Shown piece after piece: positions 1 through 64,000 of a stretch of 64,000 nt of DNA. Every line of letters starts with the position of its first letter. Within the stretch, counting starts at the first letter, position 1. A model generated the notes under the pieces. It was given only the letters and a program-made list of their open reading frames with translations. It did no database searches and had not been told where the DNA came from. The stretch comes from Winogradskyella sp. J14-2. Its GTDB lineage: Bacteria; Bacteroidota; Bacteroidia; Flavobacteriales; Flavobacteriaceae. Both the position numbers and the translations under genes were made by a program. The stretch covers positions 1,302,001-1,366,000 of the forward strand of contig NZ_CP019388.1 in assembly GCF_001971725.1 (NCBI RefSeq), read 5' to 3'.

Positions 1-600
1 AAAATCTTCTGTATCAGCGATAACAACATTTCCAATGGTACTTGGTGTAAACCATTTAGATCGAATGAGTTTTTTCTTAATTTTCACATCTAAAACACCT
101 GCTATTAATGCATCAGTTACAAACCTAGCACAATTACAAGCATCCTTTATAAATGCCGCATACCTAATAAAGCCTTTAGCTTGCATGGTATCGATATGAT
201 TTCGGGCTGACGCATAATCCACGGCATTACAAACCGATGCATACAAATGACCATCACCATGCGTCAATTTTGGATTGATAGCTAAAAACTCAAGAATTTC
301 ATCTAAATTTTTAATCGTATTGCCTTCTATTTTTGCTTTTACAGGAAAATGCAATTCAAAATCAGTCTCTCGTCCCCTTACACGTCCGTTAGGTTCTGAG
401 GTGATGTAGCGTCCAAAATCGTGATACTCTAAAACACCTGTTTCTTTATGAATTAAAACCATGGCTGCATGACCAGCTCTCACATGATTTTTATTTCCGA
501 TTGAAAGGTATTTTAAATACTTAGAATACCATTCCTCTGCATGAGACACAATAGTTTCAGGATAAGCAAGGGTTAAAATAAAGGCATCATTTTTCAACAT
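1..600 (-). CDS. Partial conserved protein, possibly permuted papain-like (YiiX/LRAT type)
   Basis: The reading frame opens at an ATG whose complement ends at position 600 and runs without a stop for 200 codons off the left edge, so the C-terminus is missing. I do not recognise it with certainty. A histidine in RAGHAAMVLI (residue 44) is followed by a G-x-YHDFGRY stretch (about residues 55-64), and a cysteine sits late in CNCARFVTDAL (residues 155-165). That His-then-Cys order is the arrangement of circularly permuted NlpC/P60 (YiiX/LRAT-like) folds, which makes a thiol hydrolase or acyltransferase an inference only. No signal peptide is visible, so it is probably cytoplasmic. It is divergent from pruA, with about 140 bp between the starts. 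Confidence 0.7.
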   Translation of the reverse strand, partial: MLKNDAFILTLAYPETIVSHAEEWYSKYLKYLSIGNKNHVRAGHAAMVLIHKETGVLEYHDFGRYITSEPNGRVRGRETDFELHFPVKAKIEGNTIKNLDEILEFLAINPKLTHGDGHLYASVCNAVDYASARNHIDTMQAKGFIRYAAFIKDACNCARFVTDALIAGVLDVKIKKKLIRSKWFTPSTIGNVVIADTEDF

Positions 601-700
601 GCTTCTTTGTAGAAAATTTCGCTAGCAACTTACAAAAAATTATGCTTGTAAGTTTCACAGAACTATAACGTTTGAAACCAACTTTCTACTTTAAAAATTG

Positions 701-708
701 TACCTTTG
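701..708 (+). promoter_or_regulatory. Bacteroidota -7 promoter element for pruA
   Basis: TACCTTTG matches the TANNTTTG -7 consensus of Bacteroidota primary-sigma promoters and lies 34 bp upstream of the pruA ATG. No clean -33 TTTG was found at the ideal spacing. Confidence 0.55.
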
Positions 709-742
709 CACTTTCAAAAATTCAAACAAAAACAATCATATT

Positions 743-2368
743 ATGTCAAAAGGATTCTTTAATGTACCTGTAGCGGTTAATGAGCCTGTAAAGTCTTATG
801 CACCAGGTTCACCAGAGCGTAAAGCTGCAGCCGAAACTTACAAAGCTATGTTTAACAGCAAAGTAGAAGTCCCTTTATATATTAATGGAAAGGATGTAAA
901 AACTGGAAACACCAGAACCATGTCTCCTCCTCACGACCACCAACATATCGTAGGTGAATACCATGTAGCTGAGCAAACTCACGTTGAAGAAGCCATTGCT
1001 ACAGCATTAGAGGCTCGTAAGACGTGGTCTCAATTACCTTGGGAACAGCGTGCTGGTATTTTTCTTAAAGCTGCAGAGTTAATTGCTGGTCCATATAGAG
1101 CAAAGATTAATGCTGCAACTATGATTGCACAATCTAAAACAATCCACCAGGCAGAGATTGATTCCGCATGTGAGCTTATAGACTTTTTACGTTTTAATGT
1201 ACAGTTTATGACTGACATCTACATGGAACAACCAGAAAGCACCAGCGATGCTTGGAACCGTGTAGAATATCGTCCGCTTGAAGGCTTTACTTATGCCGTA
1301 ACCCCTTTTAATTTTACTGCAATTGCAGGTAACTTACCTGCTTGTATGGCATTAATGGGTAATGTGGTTGTTTGGAAACCAAGTGATAGCCAAGTGTATT
1401 CTGCTAAAGTAATAATGGATGTGTTTAAAGAAGCAGGTGTGCCAGATGGTGTAATTAATGTTGTATTTGGAGATCCAGTAATGATTACCAATACTGTTTT
1501 AGCTAGTCCAGATTTTTCTGGTTTACACTTCACCGGTTCTACATTTATATTTAAAGAATTGTGGAAACAAATCGGAGAGAACATTCACAACTATAAGACT
1601 TATCCTAGAATTGTTGGGGAAACAGGTGGTAAAGATTTCATCGTAGCTCACAAATCTGCTAATGCTAAACAAGTAGCTACTGCTATTTCTCGTGGTGCTT
1701 TTGAATTTCAAGGTCAAAAATGTAGTGCTGCGTCTAGAGCATACATTCCAAAAGGTATTTGGGCAGATGTTAAAAACTATGTGTTAGAAGACCTTGCTTC
1801 TTTTAAAATGGGTTCTCCTGAAGACATGAGCAACTTTATCACTGCAGTAATTCATGAAGGTTCATTTGATAAATTAGCTAAATATATAGACCAAGCAAAA
1901 GCTGATAGTGATGCTGAAATCATTGCTGGTGGTAATTATGATAAATCTAAAGGGTATTTTATAGAGCCAACAGTTATAGTAACTACCGACCCAAAATACA
2001 CGACCATGTGTACAGAGTTATTTGGCCCTGTGATTACAATCTATGTTTACGGAGATGATGCCTATTCTGAGACTTTAAAACTTGTTGATGAAACAAGTGA
2101 GTACGCCTTAACTGGCGCGATTCTATCTACCGATAGATATGCTATTGAAGAAGCTACAAAAGCACTTCAAAACGCTGCCGGAAACTTCTACATCAACGAC
2201 AAACCAACTGGTGCTGTTGTTGGCCAACAACCATTTGGTGGTGCCAGAGCATCAGGAACAAACGACAAAGCAGGTAGTGCTCAAAATTTATTACGTTGGG
2301 TGTCTCCAAGGTTAATTAAAGAAACATTTGTAACACCAACGGATTACAGATATCCTTTCTTAGGATAA
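743..2368 (+). CDS. pruA: L-glutamate gamma-semialdehyde dehydrogenase (P5C dehydrogenase)
   Basis: This cytosolic enzyme oxidises glutamate gamma-semialdehyde (P5C) to glutamate with NAD+, the second step of proline breakdown. The 541-residue length fits the monofunctional P5CDH family. The catalytic cysteine is in GQKCSAASR (Cys327 from the chosen start), the general-base glutamate is in VGETGGKD (Glu293), and the FTGST Rossmann motif is present. An open frame extends to 698, but the ATG at 743 is preferred because it begins the family-like MSKGFFNVP N-terminus and leaves the -7 element upstream. No proline dehydrogenase lies beside it. The gene ends in a strong hairpin and appears monocistronic. 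The biosynthetic counterpart, proCBA, is at 27.9-30.7 kb. Confidence 0.96.
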   Translation: MSKGFFNVPVAVNEPVKSYAPGSPERKAAAETYKAMFNSKVEVPLYINGKDVKTGNTRTMSPPHDHQHIVGEYHVAEQTHVEEAIATALEARKTWSQLPWEQRAGIFLKAAELIAGPYRAKINAATMIAQSKTIHQAEIDSACELIDFLRFNVQFMTDIYMEQPESTSDAWNRVEYRPLEGFTYAVTPFNFTAIAGNLPACMALMGNVVVWKPSDSQVYSAKVIMDVFKEAGVPDGVINVVFGDPVMITNTVLASPDFSGLHFTGSTFIFKELWKQIGENIHNYKTYPRIVGETGGKDFIVAHKSANAKQVATAISRGAFEFQGQKCSAASRAYIPKGIWADVKNYVLEDLASFKMGSPEDMSNFITAVIHEGSFDKLAKYIDQAKADSDAEIIAGGNYDKSKGYFIEPTVIVTTDPKYTTMCTELFGPVITIYVYGDDAYSETLKLVDETSEYALTGAILSTDRYAIEEATKALQNAAGNFYINDKPTGAVVGQQPFGGARASGTNDKAGSAQNLLRWVSPRLIKETFVTPTDYRYPFLG

Positions 2369-2391
2369 GACTTATAATAATCTGAAATACA

Positions 2392-2428
2392 AATCCTTAA
2401 AAGCATAATGCTTTTAAGGATTTTTTTT
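2392..2428 (+). terminator. Rho-independent terminator of pruA
   Basis: A perfect 15-bp inverted repeat (2392-2406 with 2408-2422), centred on one base, runs directly into eight T residues. In RNA the apex would open into a small loop. Confidence 0.85.
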
Positions 2429-2514
2429 GCTTTTAATAGAATATTACTGAACTATTGGTTGCTGACCTTATGAAACTTTGTATCTTTCAGTCTAAAACCA
2501 AAAAACCCATCAAT

Positions 2515-4209
2515 ATGAAGAAACTTTACATTTTATTCTTTTTAATTAGTCCTTCTTTAGTTATCGCTCAAATTTCTTTCACTTCGAGTATAACACCAGA
2601 TTTATCAGCTTATGGTGAAGCAAATAATTATCCTGGTGAAGGTGAATATCAGATTTTTCTAGATACTGATGATGGTATTTTAGACAAACCTATCATTGTA
2701 GTTGACGGCTTTGACCCAACAGATTCAAGAGATATTCCTGGGTTATACAGTTTATTGGATTTTACTGGCAGTTCTGGTTCCCAAAACTTAGCAGACTTAG
2801 TTAGAGCAGAAGGTTTTGATGTTGTTATCTTAAACTTTCCTGTTTATGTAAGAGCTGCTGATGGCGCAACAATAGATGGCGGTACTGACTTTATAGAACG
2901 TAATGCCATGCTACTTGTAGAGCTTTTAGACATTATAAACACCTCAAAAGCTAGTGCCAGTAACCCTGAGCAAAATGTCATTATTGGTCCAAGTATGGGT
3001 GGATTAATATCTCGTTATGCCTTAAATTATATGGAAGCGAACATGCTAGATGCCGATACGAGACTATATATGTCTTTTGATTCTCCTCATCATGGAGCTA
3101 ATGTTCCTATAGGTTTACAGCATCAATTAAATTTTCTTGCTAATAATGGCACACAACCCATTGCAGAGGTACAACCACTCATAGATTCTTTTTTAAAATC
3201 TGCTGCTGCAAGACAATTACTGGTCGATCATTTTGAAGCACATCTTCAATCTGGTAGTTCAGTAAATTTTGATGCCACGTTAACACTTCCACAAGCTCAC
3301 CCATTTAGAACTCAGTTTGAAAATAACATCAATAGTTTTAATACTTCTGGTTTTCCCGAAAACACAAGAAACGTTGCAATAATAAATGGCAGTGGTATTG
3401 GTAGCTCATATTTTGCAATAGGTAATAGTGGTCCAACGGTTACCAATGGGTATTCAGTAATTAGCACTAGTTTTAATGTGCCTGCTGGTATATTTACAGC
3501 TATTGTAGATGTAGATATCAACTTTACACCAGCAGCTGGCATAACATCTACAGTAAGTGATATTTCTATTTCTCTTTTTGGAATAGAAGTAGAAGGATCT
3601 GAAGCAAGTAGCCAATCGTTCTCTTATTCTGACGGCTTAGATTCGGCACCTGGTGGACTTTTTGATTTGGCCGCGTTAACTGGCGATATTGCCTCTGGTG
3701 GTGGTACAGCAGGAGATTTTATAAATGCGCTTCAAATTGATAAATTTAGTTTTATCCCTTCGGTAAGTGCTTTAGCCTTAGAAATTACTGATGATGAAAT
3801 AGATTGGCATCACGACATTAATCTAACTAGCCGAGGAACAACTAATATTACTCCTTTTGACAATACATTTTTACCAGATGATAATGAACCTCACGTTCAG
3901 TTAACAGAGGATAATGTAAATTTTGCATTAACAGAAATATTAACTCCTCCACTAGCAATTTTAGATAATGAGGCTATAACATTTCAATTAGAAGAAAATC
4001 CTGTGAGAAATGAATTGGTACTATTAACGGATAGAGAATTAAATGCATCAATACAAGTCATAGATGTTTCAGGAAAGGTAGTTTATAACACATCAATGTT
4101 ATTGAATAATAGAACTACAATTCCTATAAATCTAGCTTCAGGGTTTTACATATTGAATGTAAGCGCAGAAAACAATACTAGCTTCACAACTAAGTTTGTT
4201 TCTAACTAA
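2515..4209 (+). CDS. Secreted lipase/esterase-like alpha/beta hydrolase with T9SS type A sorting domain
   Basis: The 564-residue protein starts with a signal peptide (MKKLYILFFLISPSLVIAQ). A PGAP1/lipase-like segment follows, with strand IIVVDGFDP near the N-terminus and a nucleophile elbow G-P-S-M-G at residues 158-162 (Ser160). The next segment, SFDSPHHGANVPIG, is typical of lipases acting on bulky acyl esters. The last ~75 residues form a T9SS type A sorting domain (PVRNELVL, then QVIDVSGKVV, then GFYILNV), so export through type IX secretion and surface release or anchoring is expected. Its substrate is unknown. The open frame extends to 2455, but the ATG at 2515 starts exactly at the signal peptide. 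A TATCTTTC box at 2481-2488 is a near-consensus -7 element. Confidence 0.88.
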   Translation: MKKLYILFFLISPSLVIAQISFTSSITPDLSAYGEANNYPGEGEYQIFLDTDDGILDKPIIVVDGFDPTDSRDIPGLYSLLDFTGSSGSQNLADLVRAEGFDVVILNFPVYVRAADGATIDGGTDFIERNAMLLVELLDIINTSKASASNPEQNVIIGPSMGGLISRYALNYMEANMLDADTRLYMSFDSPHHGANVPIGLQHQLNFLANNGTQPIAEVQPLIDSFLKSAAARQLLVDHFEAHLQSGSSVNFDATLTLPQAHPFRTQFENNINSFNTSGFPENTRNVAIINGSGIGSSYFAIGNSGPTVTNGYSVISTSFNVPAGIFTAIVDVDINFTPAAGITSTVSDISISLFGIEVEGSEASSQSFSYSDGLDSAPGGLFDLAALTGDIASGGGTAGDFINALQIDKFSFIPSVSALALEITDDEIDWHHDINLTSRGTTNITPFDNTFLPDDNEPHVQLTEDNVNFALTEILTPPLAILDNEAITFQLEENPVRNELVLLTDRELNASIQVIDVSGKVVYNTSMLLNNRTTIPINLASGFYILNVSAENNTSFTTKFVSN

Positions 4210-4226
4210 TCTAATTTTAGCATAAA

Positions 4227-4362
4227 AAAGAGGCTGTCTAAAAAGTCTGAAAATCTGTCATTCTGAATTTATTTCAGAATCTCAATAAGCAGATTTTTAG
4301 TTTTTTTTGAGTTTGAAACCAGTTCAAATTGACAAAACACTGACTTTTTAGACAGCCTCTTT
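4227..4362. repeat. 136-bp element with perfect 21-bp terminal inverted repeats (MITE-like or bidirectional terminator)
   Basis: The outer arms, 4227-4247 and 4342-4362, are perfect 21-bp reverse complements containing AGGCTGTCTAAAAAGTC. Inside are two nested dyads: AAAATCTG with CAGATTTT, and ATTCTGAA with TTCAGAAT. The element fills the gap between two convergent genes. An A-run on the left and T-run on the right could let it terminate transcription from both sides. It has no ORF. Confidence 0.8.
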
Positions 4363-4364
4363 AT

Positions 4365-4991
4365 TTAGTTATGCTTAAGTGGTAAATGAATCACTTTTTT
4401 AGTTTCAAAGAATTCTTCTTCAAAATAATCTGATAATAGATAGGCTTTAACCGCAGAATATGGCTTTAATTCTTCGGTTAGATCGCCTCCTTTTAGATAC
4501 AGAATACCATTTTTTAATTTATTTCGTCGTTTTTTGGTGGTTTTACCTTTTACCCATTTGGTAAATTCTGGCATGGCTGTTACTGCTCTACTGACAATAA
4601 AATCATATGTTTCGTCAATAGCCTCTACTCTACTATGTGTTGTTCTTACATTCGTTAACTCAACTGCCTCACAAACCGCATTAATAACTTTTAATTTTTT
4701 ATTAATACTATCTACCAAATGAAATTGACAATTAGGAAACATAATGGCCAAAGGCACGCCAGGAAAACCACCTCCAGTGCCTACATCTAAGATTGAGGTA
4801 TCATCTGCAAACTGAATAACCTTAGCAATGCCCAAAGAGTGCAGTACATGTCTAAGATAGAGTTCCTCTATATCTTTGCGCGATACCACATTTATTTTTG
4901 AATTCCACTCTTTATAAAGTGTTTCGAGAGCTGCAAATTGCCTAATTTGATGTTCTGTTAAATCAGGAAAATATTTTAGAATTACATCCAT
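4365..4991 (-). CDS. rsmG: 16S rRNA (guanine(527)-N(7))-methyltransferase RsmG
   Basis: A 208-residue class I SAM-dependent methyltransferase that modifies G527 of 16S rRNA. It shows the family-specific SAM loop DVGTGGGFPGVPLAI, an upstream WNSKINVVSRKD segment, and the VSRAVTAMPEF motif that follows the substrate-binding region. Length and order match RsmG/GidB. It faces the secreted hydrolase across the 136-bp inverted-repeat element and is divergent from the desaturase gene. A TATTTTTG -7 box lies about 16 bp before the ATG, so it is probably transcribed alone from a short leader. Confidence 0.96.
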   Translation of the reverse strand: MDVILKYFPDLTEHQIRQFAALETLYKEWNSKINVVSRKDIEELYLRHVLHSLGIAKVIQFADDTSILDVGTGGGFPGVPLAIMFPNCQFHLVDSINKKLKVINAVCEAVELTNVRTTHSRVEAIDETYDFIVSRAVTAMPEFTKWVKGKTTKKRRNKLKNGILYLKGGDLTEELKPYSAVKAYLLSDYFEEEFFETKKVIHLPLKHN

Positions 4992-5006
4992 CTATTTCAA
5001 TTTGTG

Positions 5007-5014
5007 CAAAAATA
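5007..5014 (-). promoter_or_regulatory. -7 promoter element for rsmG
   Basis: Read on the minus strand this is TATTTTTG, an exact TANNTTTG match. It lies about 16 bp upstream of the rsmG start codon. Confidence 0.5.
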
Positions 5015-5072
5015 ACTATTTTAGTGTGCATAATTTAACGCCTTATGCTAAGGCTTCGTTTTATTTATTAAT

Positions 5073-5080
5073 TATCTTTG
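5073..5080 (+). promoter_or_regulatory. -7 promoter element for the desaturase gene
   Basis: TATCTTTG is an exact TANNTTTG match 50 bp before the desaturase ATG, in the divergent gap shared with rsmG. Confidence 0.5.
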
Positions 5081-5130
5081 GCAACCTATAATTAACGTAA
5101 TCCCTTTTCGTTATAGATAAAAATAGTTTT

Positions 5131-6231
5131 ATGGCTCAACAAACCTTATCATTTTCTCGTGTCGACTCTGCAAAGTTTTTTAGAACTTTAAATAAGCGTG
5201 TAAACAATTATTTTAAAGAAAATAACATAAAAAGAACAGGTAATTGGCAACTTTGGTTAAAAACAGTTGTTATGTTTGCTATCTTTTTAACACCATATTT
5301 TTTACTACTTACTTTAGATATTCCTACCTGGGCGCAACTACTGTTAACAATTGTAATGGGTATAGGTATGGCCGGAGTTGGCATGAATGTAATGCACGAT
5401 GGTAATCACGGTTCGTTCTCTAACAAAGAATGGGTAAACCGTTTAATGGGTAGCAGTATCTATATTTTGGCAGGTAATGTATACAACTGGCAAGTACAGC
5501 ACAATGTTCTTCATCATACTTATACTAATATTCATGGCCATGACGAAGATTTAGAAGCTGGTAGGATTTTAAGATTTTCTGAACATGCAGAGTGGCACAA
5601 GCATCATAGATTTCAACATTACTATTCTATTTTCTTATACGGATTACTTACTATCAACTGGGCTATTACCACAGATTTTCAGCAAATGAAGCGCTACATG
5701 AAACGCAAACTGTCTTACGGCAAATTTCCTAATCCAATTGTTAATTGGAGTAAATTGGTGATCTCTAAATTGGTTTATGTCTCGATGTGGATTGTTCTTC
5801 CAATACTTTTAACTGATCTGGCCTGGTACGAAGTATTAATTGGATTTTTTATTATGCATTATGTTGCTGGTCTTATACTGAGCGTTGTTTTTCAGTTAGC
5901 ACATGTCATGGACGAAGCTGAAATGCCTATGCCAGAAAAGGATGGCACCATGAAGAATACATGGGCAATTCATCAGCTTAAAACTACGGTTAATTTTGGT
6001 GCTAAAAACTGGTTAGTAAACTGGTATACTGGTGGTTTAAATCATCAGGTAGAACATCATATTTTCCCTAATATAAGTCACATCCATTATGGCAAAATAG
6101 CTAAAATTGTGAAGGATACTGCAAAAGAATTTAATTTACCCTACAAAGAATACGAAACCACAAGGAAAGCAATAATTGCGCACTTCAGATTTTTGAAAGA
6201 AATGGGTACACAACCAGCAATGCAAGCATAA
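5131..6231 (+). CDS. Membrane fatty-acid (acyl-CoA/acyl-lipid) desaturase
   Basis: A 366-residue integral membrane di-iron desaturase introducing a double bond into fatty acyl chains. The three histidine boxes are present in order: HDGNHGS (residues 89-95), HNVLHH (124-129) and HQVEHH near residue 310. The QVEHH form of the last box is typical of front-end/linoleoyl-CoA-type desaturases. Hydrophobic segments near residues 45-62, 68-86 and 215-260 fit the usual four-helix topology. There is no fused cytochrome b5 domain, so an external electron donor is needed. The aminotransferase gene follows after 17 bp and may be co-transcribed. The exact position of the new double bond cannot be read from sequence; membrane-fluidity adjustment is the likely role. 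Confidence 0.92.
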   Translation: MAQQTLSFSRVDSAKFFRTLNKRVNNYFKENNIKRTGNWQLWLKTVVMFAIFLTPYFLLLTLDIPTWAQLLLTIVMGIGMAGVGMNVMHDGNHGSFSNKEWVNRLMGSSIYILAGNVYNWQVQHNVLHHTYTNIHGHDEDLEAGRILRFSEHAEWHKHHRFQHYYSIFLYGLLTINWAITTDFQQMKRYMKRKLSYGKFPNPIVNWSKLVISKLVYVSMWIVLPILLTDLAWYEVLIGFFIMHYVAGLILSVVFQLAHVMDEAEMPMPEKDGTMKNTWAIHQLKTTVNFGAKNWLVNWYTGGLNHQVEHHIFPNISHIHYGKIAKIVKDTAKEFNLPYKEYETTRKAIIAHFRFLKEMGTQPAMQA

Positions 6232-6248
6232 TTCTATTACTTTAGCAC

Positions 6249-7433
6249 ATGAACCAACTTTCTGATAGAATTAACAATCTATCGACTTCAGCAACCCTAG
6301 CTATGGCTGCAAAAGCCAGAGAACTCAGAGCAGAGGGTAAAGATATTATTGGGCTAAGCCTAGGCGAACCAGATTTTAACACACCAGATTTTGTCAAAGA
6401 GGCAGCCATAAAGGCTGTAAATGACAACTACAATAGTTACACACCTGTTGACGGTTATGTAGAACTAAAAGATGCGATTATCACCAAATTTAAACGCGAT
6501 AATGGTTTAGATTATACCAGATCTCAAATTGTAGTATCTACTGGCGCTAAACAAGCTTTATTTAATATTGCCTCTGTAATGCTTAATGACGGTGATGAAG
6601 TTATTTTACCATGCCCATATTGGGTTAGCTATGCTGATATCGTAAAATTAAATGGAGGAGTTCCTGTTGAAGTAAAAACAGATATCAGCAACGATTTTAA
6701 AATGACAGCTGAACAATTAAGAGCTGCCATTACTCCAAAAACTAAAATGATTTGGTACAGTTCACCCTGTAACCCAAGCGGTTCTGTTTATAGCAAGGAT
6801 GAGCTTAGAGCTATTGCAGATGTTTTACAGGAGTTCCCTAATATTTATGTAGTTTCTGATGAAATCTATGAGCATATCAACTTTATTGGTGGTCACCATA
6901 GCATGGCTCAATTTAATGATATGTACGATAGAACAATCACTGTAAATGGTGTCTCTAAAGCCTTTGCTATGACAGGTTGGAGAATCGGTTATATTGGTGC
7001 GCCAGACTGGATTGCAAAAGCTTGTAACAAAATGCAAGGCCAAGTCACTAGTGGAGCAAACTGTATTGCACAGCGCGCAGTGATTGCTGCTTTAGAAGCT
7101 GACCCTTCCAAAATTCAATATATGATAGACGAGTTTAAAGAACGTCGTCAATTAATTTTAAACTTATTAGAAGGAATAGAGGGTTTTAAAACTAACCAGC
7201 CAGAAGGAGCATTCTACGTCTTCCCAAATGTGTCTGCATATTTTGGAAAAACCATCAAAGGAAAAACCATTAATAATGCAACTGACATGTCATTATTCTT
7301 ATTAGAGGAAGCTTTAGTTGCTACAGTAACTGGTGAAGCTTTTGGAAATAAGGATTGCATACGTATATCTTATGCTGCATCGAAAGAACAGATTACTGAA
7401 GCCCTTAAAAGAATTAAGGAGGCTTTGAATTAA
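6249..7433 (+). CDS. Pyridoxal-phosphate aminotransferase, aspartate aminotransferase type (class I)
   Basis: A 394-residue fold-type I aminotransferase that probably interconverts aspartate/2-oxoglutarate and oxaloacetate/glutamate, or a related amino acid pair. The PLP lysine is Lys237 in NGVSKAFAMTGWRIGY. The YSSPCNPSG motif, the VSDEIYEH strand that holds the cofactor aspartate and tyrosine, and a C-terminal RISYA arginine for the substrate carboxylate are all visible. This is the Igamma-like subgroup found in many Bacteroidota. It lies 17 bp after the desaturase and probably shares its transcript. Substrate preference (Asp versus aromatic amino acids) cannot be settled by reading. Confidence 0.93.
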   Translation: MNQLSDRINNLSTSATLAMAAKARELRAEGKDIIGLSLGEPDFNTPDFVKEAAIKAVNDNYNSYTPVDGYVELKDAIITKFKRDNGLDYTRSQIVVSTGAKQALFNIASVMLNDGDEVILPCPYWVSYADIVKLNGGVPVEVKTDISNDFKMTAEQLRAAITPKTKMIWYSSPCNPSGSVYSKDELRAIADVLQEFPNIYVVSDEIYEHINFIGGHHSMAQFNDMYDRTITVNGVSKAFAMTGWRIGYIGAPDWIAKACNKMQGQVTSGANCIAQRAVIAALEADPSKIQYMIDEFKERRQLILNLLEGIEGFKTNQPEGAFYVFPNVSAYFGKTIKGKTINNATDMSLFLLEEALVATVTGEAFGNKDCIRISYAASKEQITEALKRIKEALN

Positions 7434-7472
7434 GTTATGTCTCATTAAATTTATTGAATTATTTCTTTTAAC

Positions 7473-7850
7473 TTGACCAAATTGAGTTCTAAAATAAAAG
7501 AAAGACTCATAATAGGAGGGATTTTTACAACACTTTTTGTAGGTGGATTTCTTCATAACAAAACTCATTTTGATGAACTTTCTGAATTTGGTGAAATTAC
7601 AGAAGCTACAATAATTAGTTTTAGATACAGAAGTGATGCCAGATATAATTTAACTTTCGAATATTATGTAGATGGTAAAAGATATATTAGTTCGGAGGCT
7701 GTTTCTTTTTTTAGATGCAACGAAACAGATAATGACAACAAAGGTTGCATCGGCAAAATATTTAAATTAACATACTCTAACAAAGATCCAAATGTTTGCG
7801 AAATTGATTTAGGCAAGTACAATTGGACTAAAGGTTATAAACCACATTGA
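7473..7850 (+). CDS. Small hypothetical membrane-anchored protein
   Basis: A 125-residue frame beginning at a TTG; no ATG lies near the N-terminus in this frame, and another TTG follows three codons later. A hydrophobic segment (IIGGIFTTLFVGGFL, about residues 13-27) is followed by a polar domain with alternating beta-strand-like stretches and two cysteines in FFRCNETDNDNKGCIG. The layout resembles single-pass proteins with a small DUF3592-like beta domain, but I cannot assign a family. It starts 39 bp after the aminotransferase, in the same direction. No terminator is visible between them, so read-through is possible. Confidence 0.55.
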   Translation: MTKLSSKIKERLIIGGIFTTLFVGGFLHNKTHFDELSEFGEITEATIISFRYRSDARYNLTFEYYVDGKRYISSEAVSFFRCNETDNDNKGCIGKIFKLTYSNKDPNVCEIDLGKYNWTKGYKPH

Positions 7851-7946
7851 ATAACTTGATAAACTATAAAAAAGCCATTACACAAATTCTGTGCAATAGC
7901 TTTTCTTTTACAATGCAAATAGCATCCAAATCCAAATTCTATTTGT

Positions 7947-8045
7947 TCAATAGGTTAACAACTGTATTATACCACCTCTTGAAGCAAGAAAGACAGCTAC
8001 AAGAATCAAAAAAAGAATTATTGTCACCACTACCACTTTTGCCAT
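7947..8045 (-). CDS. Very small membrane peptide (32 aa), possibly the severed C-terminus of the preceding ORF
   Basis: An ATG-started frame of 32 residues is almost entirely one hydrophobic helix (VVVVTIILFLILVAVFLAS) preceded by MAK. It is in the same frame as the 54-residue ORF at 8064-8228. The codons between them encode EEHRIR, so the two would read as one 93-codon protein if the single TAA at 8064-8066 were a sense codon. Either it is a separate micro-peptide or the tail of a gene broken by a nonsense change. Confidence 0.45.
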   Translation of the reverse strand: MAKVVVVTIILFLILVAVFLASRGGIIQLLTY

Positions 8046-8063
8046 TCTAATCCTATGCTCTTC

Positions 8064-8228
8064 TTATAATTGTTTAGCTATTTTACCAAGCTGCTTCTTA
8101 GATGCCTTTGGCAGGTTATACTCTGTATTACCGGCATCATAACTACCTAAAGTGTTTCTAAGCTTTTTTCGTTTAGAAAGAAGATTAAGATTATTCTTAA
8201 TACTTGTTGACATGTAACTTGCAGACAT
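8064..8228 (-). CDS. Small basic protein (54 aa), possibly truncated by an internal stop
   Basis: It starts at the ATG of MSASYMSTSIKNNL, with a second possible ATG five codons later, and stops at TAA 8064-8066. It is highly basic (LLSKRKKLRN, PKASKKQLGKIAKQL) and lacks a membrane segment. Translation continues past the stop in the same frame into a charged linker and a transmembrane helix. That layout, soluble basic head then C-terminal helix, parallels the neighbouring 82-residue gene. I do not recognise the family. The protein-like composition of the frame on both sides of the stop argues that it is, or recently was, coding. Confidence 0.5.
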   Translation of the reverse strand: MSASYMSTSIKNNLNLLSKRKKLRNTLGSYDAGNTEYNLPKASKKQLGKIAKQL

Positions 8229-8346
8229 CGCTTCTTAGTTTAAAATTATAGTATAGATTACTGGCAGTTTGTATGTGCACATTATTCGTAGGAAATAAAA
8301 GATATTAAAAATATCAGTTAGAGTAAAAAAAAGTAAGCTGTATGAA

Positions 8347-8595
8347 TTAGAAAATAGCGATTAAAGCTATCACAAATAGGAACAACTTTAATATTGCAGC
8401 TACGTGGTCTACTTTGCTCAATTGTGAAGCCTTAACACGTTGTCTAATTCCGAACACAGATTTTGCAGTAGACTTACTAAAATTGTGCTTTACAATAGAT
8501 TTGTAACTAGAATTTAACAAACCATTTGATGTGTAATGTGATACCGCAATGGGTTCTGGTAAAGATTCTAATTCTTGATGTAATACTAATTCCAT
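8347..8595 (-). CDS. Small tail-anchored hypothetical protein
   Basis: This 82-residue protein has a polar N-terminal two thirds and one C-terminal hydrophobic helix (AAILKLFLFVIALIAIF), the arrangement of a tail-anchored inner-membrane protein. A basic region, FGIRQRVKASQLSKVDH, precedes the helix and fits positive-inside topology. There is no signal peptide or recognisable domain. It lies about 120 bp upstream, on the same strand, of the split small ORF pair and may share a transcript with it. Function unknown. Confidence 0.6.
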   Translation of the reverse strand: MELVLHQELESLPEPIAVSHYTSNGLLNSSYKSIVKHNFSKSTAKSVFGIRQRVKASQLSKVDHVAAILKLFLFVIALIAIF

Positions 8596-8748
8596 GATTG
8601 ATAATTTTTAATTGGTTACGTAAATACGACGCTATACAAGTAAAAATGTTACACTCACTATCACTACAATCGCTTGGTTTTGAGCATATAAAACTTAAAA
8701 ACTAGTAGTAAAATTATAGGCTGGCTAAATTCTAAAAAAATTAAAATT

Positions 8749-10251
8749 TTATCTGTTTCTCCAGAAAAAAGGTGTTAGTATTATCAGTACAGTAAATAAT
8801 TCTAGTCTACCAATCAGCATTAAAAAAGAAGCCCACCATTTCCCTAGAGGTGGTAAACCAGCATAATTATTCACAGGTCCGAAATCACCAAGTGCTGGCC
8901 CAACGTTACCTAAGCTCGAGGCTGATAAGCCTATTGCAGATTCAAAATCTATTTGAAACATTGAGAACACTAGAGCGCCAATAATAAACGACAGCATATA
9001 AAGAATAAAGAATCCTAACACATTAAATACAATATCTTTAGAAATAGATTTTGTATTATATCTAACTGGTAAAATAGCATTGGGATGCAATGAACGCTTA
9101 AATTCTAAAAAACCGTTCTTTATTAAAAGTAGGTGTCTTACCACTTTAACACCACCAGAAGTACTACCAGCAGAGCCACCCAAAAACATTAAACCAAAGA
9201 AAAATACCGTTAAAAAAGGCGTCCATAGGGTATAATCTGCAGTAACAAAACCTGTAGTTGTAACAACTGCCAATACTTGAAACAGCGCATGACGTAGAGC
9301 ACTTTCTCCTTCTCCCAAAACCATAGGATGTGCAATAGTAGATTGAGAAACATCTGCTCTAAAATAAATTAAAATCGCAGCGATCATGGTAAAGATAGCT
9401 ATGAATTTAAAATATAATTTAAACTCATCATCCTTAATGATTTTGGTAACATTACCTTTAAAAAGATAGTAACTCAGTACAAAATTGGTACCAGCCATGA
9501 ACATGAAGAAAATGATAATATATTGTATTGCTGGGTTATCATTCCAATACGCTACACTAGCATTTTTAGTTGAAAAACCTCCTGTAGACAAGGTACTTAA
9601 TGCATGATTGATAGCATCAAAAAACGACATGCCTGCAACTTGCAACAAAATTGTTTCGGCTACTGTATACCCAAAATATATAAGCCATAATCGTTTTGCT
9701 GTATCTGTAATTCTTGGGTGTAATTTATCTCCTCCAGGACCAGGCGCTTCTGCTGCAAACAACTGCATACCACCTACTCCTAATAACGGTAGTATGGCAA
9801 TGGCAAGCACGATGATTCCCATACCTCCTATCCAATGGGTCATACTTCTCCAAAACAATACACCTTCTGGTAGCACTTCAATATCATTAATAATGCTTGC
9901 ACCAGTGGTTGTGTAGCCAGACATGGTCTCAAAAAATGCTTCTGTAAACGTTGGCATAGATTCCGTTGCCAAGTAAGGCAATGTGCCACTTAAGGACATC
10001 ACTATCCAACCAAAGGCTACAACTATATAGCCTTCTCTTTTATTCATCTCTTTACTGTGGTTTTTAGTGCCATACATAGCAAGACTACCGATTAGTAAAG
10101 TAAATAAACTGGCTAAAAACAAATTTAAGGTTACACCATCTTTATAAATAAGACTAATCAGCGTTGCCAACATCATAAAACCACCATTGAAAAGCAAAAG
10201 CAATCCAAAAAAATGGAAAATAATTTTATAATTGAGTCGAATTATAGACAT
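8749..10251 (-). CDS. trkH: TrkH-family potassium uptake channel subunit
   Basis: A 500-residue inner-membrane protein that conducts K+ into the cell, gated by the cytosolic TrkA ring. It has many transmembrane helices and the repeated selectivity-loop pattern of the SKT family: TTTGASI, STGGFST, TTTGFVT and SSLGNVGPALG. The GGSAGSTSGGVKVVRHLLL segment before the last repeat is diagnostic. It follows trkA by 8 bp on the same strand, giving a trkA-trkH operon, so channel and regulator would be made together. Confidence 0.95.
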   Translation of the reverse strand: MSIIRLNYKIIFHFFGLLLLFNGGFMMLATLISLIYKDGVTLNLFLASLFTLLIGSLAMYGTKNHSKEMNKREGYIVVAFGWIVMSLSGTLPYLATESMPTFTEAFFETMSGYTTTGASIINDIEVLPEGVLFWRSMTHWIGGMGIIVLAIAILPLLGVGGMQLFAAEAPGPGGDKLHPRITDTAKRLWLIYFGYTVAETILLQVAGMSFFDAINHALSTLSTGGFSTKNASVAYWNDNPAIQYIIIFFMFMAGTNFVLSYYLFKGNVTKIIKDDEFKLYFKFIAIFTMIAAILIYFRADVSQSTIAHPMVLGEGESALRHALFQVLAVVTTTGFVTADYTLWTPFLTVFFFGLMFLGGSAGSTSGGVKVVRHLLLIKNGFLEFKRSLHPNAILPVRYNTKSISKDIVFNVLGFFILYMLSFIIGALVFSMFQIDFESAIGLSASSLGNVGPALGDFGPVNNYAGLPPLGKWWASFLMLIGRLELFTVLIILTPFFWRNR

Positions 10252-10259
10252 AATACTAA

Positions 10260-11609
10260 TTAAGAGAAAAAGGCCTCGACCTCAGAAATAGAACGCGGTA
10301 AACAACAGACAACAACTCTATCTCCAGCTTCAATTTTAAAGCTTCCCAGAGGAATCATACCTTCTCCATCTCTAATAACACCACCGAAGATAGCCGATCT
10401 TGGAAAATTTAAATCCTTAATAAGCCTATTTGTTATTTTAGAATTAGGCTTTACCACAAATTCTAATAATTCAGCATTCATATTGGTAAGCTTGGTCATA
10501 GCCACAACCTCACCCTTTCTTATATATCTAAAAATATTGTTTGCTGCTAAAAGCTTTTTGTTAATTAGCGTATCTATACCAATAGATTGCGAGAGCTGGT
10601 AGTAATCCATATTTTCTACCAAGGCAATTGTTTTTCTAACACCCTTTGATTTTGCTAACAGACAAGACATAATGTTAGTTTCTGAGTTGCCAGTAACAGA
10701 TATAAATGCGTCCATATCTGTAATATTTTCTTCTTCTAAAATTTCCACATTTCTACCATCACCGCAAATAATAAGTGCATTTGGAAGTCGGTCTGCTAAA
10801 TCCTCTGCCATAGACTGCCTGTTTTCTACAAGCTTTACATTAAACTTACTTTTACAAAGGTCTCTTGCTGTTTTAAAACCAATTTTACTTCCTCCAAGAA
10901 TCATTACATTTTTTATATCAGTCTTTACTTTTCCAGAGAGTTCAAATAATTCTGCATCTCCGCCTTTAGAAGTCATAAATACCACTTTATCACCTTCTTT
11001 AAATTGTGTATCACCTCGCGGAATGATGGTATATTGCGTTCCGTAACGTTGAATTGCAATGGGTATAAAGTGTAACTCAGAATAGATTTCTGCTGCCTCC
11101 TTTACAGTTTTTCCTACGAACTTTGCGGTTCTAGAAAGCCTTAAGCCTAACATAGTCAGTGCACCTCCCTCAAATTCGTAGGTATCGTTAAAACCATATT
11201 GGTTTAGTAGTAGTTCTATCTCTGATGCGGCTAAAGACTCTGGTGAGATTAACTCGTCTATACCAAACTGTGAAAAACCAATGGTTTCTTTTTCATCAAT
11301 AAACTCAGTATTAGATATTCTGGCAATTGTACGCTGAGCGCCGAGTTGTTTTGCCAGCACACATGCAGTAATATTTGTGGTCTCTGAGGATGTAACAGCT
11401 ATAAACAAATCTACCGACTCGATACGCGCATCTCTTAAGATAGAAATTGAGGTGGCATCGCCTTTGATTGTTTTTATATCCAGATGCTCACCAGCATAGG
11501 TTAAGTTATCCTTTTTGGTGTCTATTAGAGTAATTTCTTGAGACTCGTAGGATAAAAGTTTAGCTAAATGAAACCCTACCTCTCCTGCACCTGCGATAAT
11601 TATTTTCAT
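10260..11609 (-). CDS. trkA: Trk system potassium transport regulator TrkA
   Basis: A 449-residue cytosolic RCK protein that binds NAD(H) or nucleotides and gates TrkH. It is a duplicated RCK_N + RCK_C unit. The first Rossmann loop is IIAGAGEVGFHLAKLL at the N-terminus, with IKGDATSISILRDA further on. The second is MILGGSKIGFKTARDL in the middle, with ICGDGRNVEILEEE. Each is followed by a TrkA-C domain, the last ending in GDRVVVCC. It is the first gene of the trkA-trkH operon. A TATATTTG -7 box lies 25 bp upstream of the ATG. Confidence 0.95.
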   Translation of the reverse strand: MKIIIAGAGEVGFHLAKLLSYESQEITLIDTKKDNLTYAGEHLDIKTIKGDATSISILRDARIESVDLFIAVTSSETTNITACVLAKQLGAQRTIARISNTEFIDEKETIGFSQFGIDELISPESLAASEIELLLNQYGFNDTYEFEGGALTMLGLRLSRTAKFVGKTVKEAAEIYSELHFIPIAIQRYGTQYTIIPRGDTQFKEGDKVVFMTSKGGDAELFELSGKVKTDIKNVMILGGSKIGFKTARDLCKSKFNVKLVENRQSMAEDLADRLPNALIICGDGRNVEILEEENITDMDAFISVTGNSETNIMSCLLAKSKGVRKTIALVENMDYYQLSQSIGIDTLINKKLLAANNIFRYIRKGEVVAMTKLTNMNAELLEFVVKPNSKITNRLIKDLNFPRSAIFGGVIRDGEGMIPLGSFKIEAGDRVVVCCLPRSISEVEAFFS

Positions 11610-11633
11610 CTATATTTTATTCAAAATAACGTA

Positions 11634-11641
11634 CAAATATA
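11634..11641 (-). promoter_or_regulatory. -7 promoter element for trkA-trkH
   Basis: TATATTTG on the minus strand, an exact TANNTTTG match, 25 bp before the trkA ATG. Confidence 0.55.
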
Positions 11642-11740
11642 GTAAGAAGTAATAAGTTAATATGCTATTAAGATTTAAACTTAAAAGTTATCTGTAATCT
11701 GTAATAGCTTGAGAATTGTTTTAATTAGTATTTTGTGGAT

Positions 11741-11769
11741 TTTGAAACGAAAAAATTCATGTATTTTTG
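11741..11769 (+). promoter_or_regulatory. Promoter of ubiE-porT (-33 TTTG, 17-bp spacer, -7 TATTTTTG)
   Basis: TTTG at 11741-11744 and TATTTTTG at 11762-11769 are separated by 17 bp, inside the 17-23 bp window of the Bacteroidota promoter. This is one of the most complete matches in the window. The -7 box ends 13 bp before the ubiE ATG, which supports the downstream start codon. Confidence 0.6.
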
Positions 11770-11782
11770 CAAAAAAATTTTA

Positions 11783-12514
11783 ATGGCTGATAAAGTTAAA
11801 CCGTACAAAAACAGTGACGCTTCTAAAAAAGAACAAGTCACCGAAATGTTTGACACCATTTCTAACGAATATGACGGACTAAATCGTGTTATTTCCTTTG
11901 GTATAGATGTAAAGTGGCGAAATAAAGTTGTTAAAATCGTTAGTCAAAAACAGCCTGAACGTATCCTAGATATTGCTACTGGCACAGGAGATTTAGCTAT
12001 AAGTCTTACAGCAACCCATGCTAAAGAAATAATTGGCTTAGACATAAGCAATGGTATGTTAGACGTTGGAAGAAAAAAAATTGCTTCGAAAAAGTTAGAA
12101 AATATTATCTCTATGGTTATTGGTGACTCCGAAAATCTGCCATTTGAGGATAATACCTTTGATGCAATTACCGTTGCTTTTGGTGTTAGAAATTTTGAAA
12201 ACTTAGAAAAAGGACTTTCCGAAATACTAAGAGTATTGAAGCAAAATGGAATTTTTGTTATTTTAGAAACTTCGGTGCCAACAAACCCTATTTATAAATT
12301 TGGGTATAACATCTATTCTAGATTTATTTTACCAACTATTGGCAAATTATTTTCAAAAGATAAAATAGCATACAATTACCTAAGTGAGTCCGCTTCTGTT
12401 TTTCCTTACGGTGAGGAGTTAAACAATATTTTGAGAAAAATTGGGTTTATTAATGTCAAAGATCAACCACAAACAATGGGTGTGGCAACAATATACACAG
12501 CATCTAAAGCATAG
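11783..12514 (+). CDS. ubiE: Demethylmenaquinone methyltransferase (UbiE/MenG)
   Basis: A 243-residue SAM-dependent methyltransferase that converts demethylmenaquinone to menaquinone, the respiratory quinone of Bacteroidota. Motif I is [13 protein letters not shown]; the family signature [20 protein letters not shown] lies near the N-terminus and [16 protein letters not shown] near the middle. An open frame runs back to 11735, but that part overlaps the promoter, so the ATG at 11783 (MADKVKPYK) is chosen. porT begins 2 bp after the stop, so the two are translationally close and almost surely co-transcribed. Confidence 0.95.
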
Positions 12515-12516
12515 TT

Positions 12517-13233
12517 ATGAGGAAAATTTTTGTTTTCTTAACATTCATAATATTAACACAATCTATTAAAGCACAGCTTTTTACAAAAGAAAAAGTAGCT
12601 AACAACATAGATAATCTTGACCAAAAATTCTTGTCATGGGGTTATTTCTTAGGTTTTAATCAATACGATTTTAAGTTTGAGTACGAAGAAAACCTTGACG
12701 ACATATTGGTAGACAACACCTTTGGATTTCACTTAGGCCTCATTGGTGACATGCGTATTAACGATTACATGAACCTAAGGTTAGAACCTGGTGTGTTTTT
12801 TACTACAAGAAACTTAATGTATAATGAAAGTTATTTTGCAGGTACAGATTTTAATGATGCTGACTTATTGCGAGAAGTAAAATCTACTTACATTCATATT
12901 CCTCTATTACTAAAAGTATCTACTAAGCGAATAAATAATTTTAAACCATTTATTGTTGGTGGTTTTTCTACAGCTTTAAACCTTTCTAGTAATCAAGACA
13001 ACCCAGATGACAACAGTGCTGGCGAGTTTAGAATGAAAAAAAACACCTATTTCTACGAAATTGGTTTTGGGATAGATTTATATCTACTTTACTTTAAGTT
13101 TACACCTTCAATTCGTGGTGTTTTTGCAATAAATGACGAAATTGTTAGAGATACAGACCCAAACAGTCCTTGGACTGGTAATGTTGCTAAAATGCAAACC
13201 AGAGGCATCTTTATCAACTTTACATTTCAATAG
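12517..13233 (+). CDS. porT: PorT family outer-membrane protein of type IX secretion/gliding
   Basis: A 238-residue protein with a signal peptide (MRKIFVFLTFIILTQSIKAQ) followed by alternating amphipathic strands of an eight-stranded outer-membrane barrel. It ends in an aromatic residue pattern (GIFINFTFQ). PorT is needed for type IX secretion and gliding. The ubiE-porT gene order seen here is, as I recall, shared by other Flavobacteriia, and it supports the name. The window also encodes T9SS cargo at 2.5 and 59.9 kb. Its stop overlaps by 14 bp the 3' end of the convergent SpoU methyltransferase gene, with no terminator between them. Confidence 0.85.
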   Translation: MRKIFVFLTFIILTQSIKAQLFTKEKVANNIDNLDQKFLSWGYFLGFNQYDFKFEYEENLDDILVDNTFGFHLGLIGDMRINDYMNLRLEPGVFFTTRNLMYNESYFAGTDFNDADLLREVKSTYIHIPLLLKVSTKRINNFKPFIVGGFSTALNLSSNQDNPDDNSAGEFRMKKNTYFYEIGFGIDLYLLYFKFTPSIRGVFAINDEIVRDTDPNSPWTGNVAKMQTRGIFINFTFQ

Positions 13234-13954
13234 TTCGTCTTCTAAACTCACTTAAAACGATAGCTGCAGCGTTGGCAACGTTTAGGCTCTCTGTATCCTT
13301 ACCAATTCCAAATTGAGGAATTGTTATTTTTTTATCTATTATTGAATTTATTGTTTCTGAGATACCATTTGCTTCATTACCAAAAACAATGAGAGCTTCA
13401 TTTGGTAGGTGAGCATTGTAAATACTTTCCCCATTCATATAAGTCCCAAAAACACTAACCTTTCTGTTTTGTATAAATTTTGAAAGCTCTGTGTAAGTAA
13501 TATTAACTCGCGTTAAAGACCCCATTGTAGCCTGTACTACTTTAGGATTATAACAATCTACAGTGGAATTACTACACACCATATTTTTTACTCCATACCA
13601 ATCACAAAGCCTAATAATTGTGCCTAAATTTCCAGGATCTCGCACATCATCTAAGGCTACAATCAATCCTTTGTCTTCTACTTCAACTGGCTTCGGAATC
13701 TCAAAAACTGCCAATGCAGTATTTGGGTTTTTTAAAGCTGAAATTTTTCTTAGTTCATTGCCAGAGATCTCTATAATTTGATTTTTTGGCGCACTAAAGA
13801 TTTGTTTAGTAGTATATAATTTGCTGAGTTTAATATTAGAATTTAAAAATTCTTCAATGCCTTTTACACCCTCTACAGTGAACAACTCTAACTGCTGTCT
13901 ATATTTTTTTTGACTTAAACTTTTAATTACCTTTATTTCTTGCTTAGTAACCAT
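13220..13954 (-). CDS. SpoU/TrmH-family RNA 2'-O-methyltransferase
   Basis: A 244-residue SPOUT methyltransferase that puts a 2'-O-methyl group on rRNA or tRNA. The knot motifs are visible: motif 1 DDVRDPGNLGTIIR, motif 2 IVFGNEANGIS, and motif 3 IPQFGIGKDTESLNVANAAAI. An N-terminal substrate-binding domain covers about residues 1-95. The closest named relatives would be RlmB/TsnR-like 23S rRNA enzymes, but the target nucleotide cannot be read from sequence. It overlaps porT tail-to-tail by 14 bp, and is divergent from the TamL-like gene. Confidence 0.92.
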   Translation of the reverse strand: MVTKQEIKVIKSLSQKKYRQQLELFTVEGVKGIEEFLNSNIKLSKLYTTKQIFSAPKNQIIEISGNELRKISALKNPNTALAVFEIPKPVEVEDKGLIVALDDVRDPGNLGTIIRLCDWYGVKNMVCSNSTVDCYNPKVVQATMGSLTRVNITYTELSKFIQNRKVSVFGTYMNGESIYNAHLPNEALIVFGNEANGISETINSIIDKKITIPQFGIGKDTESLNVANAAAIVLSEFRRRTIEM

Positions 13955-14057
13955 TAAAATGTATTTACTTTTGTTGTGCTAATTACAAAGTAAACCTTTT
14001 TTGGACTAATTTTTGTTTATAGCAACCAATATCAAAAAAATCATACATTAAATAAGC

Positions 14058-16622
14058 TTGCAAATTCAATCTTCAATAGTATCAAAATGTTTTAAAGTAC
14101 TGTATTGCACTTTATTTTTGGTTTTTATCTTGTTTCTTAATTCGTGTAATGTAGTTAAACGTGTAAAAAACAAAGAACATTTAATTACAAAAAACACAAT
14201 AATAGAAGACGGCAAGGCTGTTAAAGAAGAACGTATTAACAACATTATTCTTCAGAAAACCAACTCTGGCATGAACAGTTTACTAGGCTTTCCGCTAAAA
14301 CTCCATGTCTATAACTTAGCCAGACCTAACATAGACTCAATTATAGAGGCCAAAATACTAAGTGACACTTCTAAAGTGCGATGGAAAACAAAACTACTAT
14401 CTAAAAAACAATTTGATAGAGAAATAGAAGCTAGAAAAATATTTAATAGCTGGCTAAAACGTACAGGTGAAGCACCTGTAATCTATAATAAAGACAAAAC
14501 AGAAAAGACAACAATTAACCTAAGAAAGTACTATTACAGCAAAGGGTGGTTTAATAATGAAGTAACTTTTGAGGTTGATAAGGACAGTAACAAAAGAGCT
14601 GAAGTTACCTATAAGGTTACTAAAAACAAGCCTTATTTTTTAGACTCTTTAAAACCCATTATCAGCAGCCCTTTAATAGACACTCTATATCCTAAATTTA
14701 TTAAGGGCACATTACTAAAAAAAGGGCAGCAATACGACGAACAAAATTATGAAGATGAACGAGAACGAATAAACTATTATTTAAGAAATTCTGGCTTCTA
14801 CTATTTTGCTCAAGATTATATAAGGTTTGAAACTGACACGATAGACACAAACCACAAAGTTAACACAGACCTCATCATAGCAAACAGATCTATACGTACC
14901 GAAGACTCTACAAGAACAGAACCTTTTAAAATCTATAAAATAAAAGAGGTTAATATTTTTACCGACGAAAGTTTTAACAATCAAGATAAAGCAATTTCAG
15001 ACACTACCGTATACGATAACTATAATCTTTACAGCAAAGAGAAATTAAGATTTAGACCAAAAGCACTTACAGATGCTGTTTTTATAAACAAAGGAGACAT
15101 CTATACCGACTTAGCCCGAAGCAGATCCTTAAGCTATCTCAACGATCTACAAATGTTTAGATATCCAAGCATAGAATATTTAGAAAATCCTGTAGATACC
15201 ACCCTAACCGCAAATATATACTTAGAACCTAGAAAAAAATATGCGCTAAGCTTAGATTTAGATGTATCGCAAAGTAATATACAAACCATTGGTTTTTCTG
15301 TAACACCTGGCTTAAAAATTAGAAATATTTTTAGGGGTGCCGAAACCTTAGAAATAAGCGGTATCGCCGCCATAGGTGCCTCTAAAGACGGTAGTGACGA
15401 CGATGACAGCTTCTTTGACATTAATGAGTTTGGTGGTAATATAAGACTTACTATTCCACGTTTATTTACACCATTTAATACCGATCGTATTATACCAAAA
15501 TACATGTCGCCTAACACAGCCATAAACCTTTCTATTACCAGCCAACAAAATATTGGTCTAGATAAACAAACTCTATCAGGACTTTTAAGCTATAATTGGT
15601 CGCCTTCCAGAACTGTTACCAACACCTTAGAGCTCTTTAATGTTCAGTTTGTAAAAAACCTAAACACAAGCAACTACTTCGGTGTTTACACAAACTCATA
15701 CGGTAGACTTAATAATATTGCCCAAAATATTGGTTACATAAACTCTAATGAAAACTTAACCATCCCAACAGAAGCCGATCAATTTATTAACGATGTACTA
15801 GGCGGAAACACAGCTTTAACCTCAGCAGATGAAGACTTTATTACCGTAAATAATATTGAAGAACGCAAACAACGTCTAACAGAAAATAACCTTATTTTCT
15901 CATCAAGCTTTGATTATAAAAAGGATAGACGTTCAAGCATTTTTGATAACGATTTTTCTGTTTTTAAATGGCGTGTAGAATTAGCAGGTAATTTACTCTC
16001 AAATCTTTCTGAAATCTTTGGTGTTCCAGAAAATGAAAATGGTGACTATGAGGTTTTTGATGTGGTGTTCTCTCAATATTTTAAAACAGAAATTGACTAC
16101 ATTAAATATTTTGACTTAGGCAATAACAATGTGTTTGCATTTAGGAGTTATGCAGGTATAGCAATACCTTATGGCAACTCTAATAGCATTCCTTTTGCAG
16201 AAAGTTTCTTTGCTGGCGGACCAAACGATAACAGAGCATGGACAGCCTACAACTTAGGACCAGGAAGCTCAAATACAACTAACGAGTTTAACGAAGCTAA
16301 CTTTAAAATTCACTTAAGTGCAGAACAGCGTTTTAGCCTATTTGGCGATTTAAGAGGTGCACTTTTTATAGATGCAGGAAATATTTGGAATGTACTAGAC
16401 AACGTTGAAGATAACAATGCAACTTTAACTGACTTAAATTCTCTAAAGGATATTGCTGTAGGCTCAGGCTTAGGCCTTCGTTACGATTTTAACTTTTTTG
16501 TGCTTCGCTTTGATACTGGTTTTAAAACCTATGACCCATCGCAGAATGAAGGAAATCGATGGTTTAGAGATTATAACTTTAGAAATGCCGTGTACAACAT
16601 TGGTATTAATTATCCTTTTTAG
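14058..16622 (+). CDS. tamL: TamL-like Omp85 (BamA/TamA family) outer-membrane lipoprotein
   Basis: This 854-residue protein has a lipoprotein signal (LFLVFILFLNSC, lipidation Cys30), POTRA-like repeats over roughly residues 40-390, and a C-terminal surface-antigen beta-barrel ending in YNIGINYPF. Lipidated TamA homologues (TamL) are known in Bacteroidota and take part in outer-membrane protein assembly. No ATG is available before the signal peptide: the first in-frame stop upstream is at 14049-14051, and TTG at 14058 is the most plausible start. The long barrel contains acidic loops (DGSDDDDSFFD). It is divergent from the SpoU gene. I saw no tamB beside it, so the partner would be elsewhere. 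Confidence 0.85.
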   Translation: MQIQSSIVSKCFKVLYCTLFLVFILFLNSCNVVKRVKNKEHLITKNTIIEDGKAVKEERINNIILQKTNSGMNSLLGFPLKLHVYNLARPNIDSIIEAKILSDTSKVRWKTKLLSKKQFDREIEARKIFNSWLKRTGEAPVIYNKDKTEKTTINLRKYYYSKGWFNNEVTFEVDKDSNKRAEVTYKVTKNKPYFLDSLKPIISSPLIDTLYPKFIKGTLLKKGQQYDEQNYEDERERINYYLRNSGFYYFAQDYIRFETDTIDTNHKVNTDLIIANRSIRTEDSTRTEPFKIYKIKEVNIFTDESFNNQDKAISDTTVYDNYNLYSKEKLRFRPKALTDAVFINKGDIYTDLARSRSLSYLNDLQMFRYPSIEYLENPVDTTLTANIYLEPRKKYALSLDLDVSQSNIQTIGFSVTPGLKIRNIFRGAETLEISGIAAIGASKDGSDDDDSFFDINEFGGNIRLTIPRLFTPFNTDRIIPKYMSPNTAINLSITSQQNIGLDKQTLSGLLSYNWSPSRTVTNTLELFNVQFVKNLNTSNYFGVYTNSYGRLNNIAQNIGYINSNENLTIPTEADQFINDVLGGNTALTSADEDFITVNNIEERKQRLTENNLIFSSSFDYKKDRRSSIFDNDFSVFKWRVELAGNLLSNLSEIFGVPENENGDYEVFDVVFSQYFKTEIDYIKYFDLGNNNVFAFRSYAGIAIPYGNSNSIPFAESFFAGGPNDNRAWTAYNLGPGSSNTTNEFNEANFKIHLSAEQRFSLFGDLRGALFIDAGNIWNVLDNVEDNNATLTDLNSLKDIAVGSGLGLRYDFNFFVLRFDTGFKTYDPSQNEGNRWFRDYNFRNAVYNIGINYPF

Positions 16623-16697
16623 AAAAATAAGCAATTTTACCTATATCGTTTTCGGTTTTTATCTTCTAAAACACTCAAAAAGATGCCTAAAATTATG

Positions 16698-16705
16698 TAT
16701 TTTTG
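16698..16705 (+). promoter_or_regulatory. -7 promoter element for fbaA
   Basis: TATTTTTG, exact TANNTTTG match, 25 bp before the fbaA ATG and downstream of the tamL stop. Confidence 0.5.
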
Positions 16706-16730
16706 AGAACTAATTTTCAATCATAAAAAC

Positions 16731-17798
16731 ATGAGTCACAATATCAAACCTGGAGTTGCAACAGGAAGAGAAGTTCAGGAAATTTTTAAATTAGCTAAAG
16801 AAAAAGGGTTTGCTCTACCAGCCGTTAATGTTATTGGTTCAAACTCCATAAATGGTGTTTTAGAGACCGCCAAGGCTTTAAATGCTCCAGTAATTATTCA
16901 GTTTTCTAATGGAGGTGCGCAATTCAATGCTGGCAAAGGCTTAGGAAACGACAACCAAAAAGGCGCCATTGCAGGTGCTATTGCTGGCGCAAAACACGTA
17001 CATCACATGGCCGAAGCTTATGGAGTTCCTGTAATTTTGCACACAGATCACTGCGCAAAAAAACTATTGCCATGGATTGATGGGTTATTAGATGCCAGTG
17101 AGAAACATTTTAAAGAAACAGGAAAACCACTTTACAGCTCTCATATGATTGACTTGTCTGAAGAGCCCATTGAAGAAAATATAGAAACTTGTAAAAAATA
17201 CTTAGCTCGTATGAGCAAAATGGGAATGACCCTAGAGATTGAACTTGGTATTACTGGTGGTGAGGAAGATGGTGTTGATAATAGCGATGTAGATGCCTCA
17301 AAATTATATACACAGCCAGAAGAAGTGGCTTATGCCTATGAAGAGTTAAGTAAAGTTAGTGACCAATTTACTGTTGCCGCAGCTTTTGGTAATGTACATG
17401 GTGTGTACAAACCAGGAAATGTAAAGTTAACGCCTAAAATCTTAAAGAATTCTCAAGAATATATTACAGAAAAATACAATGTTGGTCATAACCATATCGA
17501 TTTTGTATTCCATGGTGGATCTGGTTCTACCGTAGAAGAAATAAGAGAAGCGATAGGTTATGGTGTTATAAAAATGAATATAGACACTGACATGCAATGG
17601 GCATTCTTAAGTGGTGTAAGAGATTATGTACAAGATAATCGCAACTATCTGCAAACCCAAATTGGTAATCCTGATGGTGACGATGTACCAAATAAAAAGT
17701 ACTACGACCCAAGAGTTTGGTTAAGAAAAGGAGAACAAGCTTTTGTTGAGCGTCTTAAAAAAGCATTTGAAGACTTAAATAATGTAGATACCTTATAA
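16731..17798 (+). CDS. fbaA: Class II fructose-1,6-bisphosphate aldolase
   Basis: A 355-residue zinc-dependent aldolase splitting fructose-1,6-bisphosphate into DHAP and glyceraldehyde-3-phosphate in glycolysis, and running in reverse in gluconeogenesis. Zinc and catalytic residues lie in HTDHCAKKL, in AAFGNVHGVYKPGNVKL, and in the phosphate-binding FVFHGGSGST; NIDTDMQWAF follows. The length and these signatures place it in the long FbaA (E. coli-type) subgroup. It has its own -7 element upstream and a hairpin downstream, so it is probably a single-gene unit. Confidence 0.97.
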   Translation: MSHNIKPGVATGREVQEIFKLAKEKGFALPAVNVIGSNSINGVLETAKALNAPVIIQFSNGGAQFNAGKGLGNDNQKGAIAGAIAGAKHVHHMAEAYGVPVILHTDHCAKKLLPWIDGLLDASEKHFKETGKPLYSSHMIDLSEEPIEENIETCKKYLARMSKMGMTLEIELGITGGEEDGVDNSDVDASKLYTQPEEVAYAYEELSKVSDQFTVAAAFGNVHGVYKPGNVKLTPKILKNSQEYITEKYNVGHNHIDFVFHGGSGSTVEEIREAIGYGVIKMNIDTDMQWAFLSGVRDYVQDNRNYLQTQIGNPDGDDVPNKKYYDPRVWLRKGEQAFVERLKKAFEDLNNVDTL

Positions 17799-17818
17799 TT
17801 AAGTAAGCAATATTTTTA

Positions 17819-17855
17819 AAACCTATCAATGCTTTTTTTTAGCTTTGATAGGTTT
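17819..17855 (+). terminator. Hairpin downstream of fbaA
   Basis: AAACCTATCAA (17819-17829) pairs with TTGATAGGTTT (17845-17855); a short inner GCT/AGC pairing closes a T-rich loop. The T-tract after the stem is short, so termination strength is uncertain. Confidence 0.6.
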
Positions 17856-17968
17856 ACTTATTTTAATAATTACATGGCACAACTACTTTTGAGTTTAATT
17901 AATTAATAGTAATTTTGTCTCAACTAACTAGTAAACGTTTATTTTAGATACTGCCATTTTGGTTTATC

Positions 17969-17976
17969 TAAAATTG
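17969..17976 (+). promoter_or_regulatory. Possible -7 element for accD
   Basis: TAAAATTG differs from TANNTTTG at one position and lies 23 bp before the accD ATG. Confidence 0.35.
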
Positions 17977-17999
17977 CAACACTAAAATCGTAAATCAAT

Positions 18000-18857
18000 A
18001 TGGCTTGGTTTAAAAGAAAAGATAAAGGGATTCAAACTTCAACTGAAGAAAAAAAAGATACACCTAAAGGACTTTGGTACAAGTCGCCTACCGGAAAAAT
18101 AATAGACACTAAAGAATTAGAACAAAACTATTACGTTAGTCCAGAAGACGGTTACCACGTAAGAATTGGAAGTAAAGAGTATTTTGAGATTCTTTTTGAC
18201 GACAATAAATTTAAAGAATTAGATACAAATTTAACTTCTAAAGACCCTCTAAAATTTGTAGACACCAAGAAATATCCAGACCGCTTAAAAGCAGCACAAG
18301 CTAAAACTAATCTTAAAGATGCTGTGCGTACAGCGGTAGGAAAATCTATGGGAGAAGATTTAGTCATTGCCTGCATGGATTTTGGCTTTATTGGTGGCTC
18401 AATGGGAAGTGTGGTTGGAGAAAAAATTGCTAGAGCAGCAGATTATGCCTTAAAAAAGAAAACACCGTTTATGATAATTAGTAAATCTGGTGGCGCTCGT
18501 ATGATGGAAGCTGCATTATCTTTAATGCAGTTAGCCAAAACATCGGCAAAATTAGCTCAATTGGCAGATGCAAAAATACCTTACATTTCATTGTGTACAG
18601 ACCCAACAACAGGAGGCACGACAGCATCATTTGCAATGCTAGGTGACATAAATATAGCAGAACCAGGTGCTCTAATTGGATTTGCAGGCCCAAGAGTTGT
18701 TAGAGACACTACAGGGCAAGAATTACCGGAAGGATTTCAAACTGCTGAGTTCTTGTTAGAGCATGGTTTCTTAGACTTTATTTCGCATAGAAAAGATTTA
18801 AAGAAACAGGTAAACCTATATATAGATTTGATAAAAAACCAACCTCTAAGGGTATAA
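18000..18857 (+). CDS. accD: Acetyl-CoA carboxylase carboxyltransferase subunit beta, without the zinc-ribbon cysteines
   Basis: A 285-residue beta subunit of the carboxyltransferase that moves CO2 from biotin to acetyl-CoA in fatty-acid synthesis. The crotonase-like core is intact: [17 protein letters not shown], the oxyanion loop [17 protein letters not shown], and [16 protein letters not shown]. The N-terminal ribbon that normally has four zinc-binding cysteines is present in outline but has none: the first CxxC is replaced by KSPTG (residues 28-32) and the second by VSPEDGYH (46-53). I recall this form from other flavobacterial AccD, so it is probably lineage-wide rather than damage. accA is not in the window. 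Confidence 0.95.
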
Positions 18858-18886
18858 AAAAAGCGAGCTTAACAGCTCGCTTTTTT
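18856..18886. terminator. Bidirectional terminator between accD and a convergent lipoprotein gene
   Basis: AAGCGAGCT pairs with AGCTCGCTT, flanked by A7 on the left and T6 on the right, so it can end transcripts from both directions. Confidence 0.85.
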
Positions 18887-18908
18887 AATCCAATCCACTA
18901 TTTTAAAC

Positions 18909-19823
18909 CTAATTTAGCACAATAGGTATTTCTGTACCATTATTAAAAGTGAAGGTGGCTTGGTTATCACAATCTCCCTCTCCATAATCAAAAATACCAC
19001 CAAAGTTGGTTCGCTCCACATCAAAGGAACCACTAACAAAGTAAGCACAAACAACCTCTCTTCTTAGCGGCACTAAAACTTGGTAATTATGCGTATTACC
19101 ATTTACAAAAGTTGCAGTCCAGTTACCAGTAATTTCAAAAACGTTATCACTGAAGGTTCCACTACCAAAACCTTCAACCCACTCTCTAATTCTGGTGCCT
19201 TCTCTAGAGGCTTGCACTCCATTTGGCCAAATAACTGTAATACTTAGATTGTGGGTAAACTGAGGATTTCCGTTATCATTAGATAATTCTTTCAAAATAG
19301 AACGACTTGCAATTACGTTTTTAGCATCAAAATAAAAATCTACTAAATTGTAATTAATCATAATCTGTTGTGCTTCAGTATTTCTTGTATAATCAAAAAC
19401 AATCTGCCCTTGTATAATATGTCCGCTAATCTCACAGCCTTCTGTACCAAAATCTAATGTTACCTCTCTGTAATTCTGTTGTGCTACTACAGTTACTGTA
19501 ACACATTCTGGTAGGTCTTTTGCATAACTATCTAAACCATTTGTTGATGCTCCGGTTCTACTGGCAGTAGCTTCCTGCGCTTCGTAAGCATCAATAACCA
19601 AATCGCCTAATATATTGTCTATTTGATCAATCTCGGCCGAGCGTTGTACTTCAGTAGTATCTTGAGAAAGATCTTCTGCTTCAGTGGTGTCCTCGTTATT
19701 ACTACAAGACGCGGTTACTACGAGCAAAATTAAAAGGCCTAGAATATTTTTTGCTAAGGGATTAAAGTTTTTACCCATATCATCTTTACTATTTTTTTTG
19801 AGTTTGAGATTTAAATAATTCAT
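18909..19823 (-). CDS. Hypothetical lipoprotein
   Basis: This 304-residue protein has a lipoprotein signal (ILGLLILLVVTASC) followed by an acidic, low-complexity stretch (NNEDTTEAEDLSQDTTE) and then a strand-rich domain with cysteines in LPECVTVT, EGCEISG, VVCAYFV and GEGDCDNQ, which could form disulfides in the periplasm or on the surface. No family is recognised. The frame starts at 19823 (MNYLNLKLKK), but the ATG at 19778 (MGKNFNPLAKN) leaves a more normal signal-peptide n-region and is a real alternative. It is convergent with accD. Confidence 0.8.
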   Translation of the reverse strand: MNYLNLKLKKNSKDDMGKNFNPLAKNILGLLILLVVTASCSNNEDTTEAEDLSQDTTEVQRSAEIDQIDNILGDLVIDAYEAQEATASRTGASTNGLDSYAKDLPECVTVTVVAQQNYREVTLDFGTEGCEISGHIIQGQIVFDYTRNTEAQQIMINYNLVDFYFDAKNVIASRSILKELSNDNGNPQFTHNLSITVIWPNGVQASREGTRIREWVEGFGSGTFSDNVFEITGNWTATFVNGNTHNYQVLVPLRREVVCAYFVSGSFDVERTNFGGIFDYGEGDCDNQATFTFNNGTEIPIVLN

Positions 19824-19893
19824 GATTACTTTTTTATTGTTAATATACTACTAAGACTACGACAACTAAAAAAAGTTTAATCACAGAAAAAAA

Positions 19894-21024
19894 TTATGCT
19901 TTTCTAAAGTAGATTGAAAACTCCGTGCCTACATTTACCTTACTGGTAACGGTAACTTTTCCGCCTAAGGATTCTATATGGTTTTTTGTAATAAAAAGTC
20001 CAATGCCTATAGCATTTTCGTTACAATGAAAGGTTTTGTACATCTTAAACAATTCGTCGCCAAATCTTTTCATATCAATACCTAAACCATTGTCTTTAAT
20101 TTTAAACACAATATAAGCACCATTAATTATAGAACTTAGTTCAATAACAGGCTCCCTCGTTAGTGATTTGTACTTTATGGCATTGGTAAGAAAATTTAGA
20201 ATAATACTGTCTAAATAAGCGGGCACACCCAAAATATTGTGTGTTTCATCTATTAGATTATAAATTAAGGCATTTGCGTTTTGTGCCATTGCAATAATGT
20301 TATACATGGCTTTTTCCACAAAATTGTAAAGATTAAGCTTTTGTAATTTTGATGCCTCTATTTCCCTAATTTTTGCTACTTCGGTGAGGTGCGCAACAGT
20401 TTCTTGCAAATTACCTACGGCTTGTTTAAGCAGCTTATAATTTTCATTATGGATAATATCTTCAAAATCACCTTCTAAAAATTCGCTTAGAGATACTAAA
20501 TTTCCTGAATGCGCCCTTAAATTGTGAGTTACAATATTTGCAAAAGAGGTCAATCTATCATTTTGCTCTTTGGCAACGCTGAGCATGGTTTTTAACTTTT
20601 CTTGATTTTTTTGACGGTTAGTAATATCTGTAAACTGCCATATCATATGTGGTCTGTCCTCTTTAAAAAAAACAAGAGTCACGTAGATTAATACCCAAAT
20701 TACATTACCATTTTTATGAAAATAACGTTGCTTAACCCTATATTTATCTATTTTACCATTTATTAATTTCTCAAACTTCTTTTCGTGCACACCTAGGTCT
20801 TCAATAAAGACCATATTATCAATATCCATATTAAAAAGTTCGGATTTGGTATAACCAAAAATATCAGAAACTGCTTCATTCATTTTTAGCCAATTTCCGT
20901 CCAAGCTAACAACCGCAATGCCATTATAAGTATTGTTAAACACACGATCGAGGACATCAAAGGCATTGGCAACATGTTGAGAAGATCGAATAGCTTTCAT
21001 CCTAAAAGTTTTTTTAAGGATCAA
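19894..21024 (-). CDS. PAS-domain sensor histidine kinase
   Basis: A 376-residue kinase without transmembrane segments, so probably a cytosolic sensor. A PAS/PAC domain (about residues 18-145, with VSLDGNWLKMNEAVSDIFGY and YFHKNGNVIWVLI) precedes a histidine phosphotransfer region with H-box THNLRAHSGN, and a C-terminal ATPase domain: N-box ILNFLTNAIKYKS, G1 IKDNGLGID, G2 NAIGIGLFITKNH. The HNLRAH form, instead of HELRTP, is a variant H-box. No response regulator is adjacent, so it is an orphan in this window. An internal ATG at 21000 (MKAIRSSQ) is a possible start. It is divergent from rpsO. Confidence 0.9.
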   Translation of the reverse strand: MILKKTFRMKAIRSSQHVANAFDVLDRVFNNTYNGIAVVSLDGNWLKMNEAVSDIFGYTKSELFNMDIDNMVFIEDLGVHEKKFEKLINGKIDKYRVKQRYFHKNGNVIWVLIYVTLVFFKEDRPHMIWQFTDITNRQKNQEKLKTMLSVAKEQNDRLTSFANIVTHNLRAHSGNLVSLSEFLEGDFEDIIHNENYKLLKQAVGNLQETVAHLTEVAKIREIEASKLQKLNLYNFVEKAMYNIIAMAQNANALIYNLIDETHNILGVPAYLDSIILNFLTNAIKYKSLTREPVIELSSIINGAYIVFKIKDNGLGIDMKRFGDELFKMYKTFHCNENAIGIGLFITKNHIESLGGKVTVTSKVNVGTEFSIYFRKA

Positions 21025-21119
21025 TAGGAAGAAGCTCTTAACGCGTTCAGGGGAACTTACTTAAACTAAATAGTACAGATTAAAAGTTACGAAAAAAACC
21101 TCAAATAACAAAAAAGTAG

Positions 21120-21127
21120 TATATTTG
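21120..21127 (+). promoter_or_regulatory. -7 promoter element for rpsO
   Basis: TATATTTG, exact consensus, 55 bp upstream of the rpsO ATG. It leaves an AT-rich 5' leader. Confidence 0.55.
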
Positions 21128-21182
21128 CCGCTTGAGAGAAAATCTTTCAAAGTACATAACAATCATTTACAACAATATTAGA

Positions 21183-21452
21183 ATGTATTTAACTAAAGAG
21201 ACAAAAGAAGAAATCTTCGCAAAACACGGTAAAGGAAAAAATGATACTGGTTCTGCAGAAGGACAAATTGCGTTATTTACGCACAGAATTAACCACTTAA
21301 CTGAGCATTTAAAAAACAATCGCAAAGACTATAACTCTGAGCGTTCATTGGTAAAACTAGTAGGTAAACGTCGTGCGTTACTAGATTACTTAACAAAGAA
21401 AGATATCTTAAGATACCGTGCTATCGTTAAAGAATTAGGATTAAGAAAATAA
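21183..21452 (+). CDS. rpsO: 30S ribosomal protein S15
   Basis: An 89-residue primary-binding protein of the 30S platform. It contains the S15 signature from GSAEGQIALFTHRINHLTEHL through the LVKLVGKRRALLDYL helix, and ends in RYRAIVKELGLRK. The frame is open back to 21132, but the ATG at 21183 (MYLTKETKEE) matches the family N-terminus and lies at a normal leader distance from the -7 element. A terminator follows 14 bp after the stop, and pnp begins about 200 bp further on. The rpsO-pnp order is conserved in many bacteria. Confidence 0.97.
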   Translation: MYLTKETKEEIFAKHGKGKNDTGSAEGQIALFTHRINHLTEHLKNNRKDYNSERSLVKLVGKRRALLDYLTKKDILRYRAIVKELGLRK

Positions 21453-21466
21453 TCTAAATACAAAGA

Positions 21467-21489
21467 CCACGCTTTTAGCGTGGTTTTTT
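21467..21489 (+). terminator. Terminator of rpsO
   Basis: CCACGCT (21467-21473) pairs with AGCGTGG (21477-21483) and is followed by six T residues. Confidence 0.85.
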
Positions 21490-21690
21490 GTTTTGGACAC
21501 TGAGGTAAAGTCAAAGTGATACAACGTCCTCGAAAGCGTTTAATTTTCGAATTGAAATAGCAGATGAGATCCTAAAATTAGTTTGGGACTTCGGTTTTTC
21601 ATTGGTCATAACAACTACACAACAACACAACGACCATTGTTTAACATTGCTGATATGTGCTGCATATCCGCAAAAGAATTTTTAATTTTT

Positions 21691-23937
21691 ATGATTCCAA
21701 AAACTTACAAAGAGGTCATAGACCTAGGTGATGGTAGAGAAATTTCTATCGAAACCGGAAAACTAGCAAAACAGGCACACGGATCTGTTGTTGTACAATC
21801 AGGAAAATGTATGCTACTATGTACAGTCGTTTCTAATTATCATCAAGCCGATGTAGATTTTTTACCTTTAACTGTTGATTACAGAGAGAAATTTGCTGCT
21901 GCAGGTCGCTATCCTGGTGGATTTTTTAAACGTGAGGCGAGACCAAGCGATGGCGAGGTACTTACTATGCGTTTAGTAGACCGTGTTTTGCGCCCACTAT
22001 TCCCAAAAGACTATCATGCCGAAACTCAAGTTATGATTCAACTAATGTCTCATGACGATGACGTTATGCCAGATGCTATGGCAGGTTTAGCCGCTTCCGC
22101 AGCAATTCAATTATCAGATATTCCTTTCGAGACGGCAATATCAGAGGTTAGAGTTGCTCGCGTAAATGGTGAATTTATTATTAACCCAACATTTTCTCAA
22201 TTAGCCGAGTCTGATATTGACATGATGATCGGTGCTTCTGCAGATTCTGTGATGATGGTTGAAGGCGAAATGGATGAGATTTCTGAAGAAGAAATGGTAG
22301 AAGCTATTAAGGCAGCTCATGAAGCAATTAAAGTGCAATGCGAAGCGCAGTTAAAATTAGCGGAAGCCTTTGGTAAAAAGGAAACGCGCGAATATGAGCC
22401 AGAAGTTGAAGACGAAGAATTAGCCAAGAAAATTCATGAGATGGTTTACGATAAAACGTATGCCATAGCTAAAGCAGGTTCTGCAAAACACGAAAGAGGT
22501 GCTGCATTTTCTGAAATTAAAGAAGAAGTATTCAATTCATTTTCTGAAGAAGAACAAGATGAATTAGGCAAACTTATTCATAAATATGTTGCTAAAGCTC
22601 AAAAAGAAGCTATTAGAAATTTAACCTTAGACGAAGGATTACGTTTAGATGGTCGTAAAACTACAGATATAAGACCTATTTGGTGTGAGGTAGATTATTT
22701 ACCATCCACTCACGGCTCAGCCATATTTACACGTGGTGAAACCCAAGCGTTGGCTACCGTAACCTTAGGAACTTCTAGAGAAGCAAACGTTATTGACATG
22801 CCATCTTATGAAGGTGAAGAACGTTTTTATTTACACTACAATTTCCCGCCGTTTTCAACCGGTGAAGCTAGACCTATTAGAGGAACTTCAAGAAGAGAAG
22901 TTGGCCACGGAAACTTAGCACAACGTGCACTCAAAGGAATGGTTCCTGAAGATTGTCCTTACACGGTAAGAGTAGTTTCAGAAGTCTTGGAATCTAATGG
23001 TTCGTCTTCTATGGCAACGGTCTGTTCTGGTACAATGGCTCTTATGGATGCAGGTGTACAGTTAAAAAAGCCTGTTTCTGGTATTGCTATGGGATTAATC
23101 TCCGATGGTGATAAATACGCTGTACTTTCAGATATTTTAGGAGATGAAGATCACTTAGGTGATATGGACTTTAAAGTTACCGGAACCGCAGATGGTATTA
23201 CAGCAACCCAAATGGATATTAAGATCAAAGGTCTATCTTATGAAATCTTGGTAAAAGCACTAATGCAAGCTAGAGAAGGACGTTTACACATCTTAAAACA
23301 TCTTACAGATACAATTGCACAACCTAATGCTAATGTTAAAGATCATGCACCTACCATGGTGACAACACGTATTCCAAATGAATTCATCGGAGCATTAATT
23401 GGGCCTGGTGGCAAAGTGATTCAGGAATTACAAAAAGAAACCGAAACCACTATAGTAATTAATGAAGATCCTGTGACTGAAGAGGGTATTGTTGAGATTC
23501 TTGGTGTTGGCAATAAAGGTATTGACGCTGTAATGGCTCATATAGATGCCATGATGTTTAAACCAGAGGTTGGTAGCATTTATGAAGTAAAAGTGATTAA
23601 AATGCTAGACTTTGGTGCCGTTGTAGAGTATACTGAAGCGCCTGGTAATGAAGTTTTACTTCACGTCAGCGAACTCGCTTGGGAACGCACAGAGAATGTT
23701 TCTGATGTCGTTAACATGGGAGATGTATTTGATGTAAAATACTTTGGTATAGACCCTAGAACTCGAAAAGAAAAAGTATCTCGCAAAGCTATTTTACCAA
23801 AACCTGAAGGTTGGGAAGATAGACCAAAACGCGATAACAGCCGTAACAGAGACAATAATCGAGGACGCGATAACCGTAACAGAGGTAATAATCGCAGAGA
23901 CGATAGAAACCGAAGAGACAATAACAAAGAAGATTAA
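21691..23937 (+). CDS. pnp: Polyribonucleotide nucleotidyltransferase (PNPase)
   Basis: A 748-residue trimeric 3'-5' exoribonuclease for mRNA decay. It has two RNase PH-like domains (first with [19 protein letters not shown], second with the catalytic-core [16 protein letters not shown] and [10 protein letters not shown]), a helical linker, a KH domain ([16 protein letters not shown]) and an S1 domain near [21 protein letters not shown]. The C-terminus is a 40-residue Arg/Asn/Asp-rich tail, which may aid RNA binding. The frame is open to 21583, but MIPKTYKEV at 21691 is the family-like start. A 200-bp leader separates it from the rpsO terminator; I saw no clear -7 box there. Confidence 0.96.
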
Positions 23938-23958
23938 TTACGCTTTTTATGTTTAATA

Positions 23959-23992
23959 AAAAAAGCCCATCAAAATTGATGGGCTTTTTTTA
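23959..23992. terminator. Bidirectional terminator after pnp
   Basis: AAAAAGCCCATCAA pairs with TTGATGGGCTTTTT around a 2-nt centre, between the convergent pnp and DUF6029-like genes. Confidence 0.85.
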
Positions 23993-24006
23993 TTAAACGT
24001 CCATTT

Positions 24007-25689
24007 CTAAAACGACATTAACAAACTCGCAGAAAGTCCTGTAGCCTCCGGAACAAAACGACAAACACCACCTACACAGACTAATCCTGCACGTTGTCTA
24101 CCATAATTTAAAGAAAAACGTGTAGAGCCTTTGTTAAAGCTACCACCAAAATTGTAATAATGATTTTCTGAAGTACTACTATCAGTTCCGCTATTATAGA
24201 TATCGTTAACGTAAAATGATAATCTCGGACTTGCATTATATTCTATAGTTCCACCTACCCAATCATGATTTTCAGTGTTAGACCATAGTTTCTGCAATTC
24301 TAAGCGTACAGACTGTCCTATTCTACCAAACTTATAAAAGGTTTCACCAACAATAATATTAGTTTTAATTTGTTCACCAGAAAAATTATCTTCTATAGTT
24401 CTTTGGTTATAGTATTGGTTTACGTAGTAAAAAATAGAATTCATCTTTTTGTTCCATTTTTTTCTGATCTCTAAACTAACATCAGAAAAATACTTTTCAC
24501 CAAAACCAAAATAATCTACGTCATAAGTTAAATTATCAAAATCATAATCTCCTTTAAGACCTGCCCAATACGACGCATTAAATGCTAGTTTTGTACCATA
24601 TTTACCACCAAGTGCTGTTCCTTTTTTAATGTTATAAAATACATCAATCTGCCCTCCAATTTCACCTGCCTCCATAAGTTGTGGATCTGCAAAAACAACT
24701 TGAGACTGTGCCTGATACACAAAAATATTAGTCAATAAATAATCGTGCTGCTTTGTTAGTGCAGGCGTAAAATTGATATTATTCTCTAAAAAAACATTTC
24801 CTGTTTTTTCACGCTCAGAAAAGAATCCCATATTTTCTAAGCGTCTAAATGTGGCATCTAGTCCAAAACCTTTTTTAGAAAACCCAGTATTGAATAATAA
24901 AGCATTACCTGGATTAACAAAGGAATTAATGACTTGTCCGTTAATAACAAAGACATCATCAGACTTGGTAACGTACTCTGCATTGGCATAAAAGTTACCT
25001 TTAGAGAAATCTATGCGACCAGAAAAAGCATTAGTTAACTCGTCAAAATTTGGGTCTTCTATATCTGTTTTTTCTTGCCTACCAACATAACTAATCCCAA
25101 GATTTAATGAGGAACTCTCAAACTTAAAAATATTAGAAATATCGATTTCAGTATTGAAACCAAAAATATCACTGTCGGCAGTTTCAAAGCCAACACGTTG
25201 TTTTCCATACAACCCTGTTAAAGACAAAAAGTTTGTGGGCATGTATTTTACTCTTCCGCCCAAAAGTGCATTATTGAGACCTAGTTGTCGATCTTCCCAG
25301 TTCCTAAGGATGAGACCACTACCAAATTGCTCATAATAATGTCCTGCACTTGCTTCTAGTTTATCACTTCTGTAATTGAGTGAATAAATCCCAAAGTCTG
25401 TACCTTCAAAATTTGGTGAATAATTTAATAAAGCTAATGGCTCGTATGATTCTATTTGAACCGTCGCTGTAAAACTTTCAAGAAAATCATAGTCTAGTTT
25501 TAGGTAAGAATTGACCCTTACATGCTCATCACCATCATTATTTTCACCATCAAAAAAAGGTCCTGTGCGTTTGTCATCATTATACCACGCCATGTTAGAC
25601 TCGAGACCAACACGCAAGTTATCTAGCAATTGTGCTGACATTTGGTTTACCGTAAAACAAAATGTTAACAGCATTAAAAGCTTTTTCAT
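24007..25689 (-). CDS. DUF6029-like outer-membrane beta-barrel protein
   Basis: This 560-residue protein has a signal peptide (MKKLLMLLTFCFTVNQMSAQ) and long alternating amphipathic strands with aromatic girdle residues. Segments such as ASAGHYYEQFGSGLILRNWE and a terminal aromatic (SLLMSF) indicate an outer-membrane barrel. From memory this resembles the DUF6029 family of Bacteroidota; the function of that family is not known to me. Two cysteines near the C-terminus (LVCVGGVCRF) could form a disulfide, which fits the thioredoxin-like gene 57 bp upstream on the same strand. The two are probably one operon, divergent from an Omp28-type thiol lipoprotein. Confidence 0.75.
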   Translation of the reverse strand: MKKLLMLLTFCFTVNQMSAQLLDNLRVGLESNMAWYNDDKRTGPFFDGENNDGDEHVRVNSYLKLDYDFLESFTATVQIESYEPLALLNYSPNFEGTDFGIYSLNYRSDKLEASAGHYYEQFGSGLILRNWEDRQLGLNNALLGGRVKYMPTNFLSLTGLYGKQRVGFETADSDIFGFNTEIDISNIFKFESSSLNLGISYVGRQEKTDIEDPNFDELTNAFSGRIDFSKGNFYANAEYVTKSDDVFVINGQVINSFVNPGNALLFNTGFSKKGFGLDATFRRLENMGFFSEREKTGNVFLENNINFTPALTKQHDYLLTNIFVYQAQSQVVFADPQLMEAGEIGGQIDVFYNIKKGTALGGKYGTKLAFNASYWAGLKGDYDFDNLTYDVDYFGFGEKYFSDVSLEIRKKWNKKMNSIFYYVNQYYNQRTIEDNFSGEQIKTNIIVGETFYKFGRIGQSVRLELQKLWSNTENHDWVGGTIEYNASPRLSFYVNDIYNSGTDSSTSENHYYNFGGSFNKGSTRFSLNYGRQRAGLVCVGGVCRFVPEATGLSASLLMSF

Positions 25690-25746
25690 ATATGATTGTA
25701 AATTTTAGTTAGGTTAGTTAGGTTATTGTTGTTGTTTTGTCTACAG

Positions 25747-26226
25747 TTATTTAGAATGTTCTTTTACGACCTCATATAGTTCCTCTTCACTTCCAGGTGT
25801 GTAGCCTGTTCTGGTATGGATAATTTCACCATTTTTAACCACAACAACATATGGTAGCACATTAATATTTAGAGCGCGTTTAAGATCTTGATTTTCATCT
25901 AATAAAATCTGGTATTCCCAGCCTTTTCCATTCACTAAAGGAATAACGCGTTTCTTAGTTCTAGCATCATCTGTAGAGACTGCTATAAGCTCTACGTTGG
26001 TTTCATCTTGCCAATCTTCATAGACATCAGCTATAGCATCTAGCTCATTAATACAAGGCACACACCAAGTCGCCCAAAAGCTAAAAATTTTTATATCGCT
26101 AGAGTCCGCAAGCGCTTTTACAGAAATACTATTTCCATCGAGATTATTTAGGTTTATGTCTGGAAATTCCTGACTATGCATTAGTAATGAGATACTTATA
26201 AAAAAAGCAGCAAATAGATATTTCAT
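25747..26226 (-). CDS. TlpA-like periplasmic thiol-disulfide oxidoreductase
   Basis: A 159-residue exported thioredoxin-fold protein. A signal peptide (MKYLFAAFFISISLLMHSQ) is followed by an AhpC/TSA-like domain with active-site WCVPC in SFWATWCVPCINELD and the cis-proline strand NVLPYVVVVK. It probably reduces or isomerises cysteines of exported proteins. The immediate downstream barrel protein carries a late cysteine pair, and the divergent lipoprotein has its own CxxC thioredoxin motif, so the three may form a redox module. Confidence 0.88.
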   Translation of the reverse strand: MKYLFAAFFISISLLMHSQEFPDINLNNLDGNSISVKALADSSDIKIFSFWATWCVPCINELDAIADVYEDWQDETNVELIAVSTDDARTKKRVIPLVNGKGWEYQILLDENQDLKRALNINVLPYVVVVKNGEIIHTRTGYTPGSEEELYEVVKEHSK

Positions 26227-26348
26227 GTTTTTAAAATTTTAGTTTTTTTTAACATTTTGCAATAATAATACCACTTTTTTAAAAAATTAGTATAATTTGC
26301 ATTTTTTTAAACAAAACCTTAAAAATTTTTTATTAAAACTCATAATTT

Positions 26349-27467
26349 ATGAAAACTAAACATCTATTTAATCTTTTATTTATGGCCTTAGCTATAAGCT
26401 TTGGCGCTTGCAGTAGCGACAGTGATGGTGACGGAAACGGCAATGGAAATGGAAATGGAAACGGCAATGGAAACGGTAATGACATAACAAGCATCTCTGT
26501 TGAAATATCAAGTTCTGTCGCCTGTGGCATTTACGCTGGTGACACTGTGAGTTTTGCTGTTATGGGCAACAATAACACAGATGTTACCAATTCGGCTACA
26601 ATCTCTGTTAACGGTACAGCCATATCTGGCAATACATATACTACAACCCAAGCAGGTTCGTTACAAGTCTCTGCGACGTATCAAGATATAAGTACAACTA
26701 ATAATTTAAACGTAAATGTTGCAGTTGATAACGCTAAATTTACTAAGCACGTAGTCATAGAAGATTTCACAGGGACTTGGTGTGGTTACTGCCCAAGAGT
26801 ATCTTATGCTATTGAACAGGTCAAGGAGCAAACAGATCAAATAAGTGTAGTTGCTATTCACAGATACAATTCTGATCCTTCTCAAAATGGTTATGACCCA
26901 TTTAATTTTGATGAAGCGGCAGTTATGGGTGTCAATAGTTACCCAACAGCTAAAGTTAATAGAGGTTCTGAATGGACATTCCCTGAGCCGAGTAATATAG
27001 ACCAAATTGTCGACCAAACTGTCTGTGACAATGCACCTCTAGGTTTAGCAATTACACCGTCGTTATCTGGTAATACAATGACCGTTAAAGTAGATGCCAA
27101 ATTTAGCCAAGACTTTGATTTTAATAATACCAAACTTATTGTTTATGTGTTAGAAGACAACCTAATTGCAGATCAAGAAAATTATACAAGCTATTATGGT
27201 GGTGTAAGTATTCTTTCTAATTTTGAGCATGACCATGTGCTTAGGGCTAGCTTAACCAATATTTTAGGCGACGACCTTCCTAATAATGAAGTTACTAATT
27301 CTGTTTATAGTAGGACTTTCACTGCTAATGTACCATCAAATGTTGTAGATACAAATGAAATGAGTATCGTTGCATTCATTACCAATGAAAATTTTACAGG
27401 TGATGCTTTTGCCATCAACTCAAGAGTCGCTCATTTTGGGGATGCACAAACCTTTGAAGAGAATTAA
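26349..27467 (+). CDS. Omp28-related lipoprotein with thioredoxin-like CxxC domain
   Basis: A 372-residue lipoprotein (signal AISFGACSS, lipidated Cys near residue 21). An Asp/Gly/Asn spacer containing eight Gly-Asn pairs is followed by a small Ig-like domain (about residues 48-130). A thioredoxin-like domain comes next, with WCGYC in EDFTGTWCGYCPRV, and then the C-terminal Omp28 beta domain. Omp28 was first described as a surface protein in Porphyromonas; its role is not settled. The gene is divergent from the TlpA-like gene, with 122 bp between the starts, so the two could share regulation. A hairpin terminator follows. Confidence 0.85.
   Translation: MKTKHLFNLLFMALAISFGACSSDSDGDGNGNGNGNGNGNGNGNDITSISVEISSSVACGIYAGDTVSFAVMGNNNTDVTNSATISVNGTAISGNTYTTTQAGSLQVSATYQDISTTNNLNVNVAVDNAKFTKHVVIEDFTGTWCGYCPRVSYAIEQVKEQTDQISVVAIHRYNSDPSQNGYDPFNFDEAAVMGVNSYPTAKVNRGSEWTFPEPSNIDQIVDQTVCDNAPLGLAITPSLSGNTMTVKVDAKFSQDFDFNNTKLIVYVLEDNLIADQENYTSYYGGVSILSNFEHDHVLRASLTNILGDDLPNNEVTNSVYSRTFTANVPSNVVDTNEMSIVAFITNENFTGDAFAINSRVAHFGDAQTFEEN
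26433..26480 (+). repeat. Eight 6-bp repeats encoding a Gly-Asn spacer
   Basis: Eight hexamers of the form GGNAAY run in tandem inside the Omp28-type gene, just after the lipobox. They encode (Gly-Asn)8. Copy number could change by slippage without loss of frame, altering only linker length. Confidence 0.85.
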
Positions 27468-27503
27468 TTCTAAAACTAAAGGATTTTAGTATTTCCTTCA
27501 GTT

Positions 27504-27542
27504 AAAAAAAGGAGACCGATTAATATCGATCTCCTTTTTTTA
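27504..27542 (+). terminator. Terminator of the Omp28-type gene
   Basis: An A-rich run plus GGAGACCGAT pairs with ATCGATCTCC (one mismatch), followed by seven T residues. Confidence 0.85.
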
Positions 27543-27805
27543 TTTGTTTTTCTAAACTTTTATAAATTAAGCACCAAGATATTATATAAAAACGCTTTTA
27601 AAGACATATCTTAAATATCATAAAACGCTTCGGTTTTATAATAAAAATCACATTTTGTCACCGACATACTGACAGTTTTAATGTATTTAACATTTCTTAA
27701 GATTCACATATCCTTAAGCATACAAGCAATATTTTGGCATATCCTCAACAATTCCACTTTTTCTTTTTAAACTTCAAAAAACTTAAAATCAACTTTTTAG
27801 TTTGG

Positions 27806-27820
27806 CACTATCGCATAGTG
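27806..27820. promoter_or_regulatory. Perfect dyad upstream of proC, candidate operator
   Basis: CACTAT and ATAGTG flank a CGC centre, about 50 bp before the proC ATG. The position fits a regulator site or promoter overlap. No family of regulator can be named. Confidence 0.35.
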
Positions 27821-27870
27821 TTTGCGGCTTACATAGCTACTGACAAGTAAAGTTTAATTAAAACACAAGT

Positions 27871-28677
27871 ATGAAAGTATTAGTAATAGGTGCCGGAAAT
27901 ATGGGCTTAACCTATTCAGAAGGCATGGCAGATTCTTCTTTATTAGGAAAACAAAAGTTAAGAATCTATGACACTGACCCTAACAAAATCGAAACACTCA
28001 GACAAAACCCAAGATTTGATGTATACACCTCTTTAGAGAATGGTTTACCGCAGTCGGACATTGTATTTTTAGCAGTAAAACCATATCACTGCGAAGATTT
28101 ATTCAAAAAAATGAAGCCGCTTATTCATAGCGAACAAATATTTGTATCGCTAATGGCAGGTGTAAGCATAGAAACAATACAAGATGGTTTAGGAATTAAA
28201 AAAGTAATACGCACCATGCCAAATCTACCAGCTAAAGTAGGCAAAGGTGTAACCTCGTACACTGGCGCAAAAGCCATATCTCGTGTAGAGTTACTAATGG
28301 TGCGCCAACTATTAGACACAACAGGGACTTCTATACATGTAGACTCCGAGAAGTTTATCGATGCCTCTACAGGTATTTCTGGTAGTGGGCCAGCTTATGT
28401 ATTCTACTTTATGCAATCTATGTTAGAAGCTGCTCAAAAAATGGGCTTTTCAGACTATGATTCTAAAGTTTTGGTAAGCAACACTTTTGAAGGAGCTATT
28501 GAATTGTTTAACCAGTCTAATATTTCACCTGAGCGCTGGATTGACAAAGTAGCATCAAAAGGCGGCACTACACAAGCCGCAATAGACTCTATGGAAGATA
28601 ATAATGTAAAACAACTCATACAGGATGCAGCTTATGCCGCATTTGATAGAGCTGTTGAATTAGGAAAAGATAAATAA
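27871..28677 (+). CDS. proC: Pyrroline-5-carboxylate reductase
   Basis: A 268-residue cytosolic NAD(P)H-dependent reductase for the last step of proline synthesis. The nucleotide loop VIGAGNMGLTYSEGM is at the N-terminus, and the C-terminal dimer helix bundle carries the signature STGISGSGPAYVFYFM and ASKGGTTQAAIDSM, which binds substrate. It leads a proC-proB-proA operon: proB starts 1 bp after the proC stop. The product feeds protein synthesis and possibly osmoprotection. The catabolic gene pruA is separate, at 0.7 kb. Confidence 0.96.
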   Translation: MKVLVIGAGNMGLTYSEGMADSSLLGKQKLRIYDTDPNKIETLRQNPRFDVYTSLENGLPQSDIVFLAVKPYHCEDLFKKMKPLIHSEQIFVSLMAGVSIETIQDGLGIKKVIRTMPNLPAKVGKGVTSYTGAKAISRVELLMVRQLLDTTGTSIHVDSEKFIDASTGISGSGPAYVFYFMQSMLEAAQKMGFSDYDSKVLVSNTFEGAIELFNQSNISPERWIDKVASKGGTTQAAIDSMEDNNVKQLIQDAAYAAFDRAVELGKDK

Positions 28678-28678
28678 A

Positions 28679-29458
28679 ATGAAAGATGACATTAAACGTG
28701 TGGTTGTAAAAGTAGGCACCAACGTTTTAACAAATAAAGACAATAGAATTTTAGGACCAGTACTAAGAGAGTTAGTTCGCCAAATCGCTGTATTATATGA
28801 AGAAGATATCATGGTAATTTTGGTATCTTCTGGCTCTGCAATTGCAGGTATGGAAGTTTTGGGCGATACTAAAATAGATAACAAATCTGTAAGAAGACAA
28901 GTATATTCTGCCGTAGGACAACCCAGAATGATGCGTCATTACTACAGTATTTTCCATGACTATGGAATGCGCTGCGCGCAAATTTTGGCAACCAAACGCG
29001 ATTTTGACCCTGGGAAACATCGTCAGAACATGATAAACTGCTATGAAGGATTATTGGCCGAAGGTGTAATTCCGATTGCAAATGAAGACGATGCCGTCTC
29101 TTTAACCATGTCCATGTTCTCTGATAATGACGAGCTGGCGAGTTTAGTCGCAGAACTACTCGATGCAGATCGCCTAATCATACTATCAGATACCGACGGA
29201 CTCTACACAGGCCACCCAGACGATGACGAATCTAGAAAATTAAACGTCGTAAAAACAAACCAAAATGTAGAAAAGTATGTTTGCGCTTCTAATAAAAAAG
29301 AAGGCGAAGGACGTGGAGGCATGGCTTCTAAACTAAAGATAGCCAAAGGTACTGCCAAAAAGAATATTCCTACTTACATCGCAAACGGCAAGCGCGAAAA
29401 CGTCATTGTAGACATTATTAATAACAAAGAAGTTGGCACAAAATTTATTAGTGCCTAA
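28679..29458 (+). CDS. proB: Glutamate 5-kinase, short form without PUA domain
   Basis: A 259-residue amino-acid kinase that phosphorylates glutamate to gamma-glutamyl phosphate, the committed step of proline synthesis. The kinase start VVVKVGTNVL, the VSSGSAIAGMEVL loop, NEDDAVS and LSDTDGLYTGHP are present, with GRGGMASKLKIAKG near the end. It stops at the end of the kinase domain, so the C-terminal PUA domain of the E. coli enzyme is absent. It is the middle gene of proCBA, almost touching proC, with proA 13 bp downstream. Confidence 0.95.
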   Translation: MKDDIKRVVVKVGTNVLTNKDNRILGPVLRELVRQIAVLYEEDIMVILVSSGSAIAGMEVLGDTKIDNKSVRRQVYSAVGQPRMMRHYYSIFHDYGMRCAQILATKRDFDPGKHRQNMINCYEGLLAEGVIPIANEDDAVSLTMSMFSDNDELASLVAELLDADRLIILSDTDGLYTGHPDDDESRKLNVVKTNQNVEKYVCASNKKEGEGRGGMASKLKIAKGTAKKNIPTYIANGKRENVIVDIINNKEVGTKFISA

Positions 29459-29471
29459 AATCGAAACAATT

Positions 29472-30671
29472 ATGAAACTTTTAAATACAGAAATAAAAAA
29501 TAAGGTATTAACATCCATGGCAGATATTTTAGATCGCAAACGCGATGCTATTATAGAAGCCAATAAAAAAGACTTAGAAGCTTTTAAAAAGGAAGACCAG
29601 GCGCTTTTTGATCGCCTCATTGTAAACAGTAAAAAGGTTGACGAAATGATAGAAGCCGTAAACTCGGTAAGACTTCAAGACGATCCTGTTGGTCAGGAAA
29701 TTTCTAATACAACCTTAAAAAATGGACTTAATATAGTGAATACTACTGCCCCATTCGGCACCATTCTTATTATCTATGAATCGCGACCAGATGTTACCAT
29801 TGAAGCCGCTGTATTGGCATTTAAGGCCAATAATAAAATCTTACTAAAAGGTGGTAAAGAAGCTTATAACAGTAATATTATTTTAGAGCAATGCTGGCAC
29901 GAAGCTTTAACTAAAAACGGACTTTCAAAAGATTGGATTAAGCTATTACATTTAAAACGAGAAGAAACCCAAGAGTTTTTGAAAAATCCAACCGAACCGT
30001 TAGATTTAATTGTGCCAAGAGGTGGTGAGCGTCTTATTGAGTTCGTTAAAACGCATGCAAGTTGTGCAGTACTCGTTAGTGGCAGAGGAAACAATTTTTT
30101 ATATGTCTCAGAAAAAGCAGATTGGAGCAAAGCTGTTAATGTTATTATTAATGCCAAAACCGATAAAATTTCGGGATGTAACGCTCTAGATAAGGTGCTT
30201 ATTAATAAAAACATTCCAGAATATGAGACAAAATTAAAAATGCTGCAGCAAAAATTAGAACAATATAACGTTGAGATTATTGCTGATAAAAGTGTTTCAA
30301 ACGTAATAGAAGACGCTAAAGAGATATCTAAAAAAAGTGTTTGGTTTGAAGAGTTCTTGGCTTTAAAGCTCCTCATCGCCGCAGTTAATAACATTGACGA
30401 GGCAACAGATATGATTAACAAATATTCAGGAAAACATTCTGCAGCCATAATAACAGAAGATAAAAATGAGGCTTTAACATTTATGAACAACGTTGATAGT
30501 GCAGCCGTTTACCATAACGCGTCTACTCGATTTACCGATGGCGGACAGATGGGTGTTGGTGCCGAACTTGCAATAAGTACAGACAAATTACACCATAGAG
30601 GGCCGTTGGGACTAAAGCAGTTGGTAACTAATAAATATTATATTTTTGGCGATGGACAAGTAAGAGTATAG
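29472..30671 (+). CDS. proA: Gamma-glutamyl phosphate reductase
   Basis: A 399-residue NADPH-dependent enzyme that reduces gamma-glutamyl phosphate to glutamate semialdehyde, which cyclises to P5C for ProC. The aldehyde-dehydrogenase-like fold shows PFGTILIIYESRPDVTIEAA, the IVPRGGERLIEFV strand, and the catalytic cysteine in DKISGCNALDKVLI. The C-terminus has RFTDGGQMGVGAELAIST. A longer frame begins at 29433 inside proB, but the ATG at 29472 gives the family start and a non-overlapping operon gap. No clear terminator follows. Confidence 0.96.
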   Translation: MKLLNTEIKNKVLTSMADILDRKRDAIIEANKKDLEAFKKEDQALFDRLIVNSKKVDEMIEAVNSVRLQDDPVGQEISNTTLKNGLNIVNTTAPFGTILIIYESRPDVTIEAAVLAFKANNKILLKGGKEAYNSNIILEQCWHEALTKNGLSKDWIKLLHLKREETQEFLKNPTEPLDLIVPRGGERLIEFVKTHASCAVLVSGRGNNFLYVSEKADWSKAVNVIINAKTDKISGCNALDKVLINKNIPEYETKLKMLQQKLEQYNVEIIADKSVSNVIEDAKEISKKSVWFEEFLALKLLIAAVNNIDEATDMINKYSGKHSAAIITEDKNEALTFMNNVDSAAVYHNASTRFTDGGQMGVGAELAISTDKLHHRGPLGLKQLVTNKYYIFGDGQVRV

Positions 30672-30738
30672 CGTAATTAAACCGCTTAAACACGTTTGTA
30701 ATTTGGAATTTTCATTTCTAATTATTATATTTTGTGTT

Positions 30739-31113
30739 ATGATTTCAGAAGACAAAAAAAAATACAGCGAAGAATTGAGTAACTCCATAAGCTATTTAGA
30801 AAACTTAGGATACAATAACATTAAAGCAGATTTAGAGGGCTATGAAACGCCCAAATCGTATCACAAAAGAGGTAGCGATATAGATATAACGCCAGATATT
30901 GTTGCTGAAAAAGAAGGTAGAAAGCATATTTTTGATTTAAGTCTAAAGTCTGAAAGACCTAAACTATTAAAATCAAAATGGTTATTTCTAAACACCCTCA
31001 GTCAACTCAAGTCTTATCGCTTTAGATTAATTACAACACGAGGACACTACAAATTTACTAATGACACTATGGATGCCATCCATCTCGATACCGTAAAATT
31101 GCTAAAAATTTAA
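30739..31113 (+). CDS. Small hypothetical protein, possible PD-(D/E)XK-like fold
   Basis: A soluble 124-residue protein, rich in Lys and Asp, with no signal or membrane segment. Residues about 36-64 read RGSDIDITPDIVAE, then HIFDLSLKSE, with an RLITTRGHYKF strand later. A proline-aspartate followed by an aspartate/serine-x-lysine strand recalls the nuclease-like PD-(D/E)XK core, but the second acidic residue is not in the canonical position, so this is a weak inference. A frame extends back to 30703; the ATG at 30739 is chosen because the extra residues would form an unlikely hydrophobic leader. It lies between proA and rpoD, in the same direction. Confidence 0.65.
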   Translation: MISEDKKKYSEELSNSISYLENLGYNNIKADLEGYETPKSYHKRGSDIDITPDIVAEKEGRKHIFDLSLKSERPKLLKSKWLFLNTLSQLKSYRFRLITTRGHYKFTNDTMDAIHLDTVKLLKI

Positions 31114-31179
31114 TTTTTTTTCCAAACGCTGTAACATTTTGATGCTTATTTACGTATAATAAAAGCAACAACAATGTTG

Positions 31180-31187
31180 TATAATTG
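31180..31187 (+). promoter_or_regulatory. Possible -7 element for rpoD
   Basis: TATAATTG differs from TANNTTTG at one position and lies 19 bp before the rpoD ATG. Confidence 0.35.
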
Positions 31188-31206
31188 CACAAACCATAAA
31201 AAGTAA

Positions 31207-32070
31207 ATGAGACAGCTCAAAATCACCAAGCAGGTTACTAACAGAGAAACCGCTTCATTAGACAAATACCTACAAGAAATTGGTAAAGTCGATTTAATTA
31301 CAGCAGATGAGGAAGTAGAATTAGCACAGCGCATTAAAGCAGGTGACCAAGTTGCTTTAGAAAAATTAACCAAGGCAAACCTACGCTTCGTTGTATCTGT
31401 AGCAAAGCAATACCAAAACCAAGGATTAACATTACCAGACTTAATTAACGAAGGAAATTTAGGTCTAATTAAAGCCGCACAGCGTTTTGATGAAACACGT
31501 GGTTTTAAGTTTATATCTTATGCCGTATGGTGGATTCGTCAGTCCATATTACAAGCATTAGCAGAGCAATCTCGTATTGTGCGTTTACCGCTCAATAAGA
31601 TTGGTTCAATAAATAAAATTAATAAGACATTTGCCTTTTTAGAGCAAAGTCATGAGCGTCCACCATCAGCTGAAGAAATCGCAAAAGAATTAGACATGAC
31701 TATTAACGATGTTAAGGAGTCCATGAAAAATTCTGGTCGTCACGTAAGTATGGATGCACCACTTGTAGAGGGTGAGGACTCTAACCTTTACGATGTATTA
31801 CGTAGTGGTGAGTCGCCAAATCCTGATAAAGATTTATTGCACGAATCTTTAAGAACCGAGATTGAGCGCGCGCTAGAAACCCTTACTCCACGAGAAGCTG
31901 ATGTGATTCGATTGTATTTTGGACTTGGTAATCAACACCCAATGACTCTAGAAGAAATTGGTGAGACTTTCGATTTAACTCGTGAGCGTGTTAGACAAAT
32001 TAAAGAAAAAGCAATTCGCAGATTAAAACATACGTCTAGAAGTAAAATATTAAAAACCTATTTAGGCTAA
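31207..32070 (+). CDS. rpoD: Primary RNA polymerase sigma factor RpoD (sigma-ABfr type)
   Basis: A 287-residue sigma-70 factor that directs RNA polymerase to housekeeping promoters. It starts almost directly at region 1.2 ([20 protein letters not shown]) and lacks the long acidic region 1.1, as is normal for the Bacteroidota primary sigma factor. Region 2 contains [20 protein letters not shown] and [16 protein letters not shown], region 3 follows, and region 4 has the helix-turn-helix [20 protein letters not shown]. This factor is the expected reader of the TTTG/TANNTTTG promoters seen across the window. Confidence 0.97.
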
Positions 32071-32293
32071 CCTCGACTAGGCTCAGTTACCAATACTATA
32101 AAACAAAATATAATTTGGTCATTGAGCGAAGCCGAAATAACAGCAAAAAAACTTATTTAGATTAACTCTTGTAACAGAGTGCTTTAAGTATTATTATTCA
32201 AAATAATTATAAAAGTATTTAGAGTTAAAATGAAATATTGGCTTAATTAGATGTGTTTTTTTGTATATTTAAAAACAAACTAATAAAGGTAAC

Positions 32294-32325
32294 AACAGTT
32301 ACAAAACATAACTGTTCGTTTTTTG
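32294..32325 (+). terminator. Probable terminator downstream of rpoD or of a small RNA
   Basis: AACAGTTA (32294-32301) and TAACTGTT (32309-32316) form a perfect 8-bp stem, followed by CGTTTTTTG. It lies about 225 bp after the rpoD stop, unusually far for an rpoD terminator. Confidence 0.65.
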
Positions 32326-32335
32326 ATTGATGAAA

Positions 32336-32362
32336 GAACCCACGGCTGATTACCGTGGGTTC
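32336..32362. other. Perfect 10-bp GC-rich hairpin, loop CTGATTA
   Basis: GAACCCACGG (32336-32345) pairs with CCGTGGGTTC (32353-32362). It is GC-rich for this region and lacks a good T-tract, so it may be a backup terminator, processing site or RNA structure. Confidence 0.6.
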
Positions 32363-32465
32363 ACTTTTGTATAAGCCCATGCCTAAATCCTTTCTTGTTA
32401 ATTATAGACTTTTATTTGCAATTAAAAACACTAAAGCGTTCATTAACTATCTTTAACATTTTAAG

Positions 32466-32473
32466 TACATTTG
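32466..32473 (+). promoter_or_regulatory. -7 promoter element for rpe
   Basis: TACATTTG, exact TANNTTTG match, 29 bp before the rpe ATG. Confidence 0.55.
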
Positions 32474-32502
32474 CACTGTAATTTATAAAATGACTTAAAA
32501 AA

Positions 32503-33165
32503 ATGGCTTCAAAATTAATAGCACCTTCTATGTTAGCCGCAGATTTTGGCAACTTACAACGCGATACAGAAATGGTAAACAATAGCGATGCCGACTGGTT
32601 TCATATAGATGTTATGGACGGTCATTTTGTACCAAATATTTCTTATGGTATGCCAGTAATAGCGGCTATAAAAAAGCATGCAACAAAAACATTAGATGTA
32701 CATTTAATGATAGAAAAACCTGAACGCTATATTGAAGAATTTGCTAAAGTGGGAGCAGATATTATTACGGTACATTATGAATCCACCGTTCATCTGCACA
32801 GAACATTACGACAAATAAAAGATGCTGGTTGCAAAGCAGGTGTTGTGCTTAACATTACAACACCCATACACGTTTTAGAAGATATTTTACCAGAATGCTA
32901 CATGGTATTATTAATGTCTATTAATCCTGGTTTTGGAGGCCAAAAATTTGAAGACGTGACCTATCAGCGAATCAAGAAACTTCGCGACTTAATAGATAAG
33001 CAAGGACTAGATACCCGAATTGAAATAGATGGTGGTGTTACGGATAAAAATATTGAAAAATTGGTAGACGCTGGCGCAGACACTTTCGTTGCTGGAAGTC
33101 ATGTTTTTAAAAGTGACGATCCTATGGCAACAATTAAAAATTTAAAGACACTTGCCAATTTATAA
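32503..33165 (+). CDS. rpe: Ribulose-phosphate 3-epimerase
   Basis: A 220-residue TIM-barrel enzyme interconverting ribulose-5-phosphate and xylulose-5-phosphate in the pentose phosphate pathway. The motifs are in order: SMLAADFGNL, metal-site HIDVMDGHFVPN, VHLMIEKP, MSINPGFGGQKF, EIDGGV and FVAGSHVFK. Length is normal. It has its own -7 element upstream and a bidirectional hairpin right after the stop, so it is likely monocistronic. Confidence 0.97.
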   Translation: MASKLIAPSMLAADFGNLQRDTEMVNNSDADWFHIDVMDGHFVPNISYGMPVIAAIKKHATKTLDVHLMIEKPERYIEEFAKVGADIITVHYESTVHLHRTLRQIKDAGCKAGVVLNITTPIHVLEDILPECYMVLLMSINPGFGGQKFEDVTYQRIKKLRDLIDKQGLDTRIEIDGGVTDKNIEKLVDAGADTFVAGSHVFKSDDPMATIKNLKTLANL

Positions 33166-33187
33166 AAAGCGCCTTATAGGCGCTTTT
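33165..33187. terminator. Bidirectional terminator between rpe and the CBS gene
   Basis: AAAAGCGCC pairs with GGCGCTTTT around a TTATA loop. It begins at the last base of the rpe stop codon. Confidence 0.85.
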
Positions 33188-33195
33188 CTCTTTTT

Positions 33196-33615
33196 TTACA
33201 ACTGTTCTAAAAGATAATTTATTAAATCTGTAGTGGTAACAATACCTACAAGGTTTCCGTTATCCACAATGGGCAAAGCATGAAATTCTTTTTCTGCCAA
33301 TATTTTAGCAACGTCTTTTATAGTGGCAGTTGGTGAGACTGTTACTACATTTTTAACCATAACTTGATCAATTGTAAACATATTGTATACAAGGGTGTCT
33401 ACTTCTTCTTCTGTGTCATAGACTGCATCGGCAAAACTGATGCGTAGCAAATCAGAGTAGCTAAGCATACCTATAATAACTTCGCCATTTACCACAGGAA
33501 TATGTCTTATTTTATGTCTCTTAAAAAGTATTTCGGCAGTTTCTAGATCATCGTCTCGGTTAAGCGCAATGATGTTTGTACTCATTATTTCAGAAATTGG
33601 CGGTATATATCTCAT
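33196..33615 (-). CDS. Paired CBS-domain protein
   Basis: This 139-residue protein consists of two CBS motifs only. The first (about residues 8-60) includes IRHIPVVNGEVIIGMLSYSDLLR; the second (about 82-138) includes EFHALPIVDNGNLVGIVTTTDLI. Such Bateman pairs bind adenosine nucleotides and sense energy or SAM state, usually acting on a partner protein. No partner is fused or adjacent, so its target is unknown. It lies between rpe (convergent) and the polysaccharide locus and is not obviously part of either. Confidence 0.88.
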   Translation of the reverse strand: MRYIPPISEIMSTNIIALNRDDDLETAEILFKRHKIRHIPVVNGEVIIGMLSYSDLLRISFADAVYDTEEEVDTLVYNMFTIDQVMVKNVVTVSPTATIKDVAKILAEKEFHALPIVDNGNLVGIVTTTDLINYLLEQL

Positions 33616-33715
33616 AACTATTAGGTTTATATTTCACTATTAAAAGTAATGTATAAAACCGATAGAAATTATGATAAATATCATGTAAGAAACTGAAACT
33701 AAGACAGTCTAGCGC

Positions 33716-36055
33716 CTACATATTGTCCGTCTTACCGTAACCATAACTATAACCATAATTATAGCCATAGCCTTGAGACTTACTTGCTCCAACACTATTA
33801 ATAACATAGGCCATATTCTTTAACTTACCGCTATCTGATAGATCTTTAGAGAATTTTAATAAGTTTTTCTCGGTGTAATTGGCCCTAGCAATATAGATCG
33901 TAGCATCTGCTAATTGCGAAATTAACATGGTATCAGTCACTAAAATCGTTGGTGCTGTATCTACAACAACATAGTCGTATACTTCTCGCGCTTCTTCGAT
34001 TAGTTTTTTAAAGCGTCCGTTGGTTAGTAAGTGTGCAGGATTAGGAGGAATGCTTCCTGAAAGTATAATATTATGGTTTGGATGCTTTTCAAAACCTTTA
34101 ATTAAAGCATTTTTCCAATCGTAATTAACATCATGAAGATAATTTGATAAGCCTGGTTTTTGTTTATCCTCGCTAATATGTGTGTGTATCTGAGGGTTTC
34201 TTAAGTCGGCACCTATAAGCAATACTCTTTTATTGATGCTAGAAAGTGCTAAAGATAAATTTAGGCTTACATATGTTTTTCCCTCTCCTTTAATTGTACT
34301 TGTACAATAGATAACTTTACCTTTTTCACCGTCTTTAACAGGTAAAATATAATCTACATTAGAACTTAGAATTCTAAAGGATTCTGCAAGCGGAGAGCGA
34401 TCATTAGGATCGTTAAAAATAAGATCTTTTTTCTTCTTTAAATCGGGTATTTCACCAATAACCGGAATTTTAGAAGTAACCTCGACGATATCTTCTTTGC
34501 TGTGTAATTTAGTATCTAGCATAAAAATGAGATATAACACTCCAAAAGGTATCAAAACGCCGGCTAGTAGAGCACCTGCATAGACTATGGTTGGTTTTGG
34601 TGATATTGGTTTTATGCTAGAAAGTGCTCTTTCAACTTCTTTTATAGATGGTTCTGTAATGGCTAAATTTATGGCAGCCTCCTCACGTTTTTGAAGTAAT
34701 AGAAGGTAAAGACTCTCCTTTATTTTCTGCTGTCGATCAATAGCCTTAAATAATCGTTCTTGTTCAGGTATTTGAGATACTCTTCCTGCTAATTGTCTAT
34801 TTTTTCTTTTTAATTGGTTTAAAGACGCCTTAACTTGGGCTGAGTATGTTCTTAGAGATTTATCTATACTAGATTTTAAATTTTGTACCTCACTAATAGC
34901 AAGTTGCACCATTGGGTTATTATCGCCACCACTGCTTATTAACTTATCTCGGTTTATAACCGCAGTGTTATATTCTGAAATGAGTTGGTTTATACTTACA
35001 TTCTCTATACCAATATTAGCTGGCAATAAGGCAGATTCAGAATCACTAATTAGAGAGTTAACTAATAAATTAGAAAGCTCGAGCTGGTTTTCTAAAGCAA
35101 ATACTTCTTCTTCTGATTTTGTTCGTTGTTGAAGCCCAAGCTCTGCATCTGTTTGGATATCTACGATGTTATTATCTTGTTTAAAACCTTGTCTATCGAT
35201 TTCTATAGAGTCTAACTCTTTGGCTAAAAATTCAAATCTAGCATCTATAAAGTCTAAGGTGCGTTCAGAAACTAACTGTCTGTCTTTTATTCCATCTTTA
35301 TCAAAAACCTCCATTAAGGTATTTAAAATGTTTTCTGACAGTACTTTACTTTCTCCTTTAATAGAGAGTTTTAATAAATCGCTTTGTTCACCAATGGCCT
35401 CAACGACTATTTTACTTTTTAAAGCTAAGGTCGCATCCTTTACAGTTTTAAAGATAATATTGTATGACGTATCTATAATATCAGCCAAAGGAATCTGATT
35501 ATTTAACTTTAGATTAAAAGGTAATCTATGGTTTTGAGCAAAGGTGGAATGCTCATTAAAGTTAAAGACTTTATCTGTATCTAAATTAGTAATTTGAAAT
35601 CCCTTATCGGTTATTACCAGTTTATAAGACATGGTATTTGCCACACTATCGGCTTGTATTATCTGACTATAATCTAGCGGTAAAGATTCTATTTGTTTTG
35701 TTTGAATTGTACCTTCCTCGTAAAAGACCGTATTTAAGTTTAGCGCTCTAACCACTTTCTCCATGATAAGGAAAGAACTTATTATTTCAATTTCGTTTTC
35801 GAGATTAATATTAGTGCGCTTAAATACAAAGGCAGATGTTGGCAACTCTAGGCCTTCGGATTCATCTAAAATTTTCACCTTAGAATAGGTCTCAAAAATA
35901 CGTGGCGCATATCGTAAATATATGTAGGCACTTAATAATGAAACCACCACAGCAATAACAAACCATGGCCAATAGGTTAAGTATTGTCTCACTAATTGCT
36001 TTACATCAATTTTATCCTCTTCACCAAAAAAACTACTATTCAACTGATTATCCAT
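33716..36055 (-). CDS. Wzc-type polysaccharide co-polymerase and tyrosine autokinase
   Basis: A 779-residue inner-membrane protein that controls chain length and export of surface polysaccharide. A Wzz domain with an early transmembrane helix (YWPWFVIAVVVSLLSAYIYL) is followed by a long coiled-coil periplasmic region, a second helix (YAGALLAGVLIPFGVLYLIFM) and a cytoplasmic BY-kinase. The kinase has Walker A TIKGEGKTYVSLN, Walker A' VLLIGADLRNPQ and Walker B VVVDTAPTIL. It ends in a tyrosine cluster (GYGYNYGYSYGYG), the usual autophosphorylation site. It follows the Wza-like gene by 3 bp. Together they form the export end of the polysaccharide locus. Confidence 0.94.
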   Translation of the reverse strand: MDNQLNSSFFGEEDKIDVKQLVRQYLTYWPWFVIAVVVSLLSAYIYLRYAPRIFETYSKVKILDESEGLELPTSAFVFKRTNINLENEIEIISSFLIMEKVVRALNLNTVFYEEGTIQTKQIESLPLDYSQIIQADSVANTMSYKLVITDKGFQITNLDTDKVFNFNEHSTFAQNHRLPFNLKLNNQIPLADIIDTSYNIIFKTVKDATLALKSKIVVEAIGEQSDLLKLSIKGESKVLSENILNTLMEVFDKDGIKDRQLVSERTLDFIDARFEFLAKELDSIEIDRQGFKQDNNIVDIQTDAELGLQQRTKSEEEVFALENQLELSNLLVNSLISDSESALLPANIGIENVSINQLISEYNTAVINRDKLISSGGDNNPMVQLAISEVQNLKSSIDKSLRTYSAQVKASLNQLKRKNRQLAGRVSQIPEQERLFKAIDRQQKIKESLYLLLLQKREEAAINLAITEPSIKEVERALSSIKPISPKPTIVYAGALLAGVLIPFGVLYLIFMLDTKLHSKEDIVEVTSKIPVIGEIPDLKKKKDLIFNDPNDRSPLAESFRILSSNVDYILPVKDGEKGKVIYCTSTIKGEGKTYVSLNLSLALSSINKRVLLIGADLRNPQIHTHISEDKQKPGLSNYLHDVNYDWKNALIKGFEKHPNHNIILSGSIPPNPAHLLTNGRFKKLIEEAREVYDYVVVDTAPTILVTDTMLISQLADATIYIARANYTEKNLLKFSKDLSDSGKLKNMAYVINSVGASKSQGYGYNYGYSYGYGKTDNM

Positions 36056-36058
36056 ACC

Positions 36059-36820
36059 TTATCTTGTTAGTAAAATTGTAACACTAAGGGCTAATGACGC
36101 AATTGTTAAGATAGTACCTACATTACCTACAAAACCTGCACTTTTCACCTTTGGATTATTAGGACTTACTATTATATTGTCATTGGGTTTTATAAAATAA
36201 AATTCACTGTTCATAAATGAAGCCGAAGTTAAGTCTATGTGAGATATTTTACGCACACCATCTACTTCCCTTGTGATTAAAATATCATCTCGTTTACCAT
36301 TAATGGTTAGATCTCCTGCATAACCTAAAGCTTGTAATATAGTAATGTTTTGTTCGGTAAAGCTGTAGGTGCCAGGCTTATTAACCTCACCTAAAATAGT
36401 AACCTTAGCGTTTATAAGTCTTACGTTTACAGTTGGATCTAAAAGATGACCTCCAGAGATTAGGCGATCTTTTATTTCTGCTTCTAACGCCTTAGTGGTT
36501 TTGTTTGCTGTTGAAATTTCGCCTAAAACCGGAAACTTTATGGTATTATCTACCGAAACTAAGTAACCATCTAATTGAAGTACTTGAAGATTTTGAGGTT
36601 GTGCACCTATAGCTCTAGATTTATTGTAAGGTATTGCTGCTTCTGGTATAGTACTTTCAACAGTTATTTTTAATATGTCATTAGGTTGAATGTTTGCAGA
36701 TTCATAGTTTACTTCGCTATTGTTTTGCTCTATTGCATCTTGCATGTAGAGTATTTCTTTTTTTGAAGCACAAGAGCTTAAAACAATTAATACGAATAGA
36801 CTTAAAATTCTTTTTTTCAT
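36059..36820 (-). CDS. Wza-like polysaccharide export lipoprotein
   Basis: A 253-residue outer-membrane export lipoprotein. The lipobox LIVLSSC gives a lipidated Cys near residue 17; the Poly_export domain (IQPNDILKITVES) and SLBB-type domain (AKVTILGEVNKPGTYSF) follow. A C-terminal hydrophobic helix (GNVGTILTIASLALSVTILL) is present, where E. coli Wza has its outer-membrane helix. It partners with the tyrosine kinase gene immediately downstream. An exact -7 element lies about 28 bp before the ATG, making this the first gene of a two-gene transcript. Confidence 0.92.
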   Translation of the reverse strand: MKKRILSLFVLIVLSSCASKKEILYMQDAIEQNNSEVNYESANIQPNDILKITVESTIPEAAIPYNKSRAIGAQPQNLQVLQLDGYLVSVDNTIKFPVLGEISTANKTTKALEAEIKDRLISGGHLLDPTVNVRLINAKVTILGEVNKPGTYSFTEQNITILQALGYAGDLTINGKRDDILITREVDGVRKISHIDLTSASFMNSEFYFIKPNDNIIVSPNNPKVKSAGFVGNVGTILTIASLALSVTILLTR

Positions 36821-36847
36821 TAAAAACTTATATAATTACAAGTGTAG

Positions 36848-36855
36848 CAAATATA
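36848..36855 (-). promoter_or_regulatory. -7 promoter element for the wza-wzc-like pair
   Basis: TATATTTG on the minus strand, exact match, about 28 bp before the export-lipoprotein ATG. Confidence 0.55.
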
Positions 36856-36916
36856 ACCGCATTTAGAGGACTAACAAAAGCTAATGTAATATAAAAAAAT
36901 AAGCTTCATACTGCGC

Positions 36917-38008
36917 TCAATTATTAGCTGACTTCTTAATGAGAAATGGCAACGTATAAAGCGTAGAACCATACAGTAGTAAAAAAATAATTTGTGTATT
37001 AAGATTAAGGTGTAGTAAATTAAAGGCAATACCTATTATAATTACATTGATGGTACAAATTAAAATGGTTGTCATTAAATGGCTATAGCCCCTTTTTATA
37101 AATCTATGGTGAATATGATTTTTATCTGCTTTAAAGGGACTCGTTTTATGAATTACTATCCTTATAAAAAATATTCTTAGGGTATCTATTAGAGGGTAGA
37201 ATAATAAGGCAAATGCTAGAGCTGGCGACGCTTTAAAATATGCAGAATCTTTATCTAATTGCGCTATATTTATAAAACTAATGGTGAAAAAAGCTAATAA
37301 AAATCCTACTATCATTGAGCCCGTATCACCCATAAAAATTTTATTTTTCTGAGAGAAATTAAGCCGTAAAAAGGCTAAAAGGCATCCACAAAGCGCAATA
37401 GCTATCGTTGCCAAACTCAATTCATTAGAATTTACAAAGAGATGCACAAAAATACCACTAATGCTTAATGCTATAGTTCCTGCAAGTCCATCTACGCCAT
37501 CAATTAAGTTGTATGCGTTAATAATAAGAATATAAACAAAAAGGGTAAAGCCTACCGATATCCAATATGGCAACACATCGATATCTAAAATTTTTGAAAA
37601 TCCAATTATCCTAGTATCTGTAAACACAATAAGCAGACCAGCCGCAAGTAATTGCCCCATAAACTTCTTCCTTGCAGAGAGTACAGTTAAATCATCTTTA
37701 AGTCCTAAAAAGAAGAGCATCGTGAGACCTCCCATTACCAAAAGTAAAACCTTGGTATTTAAAAAGGCCCCTACAATAGTCATTACAACAATGAGTCCTA
37801 CAAAAATACCAATGCCACCAAGGGTTGGTGTTTTATCAGAATGCACACTTCTACTATCTGGTTCATCCATTAAATGCTTTTCTTTTGCTACATATAATAT
37901 GGTTGGAAATGTTTGATAAGCAATAAAGAATGCTAACAAAAATGCTGCTGTTAGCCAGATGGCTATATTATTTTCGGGAGTAAAGTTCTCCAACAATGTT
38001 TCAATCAT
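36917..38008 (-). CDS. MraY/WecA-family undecaprenyl-phosphate sugar-1-phosphate transferase
   Basis: A 363-residue polytopic membrane enzyme that loads the first sugar-phosphate, probably GlcNAc-1-P, on undecaprenyl phosphate. About ten hydrophobic helices are apparent. Catalytic loops include LKDDLTVLSARKKFMGQ, NAYNLIDGVDGLAGT and MGDTGSMIVGF, with a His-rich cytosolic loop KADKNHIHHRFIKRG diagnostic for the WecA branch. The frame is open to 38050, but the ATG at 38008 (MIETLLENF) is preferred because the extra residues look unrelated. It probably starts synthesis of the polysaccharide exported by the Wza/Wzc pair. The WecB and WecG-like genes beside it suggest a GlcNAc-ManNAc start. Confidence 0.92.
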   Translation of the reverse strand: MIETLLENFTPENNIAIWLTAAFLLAFFIAYQTFPTILYVAKEKHLMDEPDSRSVHSDKTPTLGGIGIFVGLIVVMTIVGAFLNTKVLLLVMGGLTMLFFLGLKDDLTVLSARKKFMGQLLAAGLLIVFTDTRIIGFSKILDIDVLPYWISVGFTLFVYILIINAYNLIDGVDGLAGTIALSISGIFVHLFVNSNELSLATIAIALCGCLLAFLRLNFSQKNKIFMGDTGSMIVGFLLAFFTISFINIAQLDKDSAYFKASPALAFALLFYPLIDTLRIFFIRIVIHKTSPFKADKNHIHHRFIKRGYSHLMTTILICTINVIIIGIAFNLLHLNLNTQIIFLLLYGSTLYTLPFLIKKSANN

Positions 38009-38039
38009 ATGGTTGATTTTAAAACATCTTAGGGGATCA

Positions 38040-38047
38040 GAAATATA
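38040..38047 (-). promoter_or_regulatory. Near-consensus -7 element for the WecA-like gene
   Basis: TATATTTC on the minus strand, one base from TANNTTTG, about 32 bp before the chosen ATG at 38008. It falls inside the longer frame, which supports the internal start. Confidence 0.35.
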
Positions 38048-38063
38048 CAACTTTCTAAACGAA

Positions 38064-38080
38064 GTCTAAGATGTTTAGAC
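38064..38080 (-). terminator. Small hairpin after the WecB-like gene
   Basis: GTCTAA and TTAGAC pair around a 5-nt loop just after the wecB stop, followed on the minus strand by a short TTCGTTT run. Weak. Confidence 0.35.
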
Positions 38081-38093
38081 AAAAATCTACAAA

Positions 38094-39191
38094 TTATTTC
38101 TTAGCAAAATTTAGGATATGTGCTACTATTCTTTCAGCGGTTTTACCATCCCATAGCGGAATTGTTTTGTAATCTTTCCATTCTCCATTAAAAAGTTTTT
38201 CTAAGTAAGGTTTAATAGCCTGCGGATTAGTTCCTACCAACTCATTAGTCCCTAAGGTTATCGTTTCTGGTCGCTCAGTATTATCACGAAGCGTCATACA
38301 AGGTACGTTCATAACTGATGTTTCTTCTGTAATACCACCTGAATCTGTAATGACTGCTTTAGCGTTTTCTACTAAGTAATTAAATTCTAAATAGCTTAAA
38401 GGTGCCACCATATGCAATCTAGGATGTGACACTTTTAAATGCTCTAGGATCTTAGCTGTTCTTGGATGCACAGGAAAAATTAATGGTAAGTCTTTAGTAT
38501 TCCCAACAATCTCTTCTATCATAGCCTTTAACTGACCCTCTTCATCGACGTTTGCTGGTCTGTGAAGCGTCATTACGATATACGATTTTGGCTTGAGACC
38601 TAATTTACCATAGACCTCTGGTGCTTTAAAGTTTGGTCTATGTTTTAAAAGGGTATCTATCATTGTATTTCCTACGTAAAATATTTGGTTAGCTTTAACA
38701 CCACTCTTTAAGAGGTTTTGATTTGCTAATTCTGAAGTCGTAAAAAAATAGTTGGTAATACTATCAGTAACTAATCTGTTAATCTCTTCTGGCATTGTCC
38801 AGTCATAAGAGCGAATACCTGCCTCTACATGGGCCACCTTAGTATGCAGTTTTTGCGCTACTAAAGCACAAGCCATTGTTGATGTTACATCACCAACCAC
38901 CAAAACCAAATCTGCAGGATTTGTCATTAATTCCTTTTCAAAACTTACTAAAATTGCTGCTGTTTGCTCAGCTTGTGTGCCGCCACTGCACTCTAAGTTA
39001 ATATGTGGTTCTGGGATGCTAAGCTGTTCAAAAAAGCTGCCAGACATATTTTTATCGTAGTGCTGACCAGTGTGTACTAATCTATAGTCTATTGCTTTGC
39101 CATTCTGTTTAGCATTTTTTATAGCATGAATTATGGGTGCAATTTTCATAAAGTTTGGCCTTGCACCTGCTATTATTGTAATATGATACAT
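38094..39191 (-). CDS. wecB: Non-hydrolysing UDP-GlcNAc 2-epimerase
   Basis: A 365-residue cytosolic enzyme that converts UDP-GlcNAc to UDP-ManNAc. Family motifs are visible: GARPNFMKIAPI, LVHTGQHYDKNMSG, VVGDVTSTMACAL, HVEAGIRSYDWTMPEEINR, and ITDSGGITEE near the C-terminus. It differs from the hydrolysing LegG/NeuC type encoded at 54.2-55.3 kb, so the locus contains two 2-epimerases for two different sugar pathways. UDP-ManNAc would be the donor for the adjacent WecG/TagA-type transferase. An exact -7 box lies about 48 bp upstream. Confidence 0.95.
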   Translation of the reverse strand: MYHITIIAGARPNFMKIAPIIHAIKNAKQNGKAIDYRLVHTGQHYDKNMSGSFFEQLSIPEPHINLECSGGTQAEQTAAILVSFEKELMTNPADLVLVVGDVTSTMACALVAQKLHTKVAHVEAGIRSYDWTMPEEINRLVTDSITNYFFTTSELANQNLLKSGVKANQIFYVGNTMIDTLLKHRPNFKAPEVYGKLGLKPKSYIVMTLHRPANVDEEGQLKAMIEEIVGNTKDLPLIFPVHPRTAKILEHLKVSHPRLHMVAPLSYLEFNYLVENAKAVITDSGGITEETSVMNVPCMTLRDNTERPETITLGTNELVGTNPQAIKPYLEKLFNGEWKDYKTIPLWDGKTAERIVAHILNFAKK

Positions 39192-39239
39192 GATAGTTTT
39201 GGGTTGATTGGTTTTATTACAGCTATACTACTGATGCTA

Positions 39240-39247
39240 CAAATTTA
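39240..39247 (-). promoter_or_regulatory. -7 promoter element for wecB
   Basis: TAAATTTG on the minus strand, exact TANNTTTG match, about 48 bp upstream of the wecB ATG. Confidence 0.5.
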
Positions 39248-39327
39248 TGTTTTTTTAATAACTCTGTTACCATGAACTAAAGTCTTTAAATTCCAACTTT
39301 TAGGATTTGTAAGAAAAAACTACAGCT

Positions 39328-39378
39328 GACCCGAATATGACCCGAATATGACCCGAGTTAGACCCGAGTTAGACCCGA
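39328..39378. repeat. Tandem 11-bp repeat, about 4.6 copies, core GACCCGA
   Basis: Units: GACCCGAATAT twice (39328-39349), GACCCGAGTTA twice (39350-39371), then a partial GACCCGA (39372-39378). It sits alone in the 260-bp gap between wecB and the WecG/TagA gene and is much more GC-rich than its surroundings. The period is close to one helical turn. Confidence 0.9.
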
Positions 39379-39451
39379 CGGAGCTCCTCAATGAGGTATT
39401 GCTGAGTTACATTATAAAATTTTGGTACAAACTTATGATATTACTTAATTT

Positions 39452-40150
39452 CTAATATTTCCCTAACATTAAATTTGCTAAAAAACGCACCAGATGTATT
39501 TGACGCTTTATTCTTGATGGCTGGTTAATGAGCCTGTATGCCCATTCTAGATTGTTTTTTACCCACCATTTTGGGGCACGTTTTACATGACCTGTATAGA
39601 CATCAAAACTTCCTCCTAAGCCTTGATATACGGCTTGATGTTTTTGCTGTATGCGTTCCATGAGTAGTTCTTGCTTTGGTGAGCCCATAGCTACAAAGAC
39701 AACATCTGGCTGGTGTTTAACGATATCTTGAATAAGCGCTTTTTCTTGAACTTCATTCTTTATGTAGCCATTTCTGTAGTTACATATGTTAATGCCCTTA
39801 AAGTTTTCTTTTAGCTTTGCAACGGTTTGATCTATAACTTCTTGTTTCCCACCTACCAAATAAAACGTCTTTGTTTTATGGTGTTTTGCTACAATATCTA
39901 GCCAAAGTTCGCATCCTGGGATTTTAACGACCTCTTTATGTCCTTTTTTATGTAATGCCCAAACAGCACCTATACCATCTGGATAGCCTAAGTTTCGGTT
40001 AATAATAGCGCGACTTTGATCTGTAGCATGTAGAATCTTTTCTGCATTTACTGCCACCAATATTTTATGATGCTCAAAAGCGTAGTCTATAAGTTGATCT
40101 CTAGATTTTGGCGCGTAAGTAATGACGTTATTTAGGGCTTGAAACTGCAT
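39452..40150 (-). CDS. WecG/TagA/CpsF family glycosyltransferase
   Basis: A 232-residue GT26-family enzyme, typically transferring ManNAc or ManNAcA to the GlcNAc-PP-lipid starter on the cytoplasmic face. Motifs include the family start VNAEKILHA, GYPDGIGAVWALHKKG, FYLVGGKQEV and VFVAMGSPKQELLM. Its neighbours provide both partners: WecB makes UDP-ManNAc and the WecA-like enzyme makes the lipid-linked first sugar. I saw no WecC dehydrogenase in this window, so ManNAc itself is the likelier donor. It lies 2 bp downstream of the toroid-like gene on the same strand, so the two are co-transcribed. Confidence 0.92.
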   Translation of the reverse strand: MQFQALNNVITYAPKSRDQLIDYAFEHHKILVAVNAEKILHATDQSRAIINRNLGYPDGIGAVWALHKKGHKEVVKIPGCELWLDIVAKHHKTKTFYLVGGKQEVIDQTVAKLKENFKGINICNYRNGYIKNEVQEKALIQDIVKHQPDVVFVAMGSPKQELLMERIQQKHQAVYQGLGGSFDVYTGHVKRAPKWWVKNNLEWAYRLINQPSRIKRQIHLVRFLANLMLGKY

Positions 40151-40152
40151 AG

Positions 40153-41346
40153 TTATTTGTTTATTTCTAAATAATAATGTGCCATAGCATTGAACATAAA
40201 GGCATTACTCCATCGCATATATGAAATTTTTGAACTCAATCCTTGCCTGTATTGGTAATAAAAGAAGCCTTTTTTAGACTGCATATTTTCTATCGTCCAG
40301 TTTAGTGTACGCTCTAATAATTCTAAATGTTTTGTAAAGGTGTTCAATTTTGAGGCTGTTACTATAACTTGTGCTGGGCAATGGATATCTATAGGATAGG
40401 TTTTATCGTGATAATATTTTGGTTTGCCGTCTGCTTCAAAAAAGTGTTCTGTGTAATAGTCCCAACCTTTATCTATGTATTTTTGAAATGCGGTATCGTC
40501 TGTATTTTGCTGATAGGTTTCTAAGGCATCTAAATTAAAACCCGTATGAAAACTGTCTTTCCAAGATTGTACTGGTAATAATCCATAAATCCAAGAGCCA
40601 TCGTCTTCTTGTAAATCGCAGGCCGCTACCACTGCTTTTTTTGCCATGTCTAAATACGTTTGCTTTTTTTTGTATTTGTAGGCATAGCTTAAAATTTTTG
40701 CTCCTAATAACGAGGCATTGATTACCGTATTGTTACCGTCTTTGATACTGTAAGAAAAGATGTGTCCAGTACCGTGTTCGGTTCTGGATAAATCTTGCAA
40801 TACAAATTCTGCTGATGACAGGGCTGTATTTAGCACGTTTTCGTCTTGTGTTATTTTATAGCTTTCTATTAGTGCCTCTACGCAAAAGGCAGTGGCCACT
40901 ACTGTTGGTGTATTTTTTTTGAATAGAAATAGTCGTCTTGCCTGCCAATCGAAGTTATAGCCCCAACATGCGCCTGCATAGCCTTCTACTTTCATGTCTA
41001 AAAGTAGTTGGGTTAGATACTTAATTTTCTCTACAAGTGTTTCTGAGGTTCCGAATTCGATTTTGCCTTGACTTGCTGCTTCGTAAAGCCTACAGTAGCC
41101 CAGAAGAAATAATGCTATCCCTTTTGAGTTGTGCTGCTTAGGCACCAGCAATAGTTTCCTAAGATTAATAGGACTACGCTTAAAGCCCTGTATCCAAGCC
41201 AATCTTGCTATGTCCCAATGTTTTAAAGGCAATGCTTGAAACACTTTAGAATTTAAACCATCATAAGGGTCCCAGCCTGCGAAGTTTTGGTCTTCGCAGT
41301 AGGATTTGAGGTTTTGGAAGCTATCATTAAATTTTATGGTTCTCAA
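40153..41346 (-). CDS. Alpha/alpha-toroid (six-hairpin glycosidase-like) protein of the polysaccharide locus
   Basis: A 397-residue soluble protein without signal peptide. It is made of repeated helical hairpins with recurrent aromatic/Gly pairs (NFAGWDPYDGLNS, GYAGACWGYNFDWQARRL, EDDGSWIYGL, SFHTGFNLDALE), the pattern of alpha/alpha-toroid folds used by glycoside hydrolases, lyases and epimerases. Homologues are, from memory, sometimes mislabelled delta-aminolevulinic acid dehydratase, which nothing here supports. Conserved Trp, Asp and His suggest carbohydrate binding. It starts a short transcript with the WecG/TagA gene. A role in trimming or epimerising a cytosolic or lipid-linked glycan is inference only. 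Confidence 0.7.
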   Translation of the reverse strand: MRTIKFNDSFQNLKSYCEDQNFAGWDPYDGLNSKVFQALPLKHWDIARLAWIQGFKRSPINLRKLLLVPKQHNSKGIALFLLGYCRLYEAASQGKIEFGTSETLVEKIKYLTQLLLDMKVEGYAGACWGYNFDWQARRLFLFKKNTPTVVATAFCVEALIESYKITQDENVLNTALSSAEFVLQDLSRTEHGTGHIFSYSIKDGNNTVINASLLGAKILSYAYKYKKKQTYLDMAKKAVVAACDLQEDDGSWIYGLLPVQSWKDSFHTGFNLDALETYQQNTDDTAFQKYIDKGWDYYTEHFFEADGKPKYYHDKTYPIDIHCPAQVIVTASKLNTFTKHLELLERTLNWTIENMQSKKGFFYYQYRQGLSSKISYMRWSNAFMFNAMAHYYLEINK

Positions 41347-41392
41347 TACGTAATTGTTTTGATAGGTAGGATGATAAATCCTTTTAAGACCT

Positions 41393-41400
41393 CAAATTTA
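41393..41400 (-). promoter_or_regulatory. -7 promoter element for the toroid-protein gene, inside a small dyad
   Basis: TAAATTTG on the minus strand, about 46 bp before the ATG. It is flanked by AAGACC (left) and GGTCTT (right), which could form a hairpin or an operator. Confidence 0.45.
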
Positions 41401-41517
41401 GGGTCTTTATTTTGAACTCTTATACAATTCGTTACAATTTAATTTCGCCTGTTCCTTAATGAACTTGGGAACCCAATTTGGCGCTTTAATATAGATGTTC
41501 ATTTTTTGCTTGACCAG

Positions 41518-41543
41518 GACCCTTCGACTGCGCTCAGGGCAGG
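41518..41543. repeat. Short GC-rich palindromic patch (CTTCGACTGCGCTCAG type)
   Basis: The sequence around CCCTTCGACTGCGCTCAGGG is of a kind I recall recurring between genes in flavobacterial genomes. Only one copy is in this window, so the repeat status is from memory. Confidence 0.4.
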
Positions 41544-41608
41544 CTTCCCAAAAAACTCAAGACTGCCGATGTTCTCGCTAAACATTATGCTCGCTTCGGC
41601 ATAAAAAT

Positions 41609-41654
41609 AAAGGGCATTGGAAGTATTTTAGATTTGAACTCCCCAATGCTCTTT
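41609..41654. terminator. Imperfect hairpin downstream of the dehydrogenase-fusion gene
   Basis: AAAGGGCATTGG and CCCAATGCTCTTT pair with one mismatch around about 21 nt, with T5 on the right and an A-rich flank on the left. Possible terminator of the long minus-strand run. Confidence 0.45.
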
Positions 41655-41767
41655 TTGTTTCCTAGATTAGGATTAGTCTCCAACGATTTTTATTTAACCC
41701 ATTGCTTCACTGCATGTTTTACGCTCAATCCTCGGAGGTCAACTAAAAAAATTGTAGTTTTTGCATT

Positions 41768-41815
41768 GGTTCTCGATACATCCCGACGCAAACGGTCGGG
41801 ACACTCGAACTGACG
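41768..41815. repeat. Palindromic patch containing CCCGAC...GTCGGG
   Basis: CCCGAC and GTCGGG flank a 7-nt loop, bordered by TCTCGA and TCGA. It resembles intergenic hairpin repeats of Flavobacteriaceae and ends 5 bp from the stop of the adjacent gene. Confidence 0.45.
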
Positions 41816-41819
41816 TTAA

Positions 41820-43958
41820 TTATACATCGACTTGTTCTCCACCACGCTTTATAGATTCTAATACTTTAAATGACGCTTTTGTTACTGCTACTATATCTTT
41901 AAAGGGGATTGGTGCCTGACCCTCTTTAAGTAAACCATCAACAAAAGCTTCTACCATTTCCTTTTGACCTTTATTCTGATTAAGGATCTTTTTCTTTTTT
42001 GGCTTCCCTTTTCCGTAAATTTTTAACTCTTTAAAATCGCTCAATGTTGCAGACATACCCGCTGAGAATACCTCAACATACTCTTTGGTCATTGCTTTAG
42101 GTCCATTAGCGTAATACCCAATAACACCTGAAGACCCATTTTCAAATTGAATTAAAATATTTAGCGTATCATTTAACTGATTGGCGTCTGGTAATGCTGA
42201 TGCCGTAATCTTTGTTGGCAAACTTCCGTTGAGATATGTTAAGTAGTCTATAAAATGGCAGGCTTCTCCTAGAATTCTACCACCACCTATTTCGGCATCT
42301 TGTATCCATGTATCTTTTGGTATAGCACCTGCATTAACTCTGTAGATCATGGTCATTGGGTTATTACCAACTGCTTTTTTAAGTTTCTTGGTTAAAGGCG
42401 AAAAGCGTCTATTAAAGCCAACCATTACTGCTTTTTTACTTGTTGCTTGTGCTTCAATAATTTGCTCTAATTCTGACTCTAGCAAGCACAACGGTTTTTC
42501 TACAAACACATTTTTATTGGCTTGCAGGCTTTTTAAAACATAAGGCCCATGCGAATCGTGACGCGTCGCCACAAAAACTGTATTGGTTTTATCGTCTAAA
42601 ACATCGGCTTCTTCTGTAGCACAAAATTGAAACTTAAACTTTTCTGCGACACGCTTTGATGTTGTCCCTGTATTTGTTAATACACCTACTCTACCGACTT
42701 CTGAAGTTTCTGGAATATTTGGCAATAAATTGCCCTGGGCATAACTCCCAGCGCCAATAAAAGATATATTAACCTTTCCGAGCTTAGTAGCAGCTGATGT
42801 TGCTATTTTAGCTTTAGAAATGTCCTTAGATGTATCGTATTTTAGAGCAATACCTGTGAACGGTTCTGATTTAGACACTACCAAATCGAAAGCATCCTTG
42901 GCATTATCGAAATCAAACTCATGTGTGGTTAAGTAGCCAATATTAATACGACCAGTTGCTATTAAACTCTGAAAGGCCTCCATGTTTCGTTTTTCTGTCC
43001 AACGCACGTAAGGCAATGGGTAGTCTATACCTTTTTCTTCATAATTAAGATCATAGCGCCCTGGCCCATAAGAACATGCCATTTTTAATTCTAACTCTTT
43101 ACGATACCAATACGGATCGCGATCGAACCCTGTTGGCACAGCACCCAGAACCACTACTTTACCTTTTTTGCGCGCCATAGCACCAGCAAAATTAATTGGA
43201 TCTACACTTGAGGTTGCCGCAGCTATAATCACCGCATCAGCTCCATGACCTTTTGTAGCATTTAAGATTTGCTCTTCAACTCCAGCTGCATGTCGCGTTA
43301 ATCCTAAATCAACAACGTTATTTTCTACAGCTTGATTAACCGCAGCTTCTGACACGTCTACACCAATCACCGTAACACCAGATGCTTTGAGGATTAATGC
43401 AGCTAGCTGACCCAATAGACCTAAGCCGATGACCACACAAGATTCTCCTAATCTTAAATCTGCCTGACGCACTCCTTGCATAGAAATAGCACCCAATGTA
43501 TTGTAGGCTGCATCTTTAAGGTTGGCATCGTTTTCTAATTTTACACAAAGGTTTACCGGAACCGCTACAATTTCAGCATGGTTAGCGTATCCTGCGCCTG
43601 CACATGCTACCTTATCACCAATTTCAAACTCAGTGACTCCCTCACCAACCTCTATCACTTCACCAGCACAACTGTAACCTAACGGTGAATAGGCATCGAG
43701 CTTTTTCATCACTGCTCTATAGGTTTGTACGGGCCCTTGCTTTTTTAAGGTATCAATCACTTGTTTTACTTGTTGCGGGCGCTCTTTTGCTTTACCAATA
43801 AGACTTTTGCGAGCGGCTACCACCGTTGAGCCTTCTGTACCTGCGCTTATGATGGAATAATGGTTTTTTACAATGACCATGCCTTTGCCTAATTGCGGAT
43901 AGGGTACGTCTTGTATCATCATATCTCCTGAGCCTAGTTTTTGTGTGAGTTGTTGCAT
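41820..43958 (-). CDS. Fusion of zinc-type alcohol dehydrogenase and Gfo/Idh/MocA oxidoreductase
   Basis: A 712-residue two-domain protein. The N-terminal half (about 1-370) is MDR dehydrogenase-like, with GYSCAGEVIEVGEGV, VIGLGLLGQLAALILKASG as Rossmann loop and IIAAATSSVDPI. The C-terminal half (about 385-712) is Gfo/Idh/MocA-like, with NISFIGAGSYAQGNLLPN, VEKPL for the catalytic region and GGRILGEACHFIDYL. It probably oxidises or reduces a sugar or nucleotide-sugar in two linked NAD(P)-dependent steps in the cytosol. I recall similar fusions next to polysaccharide clusters. It starts one base after the stop-proximal end of the GT4 gene, so it is the last gene of the long run. The substrate is unknown. 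Confidence 0.9.
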   Translation of the reverse strand: MQQLTQKLGSGDMMIQDVPYPQLGKGMVIVKNHYSIISAGTEGSTVVAARKSLIGKAKERPQQVKQVIDTLKKQGPVQTYRAVMKKLDAYSPLGYSCAGEVIEVGEGVTEFEIGDKVACAGAGYANHAEIVAVPVNLCVKLENDANLKDAAYNTLGAISMQGVRQADLRLGESCVVIGLGLLGQLAALILKASGVTVIGVDVSEAAVNQAVENNVVDLGLTRHAAGVEEQILNATKGHGADAVIIAAATSSVDPINFAGAMARKKGKVVVLGAVPTGFDRDPYWYRKELELKMACSYGPGRYDLNYEEKGIDYPLPYVRWTEKRNMEAFQSLIATGRINIGYLTTHEFDFDNAKDAFDLVVSKSEPFTGIALKYDTSKDISKAKIATSAATKLGKVNISFIGAGSYAQGNLLPNIPETSEVGRVGVLTNTGTTSKRVAEKFKFQFCATEEADVLDDKTNTVFVATRHDSHGPYVLKSLQANKNVFVEKPLCLLESELEQIIEAQATSKKAVMVGFNRRFSPLTKKLKKAVGNNPMTMIYRVNAGAIPKDTWIQDAEIGGGRILGEACHFIDYLTYLNGSLPTKITASALPDANQLNDTLNILIQFENGSSGVIGYYANGPKAMTKEYVEVFSAGMSATLSDFKELKIYGKGKPKKKKILNQNKGQKEMVEAFVDGLLKEGQAPIPFKDIVAVTKASFKVLESIKRGGEQVDV

Positions 43959-45047
43959 TTAATTAAGTAAATCTGAATAAATCTCTGTAATCTGATTAAA
44001 AATTTGATGTGCCGAAAACCTTTTAATATCCTTAAGATTGTTTTGGCTTATCGTTTTTCTTAATTCTTTGTCTTTATAACAATGTAGTACTGCATTAACG
44101 ATTTCGTCAACATTGCCAGGTGTAACCAAAAATCCATTTCTAGGTACCGTAATTACATCTGGTATGCCAGATATATTAGTTGAAATTATTGGCAATCCAA
44201 AATTCATTGCTTCTAAAATAGAGATTGGCATACCTTCTTTGTAAGATGGCAGTATAAAGGTATCGGATTTTTTATAAAGGTTGTCTTTATCTTCTCCAGA
44301 AACCCATCCTATATAATCTACACTTTGCGACAATTGATGCTCTGTAATGAATTTGTTGATGTATGCTTCTAATTCGCCTTTACCTGCAATGGTTAACTTA
44401 ATACTTGAATAACTCCTGTCTTTAAGTTGTTTCATGGCCATTAATAGATCTTTTATTCCTTTAGATTCTATTAAAAACCCAACAAAGGCTAGAGTAAACT
44501 CATTATCGTTGTTTGCTATCTTATGGTCTTGATTAGATATGTTTTCAAGATTTATAGGGTTTGCTATTCTGACCACATGCTTTAAGTTATAGGCTTCCCT
44601 TAACTTATTTTCCCAATCTGTACATAATACAACAATCCTATCAGCTCTGTTAAATATAAAGTTAATATATCTTTTTAATCGTCTATTCTTTGTTAGAAAA
44701 AACCCATAAAAATCGCTAGAATGTAAATGCAATATTATTTTCCTACCAGTTATCTTACTTAACAGAAGAAATATAGATTTTCTAAAAAAACTGACTTTTG
44801 CAGAAGAATGTATATGTACAATTTTCACCTTCTTAAACAGTATAAAATACAGACACTGAAAGAATGCTTTGAACAAAATTAGAACTTCGAAAACCAGTGA
44901 TTTGTCTTTATAATGATTGGTCTTAAGCAAAAACAATTTAAAAGGAAACTCTTTTGATTGATAAGCCTTGTAATGTGATTTTATTACACTAGCGATACCG
45001 CCATTACTAGTTAGGTCTGCACCAATTACTAAAATATTCTTACTCAT
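43959..45047 (-). CDS. Glycosyltransferase family 4
   Basis: A 362-residue GT-B transferase. The N-terminal domain has NGGIASVIKSHYKAYQ (acceptor site) and KIVHIHSSAKVSF. The C-terminal donor domain shows VGFLIESKGIKDLLMAM, LTIAGKGELEAYI, and the EX7E-type motif in PSYKEGMPISILEAMNFGLPII. It transfers a sugar from a nucleotide donor to the growing lipid-linked repeat unit in the cytoplasm; the sugar cannot be read from sequence. It overlaps the acyltransferase gene by 8 bp. It is one of very few recognisable glycosyltransferases in the long run. Confidence 0.92.
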   Translation of the reverse strand: MSKNILVIGADLTSNGGIASVIKSHYKAYQSKEFPFKLFLLKTNHYKDKSLVFEVLILFKAFFQCLYFILFKKVKIVHIHSSAKVSFFRKSIFLLLSKITGRKIILHLHSSDFYGFFLTKNRRLKRYINFIFNRADRIVVLCTDWENKLREAYNLKHVVRIANPINLENISNQDHKIANNDNEFTLAFVGFLIESKGIKDLLMAMKQLKDRSYSSIKLTIAGKGELEAYINKFITEHQLSQSVDYIGWVSGEDKDNLYKKSDTFILPSYKEGMPISILEAMNFGLPIISTNISGIPDVITVPRNGFLVTPGNVDEIVNAVLHCYKDKELRKTISQNNLKDIKRFSAHQIFNQITEIYSDLLN

Positions 45048-45603
45048 TGAGTCTTTTAATTATTTTGAATGGTACACCAGCCACTATACAATTATCTGGC
45101 ACATCTTTATTAACTACTGTATTTGCCGCAACAATTACATTATTACCTATAGTCACCCCTTTTAAAACAACAGCCTTATCAGCAATCCATACATTATTTC
45201 CTATTTGTATTTTATCTGTATCATACCCCTCTAAAACCAAATCATCTCCTTTAAAGTCATAATGATGATCATGATCTAAAACTGAGACAAACTGAGCAAT
45301 GGTAACATTATTACCTATAGATATGTCACTAAAAGCAATAACTCTTGAATATTTATTTAAGTAAAAATTTTCACCAATTGTAAGATTTCCTTTTGCCTTT
45401 AATTCTGCATATTTAAACAGTCTGGCTTTACCATTTAAACTAATTTTACCTTGATCTTTAATACCAATAACAGCTCCTTTTTCTACAACAAAAGTTCGTT
45501 TGGTTTTAAGTTTATTACCGTACAGTAACTTTATAAACCAAAACTTCAATACACCAATGGAGTTAGAAAGGATACTAAATTTGTATGAAATGTTATTGAG
45601 CAA
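45040..45603 (-). CDS. Hexapeptide-repeat O-acetyltransferase (WbbJ/NodL-like)
   Basis: A 187-residue left-handed beta-helix acyltransferase. The hexapeptide repeats cover about residues 75-170 (TIGENFYLNKYS, SIGNNVTIAQFVSVLDHDHHYDF, QIGNNVWIADKAVVLKGVTIGNNVIVAANTVV), with the HDHHYD catalytic-loop histidine and the VPDNCIVAGVPFKIIK end. It probably acetylates a sugar hydroxyl of the repeat unit. Neighbours on both sides are sugar-modifying or transferring enzymes, so the glycan may be both acetylated and sulfated. Confidence 0.9.
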   Translation of the reverse strand: MLNNISYKFSILSNSIGVLKFWFIKLLYGNKLKTKRTFVVEKGAVIGIKDQGKISLNGKARLFKYAELKAKGNLTIGENFYLNKYSRVIAFSDISIGNNVTIAQFVSVLDHDHHYDFKGDDLVLEGYDTDKIQIGNNVWIADKAVVLKGVTIGNNVIVAANTVVNKDVPDNCIVAGVPFKIIKRLNE

Positions 45604-45604
45604 A

Positions 45605-46429
45605 TTATTGTTTTTTATGTGCTAAAGGTTCTATTATTTTCTCAGTAAATAGCCTTGTTGCTTTGATGAGATTATATCTTAAACGATTGTATTTATAATC
45701 ACTGTTTTCTTCTTTAAATTTAACAAGATCTTGTTCCAAATTACCCTTATACTTTTTTACAAATTCTGGGTACAATTGCGTCTTGGCCTCATTATATAAT
45801 TTAATATCTAAGCTATTATTTGCTATTATTTTTTCTTGAACTTCAACTGACAGATCTATAAACTTTACTTTTTTCTCATTGAGAGAATCATTCTTTACTT
45901 CGTAGTTTGGTCTTATCTTTTTATTGAACACCAATTGATTGAGCAAAAGTAAGGATTCATCATAACTTTCAAACACGCCTATAAAATCATAATGATTTTT
46001 TAAATTGTATAATGCTATATCAATATCTTCACTACCAGCAACGCGCCTTGTTATACAATTATTGAACTTATCTTCATTGATAAAAGACTCTATCGTCCAA
46101 TCGATACCTTTTTTATTGACTTGGTGGTTAAAATGAGACATGTATCTTGCTATAGGATCTCTTAAAAATGTAAAATATTTGATATTTTTATTTACGACAT
46201 CTTCATAGTTTGCATAGGTTCTTGTCGTATGCCCACCAATGCCACTCAAAAAAGGGTAAAGTTTTATAATTCTTTTTAACTCTAAACTCGATAGATAATT
46301 ATTGGGTTCATTAGACCAAAAATACCATGGCTTAAGCGATAAATATGTGGGCATATTATATTTAAGAGAATGACTAAAGGTTGTTCCTGCACATTTTTCG
46401 ATATGGATAAAGCAATAAAAATCTTTCAT
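45605..46429 (-). CDS. Sulfotransferase family 2-like protein
   Basis: A 274-residue protein opening with the 5'-phosphosulfate-binding loop FIHIEKCAGTTFSHSL (about residues 6-21). A 3'-phosphate segment, TFLRDPIARYMSHFNH, follows near residue 95. This is the signature pair of the Sulfotransfer_2 family, which moves sulfate from PAPS to carbohydrate. There is no signal peptide or membrane anchor, so it acts in the cytosol, probably on the lipid-linked unit. It lies 10 bp after the next sulfotransferase gene. PAPS-making genes are not in the window. Confidence 0.88.
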   Translation of the reverse strand: MKDFYCFIHIEKCAGTTFSHSLKYNMPTYLSLKPWYFWSNEPNNYLSSLELKRIIKLYPFLSGIGGHTTRTYANYEDVVNKNIKYFTFLRDPIARYMSHFNHQVNKKGIDWTIESFINEDKFNNCITRRVAGSEDIDIALYNLKNHYDFIGVFESYDESLLLLNQLVFNKKIRPNYEVKNDSLNEKKVKFIDLSVEVQEKIIANNSLDIKLYNEAKTQLYPEFVKKYKGNLEQDLVKFKEENSDYKYNRLRYNLIKATRLFTEKIIEPLAHKKQ

Positions 46430-46439
46430 AACAACATAC

Positions 46440-47321
46440 TTAATTTCTAAAACCCCACAGTTGCTCCAAGTCTTTACCTGTGAGTGTCGCTGTTTCTATA
46501 ACTTGAGGTCTAAACTTTTGTTCTAAAAGCTTTTGAGTGCTTTGACTTATCGTTGTTTCAATTTTTTTATCTCCTATATTTTTTTGCTCTAGTGCCTTAC
46601 CCAACCTTTTTCTGTATCGGAGTGGTAATAACGGCTTTAAAATCTTTGTTAAACCAGATTTTCGCATCACATAATTATAGAACTTAGACTTCGGCTGTGC
46701 GCTTGCATTAAGATGTACATACTTGAATTGAAAGCCATTATCTATACCCAAAAAATCACACACCTCTTTCATAACGTTTAGCTGTTTTTGTTTATCTATA
46801 AGTTCTTCAAATAGTACAAAGTGGCAATTTTCCCTTCCAAACATGTTAATAAACGGTTGTATTTGCTCCGCATAATAACCATGCTTTAGGTAAGTATTAT
46901 TAGATTGTTGCTCAAAGGTGTTTAACTCTCCTTTAAGTTCTGCCTCAATTGCTTGCTCAAAGGTGTTTTCTTCACGTAATGTTCTCTTAAAATAATTATA
47001 TGCAGAAGTCGCTCTTTTTATTGGATTTCTTAGGCAAATAATGATCTTAATGTCTTTATTATAGTCTTGTATTCTTTGGCAAGCTTTGTTATGAAAATAC
47101 ATGTAATTAACTGCACCATGCAGCGCTATATCTGTATCTCCTTTTTTGTAAAAGGATTCTAAATGCTTAATTCCTTTTTTAAAGAAATCTTCATTAGTAA
47201 AAAAATGATAATCTTTTATTTCTTCTGGTGCAAGCACCTGAGGATGTTGCCCTAACCAATCGTATAGACTTGTAGTACCTGCTTTTTGCGCACCAATTAA
47301 GAATGTGTTAATTTTTTTCAT
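46440..47321 (-). CDS. Sulfotransferase (Sulfotransfer_1-like)
   Basis: A 293-residue cytosolic sulfotransferase. The 5'-PSB loop is FLIGAQKAGTTSLYDWL (about residues 8-24), and the 3'-phosphate site is IICLRNPIKRATSAYNYF near residue 100. The C-terminus is basic (LRYRKRLGKALEQKN). It resembles heparan N-/O-sulfotransferase-like bacterial enzymes. It directly abuts the next sulfotransferase gene (stop and start adjacent). Acceptor sugar unknown; sulfation of the same polysaccharide is inferred from position. Confidence 0.9.
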   Translation of the reverse strand: MKKINTFLIGAQKAGTTSLYDWLGQHPQVLAPEEIKDYHFFTNEDFFKKGIKHLESFYKKGDTDIALHGAVNYMYFHNKACQRIQDYNKDIKIIICLRNPIKRATSAYNYFKRTLREENTFEQAIEAELKGELNTFEQQSNNTYLKHGYYAEQIQPFINMFGRENCHFVLFEELIDKQKQLNVMKEVCDFLGIDNGFQFKYVHLNASAQPKSKFYNYVMRKSGLTKILKPLLPLRYRKRLGKALEQKNIGDKKIETTISQSTQKLLEQKFRPQVIETATLTGKDLEQLWGFRN

Positions 47322-48164
47322 TTAAGACGAAAAATAATCATTATACACCTTACTATAAAAAGGTTTGCATAGTTTTATGAGAAACTTTTCATCGGGCTTT
47401 AAATTATGTTTCCATTTCTCTACAGAGTGTTTGGAAATCCCTTTTGTTTGTTCTCTGTTATAACTCGATCCTTTTACTTTAATTTGTAACAGTGCGTCTG
47501 AATATGCTATTGATAAGAAATTACATAGTCTTTTTATTTCGCCCTCACTGTTACTTAATAAGTTCTCATATTTTATAATAATAGCGTCATTTGAGTTCGA
47601 ATATTTTTTAAGGATTATACTATACCAAATCATCTGAATAAGCACGTATAGCATTATTGTTTTTCGGTTTACAAAATCACTTTTTAAAATCGGAAACTTA
47701 GATGAGCCTTTTATTTTAGTTTTCATAATTATTTCTGATGAACAAATTGCTCTGGGATCTCTCACTAAAAATATGATTTTAGAATTTGGATACCATCTTT
47801 TGAACTTTGATAAAAATGAAAAATGAAAAGGAAACTTAGCACCTATGATTTTCGCTTCTGATTTATTGATATTAGCTTTTTGAAACATCAATTCCTTAAA
47901 AACCGTTTTAGGTTCTTTTTTTTTCAGAATCGTATTAACATTATTAAGTTCTTCTGTAAACTGAATGAATTTTGGACTTATCTTTTTTAAGTCCTCTACA
48001 GCTGGGTGGTCGGTATTAGACAGGTATTTATATACACTTTTTGAATATGGGTTGTAAAATCCTAATTCTGGTGCTGTATATACCTCGAAGTGGTTATCTA
48101 GTATTTGTTTGGTCATTTTTGAACCTGACCTACTTAAGCCTAAAATTGTAAACGAATACTTCAT
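47322..48164 (-). CDS. Sulfotransferase domain protein
   Basis: A 280-residue protein with a PAPS-binding loop of the form LGLSRSGSKMTKQILD at the N-terminus and IIFLVRDPRAICSSEI near residue 135 for the 3'-phosphate. It differs clearly from its two neighbours, so the three are not recent duplicates. Lysine-rich and AT-rich coding. It overlaps the polymerase gene by 4 bp (ATGA type), which points to translational coupling. Substrate unknown. Confidence 0.85.
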   Translation of the reverse strand: MKYSFTILGLSRSGSKMTKQILDNHFEVYTAPELGFYNPYSKSVYKYLSNTDHPAVEDLKKISPKFIQFTEELNNVNTILKKKEPKTVFKELMFQKANINKSEAKIIGAKFPFHFSFLSKFKRWYPNSKIIFLVRDPRAICSSEIIMKTKIKGSSKFPILKSDFVNRKTIMLYVLIQMIWYSIILKKYSNSNDAIIIKYENLLSNSEGEIKRLCNFLSIAYSDALLQIKVKGSSYNREQTKGISKHSVEKWKHNLKPDEKFLIKLCKPFYSKVYNDYFSS

Positions 48165-49357
48165 GCTTTACTTAATCTATTACTTAGATATGGTATTATA
48201 TGTTTTAAATACACAACACCCAACAAATATCCTAATGAGATGCTCAAGACAATACTATCTGTTCTGTTGGTACCAGAAAATAAGCCTCTTCCAAAGAATA
48301 CGGTTAAACAAAATAACAGTAATGTATATAAGTAATTATCGTATTTTTTTAATCTTTTAATGTTTTTATAAAACCTTACCAATAGGTAAGACCACAAAGT
48401 AAGCCCTATTAATCCTAAATCTATGAGGTATTCTACAAAATCATTATGAGCAACGTGTCCTTCTATTTTTGGTGATGCATAAAAGCCAAATCCAAATATC
48501 TGATTAAACAAAGATGCATCTGCCCAAAAGAACAGCAAAGTTTTCCATATAACATCTCTGCCTGAGCCAACTGTACCACGTTTCTCATTTTCTATGTTTA
48601 CCATTCTGTGCATTAAACTATCATAAGCACTCTCTACAAAGTAAAGTCCGGCCAACAGTAGAACCCCAATAAAAATGATGGCTCTCCAGTCTAATTTAAA
48701 ATTTCTAAAAACTTTTCTGAAGTTTTTTGACGCATAGATAATTAAAATAACAAAAACTACCACGGCACCACGTTTACCAGAGAAAAGTGTTAATACTAGG
48801 CACATGGCAAACATCCAAAAATTTTGCTTTCTGTATCTGTGCATTAAAATTGGTAATAACATTAAAAAAATGTAGCCTGCTGAGGTATTTACAACCTCCA
48901 CGCCTAATTTTACCTCTCTATTATTTAGTGCAATAACGACCTCCGTAATGCCGTTAAACATTAAAACGGCAATAAGCATTGTTAATGTCTTACCCACTAA
49001 ATGTCTGTTTACAGTAGCATTATAGAAAAAATAGATTGTTGTTAAGATATATATTAGGATAATAGCAGACCTTACATTAACGCTTGCATACTCTGAAGGA
49101 AATCCTATAAGACTGAAAAAAAAATAGGCTACACCTGTGATAACAAAAAACAGCCAAACTTTAAGAAACCCAAAAAACTTCCATAACTTAGGTCGTTTTC
49201 CTAGGTAATAGACGTTATACACCAACATACCTATAAGTGAAGCTCCAGCCACTAGCTGAACAATTGGTCGCTCTGCTTTCTCTTCGCCTCTGATAAGTAC
49301 ATCTGCACCCAAATAACAGAGTACCAATATTAATGTTATGTAAAAGACTTGCTTCAT
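48161..49357 (-). CDS. O-antigen polymerase/ligase-like membrane protein (Wzy candidate)
   Basis: A 398-residue polytopic protein with roughly ten to twelve hydrophobic helices and one long periplasmic loop. A conserved segment, GSGRDVIWKTLLFFW then FGFGFYASPKIEGHVAHNDFVEYLIDLGLIG, is typical of the Wzy_C/O-antigen ligase family. It would polymerise repeat units on the periplasmic face. With the flippase at 50.4-51.6 kb and the Wzc/Wza pair it completes a Wzx/Wzy-dependent pathway. Wzy and WaaL cannot be separated by sequence alone; location in the locus favours Wzy. Confidence 0.85.
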   Translation of the reverse strand: MKQVFYITLILVLCYLGADVLIRGEEKAERPIVQLVAGASLIGMLVYNVYYLGKRPKLWKFFGFLKVWLFFVITGVAYFFFSLIGFPSEYASVNVRSAIILIYILTTIYFFYNATVNRHLVGKTLTMLIAVLMFNGITEVVIALNNREVKLGVEVVNTSAGYIFLMLLPILMHRYRKQNFWMFAMCLVLTLFSGKRGAVVVFVILIIYASKNFRKVFRNFKLDWRAIIFIGVLLLAGLYFVESAYDSLMHRMVNIENEKRGTVGSGRDVIWKTLLFFWADASLFNQIFGFGFYASPKIEGHVAHNDFVEYLIDLGLIGLTLWSYLLVRFYKNIKRLKKYDNYLYTLLLFCLTVFFGRGLFSGTNRTDSIVLSISLGYLLGVVYLKHIIPYLSNRLSKA

Positions 49358-49369
49358 TAACTTCAGCGC

Positions 49370-50380
49370 TTATAACTCTAATAATGTTTTTACATTAACA
49401 ACTTTAATATTATTCTGAACAAAAAACTCATAAACCTCATCTATTCTATTCCAATTGGCATTACCTCTCCAATCTCTATTTATAGCAATTGCCATAAACT
49501 GGGTATTAAAACTCATTCTACTTAATACATAAAGAGAGGTGGAGAAATACCCAAGAATAAATTTAGGTCTTTTGCTAGCTTTGAAATAAAACATCTCAAA
49601 AGGCATGGTATTTTTTACAATTTCAAAATCAATTCTTCTATCTAAATTTTCAACCCTGTGTGGAAAATACTTTATTTTTAAATGATTATTCTCAGCAAAT
49701 ACTTTTAATGTTTTAAAAACTGTATTGCTTGCTTCTTGTGTAATAAATTGTTTTTCTAAAAGAGGGCTACCTAAAAACCACACTTCGTTAATTAGTTCTA
49801 CTTGGTTATCTAAATATTTTTGCTTTGTATAACTAAAATTATTGATTAATAGTTCGTCTTGTTTGCCTGGCAAAATATTGAAGCACGTAAAAAAGGTAAT
49901 GCTCTTTGGTAGTGGTTTTTTAGGGTTTAAAAACAAAAACTCCAAAAATCCTTTTTGATTTAGAATAGTTCCTCTACTTGTTCTGTATTGGTTTTTATTT
50001 CTAAGTTTTAGTATGTTTATTGTTGCCGCTCCATCATCAACGACAACAGGCCTCGTTTTGCGCACATTTTTAAGAACGTACTTAGACCAATGATTATCTA
50101 AATTACCTACTATAGGTGTGTGTGTATTAAATTGATTTAATAATTTTTTAGTTTTTAAGAATCTTAGCCAGTAATTGCCCTTGCCCAACATTGGTATATG
50201 TATATTAGCAAATTGCTTTATTTCATCAAATTCATTTACAATCTGGTTTATGGCAATTTGTCTTTCTGATAGTAAAACAAGTTCACAATCACTATAATCA
50301 ATGCTCTTAGCATGAAGATATTCTAATACATTGATGAATTGAAATGGGCTTAAAACCAGAAGAACATATCTCTTTGTCAT
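49370..50380 (-). CDS. Putative sialyltransferase-like glycosyltransferase (GT52/polysialyltransferase-type)
   Basis: A 336-residue soluble protein. It starts YVLLVLSPFQFINVLEYL, similar to the TPLQ/N start of GT52 and bacterial polysialyltransferase families. Further on it has VVVDDGAATINIL (compare the D/E-D-G motif), KYFPHRVE (compare the HP motif) and LGYFSTSLYVLSRM (compare the S-S/T-x-L motif). These recall the conserved motifs of bacterial CMP-sialic-acid transferases. Since the same run makes a CMP-nonulosonic acid, it is the best candidate for its transfer. This is inference from motif resemblance; other annotations would call it hypothetical. Confidence 0.6.
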   Translation of the reverse strand: MTKRYVLLVLSPFQFINVLEYLHAKSIDYSDCELVLLSERQIAINQIVNEFDEIKQFANIHIPMLGKGNYWLRFLKTKKLLNQFNTHTPIVGNLDNHWSKYVLKNVRKTRPVVVDDGAATINILKLRNKNQYRTSRGTILNQKGFLEFLFLNPKKPLPKSITFFTCFNILPGKQDELLINNFSYTKQKYLDNQVELINEVWFLGSPLLEKQFITQEASNTVFKTLKVFAENNHLKIKYFPHRVENLDRRIDFEIVKNTMPFEMFYFKASKRPKFILGYFSTSLYVLSRMSFNTQFMAIAINRDWRGNANWNRIDEVYEFFVQNNIKVVNVKTLLEL

Positions 50381-50383
50381 ACT

Positions 50384-51643
50384 TTAATTTCTTTTGGCTT
50401 TTTTGAGAAACACATAATAATTAAACATATTAATACATTCTGTAACTGCAGCTGCTATAGACACTCCTAAAAGTAAATCATCATATATTGTTACAAACAC
50501 GTATGAACAGATTAACAAACTAAACAGCCTAAACGAAATTAAATACTTAAAGAATTTAAACTCTTTAAGACTATTAAGCGCCACATGAAACACCGTATTA
50601 ACGCTATAAAACACACCAGAAAATACCATTATCTGAGCTGCTAAAATACCGTCTTTATATTTAGGAAACACTATTGGAATAGCATAAGGCAATAAAAACA
50701 CTAATACCAAGCCAACACCTAGCATTACCAAAAAGAGATATTTAACGGTCTGTAATGCTGTTTTAAATACATTTTCTTTATTCCCATCTTGACCAAATTT
50801 AAAGGTCATTTTAGGGAATAAGTATCTGTTTAAAAATTTTGGAATTGCTAAAACCGCATTATTAATATTGGCTGCAGGAGCAAATAAACCGACTAGTAGC
50901 GGACTTCCAAAAATCACTAAGACCAATCTTGGTACTGAGCGCGAGATTACACCAATATAGTTCCAGAAAAAAATTGGGAAACCAACTTTAAACAGGTCTA
51001 TAAAATCTTCCTTGTTGAAGTTGTATTTTATTTTATAAGGTCGGTATATTTTGAATAAAATCACAAAAACACCATTAATAACAAATTGATAAGCAACGTA
51101 ACCCCAAATATCAAAAACGTATATTAATGGAATAAGCAACACATAAAGCGCACTTATTGCCAACTGGATATTGGTAAGCTTAGCAAATTCCTTGGACGTT
51201 CTGTAAGTTGCTCCCAGGAAACTTCTTTGAATATTGAAAAATGCCAAAGACCCTGCAAACATTAACATTGCCAGACCTTCCTTTTCTATCGTTTTAGTAG
51301 TATATAATACTATAGCTACAATTGTTAAAACTACATATAGAGCAACCACCAACTTGTTTATAAATGCACCAGCGGTTTTTAATTTTGCCAATGCTGTATC
51401 TATACGATCTTTACCTAACCAATACGGTAACTCTCTGTTAATACCTTGCGGTATTCCTAAGGCAAGTAATTGCACATAACCAATAAAAACCGTGTAACTC
51501 TGCCATCTCCCTAGTTCTTCAGGTTTAATCCAACTCAGCACTATAAAACCTGTAATAAGAGATGTAAAGGTCATCAAAAGACCAGACACTACATATCTAC
51601 CACCTGCTGAATGCTTTTTTATATTGGTTAGTTTTTTTTTCAA
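50384..51643 (-). CDS. Polysaccharide flippase (Wzx/MOP family)
   Basis: A 419-residue membrane protein with about twelve hydrophobic helices, starting SGLLMTFTSLITGFIVLSW and following the RfbX/MATE-like order (LGIPQGINRELPYWLG early; LVGLFAPAANINNAVLAIPKF at the centre). It flips the lipid-linked repeat unit to the periplasm. Located between the sulfotransferase (51.7 kb) and the GT52-like gene. Sulfation and sugar transfer by the cytosolic enzymes around it would precede its step. Confidence 0.9.
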   Translation of the reverse strand: MKKKLTNIKKHSAGGRYVVSGLLMTFTSLITGFIVLSWIKPEELGRWQSYTVFIGYVQLLALGIPQGINRELPYWLGKDRIDTALAKLKTAGAFINKLVVALYVVLTIVAIVLYTTKTIEKEGLAMLMFAGSLAFFNIQRSFLGATYRTSKEFAKLTNIQLAISALYVLLIPLIYVFDIWGYVAYQFVINGVFVILFKIYRPYKIKYNFNKEDFIDLFKVGFPIFFWNYIGVISRSVPRLVLVIFGSPLLVGLFAPAANINNAVLAIPKFLNRYLFPKMTFKFGQDGNKENVFKTALQTVKYLFLVMLGVGLVLVFLLPYAIPIVFPKYKDGILAAQIMVFSGVFYSVNTVFHVALNSLKEFKFFKYLISFRLFSLLICSYVFVTIYDDLLLGVSIAAAVTECINMFNYYVFLKKAKRN

Positions 51644-51693
51644 TTATCACGAAATTAAAAGAATACATGGTCAAAATTAAACCCTAACTTTAT

Positions 51694-52521
51694 TTATGTA
51701 TTCTTATTAGCTTGTATAGATTTTTTAGTCAACACATAATTCCAATCTTGGTCAAATTTTTCATTTATTTCTAACACAGTATTAGGGTTGAGCATAAATT
51801 TTTTACCAAAATCAGGTAAATATTTCTGACAAATTTTACGAGGAGTAATATTTAAAAACTTGAAAAGTTTACTATACAGCAACTTAAATCTAAACATCTT
51901 ATGAAACTTAATATCTATATAATTTAAGCGGTATAATAATTTTGTTTGAAAATTAGTACGAATACCTGAATTCACCTTTTTTGATTCAAAATTTATAGAT
52001 GCGTCTTCTAACCCTAAAAATTCTGAAAACGACTTATGAAATGATTCCATTGCTCTTAAATCGTCTAACGTGTAGATAAAAACATCTTCAAAATTATGTT
52101 GTATTACTTCAATAAAACTTCTAAAAACTACATCTTCTTGTTTTAAAACACCTGTATTCTCAAAATTGAAAAAATCTTTAAACTTTAAAGCATTCCCTTC
52201 ATGCAGGAATTGCTTGTAAGATGACAATATATAATCTGAATGCTTCCTAAAACCAACAACAATTTTAGCCTCTGGATACATTTCTTTTATGCTATTGATT
52301 GTACTAATACACTCTTCTAATTTATTTCCACCAAATAATCTTCCACTTAAGTTTTCTTCGGATATTAAGACAGGTTGTTTAGCTATATTCATACCCATTA
52401 ATACCTTGTAATACGGCTCACTGGCTTTAATGTATTTTAGTGCTAATTGTGGAAAATACTCCCTTTGCAGATATGTTGTGCCTGTTTTATGTAAACCTAT
52501 ATGAAATATAATGTTACTCAT
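51694..52521 (-). CDS. Sulfotransferase-like protein
   Basis: This 275-residue protein has the PAPS-binding loop IIFHIGLHKTGTTYLQ at the very N-terminus and IVVGFRKHSDYILSSYKQF near residue 95 as the 3'-phosphate region. It shares little with the three sulfotransferases at 45.6-48.2 kb. It overlaps neuA/legF by 8 bp, tying it to the nonulosonate genes. A role in sulfating the nonulosonic acid or its neighbour sugar is a guess from position. Confidence 0.82.
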   Translation of the reverse strand: MSNIIFHIGLHKTGTTYLQREYFPQLALKYIKASEPYYKVLMGMNIAKQPVLISEENLSGRLFGGNKLEECISTINSIKEMYPEAKIVVGFRKHSDYILSSYKQFLHEGNALKFKDFFNFENTGVLKQEDVVFRSFIEVIQHNFEDVFIYTLDDLRAMESFHKSFSEFLGLEDASINFESKKVNSGIRTNFQTKLLYRLNYIDIKFHKMFRFKLLYSKLFKFLNITPRKICQKYLPDFGKKFMLNPNTVLEINEKFDQDWNYVLTKKSIQANKNT

Positions 52522-53197
52522 CCATTTTAAAAATTTCTTCGGCTACTTTCCAATCCATTACTGTATCTATATCATGGGAGCTTAATTCATCCATTTCAAA
52601 CTTTTTCACTTTAACCAGTTGTGCTAAAGAATTAGCTTCAATTGATCTTGTATTTATGATATAAATAGCACCATTAAGTTCCCAAACTTTTGGCACATCT
52701 TGCCTTCTGGTGGCATTAGATACTTTAGACTTTACCAAATACCCTTGCTCGTTTTCTTCTCTAAGTACGTAATAAGGATTAGATTTTGTTTCTTTTACCG
52801 AAACCAGCATATCTAAGTTGTCATTATAGTGAGTTAAAGCATCCTTAATATGTTGGGCTGTTCTAAAAGGTGATGTAGGTTGAAGCAATATTAATGTATC
52901 TGCATGGTATCCTCTTTCTGCATAGAATGTTAAGGCATGTTTTATAACACTTTCTGAGGTTGCAGTATCCGTTGCTAATACCTTTGGACGTAGAAAAGGG
53001 ACTTCTAAACCAAAGGATTCGACTGTGCTTTTTATTTTTTGGTCATCAGTGGAGACACATATTACATGATCATTAAATATCGCTCTAGCAGCATCAATAG
53101 TGTATTGTATTAAAGGTTTACCGTTTAGCAACTTAATGTTTTTTCCCGGCACACCTTTAGACCCTCCTCTGGCTGGTATTAGAACTAATGGTCTCAA
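52514..53197 (-). CDS. CMP-nonulosonate (acylneuraminate) cytidylyltransferase
   Basis: A 227-residue enzyme that activates sialic, legionaminic or related acids with CTP. The N-terminal nucleotide motif LIPARGGSKGVPGKNIKLL and the later LLQPTSPFRTAQHI are diagnostic. The metal and substrate region WELNGAIYIINT is present. It follows the PtmE-like gene by 1 bp. The neighbouring LegB/LegC-type enzymes favour a legionaminic-type substrate (LegF) over N-acetylneuraminate (NeuA). Confidence 0.92.
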   Translation of the reverse strand: MRPLVLIPARGGSKGVPGKNIKLLNGKPLIQYTIDAARAIFNDHVICVSTDDQKIKSTVESFGLEVPFLRPKVLATDTATSESVIKHALTFYAERGYHADTLILLQPTSPFRTAQHIKDALTHYNDNLDMLVSVKETKSNPYYVLREENEQGYLVKSKVSNATRRQDVPKVWELNGAIYIINTRSIEANSLAQLVKVKKFEMDELSSHDIDTVMDWKVAEEIFKMDE

Positions 53198-53198
53198 A

Positions 53199-54245
53199 TT
53201 AGAATTTTATGGTGTTAATATCTATTTGTGCTTTTTCAAAATCTTCGTGCTTACCCACGTCTAGCCAATACCCAATTAATGGAAAAGAAATTACTTTTTT
53301 GTTCATTTCTATAAGTTTTTCCATTAAATCCGTGGCGTTAAAAAATACATTTTTAGGAATGACGTCTAGTACTTCTTTTTTCATTAAATAAATACCACCA
53401 TTAGAATAATAGGTATAGGTTGGTTTTTCTTTAAAATCTATAATATGATTATTAGATGTCTCTAATACAGCATAAGGTATACTTACATTGTAAGGTATTG
53501 TAACTACAGCCAAATCCGCATCTTGCTTTATAAAATCTAAGTAAAATGCTTCGTAATCTAAATTGGTTAACACATCTGAATTGGATATTAAAACATGATT
53601 ATGCTTAAAATCTTTGATTTTAGAAACGGAACCAATGGTACCTAGAGGCTCATCTTCCCAAACGTAACTAATAGCACAGTTCTTTTCACTACCATCACTA
53701 AAGTAATCTTCTATCTGCTCACCTAAATATCTTACAGAAAACCAAAAATCGTCTATACCGTAAAGTGCTAAACGGTCTACATTGTGCTCCATAATGGGTT
53801 TACCTCCTACATTAAGAAGCGGTTTTGGGGTTGTATCTGTGAGTGGTCTTAATCGTTGCCCTCTGCCTCCTGCCATAATAACGGCATCTACAGGCAAGTA
53901 TGAACGCATAAATCTAAAATTAACGATATTAATAACTCTATCGTCTTTATCTAAAACTGGTATAATTTTAAAGTTTCGTTCTCTAAACTCTATAATTTGA
54001 AGTATATCTCTTTCGTCTTTTCTTATAAATTTAGGATTATCTTGTATTATAGCTTCTACAGACTCATCTATGTTAACTCCTTTAAGCAAACCTCTACGCA
54101 CATCACCATCTGTTAATGAGCCTATAAGTTTATCTGAATCATCTACAACAAAAACAACAGCATTAGCTGCCAAAACGTCTAATTTTGCCAAAGCTTCGCG
54201 TATGGTTGTTTTATTAAGAACTAAATGCTCTCTATAGTTTATCAT
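53199..54245 (-). CDS. Sugar-1-phosphate nucleotidyltransferase with CBS pair (PtmE-like)
   Basis: A 348-residue protein. Two CBS motifs occupy about residues 1-115 (VFVVDDSDKLIGSLTDGDVRRGLL, then FKIIPVLDKDDRVINIV). The rest is a nucleotidyltransferase with VIMAGGRGQRLRPLTDTTPKPLL and LLVNSDVL-like ILISNSDVLTN. This architecture matches PtmE of Campylobacter, which makes GDP-glucosamine for legionaminic acid synthesis. The GDP rather than UDP preference is taken from that family. It overlaps the LegG-type gene by 14 bp. Confidence 0.88.
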   Translation of the reverse strand: MINYREHLVLNKTTIREALAKLDVLAANAVVFVVDDSDKLIGSLTDGDVRRGLLKGVNIDESVEAIIQDNPKFIRKDERDILQIIEFRERNFKIIPVLDKDDRVINIVNFRFMRSYLPVDAVIMAGGRGQRLRPLTDTTPKPLLNVGGKPIMEHNVDRLALYGIDDFWFSVRYLGEQIEDYFSDGSEKNCAISYVWEDEPLGTIGSVSKIKDFKHNHVLISNSDVLTNLDYEAFYLDFIKQDADLAVVTIPYNVSIPYAVLETSNNHIIDFKEKPTYTYYSNGGIYLMKKEVLDVIPKNVFFNATDLMEKLIEMNKKVISFPLIGYWLDVGKHEDFEKAQIDINTIKF

Positions 54246-55338
54246 GCTCTTTAATTATTTTTATAATCGTATTAGCTGTGTTTTCGTTATAATACGTGTT
54301 TTCACCTGAATAAGCAGGTAAGCTTAAAACTTCCTTTACTTTATTTACAATATTTACCGCATTAAAATCTACATCAAAGGTATTTTTACTCTGTGCCCTT
54401 CCTTTTTGCCTATCCCCAACATTGACCACATATTTTTTGAAAGATGCAGCTTCAATAATTCCGCTAGACGTATTTCCTATTAATAGGGTTGAATAATGCA
54501 TTGCTGAAAAATAATTTGCCTTTCCAAAATTTTCAACCAAGACCACCTTATCAGGAACATTTTCTTTGAGTTTGTTAATCTCATTTCTATACACACCACC
54601 TAAGGTGTCTGCATTTGGCATTGTAACCACAATCTGTAATTCGCTTGTTAAAGCTTCCAAAGCGATTCGCATTTGCGAAGCATACTCATTATTACGCTCT
54701 ACAGCAACAGTCTCTGGATGAAATGTAACCAACGCAAAGGGTGCGTCCTTAATATTAAATTCGCCGAATATCTTTTGTCTTTCAACAGGTATAAAGTCCT
54801 TAATACCATCTAAGCTTAATGCTCCTACGTTAAAACTATCTGCACTCTCAATAAGCTGTTGTACTTTTTTCTTATAATCTAATGTAGCAACAAAGTGTAA
54901 CTTTGAAGCTAGTGTTAATTGATGCCTATATATATTATCTATAGCACCTAAAGTAGTTTCCCCTCCATGTATATGAGCCATGGGCACTCCGTAAGGAATA
55001 CTTGCTTGAACTGCGGCACTCATCTCAAATCTATCGCCCAAACAGAAGACCAAATCGAACGTATGTGTTTTCCAAAAATCAGCAAACTTTAAAACTGTAT
55101 TTCCATAAGATTTGGTAATGCCATATTGGCTATCGTCAGCCTCTAAGGAAGAAATTGTATGAATCGTTTTAAAACCATCTTTCTTAATATCGCTTAACGT
55201 GTATCCATGTAATTTTGACAAATGTGTACCAAAGGCAATAATCTCCATTTGGAAAAAAGGATCTATCTCTAATTGTTTTAATAATGGTAGATAAATTCCG
55301 TAATCTGCTCTAGAGCTTGTTAGGACACCTATTTTCAT
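54232..55338 (-). CDS. Hydrolysing sugar-nucleotide 2-epimerase (LegG/NeuC type)
   Basis: A 368-residue enzyme that removes the nucleotide and inverts C2 of a 2-acetamido sugar, giving the free ManNAc-like precursor. It has GVLTSSRADYGIYLPLL at the start, LGDRFEMSAAVQASIPYG, AHIHGGETTLGAID and GNTSSGIIEAASF. The GGETT motif and H-I-H-G context separate it from the non-hydrolysing WecB. It is joined to the LegI/NeuB gene by a 4-bp overlap. The substrate is expected to be the 4-amido-6-deoxy sugar from the LegB/LegC steps. Confidence 0.92.
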   Translation of the reverse strand: MKIGVLTSSRADYGIYLPLLKQLEIDPFFQMEIIAFGTHLSKLHGYTLSDIKKDGFKTIHTISSLEADDSQYGITKSYGNTVLKFADFWKTHTFDLVFCLGDRFEMSAAVQASIPYGVPMAHIHGGETTLGAIDNIYRHQLTLASKLHFVATLDYKKKVQQLIESADSFNVGALSLDGIKDFIPVERQKIFGEFNIKDAPFALVTFHPETVAVERNNEYASQMRIALEALTSELQIVVTMPNADTLGGVYRNEINKLKENVPDKVVLVENFGKANYFSAMHYSTLLIGNTSSGIIEAASFKKYVVNVGDRQKGRAQSKNTFDVDFNAVNIVNKVKEVLSLPAYSGENTYYNENTANTIIKIIKEHDKL

Positions 55339-56357
55339 ACAATATCGGACCAGGTTAATTTGTCAAACTTTTTAACATCTTTTGCGAGTGTTTTACCCAC
55401 AATGTCATTCCATCGCATTGGCGAAATACCGTCTCCAGGACGTAAAGGCAATAGGTCTGATTCTGAAATAACATCACCAGCAACCATATCTTTTGCCATA
55501 TGTAGGCTCTTTCTAGCTATACTAATATTTTTTTGCTCACTTTTTGATGGCTCTTTTTTGCCATTACCTGACATTGCCTTCTCTATATTTCTTATGGCTT
55601 TGACCATTTCTTTTAATTCATTAGGCTCTAACGATGCTTTATGGTCTGGCCCAGACATGGTCTTATCTAACGTAAAGTGTTTTTCTATAACTTTTGCCCC
55701 TAGAGCAACTGCTGCTACAGGCACCTCAATACCCAATGTATGGTCTGAATAACCTACAGTAACACCTAGTTCCTTTTCGATAGTAAGCATTGCTTTAAGA
55801 TTTACATCTTCCATAGGAGTTGGGTACTCCGTGTTACAGTGTAAAATTATGACATTCTCTTTTTTTACACCATTATTTTGAAGCACTTCTAGCGCTACCT
55901 TTATTTCTTCTATATCAGCCATTCCGGTTGACAAAATCGCTAACTTGTTTGTTTTTGCAATAGCTTTTAAATAAGGATAGTTTGTAATTTCTCCGCTTGG
56001 TACTTTAAATATATCTAAGCCTAGATCATCTAAATATTTAACACCCTCAGCATCAAAAGCACTTGACAAGAATTTAATATTCTTTCCTTTACAATAAGCA
56101 ATTAAATCTAAGTGATCTTGATGATTAATTTCAAGACTCTTAAGCATATTGTATTGTGAGTTATCACTATCCTGCATATTTTTTGCTTGATAAACGGCTT
56201 TACTAGCATCAGGGCTTGCTAACTTATCTGCTTTGAAACTTTGAAACTTTACATAGTCTACCTTGGCATCAACAGCTGCATCAATTAGCTTTTTCGCTAA
56301 ACTTATATCTCCATTATGATTTACTCCTGCCTCAGCAATTATAATTACTTTACTCAT
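55335..56357 (-). CDS. Nonulosonate synthase (LegI/NeuB family)
   Basis: A 340-residue enzyme that condenses phosphoenolpyruvate with a six-carbon amino sugar to form a nine-carbon acid. The TIM barrel shows EAGVNHNGDISLAKKLIDAA, KFQSFKADKL, FKVPSGEITNYPYLKAI and GYSDHTLGIEVPVAA; a C-terminal antifreeze-like SAF domain (MVAGDVISESDLLPLRPGDGISP) is present. NeuB, LegI and PseI share this layout. The neighbouring LegB/C genes point to LegI. It overlaps the formyltransferase gene by 4 bp. Confidence 0.94.
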   Translation of the reverse strand: MSKVIIIAEAGVNHNGDISLAKKLIDAAVDAKVDYVKFQSFKADKLASPDASKAVYQAKNMQDSDNSQYNMLKSLEINHQDHLDLIAYCKGKNIKFLSSAFDAEGVKYLDDLGLDIFKVPSGEITNYPYLKAIAKTNKLAILSTGMADIEEIKVALEVLQNNGVKKENVIILHCNTEYPTPMEDVNLKAMLTIEKELGVTVGYSDHTLGIEVPVAAVALGAKVIEKHFTLDKTMSGPDHKASLEPNELKEMVKAIRNIEKAMSGNGKKEPSKSEQKNISIARKSLHMAKDMVAGDVISESDLLPLRPGDGISPMRWNDIVGKTLAKDVKKFDKLTWSDIV

Positions 56358-57250
56358 TTTCCTAATTTATCACCTACTCTTATTTTTCCATCTACATCTA
56401 ATATTTCAATAAAAGAGTCTTTAGTTTTTACCAAAAATCCTGATTCTGTTTTACTAAGCACTTGGCCAACGGTACCAATATAATTTGGGACATCAGGAAT
56501 TAACCTTGACTTATTGATTTTTATTTCTTGCGAGTTATTGACAGTTCTTGCTATTGGACCTGGTGTAGATATTGAACGTATGAAGTTAAATAAGTTTCTT
56601 GAAGTGTCATTCCAATTAATAATTTCGTCACCAACACCTCTTCTTCCGCAATAAAAACCAACAGGATGAATGGTCTTTTGATCTATGCGTTCATAATCAT
56701 TTTCTGCTATTTTCACTAAAGCATCGTATAACAAACGAGAACATTCTACAAATGCTACTTCTAAAAGAGAAGCGTAATCATCTTCATCCGTTATAGGGAA
56801 AGTATCTTGCAGAATAATATCTCCTGTATCTATACCTTCATCAACAAAATGTACTGTGATACCAAATTCTTTTTCATCATTAATAAGCGCCCAATTCAAG
56901 ATATTTCTCCCTCTATAAAAAGGTAATTTACCTGCATGACAATTAATAATACCTTTTGGTGTTAGATTAATTATGCCTTTTCTGAAAATCTGATTAAAAC
57001 TCATTGACACTAAAACATCGCAATCGTATGTTTTAATCTTTTCTAAACTAGAAGGTGAATTAACATTATCTAATTTAAAATAATCTATATTATATTTCTT
57101 AGAAAAATCAGACAACACCATGTCTGTTGTATCTGTTCTAGGTACAATAAACTGAATATCGAATCTATCATCATTATTGATTATTTCAAAAGCTCTATGT
57201 GACCATGGTCCATCAGCAAAATAACCAATTCTTAACTTCTTTTGACTCAT
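56354..57250 (-). CDS. Sugar N-formyltransferase (formyl-THF dependent)
   Basis: A 298-residue protein with a formyl_trans_N domain: catalytic Asn and His in INCHAGKLPFYRGRN and Asp in FVDEGIDTGDIIL. A C-terminal FMT_C-like domain follows (IINWNDTSRNLFNFIRSISTPG, then EILDVDGKIRVGDKL). It is not Met-tRNA formyltransferase, since it lacks that family's start and sits overlapping LegI and LegC genes by 4 bp each. It probably formylates the 4-amino group made by the LegC-type aminotransferase, in the place where LegH normally acetylates. No LegH-like acetyltransferase is seen among these genes. Confidence 0.85.
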   Translation of the reverse strand: MSQKKLRIGYFADGPWSHRAFEIINNDDRFDIQFIVPRTDTTDMVLSDFSKKYNIDYFKLDNVNSPSSLEKIKTYDCDVLVSMSFNQIFRKGIINLTPKGIINCHAGKLPFYRGRNILNWALINDEKEFGITVHFVDEGIDTGDIILQDTFPITDEDDYASLLEVAFVECSRLLYDALVKIAENDYERIDQKTIHPVGFYCGRRGVGDEIINWNDTSRNLFNFIRSISTPGPIARTVNNSQEIKINKSRLIPDVPNYIGTVGQVLSKTESGFLVKTKDSFIEILDVDGKIRVGDKLGK

Positions 57251-58395
57251 ATAACACTACTTGGTATATTAACAATTCGTTCTTCCAAAAATATAGCATT
57301 TTTTTGACTGTCTCTTGTACAATCCTTATACATTGGCAATCTAAACATTAGTTGCCATATAGGTCTGGTCATAACACCTTGAGCATTTGTAGTCTCTAAA
57401 AACAGATTACGTTCTTCTTTGTTTGCTAACTCAACACACATTAACCAGTAATTGGCTTTTGTATCTTGTGTTTCTGTTCTAAAAACAATGCCTTTTGTAC
57501 TAAAATATGCTTTATAACTTGATGCTAATTTTCTTTTTTTCTTTAAAAAACCTTGCAATTGCTCCAATTGCGCACATGCCAAAGCTGCATTGACATTAGG
57601 CATTCTGTAATTATACCCTAAAGTGTCATGATAATACTCATAAGCATGCGGTTGCTTTGCAGTGGTAGTGAGATACTTTCCTTGGTCTGCAAGTGCTTTA
57701 TTGTTGGTAACAATGGCACCACCACCACCAGAAGTGGCTATTTTGTTTCCATTAAAAGAAAACACACCCAATTCACCAAAACTTCCGGTAGGTTTACCCT
57801 TATAAAGGCTACCTAAAGATTCTGCAGCATCTTCTACAATAGGGATATTCCATTTATTGCAAACCACTATAAGCTCATCTAAATGTACCGGAAAACCAAA
57901 GGTATGCATAGGTAAACAAGCACTTATTTTACGTCCTGTTGATTTATTATAGCAACCATCTTCACGCAGGTCTCCATGTTCTTCTAAAAAGTCTGAAACC
58001 GCATTTGGAGATAAACCCATAGTATCTAAATCAACATCTAAAAAGACAGGATGCGCATTATTGTATAGTATAGCATTTGCTGTAGCCACAAAAGTTAATG
58101 CTTGAGTGAGCACCTCATCACCTGCACGCACACCTACTAAGTGCAGCGCCACTTGTATGCCTGCAGTACCGTTAACCACAGCAACGGCACGATTAGTTTG
58201 CGCTGTAGTTGCTATTTGTTCTTCAAACTGATCTACAAATTTACCCACAGAAGACACAAAGGTAGTGTCTATACATTCGTTAAGATACCGTTTTTCATTA
58301 CCTGAAAAATGCGGCACATGTAAAGGGATAAAATCTGTTGTTTGAAACGTTTCTTGAATAAAACAAATGGTTTGGTTTAAATAAAGGTCTCTCAT
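57247..58395 (-). CDS. LegC-family PLP-dependent sugar aminotransferase
   Basis: A 382-residue DegT/DnrJ/EryC1-type aminotransferase. Family markers are FIPLHVPHFSGNEKRYLNECI near the N-terminus, VNGTAGIQVALHLVGV, EDAAESLGSLYKGKPTGSFG, and the PLP lysine in SFNGNKIATSGGGGAIV. It adds an amino group at C4 of a 4-keto-6-deoxy nucleotide sugar made by the dehydratase encoded 1 bp upstream. The FIPLHVP-GNE start is characteristic of LegC as opposed to PseC. Confidence 0.92.
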   Translation of the reverse strand: MRDLYLNQTICFIQETFQTTDFIPLHVPHFSGNEKRYLNECIDTTFVSSVGKFVDQFEEQIATTAQTNRAVAVVNGTAGIQVALHLVGVRAGDEVLTQALTFVATANAILYNNAHPVFLDVDLDTMGLSPNAVSDFLEEHGDLREDGCYNKSTGRKISACLPMHTFGFPVHLDELIVVCNKWNIPIVEDAAESLGSLYKGKPTGSFGELGVFSFNGNKIATSGGGGAIVTNNKALADQGKYLTTTAKQPHAYEYYHDTLGYNYRMPNVNAALACAQLEQLQGFLKKKRKLASSYKAYFSTKGIVFRTETQDTKANYWLMCVELANKEERNLFLETTNAQGVMTRPIWQLMFRLPMYKDCTRDSQKNAIFLEERIVNIPSSVI

Positions 58396-58396
58396 A

Positions 58397-59584
58397 TTAC
58401 ATTTTGGCCTCTAAATACTTTCCGGTTTCTTTATGATTGAAGTTTGGAATCATTTTATTGAATACATCCACTAGTTGCTGTTTCTCCCAACTGCCATGCT
58501 TTCGCAGGCTTAAAATAGTGTTTTCAAAAAATTCTAGTTTATCAGCTTCAATGTTTAGAGAATTTTTTATAATTCCTAAACTCTTAAAACGACTCATATC
58601 TAAGGTTTCTGATGCTGTAAAAAACTCTTCAAAGTCTTTTTCGCCTGTAGTATCACTTTTCACAAATAAGCATGGCCATTTTTTCTGACGAGAAAGCTCC
58701 TTCACTTTAGCTCTTGCCTCATCTTCCGAATATACAATTATAGGCTCATAACCTCGCTGCCTTAAATAACGCTCTGCTATGTCTGCAAATGTAATTAGAT
58801 GCAAACCTTCATTTAACTTTGGAAAAAATATATCTCTATTATCTCCAAAAATCGTTGACATTAAACATAATTCACCTGCTTCTTTAGGAATAACGAAATA
58901 ACGTCTAATATCACTTGGTGCTACTATAGGTTGCTGTTTTAACATACGCTGATTAAATCCATGAAGTAGAGAACCATCAGAAAACGCCACATTTGCAAAA
59001 CGTGCTGTAGATATACAAATATCCTGGCTTTTTTGCATTAAAAACATTTCCATAATCCTTTTAGACGCACCCATCATATTTACCGGGTTGGCTGCCTTAT
59101 CGGTAGAGACGCAGAAATATTTTTTTGCCTTACCTACAACAGCATGTTCTATGGTTTTAATGGTATTGAAAATGTTAACATCGACCATACGCATTAGAGT
59201 GAATGAATCTTTCTCGCTACGCACATGCTTTAATGCTGACAAATTTAGAACGTAATCGTATTTACCATCAGACTTTATAAAGGCATCATATATATCTGAC
59301 CCACAATCTAAAGCAAAGGTTTTAAATTCACCCGAAATATAACCTACAGAACTGCGCAGATCTCTAACCAATTCTACCAGATTGTTTTCGCTAATATCAA
59401 CAACATGAAGTTTTTTGGGGTTTCTTTTAAAAATCTCGGTCGTAACAGCCTGACCAATTGAACCAGCACCACCAATTACCAAAAATGTTGAAGAACTGAC
59501 AATTTTATTTAAATCATCACTATGCTTGGCAATATCTTCAACAAATAATTCTGCTTCTCTTCCTATTAGAGGTAGAATTTCCAT
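58397..59584 (-). CDS. CapD/FlaA1-type nucleotide-sugar 4,6-dehydratase (LegB role)
   Basis: A 395-residue short-chain dehydrogenase-like enzyme that makes the 4-keto-6-deoxy sugar starting the nonulosonate pathway. The NAD loop is FLVIGGAGSIGQAVTTEIF, VVDISENNLVELVRDL follows, and the active-site region reads VSTDKAANPVNMMGASKR, the Met-x-x-x-Lys variant used by CapD/FlaA1 proteins instead of Tyr-x-x-x-Lys. It has a longer C-terminus than typical LegB. The frame extends to a TTG at 59602; the ATG at 59584 (MEILPLIG) is preferred. It is the first gene of the 17.8-kb minus-strand run. Confidence 0.9.
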   Translation of the reverse strand: MEILPLIGREAELFVEDIAKHSDDLNKIVSSSTFLVIGGAGSIGQAVTTEIFKRNPKKLHVVDISENNLVELVRDLRSSVGYISGEFKTFALDCGSDIYDAFIKSDGKYDYVLNLSALKHVRSEKDSFTLMRMVDVNIFNTIKTIEHAVVGKAKKYFCVSTDKAANPVNMMGASKRIMEMFLMQKSQDICISTARFANVAFSDGSLLHGFNQRMLKQQPIVAPSDIRRYFVIPKEAGELCLMSTIFGDNRDIFFPKLNEGLHLITFADIAERYLRQRGYEPIIVYSEDEARAKVKELSRQKKWPCLFVKSDTTGEKDFEEFFTASETLDMSRFKSLGIIKNSLNIEADKLEFFENTILSLRKHGSWEKQQLVDVFNKMIPNFNHKETGKYLEAKM

Positions 59585-59612
59585 CTCTGTACTTATTATC
59601 AATTACACCCAA

Positions 59613-59647
59613 CAAAACTAAACTAATTCCCCAAACCTCATAACAAA
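59613..59647 (-). promoter_or_regulatory. Candidate promoter of the nonulosonate/polysaccharide run
   Basis: On the minus strand TTTG (59644-59647), 23-bp spacer, then TAGTTTTG (59613-59620), the -7 box ending about 28 bp before the LegB-type ATG. Spacing is at the long limit. Confidence 0.45.
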
Positions 59648-59803
59648 GCAAACTTTAAATTAAAGAAAACAACAGCTTTACTGTAATAAAAACACCAGCA
59701 CCAATAAAAACCTAATTCAATAATAAGCTAACTATTAATAACACCATAAAATACTATTAACGCTTTGTTAATATCTAAATATAGGGTAGATATAATGTTT
59801 TAC

Positions 59804-59811
59804 TATATTTG
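59804..59811 (+). promoter_or_regulatory. -7 promoter element for the 1039-residue T9SS protein
   Basis: TATATTTG, exact match, about 71 bp before the ATG. Confidence 0.5.
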
Positions 59812-59882
59812 CAATCCCTTTCTACTGTAGTGTTTTTAGCCTGCACTAATTTTTATCGATAAACAACATATTTCTTAGACAT

Positions 59883-62800
59883 ATGAAACATTTTTACACA
59901 TTTTTAGTTGCTATTTTATTTACTGGTTTTGGGTTTGGGCAGACTCTATCACAGGGTGATTTAGCTATCATCGGAGTTAGCGTTGATAACGAAGAGATTC
60001 TAGTGGTTGCGCTGGAAGATATTCCTGCTGGAGAATCCGTTTTCTTTACTGATGATGAGTGGAGCGGTAACGCTTTTAATACTGGTGAAGGTTTTTATGA
60101 ATGGTTAACACCATCAATTACTGCTGGTACTGTTATTACTATTACAACGACTGGAACAACTGCAGGTGGTTCTGTAAATCTACAAGCAGGTAGTTTTGCT
60201 TTAAGTAATAGTGGTGATGGAGTGTTTTTGTATCAAACTTCTACCAATACTTACAACACAGGGACATATACTTTACTTGGCTTTGCTGGTGAAGACGGTG
60301 GTGATGCCGGAACATTAACTGGCTCTGGATTAACACTAGGCACTACAGCAATTTATTATGGAGGAGATAATGGAATTTACACTGGAACTAGAACAGGGCA
60401 AGATAAAGCTACTTATTTATCATTAATATATGACAGTGGAAATTGGGCTACATCAGGTTCTGCACAGACATTTGATACAACTGCATTTACTTTTTCTGGT
60501 GGTTCACCAAGCACTTCTGTAGAATTTGCAACAGCTTCAGCATCTGTATCTGAAGGAGTAGGAACAACCGATTTAATTTTTTCGATTACAAATCCAGACG
60601 GCACCAATGCTACCTCTTTTGATGTAGAATTAATCATAGGTGATAACGCAGACATTAACGGATATACAACACAGACTGTTACGTTTCCTGCTGGTTCTTC
60701 TACCGATGAAACTGTAACTATAACAGTTACTGATGACACTGTTTTTGAAGGAGATGAAACCTTAATATTCACCATTACAGGCGTAACTGGTGGGAATAAC
60801 GCAACTTTAGGTACGCAATCTACATTTGAGTTAACAATAGAGGAAAATGATCCAAATCCAGCGGTGGCTTTTTGGCACGAGCCTTTCAATAACAATAACC
60901 TCTATACAGTAACTATTGGTGGTGAGGGTAATGACGGAACTGCAGATTATTTTCAGATAACTGATGGTTTAAACATCAACCAATCCTACACTAATATAGA
61001 CGGAACCTTCCACGCCTCTCAAGACATTGATGATGGAGGATGGACAAATAGTGCTGCGCCAAGTCAACTAACATGGACAGGAATTGATATCAGTGAATTC
61101 ACGACATTATCCTTTAAAGGTTCTTTTGCTTCTAATGGTGGTGGTATTGATGAGTCAGACTTTGTCTTGGTTGAGTATCAAATTGATAATGGTGGCTGGA
61201 TGAATTTATTAGCTTTTGAAAATACTGGAGGTTTTAATAACAATTTTTTTGAGGATACCGATTTTGATGGTACAGGAGATGGCTTAGAACTTTCAGACAC
61301 ATTTCAAGAGTTTGAAAAATCAATTCCTATCGGTTCTAGTTTAGACTTAAGAATTACAGTTTCGGTAGATTCTGGTGGTGAAGATTTGGCTTTTGACAAC
61401 TTTAAAGTTGAGGGTATCTATAACGGTTATGCATATTCTAACGGTTCTTGGTATCCTACAAATCCTGATAACACAACAGGAGCATCAAACGCTATTGTTG
61501 TTGATGGTGTTGCTATTTTCACTACAGATGTTAATCTTAATGATGTGGTTGTTAGTCCAGGGGCAGGTTTAGATGTTGAAACTGGTAACACTTTAACTGT
61601 TAACAGTCTTAATTTAGAATCCACATCAACAACCTTCTCCAGCTTAATTTCTGATGGAACTATAACAGGTACTGTAACATATAACCGTTACATAAACACA
61701 AATAATGCTGTAAATGGTAACGACTTAATTAGTGCTCCTTTAAGCGGACAAAATTTTGATGTCTTTATTGGCAACAATACCAACATATTAACAAATCCAA
61801 GTGGACCAGAGGTTCTATTCGGTGGTTTTGACAATGATAATGCCAGCGCACCATATGAACTATGGAACGACACTGACACCACACCACTTACTGCTGGTAT
61901 CGGATACCGCACAGGTATTGAGGTTGGGGCTCCTACTAACCTCGTATCTTTTGAAGGTACTGTAAATACTGGTTTGGTAGAGGTTGCTATAAACCAAGGT
62001 TCAGCAAGTATTCTTAATTTGGTAGGTAACCCGTTCCCTTCTTACTTGGATGCCCAAGCTTTTTTAACTCAAAATGCTGCGGTTTTAGATCCGAGTGCCG
62101 TGGTGATTTATGGTTATAATGACAGTACTGACGGTACTTCTGCTGATGATTACACGATTATCAGTGCCATAGAAAACAATACACTAAACATTGCCCCTGG
62201 TCAAGGGTTCTTTGTAGCTTCTAATGTTGTTGGTGGCAACCTTCAGTTTACAACAAGCACTCCAGATATGCGTATTATATCTACCGATGACGACTTTATT
62301 GCTGGTAGATCGGCTATATCGAACGTTAATATCAATTTAAGTAATGCTACAGACAATTTTATCACTAAGGTATATTTTACAGCCTCTAGTGGCTTAGGTT
62401 TAGACCCTGGTTACGATGCTAGTCTGCTTGGTGGTGTGGCACCAGCTTTTTCCTTGTTTTCACACTTAGTAGAAGAGAATATGGACGTGCCGTTTGCAAC
62501 GCAGGCCATTGGAAAAACAGATTATAACGACACAACTATTGCACTGGGTGTTAATGCTAATATGGGTGAGCAGTTGACTTTTAGCATTGCTGAAAACACA
62601 ATGCCAGCCTCTATTGAAGTGTATTTGGACGATACACTAACCAGCACCTCTACTCTATTAAACGCTGCTGATTATGTCTTAACCCCTTCTGAGGATTTAA
62701 ATGGTACGGGACGTTTTTACTTAAGGTTCTCTAATAGTGCATTGTCTACAACAGATGCTATTTTTGATGGTATTTCAATCTATGGCAACCAGACCAACAG

Positions 62801-63002
62801 AACTATCAGTATCGCAGGACAGCTAACCGAAGGGACCTCTGCTAATGTATATGATATACAAGGACGTTTAGTTACTGCGAGACCGTTAGTATCTGACTCA
62901 ACATTACAGACTATTGATGCCAGCAACTTACATACAGGCGTGTATATTGTGAAGCTCGTTAATGGCAATGTCGTTAAAGCTGAAAAAATTATATTGAAAT
63001 AA
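59883..63002 (+). CDS. Large secreted protein with Calx-beta domain and T9SS type A sorting domain
   Basis: A 1039-residue extracellular protein. Signal peptide MKHFYTFLVAILFTGFGFGQ; residues about 22-205 form a beta-rich, lamin-tail-like domain (AIIGVSVDNEEILVVALEDI); residues about 212-325 are a Calx-beta domain (SASVSEGVGTTDLIF, VFEGDETLIFTITG), which binds Ca2+ in adhesins. A carbohydrate-binding-like beta region with many Asp/Asn/Gly follows. The C-terminus is a T9SS sorting domain (TSANVYDIQGRLVTARPL, then HTGVYIVKLVNGNVVKAEKI). It is probably a surface adhesin or matrix protein. It is acidic and Lys-poor, unlike the sugar genes. It shares a module with the next gene. Terminator follows. 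Confidence 0.9.
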   Translation: MKHFYTFLVAILFTGFGFGQTLSQGDLAIIGVSVDNEEILVVALEDIPAGESVFFTDDEWSGNAFNTGEGFYEWLTPSITAGTVITITTTGTTAGGSVNLQAGSFALSNSGDGVFLYQTSTNTYNTGTYTLLGFAGEDGGDAGTLTGSGLTLGTTAIYYGGDNGIYTGTRTGQDKATYLSLIYDSGNWATSGSAQTFDTTAFTFSGGSPSTSVEFATASASVSEGVGTTDLIFSITNPDGTNATSFDVELIIGDNADINGYTTQTVTFPAGSSTDETVTITVTDDTVFEGDETLIFTITGVTGGNNATLGTQSTFELTIEENDPNPAVAFWHEPFNNNNLYTVTIGGEGNDGTADYFQITDGLNINQSYTNIDGTFHASQDIDDGGWTNSAAPSQLTWTGIDISEFTTLSFKGSFASNGGGIDESDFVLVEYQIDNGGWMNLLAFENTGGFNNNFFEDTDFDGTGDGLELSDTFQEFEKSIPIGSSLDLRITVSVDSGGEDLAFDNFKVEGIYNGYAYSNGSWYPTNPDNTTGASNAIVVDGVAIFTTDVNLNDVVVSPGAGLDVETGNTLTVNSLNLESTSTTFSSLISDGTITGTVTYNRYINTNNAVNGNDLISAPLSGQNFDVFIGNNTNILTNPSGPEVLFGGFDNDNASAPYELWNDTDTTPLTAGIGYRTGIEVGAPTNLVSFEGTVNTGLVEVAINQGSASILNLVGNPFPSYLDAQAFLTQNAAVLDPSAVVIYGYNDSTDGTSADDYTIISAIENNTLNIAPGQGFFVASNVVGGNLQFTTSTPDMRIISTDDDFIAGRSAISNVNINLSNATDNFITKVYFTASSGLGLDPGYDASLLGGVAPAFSLFSHLVEENMDVPFATQAIGKTDYNDTTIALGVNANMGEQLTFSIAENTMPASIEVYLDDTLTSTSTLLNAADYVLTPSEDLNGTGRFYLRFSNSALSTTDAIFDGISIYGNQTNRTISIAGQLTEGTSANVYDIQGRLVTARPLVSDSTLQTIDASNLHTGVYIVKLVNGNVVKAEKIILK

Positions 63003-63027
63003 AGAGAAAAAATTCTCATTAATAATA

Positions 63028-63058
63028 AAACGCACTCAGTATTGGGTGCGTTTTTTTA
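63028..63058 (+). terminator. Terminator of the large T9SS protein gene
   Basis: AAACGCACTC pairs with GGGTGCGTTT (one G-T pair in RNA) and runs into seven T residues. Confidence 0.85.
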
Positions 63059-63123
63059 TTGTTTTAGAAATACCGATCTATGAACTTTAGATCAGTAAGA
63101 TGTATTAAATCTGAAAAAAAAAC

Positions 63124-63131
63124 TATATTTG
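63124..63131 (+). promoter_or_regulatory. -7 promoter element for the final partial gene
   Basis: TATATTTG, exact match, about 41 bp before the ATG at 63173. Confidence 0.5.
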
Positions 63132-63172
63132 GTTTTATCTAATTATCATAATATCACATCTATAATAAGCTT

Positions 63173-64000
63173 ATGAGACAGTTTTACATTTTTATTTCAT
63201 TTTTGTTTTGCGCACTTACTTCTTTTGCTCAAGTTACCTATAATGGTAATGGTAATTCTGGTTTTGGAGGAGCAGTTGGTGGTAGCAATATGACTATTAC
63301 AGACAACGGAACAGACATCACCATTACGTTTAATCGAGGTCCAGGCACTTTTGACAACGAAATGGTTATCTATATCGATAGCAGAACAGGTGGGTTTAGT
63401 TCTACGGTGGATTTTGCTGACCCAGATAATGGTGACAAGTTACGCAGAGCCATAAATGGTGCTGGTACTTTTGCTGGTGCTACACGCTCTACAGTAAATT
63501 TTCCTGTGGGAATGGAAGCTGATTTTGCTATTGCTGTGAACACCTCTTTTGGTGGACTATGGGAATTGGTTAATAACGCTTCGTTTCCTTTTATATCGGG
63601 TGTTGGAAACCCAACTAGTAATACCGAAACTAGCTTCACGATGAGCTTTTCAAAGGCAGATATTGGTATTGGTGTCAGTGACGCCATTGAATTTACATTT
63701 GTTGTTACCTATCTTGATGGTTTTGGTGGTGGTGGAGTATTTAGATCAGATGAAGGCTATGGAAATGGATTACCCACAGGCAATCCAGGAACTAGTGATA
63801 TTACCTTTACAACATCAGAGTTATACCGAGAGTCTACCACATATACCTATAACAGTTCTTGGTCTCCAAGTGATCCCAACGGTACATCTACTCTAAATGA
63901 TATATTTTTAATAACGTCAGATAATGCTATCATTTCAACAAATACTAATGCAAAACTCGTCACTGTAAGTCCAGGAGCGGCTTTAACAATAAATTCAGGT
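63173..64000 (+). CDS. Partial secreted beta-rich protein, paralogous in part to the preceding gene
   Basis: The frame opens at ATG 63173 and continues for 276 codons without a stop to the window edge, so the C-terminus is missing. It begins with a signal peptide (MRQFYIFISFLFCALTSFAQ), followed by a Gly/Asn/Asp-rich beta domain. Near the window end it has TYTYNSSWSPSDPNG and then KLVTVSPGAALTINSG, closely parallel to YAYSNGSWYPTNPDN and VVVSPGAGLDVETGN in the neighbouring large T9SS protein. A T9SS C-terminal domain beyond the edge is therefore likely but not seen. It has its own -7 element and is separated from the previous gene by a terminator. Confidence 0.85.
   Translation, partial: MRQFYIFISFLFCALTSFAQVTYNGNGNSGFGGAVGGSNMTITDNGTDITITFNRGPGTFDNEMVIYIDSRTGGFSSTVDFADPDNGDKLRRAINGAGTFAGATRSTVNFPVGMEADFAIAVNTSFGGLWELVNNASFPFISGVGNPTSNTETSFTMSFSKADIGIGVSDAIEFTFVVTYLDGFGGGGVFRSDEGYGNGLPTGNPGTSDITFTTSELYRESTTYTYNSSWSPSDPNGTSTLNDIFLITSDNAIISTNTNAKLVTVSPGAALTINSG

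Follow-up and report, generated by a model that had tools for sequence, protein, structure and literature searches.

What surface polymer would be made by a locus in which genes for a nonulosonic acid, a Wzx/Wzy machinery and several sulfotransferases stand side by side? The question is raised by a stretch of 64,000 nucleotides from Winogradskyella sp. J14-2, which we call the window. A preliminary description of this DNA had placed a nonulosonic acid pathway, a flippase, a polymerase, export proteins and four sulfotransferases in one tight run on a single strand, and the list of open reading frames and the protein family models bear this out; every gene that it named is an open frame on the minus strand, correctly located. 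The run comprises 23 genes (Table 1) from 59602 to 33716 of the window (genome coordinates 1335716-1361602), and between 59602 and 43959 neighbouring genes overlap or are separated by no more than 50 nt. (Note that 59602 is a TTG start in the mechanical list of open frames; reading LegB from its first ATG would give 59584, the end stated in the preliminary description.) Our best reading is that the run is a Wzx/Wzy-dependent surface locus, for a capsule or exopolysaccharide, whose anionic product would carry both carboxyl and sulfate groups; to the full proposal of a sulfated nonulosonic polymer we assign a probability of about 0.72.

Table 1 Genes of the run, ordered from 59602 to 33716 (window coordinates; bits are family-model scores)
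Predicted product	Coordinates	Strand	Family evidence
LegB-type NDP-GlcNAc 4,6-dehydratase	58397..59602	-	PF02719 137.2 bits
LegC aminotransferase	57247..58395	-	TIGR04181 LegC family 531.5 bits, cut-off 420
Sugar N-formyltransferase, LegH position	56354..57250	-	PF00551/PF02911
LegI/NeuB-type nonulosonic acid synthase	55335..56357	-	TIGR03569 469.9 bits, cut-off 399.65
LegG/NeuC-type hydrolysing 2-epimerase	54232..55338	-	TIGR03568 354.6 bits, cut-off 235.9
CBS + nucleotidyltransferase, PtmE-like	53199..54245	-	PF00483 130.8 bits, CBS 28.8 bits
CMP-nonulosonate cytidylyltransferase (LegF-like)	52514..53197	-	PF02348 87.5 bits
Sulfotransferase ST_D	51694..52521	-	PF13469 26.8 bits (whole protein), cut-off 27
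Wzx-type flippase	50384..51643	-	PF01943 25.6 bits, under cut-off 28.2
GT52-like glycosyltransferase, likely nonulosonyl transferase	49370..50380	-	PF07922 27.1 bits, cut-off 26.1
Wzy-type polymerase	48161..49357	-	PF04932 35.6 bits, cut-off 31.7
Sulfotransferase ST_C	47322..48164	-	Sulfotransfer_3, PF13469 82.5 bits, cut-off 27
Sulfotransferase ST_B	46440..47321	-	Sulfotransfer_1, PF00685 67.1 bits, cut-off 22
Sulfotransferase ST_A	45605..46429	-	Sulfotransfer_2, PF03567 35.8 bits, cut-off 22
Hexapeptide O-acetyltransferase	45040..45603	-	PF00132 43.9 bits; WbbJ/Maa/LacA-like below cut-offs
GT4 glycosyltransferase	43959..45047	-	PF00534 147.9 bits
Bi-domain oxidoreductase (zinc ADH + Gfo/Idh/MocA)	41820..43958	-	PF00107, PF01408
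GH88-like protein	40153..41346	-	PF07470 35.2 bits, cut-off 26.6
WecG/TagA-type glycosyltransferase	39452..40150	-	PF03808 180.2 bits
WecB UDP-GlcNAc 2-epimerase	38094..39191	-	TIGR00236 327.7 bits, cut-off 210.15
WecA-type initiating sugar-phosphate transferase	36917..38050	-	PF00953 117.8 bits
Wza-type outer-membrane export protein	36059..36820	-	PF02563, PF10531 above cut-offs
Wzc-type co-polymerase/kinase	33716..36055	-	AAA_31 36.5 bits, cut-off 27

The assembly and export genes are those of a Wzx/Wzy locus, since WecA, Wza, the ATPase part of Wzc and Wzy score above their cut-offs; Wzx and the Wzz part of Wzc (GNVR 27.3 and Wzz 21 bits) fall below theirs yet lie in the expected place, and Wzx is 76% identical to its counterpart at the same position in the closest relative, G344. 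The bi-domain oxidoreductase and the GH88-like protein are 87-89% and 79-80% identical, respectively, in G344 and G351, and a search by sequence for a PDB relative of the GH88-like protein returned none. We weighed against a free capsule or exopolysaccharide the idea that the glycan is linked to protein or forms the O-antigen of a lipopolysaccharide. Synthesis of O-antigens and of enterobacterial common antigen can likewise begin with WecA, WecB and WecG, and a T9SS-sorted protein is encoded beside the locus, as are similar ones beside the loci of G344, G351, G349 and G045. The same run is closed, however, by Wza and Wzc, which are typical of capsule and exopolysaccharide export, and we consider an O-antigen or protein-linked product unlikely.

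With regard to the sugar, LegB matches PDB 3pvz (phmmer E 7.5e-188, query residues 8-401) and is 67-75% identical in seven relatives from the genus, where it adjoins LegC every time. Together, LegB and a LegC that passes its family model lead us to expect a 4-amino-6-deoxy intermediate. The LegG and LegI steps are likewise represented, by two models that do not separate Leg from Neu. For the PtmE-like protein the nearest NCBIfam model, far below cut-off, is that of mannose-1-P guanylyltransferase and the PDB matches are sugar-1-P nucleotidyltransferases; the name PtmE, and with it a GDP route, is our assumption. The LegF-like protein matches CTP_transf_3, reaches 150.9 bits on the PseF model (under the cut-off of 205.7) and matches no LegF model. 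Both this resemblance to PseF and the inability of the LegI and LegG models to tell Leg from Neu would allow the sugar to be another 5,7-diamino acid or neuraminic acid, but LegB and a LegC above its own cut-off argue otherwise, as do the score of the synthase on the PseI model (289.4 bits, below the cut-off of 340.25) and the presence of a separate pseudaminic gene set elsewhere in the genome; such a sugar therefore appears improbable. The legionaminic-type pathway recognised in the preliminary description is upheld, with LegC, NeuC/LegG and NeuB/LegI above NCBIfam cut-offs.

One step of that pathway departs from expectation, in that the LegH N-acetyltransferase is replaced by a formyltransferase. 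When this protein is aligned to ArnA, an Asn-x-His and an Asp are in register, residues which we take to be those that serve ArnA-type formyltransferases. Of 80 named loci with a relative, 63 had a LegC-like match in the stretch retrieved. Elsewhere in the genus, a further five Leg loci were tested (G351, G353, G330, G349 and G340), and in all of them the LegH slot holds a hexapeptide-family protein, probably the acetyl counterpart. (Note that the hexapeptide protein at 45040 of the window lies far from the Leg genes and was not assigned to the LegH step.) Because the formyltransferase stands where LegH belongs, we file the pathway as an N-formyl variant and predict 7-N-formyl legionaminic acid as its product, the formyl group being placed on the C7 nitrogen by inference. 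The GT52-like gene is likely to encode the transferase for this sugar; the GT52 family holds sialyltransferases, and in G351 the gene at the same position matches the alpha-2,8-polysialyltransferase family PF07388 (28.8 bits, cut-off 23.3). A structure model of the GT52-like protein, made with one relative, was unusable (pLDDT 40.0).

The four sulfotransferases had been described as unlike one another and of PAPS type, and both points hold. ST_A, ST_B and ST_C score above their Pfam cut-offs, and membership of ST_D is marginal (29.2 bits in a genome scan, with in-frame pieces summed). Since ST_B, ST_C and ST_D are only 24, 14 and 17% identical to ST_A, "unlike" is correct; this identity and the three Pfam families, ST_D being the marginal member, led us to reject the idea that the four are copies of one gene. 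By eye, PAPS-type loops can be read in ST_A, ST_B, ST_C and ST_D (HIEKCAGTT, GAQKAGTTS, GLSRSGSK and GLHKTGTT, respectively), and all four have an Arg...Ser segment that resembles the 3'-phosphate motif; we take these to be the 5' loop and the 3'-phosphate Arg/Ser motif by which PAPS enzymes are defined. A chance reading of the four genes was rejected because families and motifs hold. The stretch of ST_A that matches heparan sulfate 6-O-sulfotransferase in the PDB is short (E 1.9e-4); for ST_B the PDB matches are 3rnl, at E 3.5e-34, and heparan sulfate N-/3-O-sulfotransferases, at E values between 3e-11 and 1e-7. Transfer of sulfate onto sugar is a putative activity for the four enzymes.

ST_D was followed further. 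Its loop residues, Arg92 and Ser100 are invariant across seven aligned proteins; a search for PDB relatives by sequence found none up to E 1, a structure model of the protein alone was unusable (pLDDT 39.1), and a single-sequence search of 298 other genomes of the family gave weak matches in 5. A home-made sulfotransferase profile with no NeuB seed matched at 7 of 80 named loci. In G305 and G352, each of which supplied a seed for the search, relatives of ST_D adjoin a NeuB-type gene. Among strong relatives in the genus that were not seeds, 4 of 8 lie within 20 kb of NeuB, compared to 34 of 187 other sulfotransferases (one-sided p 0.048). In G341 a relative carries, as a fusion, a domain with weak resemblance to MptE/DUF115 (E 5e-4, under cut-off); flagellar nonulosonate transferases are among the members of this group. 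That ST_D sulfates N-formyl legionaminic acid, and that its line travels with nonulosonic genes in the genus for that purpose, is a speculative and rather doubtful reading, to which these positions near NeuB, the fusion in G341 and the overlap of ST_D with the LegF-like gene give leads.

The genome is able to make PAPS. Its one APS kinase gene lies in a cysC-cysD-cysN set, each gene of which is above an NCBIfam cut-off; apsK is at genome position 2031573, approximately 670 kb from the locus, and the set runs into the pseudaminic acid genes. PAPS genes and sulfotransferases do not, therefore, share one cluster as in the type described in PMC11641403. (Note that the preliminary description was silent on these PAPS genes outside the locus and on the formyltransferase in the LegH position.)

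It had been proposed that the locus be compared with related genomes, and that sulfotransferases missing from otherwise identical loci would refute the proposal. The locus of G344 is collinear (52-87% identity) and retains ST_A (52% identical) and ST_B (73% identical); it lacks ST_C, ST_D and the O-acetyltransferase, and the best match to ST_D in the whole G344 genome has E 2.1e-10. In G351 the same two locus ends enclose a different centre, with no sulfotransferase among five central genes. G344 thus keeps the locus with two of its sulfotransferases, but the set of four is not co-conserved, and the absence named beforehand as refuting was found in part. With two sulfotransferases in G344 and none in the G351 centre, these genes belong to a swappable cassette. 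This variation suits an alternative in which the polymer and its nonulosonic acid are as we propose and only ST_A and ST_B serve them, ST_C and ST_D being recent passengers of the swappable centre, either inactive or directed at different glycans; the J14-2 genome itself has another nonulosonic locus with two sulfotransferases and one further sulfotransferase elsewhere. Nevertheless, all four frames are intact and carry their motifs; ST_D shares 8 nt with the LegF-like gene, and ST_C shares 4 nt with Wzy and directly adjoins ST_B, an arrangement which suggests that both are probably made with the pathway. We regard the passenger explanation as somewhat unlikely, if the strongest of the alternatives, and infer that all four enzymes act on the polymer of this locus.

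To place the locus in context, sulfotransferases were counted across 68 genomes of the genus. With sulfotransferase presence scored at a threshold of E 0.001, which admits some matches that fall short of the family cut-off, APS kinase and sulfotransferase occur together in 52 genomes, kinase only in 4, sulfotransferase only in 1 and neither in 11 (Fisher 1e-8, kinship not controlled), and a sulfotransferase lies within 20 kb of 28 of 58 APS-kinase places. PF00685 rows already found through the other two families were not repeated, where one NeuB (G328) or a sulfotransferase frame appeared in two pieces the second was removed by hand, and merging the remaining matches within 450 bp gave 192 sulfotransferase places in 53 genomes. 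A sulfotransferase stands within 20 kb of 22 of 56 NeuB-family synthases in the genus, where random placement would give 1.6; since genes for surface glycans tend to cluster in any case, this null is a weak one. These cases are mostly neuraminate-like rather than legionaminic loci (2 of the 8 legionaminic ones); a legionaminic locus with two sulfotransferases is also found in another genus (G045). Sulfotransferases near nonulosonic genes thus recur in the genus, and the combination is not isolated to this locus. Presence of NeuB was independent of sulfotransferase presence, both in the genus (counts 34/8/19/7, p 0.55) and in a family sample (37/68/27/65, p 0.45), the latter undercounting sulfotransferases because it was limited to Sulfotransfer_3 at E 1e-6, with second pieces of frames dropped. 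Legionaminic loci were counted by LegC at 56% identity or more (8 of 68 genomes) because labels from NeuB scores proved wrong for members in the J14-2 genome. In particular, a Pse/Sps-like label for matches below 250 bits was overturned, the J14-2 member being neuraminate-like (NeuB_NnaB 397, just under 399.65; NeuC above cut-off), and family models identify the J14-2 match of 305 bits as a genuine PseI. For these two other NeuB groups the models were applied to J14-2 members only.

In the scheme that we propose, WecA would start the lipid-linked repeat, WecB would feed UDP-ManNAc to WecG, and WecG, the GT4 and the GT52-like enzyme would lengthen it. LegB, LegC, the formyltransferase, LegG, LegI and the PtmE-like and LegF-like proteins would yield the CMP-activated formylated sugar. 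Up to four sulfotransferases, supplied with PAPS by the distant cysCDN set, and one acetyltransferase may decorate the sugars in the cytoplasm before Wzx flips, Wzy polymerises and Wzc/Wza export. Enzyme activities, acceptors and repeat size in this scheme are predictions. If the polymer exists, each repeat would have one carboxylate and possibly several sulfates, and bacteria would have their own equivalent of sulfated sialoglycans and glycosaminoglycans; marine Flavobacteriaceae would be producers of such material in addition to degrading it, and the ST_D reading, if true, would add a bacterial sulfated nonulosonic acid. Relatives with common ends that carry four, two or no sulfotransferases, and a formyl or probable acetyl slot, make the contribution of each gene testable. 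The anionic polymer foreseen in the preliminary description remains the best reading, given that PAPS can be made and that G344 has the locus; what has to be qualified is the constancy of the sulfotransferase set and the rarity of the combination.

Single parts of the locus are already known and their exact combination seems undescribed; among the matches listed from open-licence papers there was no described Flavobacteriaceae structure with both sulfate and nonulosonic acid, in line with the preliminary description. Clusters that join PAPS and sulfotransferase genes are a precedent for marine capsules (PMC11641403). The sulfated capsules of Vibrio sp. KMM 8419 (PMC11641403) and Cobetia marina KMM 1449 (PMC11766843), whose polysaccharide structures are solved, resemble the present case in being marine with sulfotransferase and PAPS genes, but are of ABC-transporter type with the PAPS genes in the cluster, and the words legionaminic and pseudaminic are absent from both texts. 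Nonulosonic acids of marine bacteria include those of the Cellulophaga fucicola O-polysaccharide and a Pseudoalteromonas distincta polysaccharide, one from the Flavobacteriaceae and one with a 7-formamido group; these are of the pseudaminic (L-glycero-L-manno) type, and the available portion of the source does not mention sulfate (PMC3210612). In granular-sludge exopolymers nonulosonic acids and sulfated groups occur together in one matrix, which comes from a mixed community; the excerpt at hand does not show one polymer or one locus (PMC10483923). The cyanobacterial synechan locus xss is like ours in combining Wzx/Wzy machinery with sulfotransferase genes (two, xssA and xssE) for a sulfated polysaccharide, and differs in its other glycosyltransferases and dedicated regulator, nonulosonic acid going unmentioned in the accessible part of that paper (PMC13125312). 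Finally, the S-layer N-glycan of Halorubrum sp. PV6 is archaeal, short and protein-linked, with formyl reported on N5 and LegH also assigned, and like the present locus it joins Leg genes to a possible formyltransferase gene, in a glycan where N-formyl-legionaminic acid stands beside sulfated or phosphorylated hexuronic acid (PMC6137143).

The genome of Winogradskyella sp. J14-2 is a single contig of 3.35 Mb, with the window at bases 1302001-1366000, and profile and sequence searches assigned families to 23 minus-strand genes that run from 59602 down to 33716. Intergenic gaps are at most 50 nt between 59602 and 43959, and GC content is 29-32% in the locus centre (44-52 kb) compared to 32-40% elsewhere in the locus. 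The preliminary description had read here a legionaminic-type (Leg) nonulosonic acid pathway combined with four sulfotransferases (ST_A to ST_D; see the table, which also lists the three gaps above 50 nt), and that reading is sound, the parts being individually known.

LegC, NeuC/LegG and NeuB/LegI passed their NCBIfam cut-offs, the synthase did not reach that of the PseI model, and PDB entry 3pvz matches LegB over almost its full length. The expected LegH slot between LegC and LegI holds a formyltransferase with Asn-x-His and Asp in register with ArnA. LegC installs the C4 amine, which ends up as the nitrogen on C7 of the final sugar; we therefore infer 7-N-formyl legionaminic acid. Relatives of the formyltransferase were kept from 80 loci with titles naming several phyla, 63 of these stretches having a LegC-like match. 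In all five of the Leg loci tested from other genomes of the genus (G351, G353, G330, G349 and G340) the slot holds a hexapeptide-family protein, three times with a PglD-type N-domain; in other genera (for example G045, G104, G129 and G127) it holds a gene resembling the window's acetyltransferase, and G126 has such a gene there plus a formyltransferase-like gene further on. The CBS-nucleotidyltransferase of the locus resembles the GDP-route enzyme PtmE. The likely nonulosonyl transferase is the GT52-like gene that follows Wzx; in its place G351 has an alpha-2,8-polysialyltransferase-family gene directly after the flippase.

Three of the four sulfotransferases passed Pfam cut-offs and ST_D fell short by 0.2 bits. 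Judged by sequence, their PDB matches (see the table) say nothing certain about acceptors.

Features of the locus and of related stretches (window positions unless prefixed by L, a fetched stretch, or marked as genome)
Feature	Position	Remark
ST_A	45605..46429	PDB sequence search: short match to heparan 6-O-sulfotransferase
ST_B	46440..47321	PDB sequence search: nearest to solved 'sulfotransferase' 3rnl and heparan sulfate N- and 3-O-sulfotransferases
ST_C	47322..48164	PDB sequence search: weak matches to tyrosine and other sulfotransferases
ST_D	51694..52521	no PDB relative by sequence search
Gap, 473 nt	41347-41819	non-coding; palindrome-like DNA by eye
Gap, 260 nt	39192-39451	
Gap, 96 nt	36821-36916	
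GH88-like and bi-domain ADH-Gfo genes	40153-43958	among best-kept parts of locus, 79-89% identity
T9SS-sorted (Por_Secre_tail) protein gene	59883-63002	adjoins Leg end of locus
S15-Flavobacteria ribosomal leader RNA	21120-21185	69.7 bits
Polysialyltransferase-family gene, G351	L161:7053-7979	
PAPS and pse run	L172:8323-18177 (genome 2030323-2040177)	cysQ-like, small gene, cysC, cysD, cysN, then pseB, pseC, pseF, pseG, formyltransferase, pseI
Further nonulosonic locus, same genome	L174:12099 to L175:4373 (genome 880099-892373)	neuraminate-like; NeuC over cut-off; ABC-type Wzt gene; two sulfotransferases
Sulfotransferase directly inside NeuA/NeuB/NeuC-like set	L178:9306-10109	G357
Same	L187:9306-10109	G341
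Same	L177:15340-16143	G344
Same	L179:9191-9994	G331
ST_D-like protein, 601 aa	L187:2078-3883	C-terminal part weakly like MptE/DUF115

Co-conservation, proposed earlier as a check on the four-sulfotransferase locus, held in part, but not for the full set of four. In the genus relative G344 the locus has the same order with 52-87% identity (Wzc, truncated by the end of the fetched stretch, is 61% identical over the part present) and ST_A and ST_B are collinear, ST_A being the most divergent gene (52%); however, ST_C, ST_D and the O-acetyltransferase are missing there, and other sulfotransferases lie elsewhere in that genome. G351 shares the nonulosonic block and the ADH-Gfo/GH88-like/WecG/WecB block with the window (65-89% identity), but its centre consists of five different genes (flippase, polysialyltransferase-family, two GT1-domain and a Wzy-like gene under cut-off), none of them a sulfotransferase; genome-wide it has a single sulfotransferase match, below cut-off. 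Thus, the locus keeps both its ends, and it is the centre that is exchanged, sulfotransferases included. No sulfotransferase lies within 20 kb of the five remaining Leg loci in the genus (G353, G330, G336, G349 and G340), the G336 count being limited by a contig that stops soon after LegI. Genes similar to that for the T9SS-sorted protein also lie beside the Leg loci of G344, G351, G349 and G045, which suggests a fixed chromosomal site. (Note that the GH88-like and ADH-Gfo genes overlap in G344, unlike their 473-nt spacing in the window; a repeat search of window 33000-60000 listed no copy of that spacer, and a PDB sequence search gave no relative of the GH88-like protein.)

Among 68 genus genomes, 42 carry 56 NeuB-family genes, and a sulfotransferase lies within 20 kb of 22 of these compared to 1.6 expected under random placement: at 2 of 8 Leg loci (defined by LegC), 0 of 9 other matches above 300 bits (PseI-like, judging by one member tested) and 20 of 39 below 250 bits (neuraminate-like, judging by one member tested). 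The window is the sole case with four, the maximum near one NeuB gene. At the genome level, sulfotransferases were no commoner with NeuB than without (34/8 vs 19/7, p 0.55, 68 genomes). In a family sample of 199 genomes, two of the window's genus left out, a Sulfotransfer_3 gene lay within 20 kb of 15 of 131 NeuB genes (1.07 expected), again with no genome-level excess (p 0.45). When the eight top-scoring NeuB loci from other genera were retrieved together with their flanking DNA, one (G045) had two sulfotransferases. A sulfotransferase is also present in 7 of the 80 formyltransferase stretches, including G344 itself (L008) and L087, barely a relative.

Strong relatives of ST_D are often located close to NeuB genes. 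With search seeds excluded, those in the genus were near NeuB in 4 of 8 cases vs 34 of 187 other sulfotransferases (one-sided p 0.048), and in the family sample 3 of 6 ST_D matches (E <1e-18; seeds and window excluded) were within 20 kb of NeuB (G096, G114 and G039, whose ST_D-like frame holds a stop). These counts amount to a lead only. In G357, the ST_D-like and MptE/DUF115-like parts are neighbouring genes.

The only APS kinase of the genome is at 2031573. In the PAPS run, where the cysQ-like gene belongs to the inositol-phosphatase family, cysCDN are directly joined to pse genes, in which a formyltransferase replaces the acetyltransferase; therefore, sulfate activation is tied to a second nonulosonic pathway rather than to the window locus. 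APS kinase and sulfotransferase were both present in 52 of 68 genus genomes, kinase only in 4, sulfotransferase only in 1 and neither in 11 (kinship was not controlled, and sulfotransferase presence takes in matches below family cut-offs), which suggests that PAPS serves sulfotransfer in the genus. (APS kinase and NeuB genes are also only 9-11 kb apart in G342 and G350.)

The combination is modular and not unique. It is apparently undescribed: the preliminary description knew of no such structure for Flavobacteriaceae, and the open-licence literature, among the matches listed, likewise gave none from this family with both sulfate and nonulosonic acid. Among these matches the nearest described case was an N-glycan of Halorubrum sp. 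PV6 (PMC6137143), and sludge EPS contains both nonulosonic acids and sulfated groups, in bulk (PMC10483923).
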